Source of the DNA: a virus
Length of the DNA: 27,162 nt
IMG/VR virus record: IMGVR_UViG_3300032265_001398
Coordinates: 1-27,162 of that record
Strand: one strand, 5' to 3'
Under the pieces are notes generated by a model. That model was not told the origin of the DNA, did not search any database, and saw only the letters and a program-made list of their open reading frames with translations. Position 1 is the stretch's first letter, and every line of letters begins with the position of its first letter. Below are positions 1-27,162 of the stretch, in pieces. Both the position numbers and the translations under genes were made by a program.

Positions 1-1
1 G

Positions 2-316
2 CAAAACGCAACTAAAGGTGGATATGATGTAAGCTTAAGTTCATCCGTAGTAGGATTTTGGATGAAACCATATCAATATAATTCAAGAGTAAATTTAACA
101 CCTCAAATATTCGTAATGCAATCACCATTAGCTTGGAATACTGTTACTGGTGCTAGTACTGTAAGTAGAACACCAGGAGCAATGGTAGGGTTAGGATATG
201 ATTACAAATTGAGTAAAAGATTTGGATTTTCAGCATCTTATAAAGCATCTATGAGTTTTGGTGATAAATTCTCACTATTGAACAATATTCAAATTGGTTC
301 AAAAATGATATTTTAA
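2..316 (+). CDS. C-terminal part of a probable outer-membrane beta-barrel-like protein (5' end outside window)
   Basis: The reading frame is open from base 2 to the TAA at 314-316, so the gene begins upstream of the window; the ATG at 62 is probably internal. The visible 104 residues alternate polar and hydrophobic residues in short strands (for example GFGFSASYKAS-like stretches) and end in Phe (KMIF). A C-terminal aromatic residue on an amphipathic strand is the usual signal for outer-membrane beta-barrel insertion. I see no catalytic motif. A phage gene of this kind could alter the host surface, as superinfection-excluding porin-like proteins do, but it could also be the beta-rich end of a virion protein. 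The late-type motif starting at 316 overlaps its stop codon. The frame is certain; the function is inferred from pattern only. Confidence 0.6.
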   Translation, partial: QNATKGGYDVSLSSSVVGFWMKPYQYNSRVNLTPQIFVMQSPLAWNTVTGASTVSRTPGAMVGLGYDYKLSKRFGFSASYKASMSFGDKFSLLNNIQIGSKMIF

Positions 317-324
317 TATTTATA
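316..324 (+). promoter_or_regulatory. Putative late promoter element ATATTTATA (copy 1)
   Basis: The exact 9-mer starts on the last base of the preceding stop codon and ends 19 bases before the ATG at 344. It is followed by an A-rich leader. The same element occurs in every other plus-strand gap of 14 bases or more ahead of presumed late genes. The promoter function is inferred from this recurrence. Confidence 0.55.
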
Positions 325-343
325 TGTACAAAAACAATATTTT

Positions 344-979
344 ATGAAATTCTCTACATTAAAAAACATATTATTGATTGGTTTTATTGCTTTTTTTATT
401 TATCAATTTAAACATGGTAAGGTTACAATAGGTAAAACAACTGTTGTAGACGGTAAAAGATATGAAGTAATAAAAGAAATCCATGATACAACCGAAGTAA
501 CAAAAACAAAAGTAGTTACTAAAAAGGGTTCGGATATTTTCTATGAAACTATTAAACATGATACTATTCCTACAATAGTAGATACTAATAGTATATTAAA
601 AAATTACTTTGCAAAAAACATATACAAAGATACATTGCATTTACCTGATAATTTAGGATTTGTATTATTAACCGATACGATTACTAGAAATTTAATACAA
701 GGTAGAACATTTACTGCAAATGTTAAACAAAGAGTAATTGAAAATACAACAATTGTAAAAGAGTTACCTAAGACTAAAGTATTTTATGGTATCGAAGGTG
801 GATTTAATAAAGCTGATTTTATTTCACATATAGGAATGGGATTATTAATTAATACTAAATCTGACAAAATATTCAATTTAGGTTTGGGAGTTAATAATAA
901 GACATCCGATGGTACAAATGGTAAATTCAGTCCATATGTTAAAGGTGGAGTTTATTGGAAAATTAAATTACATAAATAA
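344..979 (+). CDS. Membrane-anchored periplasmic protein with beta-rich C-terminus
   Basis: This 211-residue protein has one N-terminal hydrophobic segment (about residues 8-22, LLIGFIAFFIYQF) flanked by lysines, consistent with an inner-membrane anchor with the N-terminus inside. The middle (25-135) is hydrophilic and rich in Lys, Thr, Val and HDT triplets. The last 65 residues form several short beta-strand-like stretches (FYGIEGGF, IGMGLLINT, FNLGLGV, PYVKGGVYWKIKL) that look like beta-hairpins. I do not recognise the family. The topology, an inner-membrane anchor plus a long periplasmic arm ending in membrane-compatible strands, would suit a spanin-like lysis protein or an envelope modifier. 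There is no lipobox. A putative late promoter element lies 19 bases upstream, and the next gene starts one base after the stop. Confidence 0.75.
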   Translation: MKFSTLKNILLIGFIAFFIYQFKHGKVTIGKTTVVDGKRYEVIKEIHDTTEVTKTKVVTKKGSDIFYETIKHDTIPTIVDTNSILKNYFAKNIYKDTLHLPDNLGFVLLTDTITRNLIQGRTFTANVKQRVIENTTIVKELPKTKVFYGIEGGFNKADFISHIGMGLLINTKSDKIFNLGLGVNNKTSDGTNGKFSPYVKGGVYWKIKLHK

Positions 980-980
980 G

Positions 981-1295
981 ATGATAAAATTAATGGGTAT
1001 TGTAACTGAAAAACCTAAAGTAAATGAATCTTTAGATATTCAGCCAGTAATAGATAAAACAGCTAAATTAACTGATAGAAATGACCATAATGGTTCTGTA
1101 TTAGAATTAGCAACATTTTTAAACGATACAAAGACTGTTAAGTTATTACAGGCAATTCAAACAATACATACAATAGAAGGTTCGATGCCATCGGAGATTT
1201 CCAAATATAGAGATAATATATTAAAAGATTTAATGAGCAAAGTTAAATCTAAATACGGAGCAGATACTGCTAAGAAAGTAAATTCTGCTTTCTAA
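981..1295 (+). CDS. Small helical protein of unknown function
   Basis: This protein has 104 residues and is largely charged and predicted helical, with no recognised motif. The open frame reaches back to 909 inside the previous gene, but the ATG at 981, one base after the upstream stop, fits the tight packing of the region; an ATG at 993 (MGIVTEKPK) is a second possibility. Its stop overlaps the next ATG (TAATG at 1293-1297), so the two are probably translated together. The gene is in the same transcription unit as the membrane protein and the Ntn hydrolase. I cannot assign a function. Confidence 0.7.
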   Translation: MIKLMGIVTEKPKVNESLDIQPVIDKTAKLTDRNDHNGSVLELATFLNDTKTVKLLQAIQTIHTIEGSMPSEISKYRDNILKDLMSKVKSKYGADTAKKVNSAF

Positions 1296-1525
1296 TGATT
1301 AGTTTAAAATCTTTATTATTTGAATCTGAAACAATTGGATATTTATCAATTCAAAGTGGTTCTAATTATTTTGAATTACCTATTGTAAAAGATGGAGATA
1401 GTTATAAATTGGATACTACTATGAATATACCATTTGCCGGTCAAACTTTTGGTTCATCCGAAGATATAAAACAAGCAGTAAATGGTAAAAATGGTGTTAC
1501 GGTATTAAAAATTATAGGAGCGTAA
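1295..1525 (+). CDS. Small protein of unknown function, coupled to both neighbours
   Basis: This protein has 76 residues. The N-terminus (MISLKSLLFES) looks like a short amphipathic helix, followed by a small beta-rich body (YLSIQSGSNYFELPIV, then SYKLDTTMNIPF). There is no signal peptide, cysteine cluster or catalytic motif. It begins with the A of the previous stop and its own stop overlaps the next start (TAATG at 1523-1527), so it is probably translated by stop-restart with the Ntn hydrolase. It may be a partner of that enzyme or a small virion protein; the sequence does not decide. Confidence 0.65.
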   Translation: MISLKSLLFESETIGYLSIQSGSNYFELPIVKDGDSYKLDTTMNIPFAGQTFGSSEDIKQAVNGKNGVTVLKIIGA

Positions 1526-2361
1526 TGTTAAACGAATGTATCATTGTATCTAAAGAAGTTGGAGATAAGTTTATCTTGGCAAAAAATAGAGATAGAGCTT
1601 ATAAACCAAAATTAGAAATTGTTCATACCATTATAGATGGTTTGGAAGTTGCATATTTACATGATATGATTACCGATTGGAGTGAAGGTATGAATGCTAA
1701 TGGTATTGGTGTTGTAAACGCAGCTCTTTTAGTTGGACATGATGAAGCAGAGCATAAGATTGTAAAGAAAGGGGGTAAACCTGGACCTGATGGTGATAAA
1801 ATGAGAAATATCATTAAACAACCTACATTAAAAGATGCTCTAAAAGCAGCTTTAACATACAAAAGCAAATCTCATTTAGCACTTAAAGGACATACTTTCT
1901 TATCTTCACCAAAACATATGATTAGTATTGAAACTACATCAAAACATAAACCTGATATAGAATTACACAATACCGAATCACCTATTGTTAGAACAAATCA
2001 CGGACATCTTTTTACGGATGCTGGATATACAAATGGTATAAAATATCTTTCATCTAAAATGAGAAAGATATCTGCAGAAAAAGTTGTTGATAAAGTTGAA
2101 GATTGGAGAGAAATTGGCGCAGCAATGAGAAAACAATTCTTCCCACAAGAATCTCAATTAAATATGGCTCGTAATACAAAAGAAATGTTTACATCTTCTC
2201 AAACTATTATGAACCTAACTGATAGAATTTTAGAAATAGAATATTTTCCTTCCAGAGTTGAATCATTTGAAGGTATTAGAACTGAATTACCCAAAGATTA
2301 TCAACCAAAAATCAAAATAGTGGTTAAAAAGGTAGATTTACCTAGTCCACCCGCTAAATAA
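1525..2361 (+). CDS. Ntn-hydrolase-fold acyl/amide hydrolase (C45/C59-like)
   Basis: This 278-residue protein resembles the N-terminal-nucleophile amidohydrolases that include choloylglycine hydrolase, penicillin V acylase and acyl-CoA:6-aminopenicillanate acyltransferase. The candidate nucleophile is Cys5, behind a four-residue prepeptide (MLNE) that would be removed autocatalytically; a comparable short prepeptide precedes the Cys in some penicillin V acylases. Further support comes from an NRD motif at 21-23, the EGMNANGIGVVNAAL stretch at 54-68 (the family's 'G-N-x-x-G-hydrophobic' strand) and TNH at 157-159, where the family places its oxyanion/substrate Asn. The enzyme would cleave a linear amide bond; the substrate is unknown. 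There is no signal peptide, so it would act in the cytoplasm, be released on lysis, or be carried in the virion. Assignment is from motif recognition only. Confidence 0.65.
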   Translation: MLNECIIVSKEVGDKFILAKNRDRAYKPKLEIVHTIIDGLEVAYLHDMITDWSEGMNANGIGVVNAALLVGHDEAEHKIVKKGGKPGPDGDKMRNIIKQPTLKDALKAALTYKSKSHLALKGHTFLSSPKHMISIETTSKHKPDIELHNTESPIVRTNHGHLFTDAGYTNGIKYLSSKMRKISAEKVVDKVEDWREIGAAMRKQFFPQESQLNMARNTKEMFTSSQTIMNLTDRILEIEYFPSRVESFEGIRTELPKDYQPKIKIVVKKVDLPSPPAK

Positions 2362-2379
2362 TAACTTTTACTTATATAC

Positions 2380-2388
2380 ATATTTATA
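2380..2388 (+). promoter_or_regulatory. Putative late promoter element ATATTTATA (copy 2)
   Basis: This exact 9-mer lies in the 53-base gap after the Ntn hydrolase and ends 26 bases before the ATG at 2415. Its downstream flank (TATTTATAGACATACAAAAT) is nearly the same as that of the copy at 5390, so conservation extends beyond the core. Confidence 0.6.
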
Positions 2389-2414
2389 GACATACAAAAT
2401 CTAAATAAAAAAGT

Positions 2415-2807
2415 ATGTCAACGGATTTTCAATTATTTCCTGGTAAATCTTTAAGTGGTTTATTTGAGGATATTTACAACAATCAGGTTTCAAAAAAACA
2501 AAAGATTAGTTCTTTAATAGAAGAAATGAAGAAACTAATTAAACATGCAGGTGATGTAGAAACGGTAGGTACTATTGTAGCTAATCTAATTGATACTTCG
2601 GTTAAAAATGATGACCAATTGGTTAAACTTGCTAATTTGGCACAAAAGATAGTAGCAGCTGATAAAAAGAGTGAAGGACAAGATGGTTTCCTTACTGAGT
2701 TTGAAAAAAACCAATTACTTCAAGAATTAGAAGAAACTAAACAAGAAGTTGAAAGAGTAGATGACTTAGAATTTGAAATGGAAGAACTAAAAAAGAAAAT
2801 GAAATAA
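2415..2807 (+). CDS. Small coiled-coil protein upstream of the baseplate spike
   Basis: This 130-residue, almost entirely helical protein has a heptad-like, Glu/Lys-rich C-terminal coiled coil (about 88-130, ending in EEMEELKKKMK-like sequence). It is the first gene of the unit that continues into the spike and the tail lysozyme, three bases upstream of the spike start. The position suggests a baseplate or tail-assembly role such as a chaperone or a small hub component. I do not recognise a named family. The start is fixed by the promoter element 26 bases upstream and the A-rich leader. Confidence 0.75.
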   Translation: MSTDFQLFPGKSLSGLFEDIYNNQVSKKQKISSLIEEMKKLIKHAGDVETVGTIVANLIDTSVKNDDQLVKLANLAQKIVAADKKSEGQDGFLTEFEKNQLLQELEETKQEVERVDDLEFEMEELKKKMK

Positions 2808-2810
2808 AAT

Positions 2811-4052
2811 ATGGCATTAGGTACTTCAAAAAATATAGCAACCAATCATATATCAAACATACCATCTGCAACCAAAGAAGTTTTTACCGCGGTTGTCTAC
2901 GATGTAATATTAGATGAGAATCATGAATATGCTAAAAAAACAGGAGCTAATAGTGCATATATTGGTGCAATAAAATTTAGAAAAAGAACTGATTTGCACA
3001 CCGAAGATGGTAATTTACCTATCGCGTTTCCTATTGATAGAAATTTAAAATCTTTACCTGTAAGAAACGAATTAGTAAATGTAATTGAAAATGGCAATGG
3101 TTCATATTCTTATAGAAGAATCTCAGCAGATAATAATCCAAGTAGAAGTGGAGAGCCAGATATAATTTCAAAAGTATTTGTTGGAATAAAAGAACAACAA
3201 AATCATTCTAAAAATTATCATAAAGTAAGTACAACTAATATATCAAGAACAAACAAAGATGGTGGAAGAACTTATGATGGATTTGGAAAATATTATAATA
3301 TTACACAAAATTTACATAATTTAAAATTATATGAAGGTGATACATTAATTGAAAGCCGTTTTGGACAATCAATTAGATTATCTGGTTATAATAATCCAAA
3401 AAATATTTTTGCTCCAACATTAATAATTAGAAATAGAGAATCTTCTTTAAGTAATACATTACCTACAAATTCGGTAGAAGAAGATATTAATAGAGATGGA
3501 AGTACTTTAATAATGTCTTCAGGAGAACATGAATTAGGATTTGTACCTGGAACAGTTGATGATAAAGGTAAAGGTGATTTTCAAGCAAAGCCAGATACTT
3601 TTTTAGATTATCCAGATAAATTGAAAGGAGACCAATTATTATTAAGTTCAGGTAGAATTATATTATCTTCTAGAAATGCTGAAATGATATTCTATTCTAA
3701 AAAGAATTATGGATTTATTTCAGATGGTGGTATGTCAATTGATAATAAGGGTGGGTTAGATATAACGGTAAATGATGATATAAACATTGATACCAATGGT
3801 AATAATATAAATTTTAAAACAGGTGTTAATGGTACTTTATTTTTGGGTACTGGTGGTAGTACACCTCTTGAACCAATGGTTAAAGGACAACAATTAGTTG
3901 ATGTATTATCCGATTTAATAGATGCGATAGGAAATATGACTTTCTTTACACCATCCGGTGCAACTCAAGTAGGACCAACAAATGCAGCGGATTTTGGAAC
4001 TATAAAAGCTGCATTGAATAATATACTAAGTAACACAATACAAATATCTTAA
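2811..4052 (+). CDS. gp5-like central baseplate hub/spike protein (OB domain plus beta-helix needle)
   Basis: This 413-residue protein has an N-terminal beta-rich domain followed at about 174-194 by EGDTLIESRFGQSIRLSGYN, the kind of segment found in the OB/spike part of T4 gp5-like and VgrG-like proteins. From about 275 to 355 short repeating strands (LLLSSGRIILSS, then GGLDITVNDDINIDTNGNN) look like a triple-stranded beta-helix needle. A helical tail (MVKGQQLVDVLSDLIDAI) follows, perhaps a trimerisation segment. Such proteins form the membrane-piercing spike under the tail tube. T4 gp5 carries a lysozyme domain between OB and needle; here I see none, and the lytic domain appears to be in the next gene, one base downstream. 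Confidence 0.8.
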   Translation: MALGTSKNIATNHISNIPSATKEVFTAVVYDVILDENHEYAKKTGANSAYIGAIKFRKRTDLHTEDGNLPIAFPIDRNLKSLPVRNELVNVIENGNGSYSYRRISADNNPSRSGEPDIISKVFVGIKEQQNHSKNYHKVSTTNISRTNKDGGRTYDGFGKYYNITQNLHNLKLYEGDTLIESRFGQSIRLSGYNNPKNIFAPTLIIRNRESSLSNTLPTNSVEEDINRDGSTLIMSSGEHELGFVPGTVDDKGKGDFQAKPDTFLDYPDKLKGDQLLLSSGRIILSSRNAEMIFYSKKNYGFISDGGMSIDNKGGLDITVNDDINIDTNGNNINFKTGVNGTLFLGTGGSTPLEPMVKGQQLVDVLSDLIDAIGNMTFFTPSGATQVGPTNAADFGTIKAALNNILSNTIQIS

Positions 4053-4053
4053 A

Positions 4054-5364
4054 ATGTCTTGGGATATATTTAAACAGAATGTTTCAAATATGGCTAATAA
4101 TCCCGAAACAATAACGGATTTATCCATTGCAGCACATACTTACGCAGTAGAATATGATGCGTGTATGAAAAGAGGATTTAATCAAGATTTATTAGTAACA
4201 ATACAACAAGGAAATGTTGATGTTATGGAATCTTTATTTTTAGCAGCTTTTGAATTAGGATTAACTCAGCCATCTTTATACGATATTGTTGGACAAATGG
4301 GAAAGGGGGTTATTGCATATTGGGGATATGCAGAATTATCAAAAATAAATATAGCAGGAACTATACCATTGCCAACGGTAGAACAAATATCTCAAGGTGT
4401 AGCATATAATGTAAATCCTTATTTTTTATATTGTACAAACCCTGGTCAATGGCCTGATTTTTATGCATTACCACCAACAAATCCTACATCAAACATGCTT
4501 GATTTGTTTATATTATCTGCTCAAATGCATTTAACAACTATATCCGGTATAGCTTTATTTAATTCATATTATCCGGCATCATTGGTAGGAACTCTACCCA
4601 GTTTGGCAAATTGGATAACTTACACAATAGGACCTTCTCCAATATCACCAAAAGCAGATGTTAGTACTGATATAGTAGAGTGGGTTCAACAAACTCCAAC
4701 AAATCTTATAAACGAAGCTGATACAACAATATATGCAGGAGAAAATCCATATTCAAATTCTGGATTAGGTGGAATAGATGAAGTAGTTAATGATTCTTAT
4801 ATAATAAACGAACCATCTGGACAAAATCCAAATGGATATAACAAACCACCAGCTGGAAGTTATGGTACTGATATTAAACTTTCAAATGGAAATGTAGCGT
4901 ATGGTGGATTTAAAGGAAAACCAGTAGATTCATCTTATTATATTAAATCAGTTTATATCCCAGCATTAGAAAGAGTTCATTTTGATAAACCAAATGGAAT
5001 CAAAATATTAATGCAGGCACAAGCTCAATTAGAAGGATTTTATCCAAGTACTTCATCTTGGAGAACTAATAATCCTGGTAATGTGTATCCATCAAGAAAT
5101 GGTAAAATTGATAAAAGTGGATTTAGAAGTTTAGAAGATGGATTGGATGCACAATGGAAATATGTAATAGGACCTATTTTTAGTAATAAATCTAAGTATT
5201 ATAAAAAAGAAATGGGATTATATCAATACATTTCTACATATGCACCAGTTTCAGATGGCAACAATCCAACTGAATATACAAATTTTATTATAAGTTACTT
5301 TAAAAAGAAAGGAATAGCAATTACGGCTAATACAACTCTTGTAGAATTATCTAATATAAAATAA
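4054..5364 (+). CDS. Baseplate protein with C-terminal lysozyme/transglycosylase-like domain
   Basis: This protein has 436 residues. The N-terminal half (1-210) is a helical and hydrophobic structural region with no signal peptide. A Gly/Asn/Pro-rich linker (230-290) follows. The C-terminal domain (about 310-436) has a Glu in LEGFYP (E327) ten residues before RTNNPGN (337-343). That E...R-x-N-N-P-G-N arrangement is seen in phage virion-associated peptidoglycan hydrolases, where the Glu is the likely general acid. The protein would digest the cell wall locally during tail penetration. It follows the spike gene with a one-base gap, which supports a hub location and suggests that the work done by T4 gp5 alone is split over two polypeptides here. 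Confidence 0.7.
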   Translation: MSWDIFKQNVSNMANNPETITDLSIAAHTYAVEYDACMKRGFNQDLLVTIQQGNVDVMESLFLAAFELGLTQPSLYDIVGQMGKGVIAYWGYAELSKINIAGTIPLPTVEQISQGVAYNVNPYFLYCTNPGQWPDFYALPPTNPTSNMLDLFILSAQMHLTTISGIALFNSYYPASLVGTLPSLANWITYTIGPSPISPKADVSTDIVEWVQQTPTNLINEADTTIYAGENPYSNSGLGGIDEVVNDSYIINEPSGQNPNGYNKPPAGSYGTDIKLSNGNVAYGGFKGKPVDSSYYIKSVYIPALERVHFDKPNGIKILMQAQAQLEGFYPSTSSWRTNNPGNVYPSRNGKIDKSGFRSLEDGLDAQWKYVIGPIFSNKSKYYKKEMGLYQYISTYAPVSDGNNPTEYTNFIISYFKKKGIAITANTTLVELSNIK

Positions 5365-5389
5365 TAAAACCTAAAAATAAACAAGTTAA

Positions 5390-5398
5390 ATATTTATA
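5390..5398 (+). promoter_or_regulatory. Putative late promoter element ATATTTATA (copy 3)
   Basis: This exact 9-mer lies in the 54-base gap between the tail lysozyme and the next gene and ends 20 bases before the ATG at 5419. The extended flank TATTTATAAACATAACAAAT matches copy 2 closely. Confidence 0.6.
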
Positions 5399-5418
5399 AA
5401 CATAACAAATAGAAAAAT

Positions 5419-5919
5419 ATGGATACTGAAAAACTAATTAAAGCCATTCAAATCCTAATTAAAGAGGAAATTAAAGAACAACTTCCTAAAATTATTAAGG
5501 AAACTGTACAGGCTGAAATGAAAAAATTGATTGCAGAAGGTAGAAAACCTATTGCAAAAACTCAAAATACTGGTTTGAGTATGGCAAAATCTATTTTAGA
5601 AGATGAACCGATTATGGAATTTATTGAAACTAAAGTAGTACCGCAAAAAACATTTAGTAAAAACCCAATGATTAATCAAATCCTTAATGAAACTAAAGGT
5701 GGAATACCACAAGGAGATGGTGGGTATAGAACTATGAGTTTTGGTCAAGCAGATATGGGTTCAATTGTGAGTAGAACTGCAATTGCAGAAAAAATGGGAT
5801 ATGGTGAATTTGGTGGAGCAACACAAAAGACAGGACTAGGTGTTCAAACTGGTGTTGCAGAATTGGATAAGGCTTTTAATAGAGATTATTCTGAACTTGT
5901 AAAAAGATTTAAAAAATAA
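5419..5919 (+). CDS. Helical structural protein preceding gp25
   Basis: This protein has 166 residues. Residues 1-45 form a highly charged helix with coiled-coil character (KLIKAIQILIKEEIKEQL). A low-complexity Gly/Gln/Thr-rich region follows (about 95-145), and the protein ends in a short basic helix (YSELVKRFKK). I recognise no family. It is the first gene of the unit containing the baseplate wedge genes, and its stop overlaps the gp25 start (TAATG at 5917-5921), so it is probably made in step with gp25. A wedge or tail-assembly role is inferred from position. Confidence 0.75.
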   Translation: MDTEKLIKAIQILIKEEIKEQLPKIIKETVQAEMKKLIAEGRKPIAKTQNTGLSMAKSILEDEPIMEFIETKVVPQKTFSKNPMINQILNETKGGIPQGDGGYRTMSFGQADMGSIVSRTAIAEKMGYGEFGGATQKTGLGVQTGVAELDKAFNRDYSELVKRFKK

Positions 5920-6347
5920 TGGCAATAGTATTAGGTTCTAAAGTAGTAAAAGATACAAAGACGTATAACGATTATGCGATAGGAATTACTTTACCTATAC
6001 AAATCGGTAATACTGCATTTAACCAATCATTTACAACGGCTGAGCAAGTAAAATCTAATATTAAAAGTTTATTATTAACTAAAAAATATGAAAGAGTAAT
6101 GCAACCTCAATTGGGAAGCGGGTTGCAAGAATTGTTATTTGAACAAAACAATGATGATTTAGCAGATAGAATTGAAACTACTATAAATGAATCAATGAAT
6201 ACCTGGTTACCTTATGTTACAATAGAACAAGTAGATATACAACAAACAAACGAAATGAAAGATACCAATACGGTAATGGTTTCATTAAAGTTTAGAATTG
6301 CAAATGGTATTAACTTAGAGTCTTTAACTTTTAATGTACAAGCTTAA
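5919..6347 (+). CDS. 25: gp25-like baseplate wedge protein
   Basis: This 142-residue protein is typical of the gp25/GpW-gp25 family of contractile-tail baseplates. The diagnostic region is TTAEQVKSNIKSLLLTKK (40-57), followed by ERVMQPQLGSGLQELLFE (59-76), which corresponds to the family's 'R-x-x-P-x-x-G-x-x-L' core. The rest forms the expected alpha-beta sandwich. In T4, gp25 links the wedge core bundle to the sheath and helps nucleate sheath assembly. The gene directly precedes a gp6 homologue, as in many T4-like and cyanophage genomes. Translation is coupled to the upstream gene. Confidence 0.9.
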   Translation: MAIVLGSKVVKDTKTYNDYAIGITLPIQIGNTAFNQSFTTAEQVKSNIKSLLLTKKYERVMQPQLGSGLQELLFEQNNDDLADRIETTINESMNTWLPYVTIEQVDIQQTNEMKDTNTVMVSLKFRIANGINLESLTFNVQA

Positions 6348-6352
6348 CTTAT

Positions 6353-8383
6353 ATGGCAATTAATACTATAAATAAAAATTTTAAAAACAAAGGTAAAGAT
6401 ATTAAATATCTAAATAAAGATTTTGCTTCTTTTAGAGATAATTTAATTGAATTTGCTAAAACATATTTTCCAAAAACATATTCTGATTTTAATGAAACAT
6501 CTCCTGGTATGATGTTTATTGAAATGGCATCTTATATTGGTGATGTTATGGGTTATTATATTGATGATACTTTAAAAGAATCATTAATGACCTATGCGGA
6601 AGATGAACAAAGTGTATTAGCATTAGCACAATATTTGGGATATAAACCAAAAGCTTCATCACCAGCAATTACCACATTATCATTATATCAATTAGTACCT
6701 TCTATTGGAACGGGTGTAAACAATGTTCCAGACCCTAAATATTTTTTAAGAATAAAAGAGGGAATGTCTGTATTATCTACTCAAGGTGGTATAGAATTTA
6801 GAACAACTGATATAGTAGATTTTTCAAATGAAGTAGAAAGAGAAATTAGTGTTTATGAAAGAGATTTAAATACCGGTGAACCAACATTCTATTTGGTTAA
6901 AAAATATGTAAGCGCTATTTCTGCAACTCTTCAAACAAAAGATGTACCATTTAATAATTATTCTCCATTTCAAACAATAACTTTGCCTGAAACAAATGTA
7001 ATTGAAATATATGATGTAAGAGATTCAAATAATAACAAATGGTATGAAGTTCCTTATTTGGGACAGGAAATGGTGTTTATTGATTATCCAAATACGGAAT
7101 CAAATGACCCGGATTTGTATCAATTTAAATTATCAGTTCCTTACATATTAAAAACAATAAAAACTCCAAAAAGATTTACAACTAGATTAAATCAAGATAG
7201 TTCAACTTTAATACAATTTGGAGCGGGAGACCCAACGGCGGCAGATGAACAATTAATTCCAAATCTTAAAAATGTAGGATTGGGTTTACCTAATTCTATT
7301 AAAAGATTAGATGAATCATTTGACCCAACTAATTTTTTAAAAACAAAAACATACGGAACATCTCCGTCTAATACAACAATTACTGTAAAATATTATATAG
7401 GTGGTGGAGTACAAGCAAATGTTGCTAGTGGGCAATTAACAAAAATAAATGGAGTAACATTTGAAGATGATACACAAACTTTCAATGTAAGTGAGCAATC
7501 TTTATATAATTTAGTAAAAAATTCTTTAGGAGTAGATAATGAAATTCCAGCAGTAGGTGGTAGAGATGGTGAAACTTTAGAAGAAATTAGACAAAATGCA
7601 TTAGCAAATTTTGGAGCTCAAAATAGAGCAGTAACTGTAAAAGATTATCAAATAAGAGCTTTATCGTTGCCTTCAAAATATGGTGCAATTACAAAAGCAT
7701 TTGCAACTGCGGATGGTACATTAGATAATAATTCTCCATCATCAATTTTAGCATCCCCAAATCAATTGCAACAATTTACTGATTTAGTTAAAGGATTTGT
7801 TAATACAACTCAGAAACCAACTGAACAACAAATAAAAGAACAACTAACTTCATTTTTGATTGGCAAAACAACAAATGAAAAAGAAAAAAATAATCCATTT
7901 GCAATTAATTTATATTTGTTAGGATATGATTCAAATAAAAATCTTACAAATCTTAATAATGCTGTAAAAGAGAATCTTAAAACTTATTTAAATGAGTATA
8001 AAATTCTTACCGATGGTGTTAATATTAATGATGGTTTTATTATTAATATAGGAATGGATTTTGAAATAATTGTTTATAAAAATTATAATAAAAATGAAGT
8101 ACTTACTCTTTGTATAAACGAAATAAAAGATTATTTTAATATAAACAATTGGCAATTTAATCAAACTATAAATTTGAGTGAGATTGAACTTTTAATTGCA
8201 AATGTTGAAGGAGTTTCATCAGTACCAAGCTTAAAAATTACAAATAAATGTGGTGGAAGATATTCACCAAATTCATATAATATAGATGCGGCAACTAAAA
8301 GTAAGATTGTATATCCATCTTTAGACCCATCGGTTTTTGAAATTAAATTCCCTGATGCGGACATAAAAGGAAGAGCAAAATAA
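6353..8383 (+). CDS. 6: gp6-like baseplate wedge protein
   Basis: This 676-residue protein is close in length to T4 gp6 (660). Its N-terminus (KYLNKDFASFRDNLIEFAKT, then NETSPGMMFIEMASYIGDVM) is the conserved start of gp6/baseplate-J-like wedge proteins. The central GGRDGETLEEIRQNALANFG and TVKDYQIRALSLPSKYGAI stretches are also typical of the J-like fold. gp6 dimers form the inner ring joining the six wedges round the hub. The position right after gp25 supports the call. The stop overlaps the next start (TAATG at 8381-8385). Confidence 0.9.
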   Translation: MAINTINKNFKNKGKDIKYLNKDFASFRDNLIEFAKTYFPKTYSDFNETSPGMMFIEMASYIGDVMGYYIDDTLKESLMTYAEDEQSVLALAQYLGYKPKASSPAITTLSLYQLVPSIGTGVNNVPDPKYFLRIKEGMSVLSTQGGIEFRTTDIVDFSNEVEREISVYERDLNTGEPTFYLVKKYVSAISATLQTKDVPFNNYSPFQTITLPETNVIEIYDVRDSNNNKWYEVPYLGQEMVFIDYPNTESNDPDLYQFKLSVPYILKTIKTPKRFTTRLNQDSSTLIQFGAGDPTAADEQLIPNLKNVGLGLPNSIKRLDESFDPTNFLKTKTYGTSPSNTTITVKYYIGGGVQANVASGQLTKINGVTFEDDTQTFNVSEQSLYNLVKNSLGVDNEIPAVGGRDGETLEEIRQNALANFGAQNRAVTVKDYQIRALSLPSKYGAITKAFATADGTLDNNSPSSILASPNQLQQFTDLVKGFVNTTQKPTEQQIKEQLTSFLIGKTTNEKEKNNPFAINLYLLGYDSNKNLTNLNNAVKENLKTYLNEYKILTDGVNINDGFIINIGMDFEIIVYKNYNKNEVLTLCINEIKDYFNINNWQFNQTINLSEIELLIANVEGVSSVPSLKITNKCGGRYSPNSYNIDAATKSKIVYPSLDPSVFEIKFPDADIKGRAK

Positions 8384-9456
8384 TGGCATACTATTTTTTA
8401 ACAGCATCAAAAGATGCATCGATATACCTACAACAACCAAATCAAAATACAGGTTTGGATGAAATTTTAGAAGTTAGTAAAATATACTATGGAAACATAA
8501 AAGATGTTTCTAGAGCACTTTTGAAATTTGAATTAGATTACCTATCGGCATCAGTATCAATTGGTGATATTGTATTATCCGATGCTAGTTTAATTTTAAA
8601 AGAAACAAAAAGCGAAGAAATTCCATTGGATTATACTTTAAATGCTTATGCTGTTTCTGGAAGTTGGGAAATGGGAATTGGTACTAGATTCGATAATGTT
8701 TCTACACAAGGTGTAACTTGGAATTATAGAGAAGGTGATACTAAATTAGATTGGTTACAAAATAATTTAGCAGAAGGAACTGATTCAAATCCAAATGATG
8801 GTACTGGTGGTACTTGGTGGACTGGGATAAACACATCTCAAAACTTTAACTATCAAACTGCAGATATATCAATGAATGTAGGAAATATGTTAAAAGTTTG
8901 GATGAGTGGTTCTATTCCTAATGATGGTATTATTATAAAACATGCAAATGAATTTGAAAATAATACCGAAGATTATGGTATTATAAAATTATTTAGTAAA
9001 GAAACTCATACAATATATCAACCAAAAATTAGAATAGGTTGGGATGACCAATCTTTTATAACTGGTTCATTAACTGCGTTAACTGCAAATGATATTAAAG
9101 TTGGTGTTAAAAATTTCAAATCCGAATATAAAGCAGAAACTACTGCAAAAATAAAAATTTTTGGAAGAGAATTGTATCCTCTTAAAACATTTACAAATCA
9201 ATTTGCATATGGTGATATTAAATACTTACCACAAACTACATATTATCAAATAAGAGATTTTGCAGCAGGTGATGTTATAATACCATTTAGTGAGTATTCT
9301 AAAGTTAGTTGTGATTCCGATGGAAATTATATAAAAGTTAATTTTTCAAATTGGGAAACTGATAGAGTTTATAAAATTGAATTTAAAGTTGATATGGGAG
9401 ATGGTGATGTTCAATATTTTAATGAAGATATAACATTTACTATTGTAAAACAATAA
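8383..9456 (+). CDS. Tail/baseplate protein with DNRLRE-like beta-sandwich domain
   Basis: This protein has 357 residues. Residues 1-220 resemble DNRLRE-type domains of secreted and surface proteins: an opening 'ASKDASIYLQQPN' strand, the SRALLKFEL strand near 45, tryptophan-rich loops (GTWWTGI) and a late GIIIKHANE strand. The remainder (220-357) is a second beta-rich, Ig-like module. Such sandwiches bind carbohydrate or mediate adhesion. Within a baseplate operon the likely job is a peripheral wedge or receptor-contacting component occupying the position of T4 gp7/gp8, although I see no direct homology to those. It is translationally coupled to gp6 through TAATG. Confidence 0.65.
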   Translation: MAYYFLTASKDASIYLQQPNQNTGLDEILEVSKIYYGNIKDVSRALLKFELDYLSASVSIGDIVLSDASLILKETKSEEIPLDYTLNAYAVSGSWEMGIGTRFDNVSTQGVTWNYREGDTKLDWLQNNLAEGTDSNPNDGTGGTWWTGINTSQNFNYQTADISMNVGNMLKVWMSGSIPNDGIIIKHANEFENNTEDYGIIKLFSKETHTIYQPKIRIGWDDQSFITGSLTALTANDIKVGVKNFKSEYKAETTAKIKIFGRELYPLKTFTNQFAYGDIKYLPQTTYYQIRDFAAGDVIIPFSEYSKVSCDSDGNYIKVNFSNWETDRVYKIEFKVDMGDGDVQYFNEDITFTIVKQ

Positions 9457-9457
9457 T

Positions 9458-10546
9458 ATGATAGGAACTGGATTAAAGAATGAAATGGTCATTAATGAAT
9501 TACTGGTAAGTGGTTCATCGGCATTAAAACCTCGAAATGATTTCGGGGTTTATGTGTTTAGTGGTTCTGTTGCCGATGATGGTGTTGTATCTGGTCAATT
9601 AACAAAACCAAAATATAATACAACTGAATTAGTAAAATCAATAGATACTACAATTATTGAATTATTACCACCACCGCCACCACCAATAGATGATAGAGTA
9701 GCAAGACCAATATATAATGAGGCAACTCAATCGGTTATTGATTTAACTGCAGAAGTAGCAGTGTTAAACACAACTATTACTGATTTGAGAGCTAAAGTGC
9801 AGGAATTGCAAGTTATTTCTCAAAGTTTAAGAGTTGATTTGGATTTAAAATCAATTAACTTAGCTGCTTCAGAAAATCAAAAAGTACAATTAGCATCAAA
9901 GATAACAACTACGGTTACTCAATTACAAAATTCAGTACAAAAAGCAACATCAGAAGCTATTCAAAGAGTATCTTTAACTGCAAGAAATCAATCGTTACAA
10001 CAGGAATTGGATGCATTAAGAATTGCAGCAACTGCAAAAGAACAAGCATTGGCAGCTGGAGCAGTTTCTACTGGTCAATTATCAAGTATATTATTTGATG
10101 GTGGTAAACCAACAAAAATTGATGGAGTTGATATTGGAATGGATTATGGCTCTGGTTATGGTTCAAAATCATCCGCTGGTAAATTTGCAGCACCTGGAAA
10201 TTCACTTTCAAATACATTTAAAACATATTTTGAAGTTATATGTTCATCCGATTTAGCTGGTGCAACATACATTGATGTTGATGTTAGATTTAAGGGAGGA
10301 ATTTCATCTTCACCATTTAATTTTGGATTCACAACTCCAGCTAGAATACAAGCTGGTAAAACTTTAAGATTTCCTATGGATGCACCAACATCTTATTTAA
10401 ATGGTTTGGCGGGAAGTCATGGTGGAGGGTTATTTTCACATTCATCTCCAACTACTTATGATTTTACTATGAGTATTATTGTAACTGATAGTAGTGGTAA
10501 AAGTGAAAGTAAAGATTATTCAATGAGAATATACAAATACGGATAA
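9458..10546 (+). CDS. Tail protein with polyproline hinge and coiled coil
   Basis: This protein has 362 residues in three parts. Residues 1-65 are a beta-rich head. A six-proline run (71-76, LLPPPPPPIDD) acts as a rigid hinge. A long heptad-patterned region (about 90-200, for example TTITDLRAKVQELQVISQSL) is probably a trimeric or dimeric coiled coil. The C-terminal beta domain (205-362) ends in YSMRIYKYG. This shaft-plus-knob design is common in tail-fibre adaptors and whiskers. It lies one base after the previous gene, within the baseplate operon. A near-perfect hairpin occupies codons 24-32. No named family is recognised. Confidence 0.7.
   Translation: MIGTGLKNEMVINELLVSGSSALKPRNDFGVYVFSGSVADDGVVSGQLTKPKYNTTELVKSIDTTIIELLPPPPPPIDDRVARPIYNEATQSVIDLTAEVAVLNTTITDLRAKVQELQVISQSLRVDLDLKSINLAASENQKVQLASKITTTVTQLQNSVQKATSEAIQRVSLTARNQSLQQELDALRIAATAKEQALAAGAVSTGQLSSILFDGGKPTKIDGVDIGMDYGSGYGSKSSAGKFAAPGNSLSNTFKTYFEVICSSDLAGATYIDVDVRFKGGISSSPFNFGFTTPARIQAGKTLRFPMDAPTSYLNGLAGSHGGGLFSHSSPTTYDFTMSIIVTDSSGKSESKDYSMRIYKYG
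9527..9551 (+). other. Intragenic hairpin (11-bp stem, 3-base loop)
   Basis: AAACCTCGAAA (9527-9537), the loop TGA, then TTTCGGGGTTT (9541-9551) pair over 11 positions with one T-G wobble. It lies about 70 bases into the proline/coiled-coil gene. There is no T-tract afterwards, so it is not a standard terminator; it may affect translation or RNA decay, or be a coding accident. Confidence 0.45.
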
Positions 10547-10559
10547 ATTTAAAAAATAA

Positions 10560-11780
10560 ATGGCAATACAAAGTATAAAAAATATTATTAACAACAAAGG
10601 GTATGTTGTAAATTCAAAAGATAGAGCAATTTTTGAACAAGGAAACTTGCAATCTTTTTTTGGATTTGGTGAAAAAGATGCCATTGAGTTTATAGTATAT
10701 GATATAAACAATAATCAACTTCCACAAAAAAATGGAGAATTGGTTAGATATGTTAATTTAACAACACAAAATATATCCGATTATTTTATGATTGCTGAAG
10801 GAACAATTCTTACTAAACATAAATTACCAAATGAATATTTTATAGATGTAGAAAGATTGTTAAGTGAAGCAGGATATACTAATGGTATATTTAAAACTCA
10901 AATAACATTAATTAATAAAAAAGTTGGTAATGAAAAACTAAATGAAAAATTATGGATTTCCGAAATATCACCATCTAGAACTGAAGTAAGATTATTTCCA
11001 ATAAAAAATGAAATCACTGCAAATACTGATTTACAAGAAAGATTTAATTTATTTGTTAATAATTCTGAATTTAGAGATGATACTATAAATCTTGCTTTTA
11101 ATTTTATTGAAAAAATAACTCCTAATAAAATTTCATCTTTTATGAAAGATAAATATGGAGTTAATTGGGTTAATAAACTTAAGACTGAATTTAAAATAAA
11201 TGATTTGGATAATCTTTCAACAAAAATTTATAATAAATTTAGTGAAGCATGTTTTTATAATTTTACAAATAGAATTTCAGATGTAAATAGTTTAAATTAT
11301 GGTAAACCAAATACAACTACACCACCAATTAAATTTTCAGTTGATGAAATAAAAAGTGTTTGTAGAACAATATTAGTAACGGTTATTAATTATTACCTTT
11401 ATAGACAAGATATTCATACAACTACTACATATGATTCAGCTAATTTGGCATCGTTGGATGAAGTTGGCCAAATTTTACAAAAATTAGAATCTAATACAAT
11501 TATTGATACATCTTCTCCAGTTTTACAAACTGCCGTTATACAAAAACCATTTCAATCTGAAACTGATATTAATTTCAATAATGAAATTATAAAAATAACT
11601 GACCCCATTCAAACACCAGTTGTTATTGCAGTTCCGGATGATTTTCCTTATAAAATTCCTACACCTACACCAAGAACTGGTGGTGGTGGAAATAATGGTG
11701 GTACACATAATACAATAGCACGTGGTGAATTTAATTATGGTCAAATGAATAACACTATGGATATTCAAGCACTAAAATAA
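10560..11780 (+). CDS. Tail/baseplate structural protein of unknown family
   Basis: This protein has 406 residues. The N-terminal 150 residues are beta-rich (AIEFIVYDINNNQLPQKNGE, then ISEISPSRTEVRLFP). The middle (150-290) is helical and the C-terminal region is Pro/Thr- and Gly-rich (PTPTPRTGGGGNNGGT) with a short terminal tail. It precedes the 1733-residue protein, and the whole 14-base gap between them is a promoter-like element. The Gly-rich end resembles the Gly-rich start of that protein, suggesting flexible connections between adjacent virion components. No enzymatic motif is visible; the role is inferred from its place between gp6 and the fibre genes. Confidence 0.7.
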   Translation: MAIQSIKNIINNKGYVVNSKDRAIFEQGNLQSFFGFGEKDAIEFIVYDINNNQLPQKNGELVRYVNLTTQNISDYFMIAEGTILTKHKLPNEYFIDVERLLSEAGYTNGIFKTQITLINKKVGNEKLNEKLWISEISPSRTEVRLFPIKNEITANTDLQERFNLFVNNSEFRDDTINLAFNFIEKITPNKISSFMKDKYGVNWVNKLKTEFKINDLDNLSTKIYNKFSEACFYNFTNRISDVNSLNYGKPNTTTPPIKFSVDEIKSVCRTILVTVINYYLYRQDIHTTTTYDSANLASLDEVGQILQKLESNTIIDTSSPVLQTAVIQKPFQSETDINFNNEIIKITDPIQTPVVIAVPDDFPYKIPTPTPRTGGGGNNGGTHNTIARGEFNYGQMNNTMDIQALK

Positions 11781-11789
11781 ATATTTATT
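11781..11789 (+). promoter_or_regulatory. Putative late promoter element ATATTTATT (copy 4, one mismatch)
   Basis: The element begins directly after the stop codon of the upstream gene and ends only five bases before the ATG at 11795, filling the 14-base gap. If it works as a -10-type element, the transcript would start at or within a few bases of the start codon. Confidence 0.4.
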
Positions 11790-11794
11790 AAATA

Positions 11795-14700
11795 ATGGCA
11801 ATACGATACGATAGAACATACAGATTATTAGACCAAACGGATTCACAAACTCCTATTGACATTACCGATGTAATAAATAATCAAATTACATATGGTGGTG
11901 GTAGTAGTATTCTTGGTGGAGTTGGTGGTGGTGGTAATCCATCTTTACCACCAGTTTCAGTTGGTGGTGGTAGTAATGTATTTATTACAAATAAACCCGG
12001 TACACTCGTATCAAATCAAAATATTTATTTAAATGTAAATTCAAATGTTGCAGGAGCTTCTATTTACATCAATGATGAAGATACAAAAAAGACTACAAAA
12101 GATTTATTACAAATAAGTGTATCTGATATTTTAATAAATGGTGTAAAAAAAATTACCGTAAAAAAAGATGGATATGATTCACCTGATGTATATACTATAA
12201 AAATTGTGCAAAATCCAAATTATCAATCAACAACCAATTATAATTTAAATTTTGCATCTAGTATACTTGGTGGGATGGGTGGAAATTCTGGTATTTCTGG
12301 ATTAGATTTTTTTAGAAGTTTGCCACAAATGGATTCAACAAATCCTGTTTACACAAACACTCCAATATATTCATTAGAAATAAGACATACTTCAAATGGA
12401 TTTGACCAAGGATATGAAAATGATTATAATAATGTTGATAAAGTAATAGATTTTACACTATCTACAATTAAAACATTACCAATTGAAGATACACCGGTAT
12501 CACAAATTACAATTTCAGTAACCGGACCAGATACTTCAGTTAATTTGATATTAAACGAAGGTACTATAAATGCTAAATCACAAAAATTAAAATCTGGATT
12601 AAATTTAATAGATGTAACTATTGGTGATACCGTATCATTAGCATCTAGTGATATATCTTCATTTAGAATAAAAAATGCAACAGTAACTAAAGCAAATCAA
12701 AATAAATTAATAGAAGCACAATCTAATTTAGAAAGTGTAAGTACAAAATTTAAATTGGATAGTATTAATTATTCAGTATTAATAACTTCAGAAAATGCAT
12801 TACCTGCTACTACTATACCTCAAATAGATTTACTTAGTAATATAAGTGTTAGATATAATATTAATACTAAAACCGATATACCTGTTAAAATTGCAAAAAG
12901 TTCAAATGTATTATCAGTAAGAAGTAGTATAGCTAACAAAACTTTTACATATAGTAATTTGGGTAATGATACATCAACAATCATAGTTTTACCGGCCTCT
13001 AATTTTACTACAATTGGAAATTATAAAGTTTATTTAGTAGCATCTGGTGCAAATGGAGATGGTAATACTATTGAATTGAATGTAAATGTAGTTGATGAGG
13101 TATATGTTGGTGTTCCTGATATTAGAAATATTTCATATCCAAGTTTAATACATGGACCTGATTTTAAAGGAGCTGATGTCGATTTTACAATTTCATACCA
13201 ATCTATTAATACCGATTATGTAAGAATATATAAAACAGGAAGTGATAAATATATTCAGGCTATAAGCTCTGGAGATGTAAAATTAAATTTTTTAAAGTTA
13301 TTACAATTAGATAGTACACAAACCTCTGAAAATCAAGACTTAATAAGTATTGGGTTATCTTTGATACCGTATAATATTAGCGGTAAAGAAGTTATAACTG
13401 GTAAAGAAGAGAGATTAACAATACAATTAGATAAAGGTGATTTAACAATTCCAAGAGATGTAGCTGTTTCAAGAATTGCTGATGGATTTATAAATCAATT
13501 TGATTCTAATATATTTGCAGATGAAACATCAAAATATTTAACTCATTTTTTAAATATTGGAAATGGTGATAATAAATTAATTACAACTTGGACTGGAAGT
13601 TTAGGTTCATTGATTTTAAAATTATATGAACCAATACCAACATCTGTTCAACCAAATGATTTAGTTTGGATTTCTAAAATACAATCAAATCCAATAATTG
13701 AAACAATAACTGTAAGTGGTATTGATGAGACATATTGTGCACCATTAAAAGGACCTAATTTTACAATTGAACCAGATAATGGATATGGATATCAGGTATA
13801 TGAAGATTTAATTGCAAGTGGTAGTGTAGCTTCTACAAACTTAATAACAAAATATATATCATCAACAGGAATTGATACTGCTAAATTAAACATTAGTTAT
13901 GTAAGTTCTTCCAATTATTTATTTGAAAACTTTTCAAATTTTGGCTCTGCAGAAGAAAGAATAAACAATTTTTTCTATAAAGTACAAATTTTAGAAACAT
14001 ATAAAACAAAATATGAAGATTTAATTGCTGATACGTTTATAGGACCTTATGGTGGATTTGAAGGTGGTATATTGACCGAAGATGGATATCAAGCTGAAAC
14101 CGAAGATGGTATTTTTGATATACAATGGGAACAATATCAATACAAAGGTGCATCTCAACAGGCCGAAGCTAAAAAATATTATGATTTAATAAATCAAACA
14201 ATACGAGCATTTGATGGATATGAAAAGTTTTTGTACTCATCTAATAGTGATTTAGCATATCCTAAAGAATTATATATTCATCCTATAAGTGGGTTAGGCA
14301 CATATATTTTAAAACCATCAACTGATACTGATGTAATTGGATGGTATGATTCTTTAGTACAATTATCATATGATTATGATAAATACAATCCAAACTATTT
14401 GGCTAATAATATACCTGAATTTGTTAGAGAAGATTATGATAACGAAGATTTTATCACATTTTTAAATATGATAGGTCAACACTTTGATATTTTATGGTGT
14501 TATATAAATGCTTTAAAAAATACAAAGTTAGTAGAAGAAAAACAAGTTAATGGTGTTTCTGATGAATTAGTTAAAAACCTTCTTCAATCGTTTGGTTGGG
14601 AAAATAGAAAAGCATTTAATTCTCAATTTTTATGGGAATATGCATTTGGAACTGATAAAGATGGTTTCCCTAAATATTCAATGAGTTTAGAAGAAGCTAA

Positions 14701-16996
14701 TAATCAAGTTTGGAGAAGAATACTTAATAACCTTCCATATATTCTTAAACATAAAGGAACTAGTAGAGCTATGAAAGCTATTATGGCTTGTTATGGTGTT
14801 CCTCAATCTATGTTAACTATAATGGAATTTGGTGGACCTCAAGACCCAACAAAAGGTGGAACTACTCAATTTACTTTTGATGATAGAACTGCGGCTATTT
14901 ATTTAAGTGGAAGTTTGGGAAATAATGGTAGTTCTAATATTAAAGTACCTTGGAAATCAATTGAAGGTAATTATCCTGATTGTATTGAATTTAATATACT
15001 TCCAGCTATATTACCAAATACTAAATACTCTTTAGTTTCTGGCAGCCAGTGGACTTTGGATTTAGTTCAAACAACTGGTTCATTTGGTAGATTAGAATTA
15101 AACTTTGGTGGTGTACTTTCAAATAGTACTTATTTTGAAGTTACATCAAGCGGAAATGAATATATCACTTCATCAATAAGTTATGTATTAGGACCTGACT
15201 ATAAAGTAGGAAGTTTGGATTTTCCAATATCTTTAGAAAATTATTCACATGTAGGAATTAACAGACATAATAATCCTGATTCTTCTTCTTGGTTTGAAGT
15301 ATGGTTAAACACATCCGATGGTAGAAGAATAACTACATCGGTAAGCATGTCAATAGCAACATTGGATTCTGAATGGGAAACTGGTTCATTCTTACAAATT
15401 GGTGGTAATGGATTTGAAGGTACATTAGATGAATTCCGTATATGGAGAACTCCTTTACAAAAAAGTAAATTTGATAATCATACTTTACATCCAAACGCAA
15501 TTGATGGAAATCATATATCAGCATCTACTGAGGATTTATACTTTAGATTAGATTTTGAATATCCAAAAGATAGAACCATTACTGAAAATAATGGAATTAA
15601 AAATGTATCGGTAAGTGATAACTATGGTGAAGATTATGGATATATTAATACAATATATTCTGCTTCATCTTATCCATATCAATACATACCATATGATAGA
15701 ACCGTAACTACAAATGTTCCATCTTTAGGATTAGCATATTCTAATAAAATAAGATTTGAAGACCAAACTTTAATTGGTGATTTATCATACAAAGCTAGAG
15801 CAACACAAAAAGCCTTTGATAGAGCTCCAATAGATTCAAATCGTTTAGGATTATTCTTCTCTCCAATTAAGGAGTTGAATATGGATATCTTAAAAACATT
15901 TGGTGATTTTAATATTGATAATTATATTGGTGACCCATTGGATGAATATAAAGAAAATTATAAAGAGTTAGATACTTTAAGACATTATTATTTTGAAAGA
16001 TTACAAAACAGAGATATCTATGAATATATTAATTTAGTAAGATATATTGATAAATCTTTATTTGAAGTTCTTACCGATTTAGCACCAGCTAGAGCTAAAG
16101 TTTCTAAAGGTTTATTAATTGAACCACACTATTTAGAAAGAAATAAAACTCGTTGGGATAAACCAATTGCAGAGAATGAATATAAAGAAACATTTATAAA
16201 TTATACTGAATATAGTGAAACAATTGGTGAAGTTGAAAGTAGAGAAACTAATTTAGATGCACATGATTACGTTAATTTTGATAATTCATTATCAGATAAT
16301 GAAACCGTAATAAATGCCGAAGAAATTTATACATTAACTTCTGAAAATGATGGATACGAAAGTTTAATTGCAGATAATTTATTAGCAAATATTACAACAG
16401 AAGTACCAATGTATGATGTGGCAATACAAATACCAACTGGTTCTACATTAAGTGGTGAAGCAGATGCTTATACATTTACTGAAATTGGAATGGATAAAAA
16501 TTCATTAGCAAATGCTGGATATGGTTTATATGCTGTAAAAGGAAATGGTATAGTTAGAAAATGGGATGGTGTATTTGGAAATAACCAAATAACAGGAAGC
16601 AGAAGCAGTATATTCTTAGTAAGAGAACAAAAACAAAAAAAGATATCAACCCAGGTTTCAGGATACCCAACAGGTTCTGGACCAGTTGTATATAGAAACA
16701 AAACCGTTACATATAATAAATTTAGTGTTTCTATTCAACCGTTTAGTGGTAGTGTATCGTTGGGTAATGATGTAGTTGAGGTTACACCTTTAAATGGGTA
16801 CTTTAAAACACACTATCAATATGTAAATAATAATTCATTAGGATTACAATATTCATATTGGTATGGTTCGCAACAAAACGCAACAACAACACCAGATGGT
16901 TTAAGTCCGGTAGAAACGTTTACTACTAATCCTAATATTCTTAAGGTGGCTAAGACTGGTAGAGGTAGTGGTGAACCAATATTGGTTGTAAATTAA
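11795..16996 (+). CDS. Giant mosaic baseplate/fibre protein with gpI-like and LamG-like regions
   Basis: This protein has 1733 residues. Residues 33-60 are Gly-rich (YGGGSSILGGVGGGG). Residues 70-137 look like a PEGA-type beta domain (GASIYIND, then ITVKKDGY). An SSILGG-MGG motif recurs at 155-163. Several Ig-like strands follow up to about 850. Residues 872-1005 resemble phage tail protein I/wedge proteins, with LNNLPYILKHKGTSRAMKAI and YGVPQSMLTIMEFGGP. A LamG/concanavalin-like domain (about 1040-1235) contains GTLDEFRIWRTPL. A helical part (1410-1450) has YIDKSLFEVLTDLAPARAKV and IEPHYLER. The C-terminus is beta-rich. The combination suggests a wedge component that also carries glycan-binding modules. 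It forms a monocistronic unit between two late-type elements. Confidence 0.8.
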   Translation: MAIRYDRTYRLLDQTDSQTPIDITDVINNQITYGGGSSILGGVGGGGNPSLPPVSVGGGSNVFITNKPGTLVSNQNIYLNVNSNVAGASIYINDEDTKKTTKDLLQISVSDILINGVKKITVKKDGYDSPDVYTIKIVQNPNYQSTTNYNLNFASSILGGMGGNSGISGLDFFRSLPQMDSTNPVYTNTPIYSLEIRHTSNGFDQGYENDYNNVDKVIDFTLSTIKTLPIEDTPVSQITISVTGPDTSVNLILNEGTINAKSQKLKSGLNLIDVTIGDTVSLASSDISSFRIKNATVTKANQNKLIEAQSNLESVSTKFKLDSINYSVLITSENALPATTIPQIDLLSNISVRYNINTKTDIPVKIAKSSNVLSVRSSIANKTFTYSNLGNDTSTIIVLPASNFTTIGNYKVYLVASGANGDGNTIELNVNVVDEVYVGVPDIRNISYPSLIHGPDFKGADVDFTISYQSINTDYVRIYKTGSDKYIQAISSGDVKLNFLKLLQLDSTQTSENQDLISIGLSLIPYNISGKEVITGKEERLTIQLDKGDLTIPRDVAVSRIADGFINQFDSNIFADETSKYLTHFLNIGNGDNKLITTWTGSLGSLILKLYEPIPTSVQPNDLVWISKIQSNPIIETITVSGIDETYCAPLKGPNFTIEPDNGYGYQVYEDLIASGSVASTNLITKYISSTGIDTAKLNISYVSSSNYLFENFSNFGSAEERINNFFYKVQILETYKTKYEDLIADTFIGPYGGFEGGILTEDGYQAETEDGIFDIQWEQYQYKGASQQAEAKKYYDLINQTIRAFDGYEKFLYSSNSDLAYPKELYIHPISGLGTYILKPSTDTDVIGWYDSLVQLSYDYDKYNPNYLANNIPEFVREDYDNEDFITFLNMIGQHFDILWCYINALKNTKLVEEKQVNGVSDELVKNLLQSFGWENRKAFNSQFLWEYAFGTDKDGFPKYSMSLEEANNQVWRRILNNLPYILKHKGTSRAMKAIMACYGVPQSMLTIMEFGGPQDPTKGGTTQFTFDDRTAAIYLSGSLGNNGSSNIKVPWKSIEGNYPDCIEFNILPAILPNTKYSLVSGSQWTLDLVQTTGSFGRLELNFGGVLSNSTYFEVTSSGNEYITSSISYVLGPDYKVGSLDFPISLENYSHVGINRHNNPDSSSWFEVWLNTSDGRRITTSVSMSIATLDSEWETGSFLQIGGNGFEGTLDEFRIWRTPLQKSKFDNHTLHPNAIDGNHISASTEDLYFRLDFEYPKDRTITENNGIKNVSVSDNYGEDYGYINTIYSASSYPYQYIPYDRTVTTNVPSLGLAYSNKIRFEDQTLIGDLSYKARATQKAFDRAPIDSNRLGLFFSPIKELNMDILKTFGDFNIDNYIGDPLDEYKENYKELDTLRHYYFERLQNRDIYEYINLVRYIDKSLFEVLTDLAPARAKVSKGLLIEPHYLERNKTRWDKPIAENEYKETFINYTEYSETIGEVESRETNLDAHDYVNFDNSLSDNETVINAEEIYTLTSENDGYESLIADNLLANITTEVPMYDVAIQIPTGSTLSGEADAYTFTEIGMDKNSLANAGYGLYAVKGNGIVRKWDGVFGNNQITGSRSSIFLVREQKQKKISTQVSGYPTGSGPVVYRNKTVTYNKFSVSIQPFSGSVSLGNDVVEVTPLNGYFKTHYQYVNNNSLGLQYSYWYGSQQNATTTPDGLSPVETFTTNPNILKVAKTGRGSGEPILVVN

Positions 16997-17016
16997 ATTG
17001 AAAATAATAATTAGTT

Positions 17017-17025
17017 ATATTTATT
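17017..17025 (+). promoter_or_regulatory. Putative late promoter element ATATTTATT (copy 5, one mismatch)
   Basis: The element sits in the 55-base gap after the giant protein and ends 26 bases before the ATG at 17052, the same spacing as copy 2. An A-rich leader follows. Confidence 0.5.
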
Positions 17026-17051
17026 TTAGAAAAAGAATAAAACATTAAAAA

Positions 17052-17681
17052 ATGGCATATTTAGATAACACGGAGATAACTGTAGATGCTATCCTTACTA
17101 AAAAGGGTAGACAAAAGTTAGCACAAGGACAATCTTTAAACATCACTAAATTCGCTTTAGGAGATGATGAAGTTGATTATGGATTATATGAACCAGCACA
17201 CCCAAAAGGTTCTGCTTATTATGATGCATTAATTAAAGCACTTCCAATTACGGAAGCAACTCCTGACGAAACTCAGGTTTTAAGATATAAATTAGTTACC
17301 CTTCCAAAAGGAACTACAATTATTTCTCAAGTTAAATTAGGTGTAAACGCAATTGCGGCAAATCAAACTGATGGTGGTATTGGATTAACACCAACTACTT
17401 CTCCTTCTGGAAATACAAATGGTGGATACACTGTGGTATTAGCAGACCAAAGAGCAGGTACGGTAACGGTAACTAAAGGTTCAGCCGCATCAGCAACTGT
17501 TCCTGTATTCTTAGGACAAGAAATTACAACTACTGCACAAGTGGTAAGTGGTTTAGAATTTAGATTTACTCCAAATCCAAACTTAACAATTGATATTGCA
17601 ACAACATTAACTGTGTATGGTAATGAAACTGGAGGTTCTCAAACTATACCTGTAACAATCACATATAAACAAGTAGTATAA
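17052..17681 (+). CDS. Tail fibre/baseplate protein with collar-type N-terminus
   Basis: This protein has 209 residues. The N-terminus (AILTKKGRQKLAQG, then ITKFALGDDEVDYGLY) matches the pattern of phage tail-collar and fibre-attachment domains, in which a 'T-x-x-G-x-x-x-x-A' helix precedes an 'I-x-x-x-A-x-G-D' strand. The C-terminal half is a compact Thr/Val-rich beta domain (TVTVTKGSAASATVPVFLG) with Ig-like character. The protein probably attaches a fibre to the baseplate rim or forms a small fibre. The next gene begins one base after its stop, so the two are likely co-transcribed and functionally linked. Confidence 0.7.
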   Translation: MAYLDNTEITVDAILTKKGRQKLAQGQSLNITKFALGDDEVDYGLYEPAHPKGSAYYDALIKALPITEATPDETQVLRYKLVTLPKGTTIISQVKLGVNAIAANQTDGGIGLTPTTSPSGNTNGGYTVVLADQRAGTVTVTKGSAASATVPVFLGQEITTTAQVVSGLEFRFTPNPNLTIDIATTLTVYGNETGGSQTIPVTITYKQVV

Positions 17682-17682
17682 A

Positions 17683-18918
17683 ATGGCACTAATTAACGAT
17701 AAAAATATAACAGGTCAAATAGCTTCATTAGCTAATGCTGGTACTGTGGATACAAACGCAATAGTAGCTCTTTTAAATCAAGCATTGCCTGCAGGACAAC
17801 AAATAAATACAGCAACTGGTCCTACCGTTGGTATTTATAAAACTTTTGCTGAATTTGATAAAGTTAATGCTAAAATAGAAGTTGTAACTGCTGGATTATG
17901 GAGTAATGACTCTGGTTCATTAACATCTTTCTATACTGCATCAACACAAACAACTGCACAAAGTGGATATTATTATACTAATGTATATAACGCAGACCCT
18001 ATATTAACTGATTCTGAAGAAGTTCAATTTGCAATTGCTTGGGGTAGTTATAATGGAAGCGGTTCAATGACATTACAGACTAATGATAATGCATTGTATC
18101 CTACAATTGCTACTTATTACCAATATAGAGCGATGTTGTTAGACCCAACATTAAATAAATTTCAATTTAATAACTCAGCTGGAATTGCAACCGATTGTAA
18201 TGAAATATATGTAATCAACATTGCAAGAAGTAGATTCAGAGAAAAAATGGATGCAGGTAACTGGTCAATGACTTTATCTGGTTCTAATGGTGTTTTTACT
18301 CTTATTGATAATAGTGGTAAGAAATTTGCTGATACTGCAGGTTTAAGTGGTAATGTATTTAGTGTTGTTTCTGGTTCTTTGAATTTAGGAACTCAAAACG
18401 ATGCAACAATTAAAAATACAACTGAAACAACAACCGGTTTAGGATATGGTGCATTCTATTCGGATAGAGGTATAATTATTCTTAACGCAAAAGCAATCGG
18501 TGCATTGGTTGGTAATTCACCAACACTTGTAGCAAATACTCCAGATGGTGTTAAAGTAATAACTGGTAACATTAGTGGTAGCTTAGACCAATCAGCTGAA
18601 CAATTTAATCAATATAGATTGTTATCAGCATTACGAGGTGGTGGACAGTTTGAAGCTCGTAGAACCGAAAATGTATCAACTCAACATTTCTTTGTAAGAG
18701 CAACAAATAGAGAGTTTAACTACTCAAATAATCCAACATATGTAAATACAAATGGTACATTTGTAGAAAGTACATTTAATACTGACCCATATACTTACAT
18801 TACAACTGTAGGTTTAATCAATGACTCAAATGAGATTCTAGCAGTAGCTAAAACTTCTCAACCAATTCCAAAATCATTTGATAAGGAAGTATTGATTAAA
18901 GTTAAATTATCATTCTAA
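17683..18918 (+). CDS. Tail structural protein, paralogue of the 18986 gene
   Basis: This protein has 411 residues. The N-terminal 60 residues are helical (IASLANAGTVDTNAIVALLN) and the rest is beta-rich. The C-terminal 150 residues share an ordered set of motifs with the protein encoded at 18986-19933: a Y-x-D-R-G-hydrophobic strand (YSDRGIIIL), EFN-x-S-x-NP (here EFNYSNNP), a DP-x-x-YITTVGLIND strand, AVAK and PI-x-K. This indicates duplication of a tail gene or of a shared domain. A tail-tip or tube-associated role is inferred from position. It ends the operon: a strong intrinsic terminator follows within 20 bases. Confidence 0.75.
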   Translation: MALINDKNITGQIASLANAGTVDTNAIVALLNQALPAGQQINTATGPTVGIYKTFAEFDKVNAKIEVVTAGLWSNDSGSLTSFYTASTQTTAQSGYYYTNVYNADPILTDSEEVQFAIAWGSYNGSGSMTLQTNDNALYPTIATYYQYRAMLLDPTLNKFQFNNSAGIATDCNEIYVINIARSRFREKMDAGNWSMTLSGSNGVFTLIDNSGKKFADTAGLSGNVFSVVSGSLNLGTQNDATIKNTTETTTGLGYGAFYSDRGIIILNAKAIGALVGNSPTLVANTPDGVKVITGNISGSLDQSAEQFNQYRLLSALRGGGQFEARRTENVSTQHFFVRATNREFNYSNNPTYVNTNGTFVESTFNTDPYTYITTVGLINDSNEILAVAKTSQPIPKSFDKEVLIKVKLSF

Positions 18919-18936
18919 TTAAAAAATAGATAATAT

Positions 18937-18961
18937 AAGAACCCCCGTAAGGGGGTTTTTC
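18937..18961 (+). terminator. Intrinsic terminator with GTAA tetraloop
   Basis: AACCCCC (18940-18946), loop GTAA, GGGGGTT (18951-18957), with further A-T/G-T pairs outward and a run of T to 18960. The loop fits the stable GNRA class. The G/C run stands out sharply from the AT-rich background. It lies 19 bases after the stop of the tail gene and just ahead of the next promoter-like element. Confidence 0.9.
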
Positions 18962-18970
18962 ATTTGTAGA

Positions 18971-18979
18971 ATATTTATA
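18971..18979 (+). promoter_or_regulatory. Putative late promoter element ATATTTATA (copy 6)
   Basis: This exact 9-mer begins ten bases after the terminator T-run and ends six bases before the ATG at 18986. Terminator and promoter-like element are back to back, so transcription would be reset here. The short distance implies a leaderless or nearly leaderless message. Confidence 0.5.
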
Positions 18980-18985
18980 GATAAT

Positions 18986-19933
18986 ATGTTAAAAGAGATA
19001 CCACAATCAGATATTATAATTAGACCTTTCAAAGTTTATAAAGAATGGACTTTGGATGAAAATGATATTCAACCATTATTTGGTCAAAATAGTAGTAGTT
19101 TCTTTATAGATTTAGATAATGCCGATAAAAGTGGTGGATTTGCCAAAGGTTTAATATATGATTCTATAAAAACTCAATTCTACACAAATGCATCAACTGC
19201 ATCTGTATTGACTGAAGTTGGGTTAAGAAAATCATACGCTTCAACTGATGAAAGAATATTAGAAAATAACATAATTGTATTACCTATACCACAACAATAT
19301 TATGGAGAAGGTATTAAAATTGGTAGTGTAGTTTTAGAAGATGAAACTTTAGGAAGAATTTATACGGATGATGGACATTCAAATTTAATAGATTCTGGTA
19401 GTAATATCAAAGGTAATATATTTTATGATAGAGGATTGATTATAATTTCAAAAGATGTTGTTAGTGGTTCTGTTATGAATAATTTTGTATTAAATTATAA
19501 TTCAATTAAAACAATTTATGAAACCGAAGTATTCATTGAAGTTTTAGAAAGTGAATTTAATGTATCACAAAATCCATCAGCCGTTTATGAAGATGGGGGT
19601 GTTATTACTACAATTCCAATTAATAGACCTGGTACAACTACTTTGAGTAATACTGATATCGTTAATTCAACATACTATAATGCTGGAACTAGATATATTA
19701 GAGGTGGAAAATATCCAATATATTCTAAATTAGACCCAACAAAATATGCAAGTTTTGATGATTATTTTATAAGTAGTTCAGCTGACCCAACAGGTTCTTA
19801 TTTAGCACCATTTATTACTACAATTGGATTGTATGATAATGAATTAAATATGGTTGCAATAGCTAAATTGCCAAAACCAATAAAATCATTACCTGATTAT
19901 CCATTGAACTTTATTGTTCGTTTGGACACATAG
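18986..19933 (+). CDS. Tail structural protein, paralogue of the 17683 gene
   Basis: This protein has 315 residues. The N-terminus (DIIIRPFKVYKEWTLDEND) differs from its paralogue. From the middle on it shares the same ordered elements: YDRGLIII near 150, EFNVSQNP near 190, then PFITTIGLYDNELNMVAIAK and PKPIKS at the end. These correspond to YSDRGIIIL, EFNYSNNP, YITTVGLINDSNEILAVAK and QPIPKS in the 17683 gene. Both probably build related parts of the tail tip or a fibre network. The gene is in a separate transcription unit behind the terminator. The ATG at 18986 is preferred because the following residues look like an ordered domain start and no earlier in-frame start follows the terminator. 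Confidence 0.75.
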   Translation: MLKEIPQSDIIIRPFKVYKEWTLDENDIQPLFGQNSSSFFIDLDNADKSGGFAKGLIYDSIKTQFYTNASTASVLTEVGLRKSYASTDERILENNIIVLPIPQQYYGEGIKIGSVVLEDETLGRIYTDDGHSNLIDSGSNIKGNIFYDRGLIIISKDVVSGSVMNNFVLNYNSIKTIYETEVFIEVLESEFNVSQNPSAVYEDGGVITTIPINRPGTTTLSNTDIVNSTYYNAGTRYIRGGKYPIYSKLDPTKYASFDDYFISSSADPTGSYLAPFITTIGLYDNELNMVAIAKLPKPIKSLPDYPLNFIVRLDT

Positions 19934-19937
19934 TGTT

Positions 19938-19946
19938 ATATTTATA
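19938..19946 (+). promoter_or_regulatory. Putative late promoter element ATATTTATA (copy 7)
   Basis: This exact 9-mer starts five bases after the stop of the tail gene and ends 22 bases before the ATG at 19969. An A-rich leader with AAAAAG follows. Confidence 0.55.
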
Positions 19947-19968
19947 TTAAGTTAAAACAATTAAAAAG

Positions 19969-20160
19969 ATGTCAATTTTAGATATTTTCACAAAAACACC
20001 ACCTAAAACATCAAAGGTGAACACAAAGATAGAGCAACAACCAATTGAAAAAAGCAAAGAAACTGATAAAGTTTTAACAAATGCTAGACATGGTGTAATT
20101 GGTGGCAACTCTGGTGGATATGATAATAATAAAACATATTCAAACTCTGTTAAAAAATAA
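19969..20160 (+). CDS. Small unknown protein
   Basis: This protein has 63 residues, with a charged Lys/Thr/Gln-rich N-terminal half and a Gly/Asn-rich tail (GVIGGNSGGYDNNKTYSN). It is probably disordered. There is no signal peptide or motif. It is supported by a promoter-like element 22 bases upstream, an A-rich leader and tight packing against the GIY-YIG gene that starts three bases after its stop. It could be a small virion or regulatory protein; I cannot say which. Confidence 0.55.
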   Translation: MSILDIFTKTPPKTSKVNTKIEQQPIEKSKETDKVLTNARHGVIGGNSGGYDNNKTYSNSVKK

Positions 20161-20163
20161 TAA

Positions 20164-20571
20164 GTGAGCTGGAAATTTAATGGAAATATAGTTACAGAAG
20201 AAAACACTCCTGAGGGTGCGGTTGGTTTTGTCTATAAAATAATACATTTACCAACTGGCAAATATTACATAGGAAAGAAATCGTTAACACAAACTCGTAG
20301 ATTAAAACCCCTTAAAGGTAAAGTTCGTAAGAGAGTTGTAAAGAAAGCATCTGATTGGGAAAAATATTACTCATCAAATGAATGGATTAAACAACAAATA
20401 AAAGAGGGTAAAGAAGAAGAATTTGTTAGAGTAATAATTCAATTTTGTTTTTCTAAAAAATCACTTACATATTGGGAAGTTTGGTGGCAATTTAAAGAAG
20501 ATGTTTTAAATAACCCACTTTCAATAAATGAAAATATTATCGGAAAATTCTTCCGAAAAGATATATATTAA
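20164..20571 (+). CDS. GIY-YIG family endonuclease
   Basis: This 135-residue protein has the GIY-YIG core: GFVYKI at 21-26, KYYIGKK at 33-39, Arg45/46 as the likely catalytic Arg, and Glu105 in YWEVWWQ as the likely metal-binding Glu. The start is GTG at 20164. An in-frame TAA lies directly before it and the family-like body begins within a few residues, so no upstream start is possible. Such small free-standing nucleases are common in T4-like phages; known members include homing Seg enzymes and DNA-degrading endonuclease II. I see no DNA-binding C-terminal repeat typical of homing enzymes, so a role in DNA degradation or processing is as likely as mobility. It forms a unit with the flanking small genes. 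Confidence 0.8.
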   Translation: MSWKFNGNIVTEENTPEGAVGFVYKIIHLPTGKYYIGKKSLTQTRRLKPLKGKVRKRVVKKASDWEKYYSSNEWIKQQIKEGKEEEFVRVIIQFCFSKKSLTYWEVWWQFKEDVLNNPLSINENIIGKFFRKDIY

Positions 20572-20582
20572 AAACACACGTT

Positions 20583-20783
20583 ATGAACATTACAGAAATT
20601 TCAAAAAAGTATGGTATTTCAGAAGCTTATCTTACTAACAAAGAAGATGGCTTATTGATTACTGCAGCATCTTTAAGAGATGTACAAGGTATGCTTGATG
20701 CAAACCAACCAAGAGGAGAAATTAAGGCTAAATTACAATTTTTAATTGATTTTTTAACTGACCTTAAAGCTTCTAATTGGTAA
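20583..20783 (+). CDS. Small protein with possible helix-turn-helix
   Basis: This protein has 66 residues and is predicted all-helical. The opening ITEISKKYGISEAYL resembles a helix-turn-helix (helix, GIS turn, second helix), although the rest is a plain amphipathic bundle (MLDANQPRGEIKAKLQFLID). It lies 11 bases after the GIY-YIG gene and ends just before the host-type promoter of the primase unit. It might regulate that promoter or simply be a small DNA-metabolism factor; the motif is weak evidence. The leader is A-rich, without a Shine-Dalgarno sequence. Confidence 0.6.
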   Translation: MNITEISKKYGISEAYLTNKEDGLLITAASLRDVQGMLDANQPRGEIKAKLQFLIDFLTDLKASNW

Positions 20784-20784
20784 A

Positions 20785-20816
20785 TTTGGTAAATTCCCAA
20801 AAAAGTTGTATATTTG
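20785..20816 (+). promoter_or_regulatory. Bacteroidota-type promoter (TTTG-N20-TATATTTG) of the primase unit
   Basis: TTTG at 20785-20788 and TATATTTG at 20809-20816 are separated by 20 bases. This matches the primary sigma-factor consensus of Bacteroidota (TTTG about -33, TAnnTTTG about -7, spacing about 19-21). The predicted start of transcription is about seven bases downstream, leaving a leader of roughly ten bases before the ATG at 20833. No ATATTTATA element is present here. Confidence 0.7.
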
Positions 20817-20832
20817 TGTATTATTATCAAAT

Positions 20833-21768
20833 ATGCTATCTGGGAAGAATAAACTAAAAATAATCACAATATTGGACTCGGCATTGGGGGTAGGCTCATC
20901 CTTAAAGGGAAATGAACAAGCCCACCATTGTCCTTTTTGTAATCATCATAAAAAGAAGTTACAAATAAATTTAGATACCCAAAGATGGCATTGTTGGGTA
21001 TGCGATTCTAAAGGTAGAAGTATATTTGGATTACTTCGTAAATTAAATGTAGATTTAAGAGATATTGGTATAGTAAAGGATGTATATGGGGATGAGCCAG
21101 AATATGACCCAAAAGAAGAATTTGTAGCTAAATTACAATTACCAAAAGAATTTAAACAATTATATTTTAAACCAAAAGGTATTAATCCTTTGTATAATCA
21201 AGCATTACACTATTTAAATAAAAGAGGTATTACACAGACTGATATTGTTAAATACAACATTGGTTATTGTGAAGATGGTTTATATTCTGGTAGAGTTATT
21301 ATTCCATCTTATGATGATGATGGTGATTTAAATTATTTTGTCGCTCGTTCTTTTTATGAGGACGAAAAAATGAAATATAAAAATCCACCTGTTAGTAGAG
21401 ATGTAATTGTATTTGAAAATATGATTAATTGGAACGAACCTATCGTACTCGTTGAAGGTGTATTTGATTCATTCTCAGTAAAGAGAAATGTAATTCCGTT
21501 GTTGGGTAAATTCTTACTTAGCAAACTCAAAAATAAAATTATGGAAAAAGGTGTTAAGAATGTAACAATTATGTTAGATTCTGATGCCATATCTGATTCT
21601 ACGAAACATACCGAATGGTTTCAAAAGAATGGAATTAAAGTAAAAAATATTATTCCAACCGATAAAGATGCCGGTGAAATGGGATTCCAAAAAGTAAATG
21701 AACTATTGAAAGGAGCTAAAGAAACTACATGGGATGATTTAGTTCTTTCAAAATTAAATAACCTATGA
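20833..21768 (+). CDS. DnaG-type DNA primase (zinc finger plus TOPRIM; T4 gp61-like role)
   Basis: This 311-residue protein would make RNA primers for lagging-strand synthesis. A zinc ribbon is formed by C33-P-F-C36 and C54-W-V-C57 (with HH at 31-32 nearby). The TOPRIM domain shows VEGVFDSF at 207-214 (the catalytic Glu208) and LDSDA at 248-252 (the metal-binding Asp pair). Length is close to T4 gp61 (342), and there is no fused helicase. The frame is open back to a TTG at 20806, but that codon lies inside the promoter, so the ATG at 20833 is the likely start. The stop overlaps the next start (ATGA at 21765-21768), so primase and the Mre11-Rad50-like protein are coupled. Confidence 0.9.
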   Translation: MLSGKNKLKIITILDSALGVGSSLKGNEQAHHCPFCNHHKKKLQINLDTQRWHCWVCDSKGRSIFGLLRKLNVDLRDIGIVKDVYGDEPEYDPKEEFVAKLQLPKEFKQLYFKPKGINPLYNQALHYLNKRGITQTDIVKYNIGYCEDGLYSGRVIIPSYDDDGDLNYFVARSFYEDEKMKYKNPPVSRDVIVFENMINWNEPIVLVEGVFDSFSVKRNVIPLLGKFLLSKLKNKIMEKGVKNVTIMLDSDAISDSTKHTEWFQKNGIKVKNIIPTDKDAGEMGFQKVNELLKGAKETTWDDLVLSKLNNL

Positions 21769-24700
21769 ATAAATTAAAAACAATTTATCACATTGCGGAT
21801 ATACACATTCGTAATATTAAAAGACACAAAGAGTTTAGAGAAGTATTTAACTCAATGTTTGAGGAGATTAGAAAGAGAGGAACTGAGGATGCTATTATTT
21901 ATTTAGCTGGAGATATAGCTCATGCTAAATTGGAAATGAGTCCTGAATTGGTAAAAGAAATTAGTTGGTTATTAACTGAATGTTCTAATACCTGTACAAC
22001 TATTATGATTGCTGGTAATCACGATTGTAATATGAATAATTCGGATAGATTGGATGTACTTACTCCAATTGTAGATGCATTAAAATTACAAAACCTACAT
22101 TACTTAAAAGATACTTCAGTATTTTATTATGGTGAATGTGAATTTGCTGTATTTTCTATATTTGATAATCAGGCTAATTGGCCTAAAGCAGAAGATTTAA
22201 TTGCAGAGAAAAAGATTGCATTATTTCACGGACCTGTTGATAACTCTACAACCGATGTGGGTTATGTGGTTAGTAGTAGACACTTTACAACTGATATATT
22301 TGATGGATACCATTTAGCTCTATTAGGAGATATCCATAAAAGACAAGAGATGATATCACCAAGCGGATGTAAGGTGGTATATGCCGGCTCTTTAGTACAA
22401 CAAAACTTTGGTGAAACCCTTGATAAGCACGGATTTTTAGCTTGGGATTTAGATACAATGACTTACGAAGAAATTGATATCAAAAACGATTATGGTTATT
22501 ACACTTTGGATGTTGATGGTGGTATTGTGCCGGATGTAACTGATATGCCATTGTATCCTCGTTTAAGAGTAAGGGTAAGTAATACTGATACTGCGGATAC
22601 TAAGAGGATGATGGCTGATATTACTGCAAAATATGGTGTAGAAGATTTTACAATCATTAGAACCGATTCATTTAATAAGAAAAAGACAAATGATAGAGAA
22701 ACTAGATTAGAAGTTGATACCGTATCCGATATTAATCATCAAAACTCTTTAATAGGAGAATATGTTGAAAGAATGATGCCATTTGTGACAAAAGAAGATT
22801 TGGCTGGAATTGAAGCAATTAATAGAGATGTAAATAGTAGAATAGTAAGTGATGATACACAACGAAATGTAAGTTGGAAGCCGGTAAGATTTGAATTCTC
22901 CAATATGTTCAGTTATGGTGAGAACAATGTAATTAACTTTGATAAGGTAAATGGATTGATGGGATTGTTCGCACCTAATGCAGCTGGTAAATCATCTCTA
23001 TTTGATTCTATTTCATTTTGTATGTTTGATAAATGCAGTAGAGCTTATAAAGCAGCATCCATAATGAACAATAGAAAGCAGGACTTCCATTGTCAATTGG
23101 ATTTCCTTATTGATGGTCTGGAATATTCAATCAGAAGGGAAGGAAGAACAATTAATAAGGGAAGAAATGTAAAAGTAGATGTGGACTTTTGGAAAAATGA
23201 AAATGGTGAAAAGATTTCCCTAAATGGAACTGAAAGAAGGGATACAAATCAAATCATTGAGGGATATGTGGGAAGATATGAAGATTTTGTTATGACTGCT
23301 CTATCACTACAAGCTAACAACGCTCTATTCATTGATAAATCACAATCGGAGAGAAAGGACTTGATGGCTCAGTTTATGGGATTGGATATATTTGATAAGT
23401 TATATGAAACTGCTACTAATGATATTAAGGATGTGAACGCACTTATCAGAAATTTCAAAAGGACAGATTTCACAACCGACCTGGCGCAAAAAGAAACAGA
23501 ACTTTCTGAAAAGAAAATTGAATATGGGGAATTGGATTCTGAAAAAACTGATTTAGAAAATAAAAAGAATGATTTAGATGAAAGAATAATATCTTTATCT
23601 CAATTAATAGTTCCAATTCAAGGTAATTTAAATATCAATGTATTAAACGATAAATTAACAAAAGCGCAAGCTGAATTAACAAAATGGGATGATTTAAGAT
23701 TTAAAACAACCTTATTACATACTGAAACAAAACAATTAGTATTTGAAGCAAAAGAAATGGTTGATGCTAAGAGTACAATTAATGGAAACGATATTGGAGA
23801 AGCAATTATAGAGTTCAATGATTTAAAAACTCAAAAGAATAATCTTCAACATCAAATAGATTTATTAGAACAATCAATAGAATCTAATAAAGAAAAATTG
23901 GCACACTTAGAAGAAAATGATTATGACCCTAATTGTCAATATTGTTTAAATAATGTATTTGTAAAAGATGCTTTTAAAACAAAAGATGAATTAGAATTAC
24001 AGGCTACTCAAATGGAAACTTTAAATACACAACTTCATCAATTGGTAGCAACATTAGCATTAATATCAAATGTTGAAGACCAATTCCGTCAATGGAAACA
24101 ATGGAGTGATGAGCATAGTAGATTAATTGGTGTAAGAGAAAGATACGATGGTGATATTAGAACAATGGAAGCGAGAATAGAGTTGATAAAAAATCAATTA
24201 GAAACTGCAGAAGCTGATATTCAACGATATAATGAGAACGAAGAAACTATTACAAAGAATGCTGCTTTAGAAGTTCAAATTGATAATATTCGTAGAGAGA
24301 AGCAAGGTGTAGAAAAACAAATATCCGAGGTAAATAAATTAATGTTACGATTGATGTCAGAAGTAGGTTCTACTAAAACTTATATCGATAATATGGTTGC
24401 TAAAATGGAAGAAGTAAAAGAATTGGAAACTAAAAACCAATTATATACATTCTATTTAGATGCGGTTAAGAAAGATGGAGTTCCTTATGAACTTATTACC
24501 AAAGCTTTACCAGCAATAGAGAATGAAGTGAACAATATATTAGGACAAGTGGTTGATTTTTCAATATCAATGGATACCGATGGTAAGAATATCAACGCTA
24601 AGATAGTTTACGAGGACCAGGAATGGGCTTTAGAGATGTGTAGTGGTATGGAGAAGTTTATATCAGGTCTAGCGATTAGAGTGGCTCTAATTAACATCTG

Positions 24701-24911
24701 TAACCTTCCTAGACCTAACTTCTTAGTAATAGATGAAGGGTTTGGTACATTGGATGCAGACAACTTATCATCCCTATTTATGATGATGCAATATCTTAAA
24801 ACTCAATTTGATTTTATTTGGGTAATTTCTCACTTAGAACAAATGAGAGATATTGTAGATGGACTTATTGAAATTAAAAAGATAGATGGGTTTTCTAAGA
24901 TTAACTTTTAG
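21765..24911 (+). CDS. Fused Mre11/SbcD nuclease and Rad50/SbcC ATPase (gp47-gp46 fusion)
   Basis: This 1048-residue protein combines both halves of the recombination nuclease complex. Residues 1-340 are a metallophosphoesterase with D12-I-H14, G49-D50, G84-N-H-D87, H155-G and G188-D-I-H191. From about 370 an SMC-like ATPase begins, with Walker A at 400-411 (APNAAGKSS), a long coiled coil with a central C724-Q-Y-C727 zinc hook, the signature C-S-G-M-E-K at 959-964, and Walker B/D-loop VIDEGFGTLD at 988-997. In T4, gp47 and gp46 are separate polypeptides that resect DNA ends for recombination-dependent replication. Here the frame runs unbroken, with no internal stop or separate start context. 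It is coupled to primase by ATGA. A terminator follows 20 bases after the stop. Confidence 0.92.
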   Translation: MNKLKTIYHIADIHIRNIKRHKEFREVFNSMFEEIRKRGTEDAIIYLAGDIAHAKLEMSPELVKEISWLLTECSNTCTTIMIAGNHDCNMNNSDRLDVLTPIVDALKLQNLHYLKDTSVFYYGECEFAVFSIFDNQANWPKAEDLIAEKKIALFHGPVDNSTTDVGYVVSSRHFTTDIFDGYHLALLGDIHKRQEMISPSGCKVVYAGSLVQQNFGETLDKHGFLAWDLDTMTYEEIDIKNDYGYYTLDVDGGIVPDVTDMPLYPRLRVRVSNTDTADTKRMMADITAKYGVEDFTIIRTDSFNKKKTNDRETRLEVDTVSDINHQNSLIGEYVERMMPFVTKEDLAGIEAINRDVNSRIVSDDTQRNVSWKPVRFEFSNMFSYGENNVINFDKVNGLMGLFAPNAAGKSSLFDSISFCMFDKCSRAYKAASIMNNRKQDFHCQLDFLIDGLEYSIRREGRTINKGRNVKVDVDFWKNENGEKISLNGTERRDTNQIIEGYVGRYEDFVMTALSLQANNALFIDKSQSERKDLMAQFMGLDIFDKLYETATNDIKDVNALIRNFKRTDFTTDLAQKETELSEKKIEYGELDSEKTDLENKKNDLDERIISLSQLIVPIQGNLNINVLNDKLTKAQAELTKWDDLRFKTTLLHTETKQLVFEAKEMVDAKSTINGNDIGEAIIEFNDLKTQKNNLQHQIDLLEQSIESNKEKLAHLEENDYDPNCQYCLNNVFVKDAFKTKDELELQATQMETLNTQLHQLVATLALISNVEDQFRQWKQWSDEHSRLIGVRERYDGDIRTMEARIELIKNQLETAEADIQRYNENEETITKNAALEVQIDNIRREKQGVEKQISEVNKLMLRLMSEVGSTKTYIDNMVAKMEEVKELETKNQLYTFYLDAVKKDGVPYELITKALPAIENEVNNILGQVVDFSISMDTDGKNINAKIVYEDQEWALEMCSGMEKFISGLAIRVALINICNLPRPNFLVIDEGFGTLDADNLSSLFMMMQYLKTQFDFIWVISHLEQMRDIVDGLIEIKKIDGFSKINF

Positions 24912-25074
24912 TAACTGGTAATACATTTTTAGGTAGAGGTTTCTTTGAAGCTTCTACCTTTTCTTTTATAAGGGACTCTATTAATCCATTTATTTTATAT
25001 CCTCTTTCTTTACAAAATTCTTTTAATAATTGATGTATTTCTGCATCAATTTGTATCATTGCATACTTTTTCAT
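24901..25074 (-). CDS. Small ribbon-helix-helix (CopG/Arc-like) DNA-binding protein
   Basis: This gene was read from the minus strand: ATG at 25074-25072, stop TAA at 24903-24901, 57 residues. The layout fits a ribbon-helix-helix repressor: an N-terminal beta-strand (YAMIQID, 4-10), helix A (HQLLKEFCKERG), a turn, helix B (INGLIESLIKEKV), then a basic Pro-rich tail (KKPLPKN). Such proteins dimerise through the strand and bind direct or inverted repeats, often in front of their own gene. It is convergent with the Mre11-Rad50 gene, overlapping its last 11 bases, and divergent from the tail gene at 25165. A tandem repeat lies in its upstream region. It is likely a repressor of one or both divergent promoters. 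Confidence 0.75.
   Translation of the reverse strand: MKKYAMIQIDAEIHQLLKEFCKERGYKINGLIESLIKEKVEASKKPLPKNVLPVTKS
24932..24967 (+). terminator. Intrinsic terminator of the primase/SbcCD unit, inside the antisense RHH gene
   Basis: GGTAGAGGTTTC (24932-24943), loop TTT, GAAGCTTCTACC (24947-24958) form a 12-bp stem with two G-T wobbles, followed by TTTTCTTTT (24959-24967). It starts 20 bases after the TAG of the fused nuclease gene. On the minus strand the hairpin is followed by TAAAAATG, with no T-run, so it should stop only plus-strand transcription. Confidence 0.75.
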
Positions 25075-25078
25075 ATGG

Positions 25079-25123
25079 TTTCTTTAGATTTATATAGTTT
25101 TCTTTAGATTTTTCTTTTGATTA
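25079..25123. repeat. Tandem 13-bp direct repeats, candidate RHH operator
   Basis: TTTCTTTAGATTT occurs exactly at 25079-25091 and 25099-25111, and with two mismatches at 25111-25123 (TTTCTTTTGATTA). The two exact copies are 20 bases apart, about two helical turns, and lie immediately upstream of the minus-strand RHH start at 25074. On that strand they flank an ACTATAT segment that could be part of its promoter. The operator role is inferred from position and known RHH behaviour. Confidence 0.5.
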
Positions 25124-25135
25124 TAATTATTCAAA

Positions 25136-25144
25136 ATATTTATT
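25136..25144 (+). promoter_or_regulatory. Putative late promoter element ATATTTATT (copy 8, one mismatch)
   Basis: The element lies in the divergent region between the RHH gene and the next tail gene and ends 20 bases before the ATG at 25165. It is 12 bases from the third repeat copy, so a protein bound to the repeats could influence it. Confidence 0.5.
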
Positions 25145-25164
25145 TTATATAATCAAAGAATAAG

Positions 25165-27162
25165 ATGGCAATAATCAAAAAATATGCGGATAGTCAATTA
25201 AGTGTTGGTACACCCGTACAATTGTTAAGTTCATACGGAACATTTGTTGTAGATAATAATCCAAATTCTACATATTTTAAAATAACTGAATTTAAAGATA
25301 CATTTACGGGTGGTAAGAATGGGTTTCTTATTGAAGGTTCTCCACATTTAATGGAAACTACCGAAATAAGAATTCAAATAATTGATGTTGATGGTAAACC
25401 TGTGTATTATGAACCTGGACAAGGTATACCTGAATATTATGAAGGTTTATCAAAAGTTGTTGCTGTTTATGTTTATCAGGATACACCAATTGGTTCTGCA
25501 AAAATTACTATATTAGGTGAATTAAAAACTTATATAGATGAATTTGGTAATGTGCAGGATATACCAATGGAATGGCAAGGTATTTACAATGTTAAATGGG
25601 AAAAAGAATTTAAACTTAATAGATTATTAGCAAACGAAGACAAGGTTAGATTTTATAAAAGACCAAAAGTAAACATTAGTGAAATTGTAAAACCAATTTA
25701 TTCAAATGTGGTTTCTACTAGAACACAACAAGGATATGTAAATGGTACACCTTTATTACCACCAATTAGTTCTTCAATAACAAATTATACAAATCCAACC
25801 TCATATCTTTTAACAACTACAGATGATACATTTTGGACTGCATCAATTATTGGAACTAATTTAACATTTGATGATATTACTTATTCACCATTGGTTGATT
25901 CTATTGTGAATAGTAGAGAAATAATAGTTTCAAATCCATATATACATACAACTGGATTAGTTGGAAGTTTAAATGAAATAGGATATACGGCTTCTTTTAA
26001 TTATATAGAAGGGGTTGATAATTTAAAAACAGCATTAACTGGTTCTTTTGCAAAAATAGAACTTACTGATTTAACTACATTTGTAGGGGATTGTAATAGA
26101 GTTAAAATATTCAGAAAATCACAATCATCAATTTCAGATTATGAATTTGTTCAGGAAATAAAATTAGAATCAAATGAACTTTTAATTGATTTAACAACAA
26201 CAACTAAAAATGCAGAATATTATGGAACTTTTGATTTTGCAACATATAAAAATTATTGGGTAACTTCATCTAATAATTTATTAACAACTTTTGACCAAAC
26301 TTATTTATTTGATTCTTTACGATTAGATGGTAACACAACCAATTCATCTTATTTTTATACTACTCAATCTATTAGTATAACCGAAGGTAGTGAATATAGT
26401 TTAGAATTTGATACAAGATTATTACAAAATATATCTTCAAATTATTATTTAAGAGCGTTTCTAAGTGGGTCTAGAACATCAAATGGAACTACGGTACAAA
26501 TTGAACAAGATATTACAACATTAAGTTCTTCTGATATATTATTACAAAAACAAACTTCTTTAAATAATATAATAGCAGAACAAATTGATAATACTAAATT
26601 ATATTTTGAAGTATTAGGAACAGGATGGTATTTAGCTAATATAAGCTTTAGAGTAGCACAGGAAACAGCATTTTCTCCTGATGAAATATCATTTATCCAA
26701 TCAGTACCAAGAAGTTTACCTGAAGAAACATTTCTTTATCGTTTTGAATTTTATCAAGGAGATAATAAAGTAATTCCTATTTTAGTTGATGCCACTAAAA
26801 CATTCAATGGTGGTAACTTACAAACAATTAGAAAAGGATTAAAATTAGTACCATCATCCCCTGGATTTCAATTTGATTCCGGTTCAAACCCAGTACCACC
26901 AACTATTATTACAATATCTGAACAAAAAACTTTATTAACAGGTTCAGTTCATTATACATCTCAATCATTTGATTTTTTTGGTAATGATTTATCTTCATCT
27001 TATACTGGCTCTGGTCAAAAATTTCCTGGTTTATTGCATGGAATAGGAACAGCAAATGTTTATATGACTGTACAAGACTTTACTGGTTCTAGAAGTGATA
27101 TAAATGTTCAATTAGTAAGATTGACTGGTGAGTGTGAGGGATTTACAGATACAATTAATATA
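25165..27162 (+). CDS. Large tail/fibre protein, 3' end outside window
   Basis: I translated this frame by hand: 666 codons from the ATG at 25165 to the right edge without a stop. The N-terminus (MAIIKKYADSQLSVGTPVQL) leads into a beta-rich region with Ig-like strands (EIRIQIIDVDGKPVYYEP, AVYVYQDTPIGSAKITIL). Ser/Thr/Asn-rich beta repeats follow up to about 550. The last visible part (SFDFFGNDLSSSYTGSG, then TVQDFTGSRSDI) continues as beta-structure. The composition and size fit a fibre or baseplate-rim protein. There is no signal peptide or enzyme motif in the visible part. The unit is preceded by a late-type element and an A-rich leader. Function is inferred from composition and neighbourhood. 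Confidence 0.75.
   Translation, partial: MAIIKKYADSQLSVGTPVQLLSSYGTFVVDNNPNSTYFKITEFKDTFTGGKNGFLIEGSPHLMETTEIRIQIIDVDGKPVYYEPGQGIPEYYEGLSKVVAVYVYQDTPIGSAKITILGELKTYIDEFGNVQDIPMEWQGIYNVKWEKEFKLNRLLANEDKVRFYKRPKVNISEIVKPIYSNVVSTRTQQGYVNGTPLLPPISSSITNYTNPTSYLLTTTDDTFWTASIIGTNLTFDDITYSPLVDSIVNSREIIVSNPYIHTTGLVGSLNEIGYTASFNYIEGVDNLKTALTGSFAKIELTDLTTFVGDCNRVKIFRKSQSSISDYEFVQEIKLESNELLIDLTTTTKNAEYYGTFDFATYKNYWVTSSNNLLTTFDQTYLFDSLRLDGNTTNSSYFYTTQSISITEGSEYSLEFDTRLLQNISSNYYLRAFLSGSRTSNGTTVQIEQDITTLSSSDILLQKQTSLNNIIAEQIDNTKLYFEVLGTGWYLANISFRVAQETAFSPDEISFIQSVPRSLPEETFLYRFEFYQGDNKVIPILVDATKTFNGGNLQTIRKGLKLVPSSPGFQFDSGSNPVPPTIITISEQKTLLTGSVHYTSQSFDFFGNDLSSSYTGSGQKFPGLLHGIGTANVYMTVQDFTGSRSDINVQLVRLTGECEGFTDTINI

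Follow-up and report, generated by a model that had tools for sequence, protein, structure and literature searches.

A short AT-rich box recurs ahead of plus-strand genes in a viral stretch of 27,162 nt (IMG/VR record IMGVR_UViG_3300032265_001398; the whole stretch is called the window here), and the gap before primase lacks it. We wondered what such a box might do and which factor might recognize it. The reading we favour, with a probability of roughly two thirds, is that ATATTTAT(A/T) is the core of a late promoter in a large clade of T4-related contractile-tailed Bacteroidota phages, probably read by a gp55-like sigma factor.

Placement of the box in the window

The original prediction located ATATTTATA at 316, 2380, 5390, 18971 and 19938 and ATATTTATT at 11781, 17017 and 25136, and held that a copy is present in all plus-strand gaps of 14 nt or more apart from the one before primase. 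All eight coordinates are exact, and the second statement is right as well: eight gaps (27, 53, 54, 14, 55, 67, 35 and 90 nt) carry the box and the 49-nt primase gap (20784-20832) does not. The elements are as follows.

316..324, plus strand: putative late box ATATTTATA before gene 344-979; its first base is the last base of the upstream stop codon
2380..2388, plus strand: putative late box ATATTTATA before unit 2415-5364
5390..5398, plus strand: putative late box ATATTTATA before unit 5419-10546
11781..11789, plus strand: putative late box ATATTTATT in the 14-nt gap before the gene of a 1733-aa tail protein, 11795-16996
17017..17025, plus strand: putative late box ATATTTATT before tail genes 17052-18918; retained by 37 of the 38 orthologous gaps
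18942..18960, plus strand: intrinsic-terminator-like hairpin (CCCCCGTAAGGGGG then TTTTT) directly upstream of the 18971 box
18971..18979, plus strand: putative late box ATATTTATA before tail gene 18986-19933; retained by all 51 orthologous gaps
19938..19946, plus strand: putative late box ATATTTATA before the 19969 unit; retained by all 24 orthologous gaps
20785..20816, plus strand: putative host-type promoter TTTGG-N19-TATATTTG, given for contrast, ahead of primase and the SbcCD (gp46/47-like) gene
25136..25144, plus strand: putative late box ATATTTATT before the gene starting at 25165; retained by 40 of the 42 orthologous gaps

Within the unit 2415-5364, the gene at 2811 has its homologue in the gene that opens the baseplate operon of immuto, a cultured Flavobacterium phage. 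The following unit (5419-10546) encodes gp25 (Pfam GPW_gp25, 3.3e-14) and a gp6-like baseplate wedge protein. The predicted hairpin at 18942..18960 marks a border of transcription units. Its GGGGGTTT word is enriched in upstream gaps.

If the box were an artefact of AT-rich gaps, its total in the window should be ordinary, and so it is: on both strands together, 11 ATATTTATW were found and 8.6 expected, which is no over-representation and not above shuffles. The signal thus lies in the placement of the copies, not in their number. Eight of nine plus-strand copies are intergenic, although gaps account for 1.9% of the window's length (binomial P = 1.4e-13); the only genic one is at 12021. The box occupies 8 of the 11 gaps of at least 10 nt, and none of these contains it on the minus strand. 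That strand has two copies, at 4344 and at 11776, and the second overlaps the 11781 copy. In 5000 dinucleotide shuffles of the gaps the box never appeared in more than three. These gap-wise shuffles, the strand asymmetry and orthologous conservation beside divergent flanks refute a compositional origin.

Individually weakest are the copies at 316 and 11781: each overlaps or abuts the preceding gene's stop codon, and for neither could an orthologous gap be aligned. The longer flank (...NNCATA) that the original prediction ascribed to the second and third copies (2380 and 5390) is real. It is restricted to these two in the window and missing from the profile of independent sites described below; CATA was therefore dropped as part of the element.

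Conservation, direction and shape of the element

The comparison was extended to 80 IMG/VR relatives with 322 upstream gaps. The core ATATTTAT is present in 208 of these gaps, as against 19.6 expected, and orthologous gaps retain it beside divergent flanks. A motif as frequent inside genes as expected had been named beforehand as the outcome that would speak against the element. Its density in genes is 0.043/kb, compared with 8.2/kb in upstream gaps, an approximately 190-fold difference, and the element withstood this check.

The box is also strictly directional. In G001, a 274-kb relative, it points towards the downstream gene in 39 gaps and away from it in 2; in G003 the respective numbers are 25 and 3. 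This bears on the suggestion that it is a T4 element read in the opposite sense. The T4 late promoter is TATAAATA, at positions -13 to -6, read by gp55 together with gp33 and the gp45 sliding clamp (PMC1524935), and TATTTATA is its exact reverse complement, so that TATAAATA on the other strand might serve divergent transcription. The strand bias contradicts this, TATAAATA is not enriched in relatives (30 found, 25.8 expected), and TATTTATA read forwards already matches TATAAATA at 6 of 8 positions, hence no reversal is needed. We regard such a reversed element as barely conceivable.

Boxes precede genes that follow a gap (35 of 163 in G001, 27 of 106 in immuto) and rarely tightly spaced ones (1 of 166 and 1 of 103), which fits a promoter, not a ribosome-binding or coding feature. 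A signal acting in RNA, for mRNA stability, processing or translation, would suit the position of the box 13-48 nt (median 28 nt) ahead of start codons in a phylum without Shine-Dalgarno sequences. However, this spacing is not fixed and genes inside tight clusters do without the box. Moreover, the 18971 box directly follows the terminator-like hairpin (together 18942-18979), an arrangement also found among the orthologues listed, and before primase the box is replaced by a separate host-type promoter. An RNA-level role is thus quite improbable.

To describe the presumed promoter, sites were aligned after de-duplication of orthologues, leaving 86. An element at -21..-17 (TTgGG-like) in the first aligned profile could be traced to terminator sequence and to the redundancy of orthologous gaps; it is gone from the independent sites, which contain no second box and no -35 or -33 element. 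The position 12 nt from the box start is purine-biased and never C. The late box may therefore act as a single -10-like box, with no -33/-35 element, read towards the downstream gene; transcription would probably start about 12-13 nt after its first base, giving short 5' leaders; in T4, late transcription begins about 6 nt past the box.

Two putative promoter classes and a candidate sigma factor

We wondered if the box accompanies particular genes. In immuto it stands ahead of the genes for terminase, portal, sheath, tube, hub and tape measure, and is found before 14 of 19 virion units and none of 5 replication units (P = 0.006). When immuto, Mel-JY01 and G001 are pooled, the proportions are 29/49 and 2/14 (P = 0.003), the two replication-class exceptions being the SSB and nuclease units of G001; Mel-JY01 alone (4/13 vs 0/3) is not significant. 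No late box precedes the capsid gene (gp23) in immuto, G001 or Mel-JY01. The proposal of a shared upstream element of late (virion) units, absent before primase, is thereby supported.

A second class of promoter shows the opposite preference, with 6 of 14 replication and 1 of 49 virion units in the same three genomes (P = 0.0003). The window site at 20785-20816, with TTTGG at 20785 and TATATTTG at 20809, fits the Bacteroidota sigma-A promoter, whose -7 box consensus is TAnnTTTG (PMC9723704). In relatives the primase-gap promoter has the form TTTGG...TATATTTGT; TAnnTTTG is found in 53 of 57 orthologous gaps, the late box in none of them. In the relatives, 50 host-type sites share an invariant geometry, with -33 TTTGG nearly invariant. 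In LR756508 neither class was found, despite its sigma homologue. A scan for E. coli-type sigma-70 promoters (window 16900-27162) was uninformative, with 58 sites and 64.7 in shuffles. The host-type promoters point to the host phylum of uncultured contigs; a host search placed 8 contigs in MAG bins and gave no clear host.

Could the late promoter be read by host sigma-A as well, with help of a phage activator or appropriator? T4 middle promoters, with AsiA/MotA, are a precedent for such a scheme. ATATTTAT would then be a degenerate TAnnTTTG box; ATATTT is indeed common to both kinds of boxes, and TATATTTAGGTAT, a box from the immuto early region, is intermediate between them. Against it, AT invariably stands in the late box where the -7 box has its G, TTTGG is missing at -33 from the 86 independent late sites, the late-box sequence matches none of six F. 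psychrophilum sigma motifs (PMC9723704), and a sigma-like phage protein is available. We consider recognition by host sigma-A unlikely.

This protein, the candidate for reading the late promoter, is annotated as hypothetical and belongs to a family without functional annotation (immuto KNV73_gp118, YP_010114565; Mel-JY01 WWT39502) with members in immuto, Mel-JY01, LR756508 and 6 of 10 large freshwater contigs. The family was pursued from a sub-threshold match to Sigma70_r2. Of 48 members, 27 match this Pfam family, more than match any other, with a best E of 0.008 and none shown above the curated cut-off; no region 2 or region 4 match exceeds that cut-off. Comparison with the gp55 family by HHalign (89%, E 2.3e-6) is collinear over the first 113 residues, i.e. 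the N-terminal half only, and a wider alignment gives 67% and E 5e-5; phrog_234, the hmm of the gp55 family, gave no match in a direct search. The C-terminal half is helical and lies outside this alignment. For the AlphaFold model (pLDDT 78, pTM 0.46), the top named hits among viral and PDB entries are mostly sigma factors. Foldseek against sigma region 2 structures reaches probability 0.85 and target TM 0.6 with E near 1; no PDB structural match has E below 0.001, and PDB sequence searches with P0001 and its alignments returned nothing useful. Thus the gp55-like factor that the original prediction recommended looking for has a candidate in relatives. It is absent from the window and its 15 nearest fragments; in G003 and G004 the gene is located about 25 kb upstream of gp25, i.e. 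outside the window.

The candidate's operon has a host-type promoter in G001, G003 and G004, and the late box occurs at 4 of 124 of its loci. This organization suggests a cascade. Host RNA polymerase with host sigma-A would transcribe early units from TTTGG-N19-TATATTTG, among them primase in the window and the sigma operon in the three relatives; the phage sigma would then most likely redirect the host enzyme to the ATATTTATA boxes in front of the tail, head and packaging units. Search with phrog_223 matched T4 itself and detected no gp45 clamp homologue in G001-G003, Mel-JY01, immuto and LR756508, though a very diverged clamp might escape it. More tentatively, in phages with family A DNA polymerase, a two-part sigma (gp55-like N-terminal half, helical and possibly DNA-binding C-terminal half) might alone direct Bacteroidota RNA polymerase to single-box ATATTTATA promoters, coupling to the gp45 clamp having been lost.

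Relation to known systems

In the literature searched, we found neither a late promoter nor a late sigma factor described for this group of phages. With the box and the named candidates, late gene control can be tested in a cultured phage that infects Flavobacterium, and operons and late genes can be recognized in hundreds of metagenomic contigs.

With Bacteroidota sigma-A promoters, the late box has ATATTT in common, and both classes reside in the same phage genomes. On the other hand, the rigid -33 TTTGG and obligatory G ending the -7 box are peculiar to sigma-A promoters; ATATTTATA boxes lack the former and have AT in place of the latter. In these phages, sigma-A promoters go with replication genes and with the sigma operon rather than with virion units. 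As for phage ECF/sigma-70-like factors, the predicted fold of the candidate aligns in both halves with the sigma-E factor of Bacillus phage Shanette (Foldseek, 245 columns, E 1.1e-3), but the candidate forms its own family, with no Pfam region 2/4 match over the curated cut-off.

T4 late transcription differs in its consensus, since ATATTTATA matches TATAAATA in the same sense at 6 of 8 positions; further in the gp45 clamp, of which phrog_223 found no homologue here, in the family A DNA polymerase annotated in immuto and in the additional helical half of the candidate. T4-like late transcription may here run without the T4 sliding clamp. A diverged box has its precedent in Aeh1, where CTAAATA goes with a diverged gp55 (PMC1524935). 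As in T4, the virion genes of a T4-related phage are preceded by a short single AT box that lacks a -35 element, and relatives encode a candidate sigma factor that may be a distant counterpart of gp55.

Placement and conservation of the late box

The window is a 27-kb IMG/VR contig whose closest annotated records are Microcystis phage Mel-JY01 (190 kb), uncultured phage LR756508 (484 kb) and Flavobacterium phage immuto (160 kb). It was compared with 80 IMG/VR contigs, the SbcCD proteins of which are 63-90% identical, and with larger stretches of several relatives; longest-ORF gene calls were used wherever records carry no annotation. The following features are referred to below:

In window: gp25 baseplate protein (Pfam GPW_gp25, 3.3e-14)
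In window: gp6-like baseplate wedge protein
In window: DnaG-type primase
21765-24911: SbcCD-like protein, 1048 aa, SbcD-like and SbcC-like parts (T4 gp47 and gp46) on one chain; full-length homologue encoded by Mel-JY01
Gap 16997-17051: late box kept in 37 of 38 relatives
Gap 18919-18985: late box kept in 51 of 51
Gap 19934-19968: late box kept in 24 of 24
Gap 25075-25164: late box kept in 40 of 42

Two further ORFs deserve mention. The GTG-start ORF 20164-20571 hits phrog_447 ('NAD synthetase') as well as families of homing endonucleases; since its Mel-JY01 neighbour is annotated GIY-YIG, the phrog_447 name is probably wrong here. A 57-aa ORF (24901-25074, minus strand) gives weak ribbon-helix-helix matches (RHH_4, E 0.044; RepB-RCR_reg, E 0.012). 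Opposite it, 25079-25119 holds two exact copies of TTTCTTTAG and one variant, TTTCTTTTG, and CTAAAGA occurs within 140 nt upstream of its homologue in 55 of 61 distinct relatives. ORF and repeats look like a putative autoregulated RHH repressor with tandem operators.

The late box, a nine-letter plus-strand word ahead of presumed late genes, lies exactly at the eight positions originally predicted (316, 2380, 5390, 11781, 17017, 18971, 19938 and 25136). The word is not in excess over the whole window (11 found, 8.6 expected). Eight of nine plus-strand copies are intergenic, intergenic sequence being 1.9% of the window (P = 1.4e-13), and the box occupies 8 of 11 gaps, a count that never exceeded 3 in 5000 dinucleotide shuffles of the gaps. 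Across 81 loci, ATATTTAT was present in 208 of 322 distinct upstream gaps versus 19.6 expected, with a density of 8.2 per kb of gap versus 0.043 per kb of gene.

Orthologous gaps were located via the downstream gene. The box is conserved in them while its flanks diverge, and it is missing from the primase gap, as predicted: orthologues of this gap contain the late box in 0 of 57 cases and TAnnTTTG in 53 of 57. No other single result carries as much weight as this combination of conservation and absence. The box could also be read as a translation signal; this is weakened because tightly spaced genes lack it (present in 1/166 in G001, a 274-kb relative, and 1/103 in immuto).

Host-type and probable late promoter classes and their genes

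Fifty sites aligned on TATATTTG display nearly invariant ATTTGG at -25 to -20 and TTCG ahead of TATATTTGT. This class is the Bacteroidota sigma-A promoter, whose TAnnTTTG -7 box was mapped in Flavobacterium psychrophilum by 5'-end sequencing (PMC9723704). The window has a single such site (20785-20816), ahead of primase. The late-box profile, built from 86 sites with non-orthologous downstream genes, has the consensus ATATTTATA, weak AT preference upstream and no -33 box. The position 12 nt from the box start is 80% purine and never C, most likely marking the predicted transcription start.

At 20806-20832, the mechanical ORF call makes primase begin at TTG 20806, overlapping the promoter box; by comparison with orthologues, translation probably begins at ATG 20833. 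In the immuto early region (NC_055915 60000-77000), a long conserved AGTTGC(C/T)T...TATATTTAGGTATCAATAATTAAAA recurs upstream of more than 12 small genes; it probably serves this phage as a strong early promoter built on a variant host -7 box.

The original prediction had suggested that the box might be either a T4-related late element read in reverse or an independent one. The reverse reading is contradicted by strand bias in relatives (39 forward versus 2 reverse in G001; 25 versus 3 in G003) and is unnecessary, because TATTTATA agrees with the T4 late box TATAAATA at 6 of 8 positions when both are read in the same direction. Upstream gaps of relatives show no enrichment of TATAAATA.

In immuto, whose annotation and host come from outside the present analysis, TATTTATA lies upstream of terminase, portal, the prohead operon, virion structural proteins, tail sheath, tail tube, baseplate hub, tape measure and a tail spike (virion units 14/19 versus replication units 0/5, P = 0.006). 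In G001 the late box precedes sheath, tube, hub, tape measure, lysozyme, portal, protease and head-completion units, and TAnnTTTG precedes DnaB, PolA, primase and SSB units, the last carrying both boxes. Pooled over immuto, Mel-JY01 and G001, the late box is found at 29/49 virion and 2/14 replication units (P = 0.003), TAnnTTTG at 1/49 and 6/14 (P = 0.0003). The capsid gene lacks a late box in three genomes.

The recorded host of Mel-JY01 (PP395634) is Microcystis elabens. Its late box occurs in 20 gaps forward and 2 reverse, its TATATTTG boxes number 8 and 2, and the pattern is that of Bacteroidota phages; the host assignment merits re-checking.

A candidate late sigma factor

A Sigma70_r2 search of ten large contigs gave two sub-threshold matches, both to the same orthologous 229-aa protein (P0001). 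Its relatives occur in immuto (KNV73_gp118), Mel-JY01 (WWT39502), LR756508, six of the ten large contigs and hundreds of IMG/VR stretches; both annotated records label it 'hypothetical protein'. HHalign against a gp55 family (T4, Acinetobacter, RB43, Vibrio, cyanophage, Caulobacter, Sinorhizobium and Stenotrophomonas phages) aligned the first 113 residues at 89% (E 2.3e-6); a broader alignment gave 67% (E 5e-5). The Pfam family with most members matched was Sigma70_r2 (27/48, best E 0.008). The AlphaFold model is moderate (pLDDT 78, pTM 0.46); among its named neighbours, viral and PDB, sigma factors predominate, late sigma factors among them, and no PDB match has E < 0.001. The gp55 alignment does not extend to the C-terminal half. 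This half, two helices ending ...LYLLIREMTG-HPTHYITKVVNKMKE, may be a helix-turn-helix. The protein is gp55-like, short of a proven gp55 member.

The anticipated gp55-like candidate exists in relatives; strict co-occurrence with the box failed, because LR756508 has the homologue and tail genes with neither late box nor host-type Bacteroidota promoter. This relative must have a different host phylum or promoter code. The sigma gene is absent from the window and its nearest fragments; its position in G003 and G004, about 25 kb upstream of gp25, falls outside the window span.

The sigma operon promoter is TTTGG-N19-TATATTTGT in G001 and TTTGG...TATCTTTGT in G003 and G004. A late box lies upstream of the sigma unit in only 4/124 loci; at other loci neither class was recognised upstream. 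These promoters and the scarcity of the late box fit a cascade in which host sigma-A would act first, followed by the phage sigma and then the late boxes.

T4 late transcription also requires gp33 and the gp45 clamp (PMC1524935). Since a gp45 search, positive for the T4 control, found no homologue in G001-G003, Mel-JY01, immuto or LR756508 and the immuto annotation lists a family A polymerase, the clamp step may have no counterpart here, or a factor that escaped recognition may carry it out.

Judged from sequence, the late box is real and conserved and is probably a late promoter element of T4-related phages of Bacteroidota, and the 229-aa family is a plausible candidate for its new cognate sigma factor.
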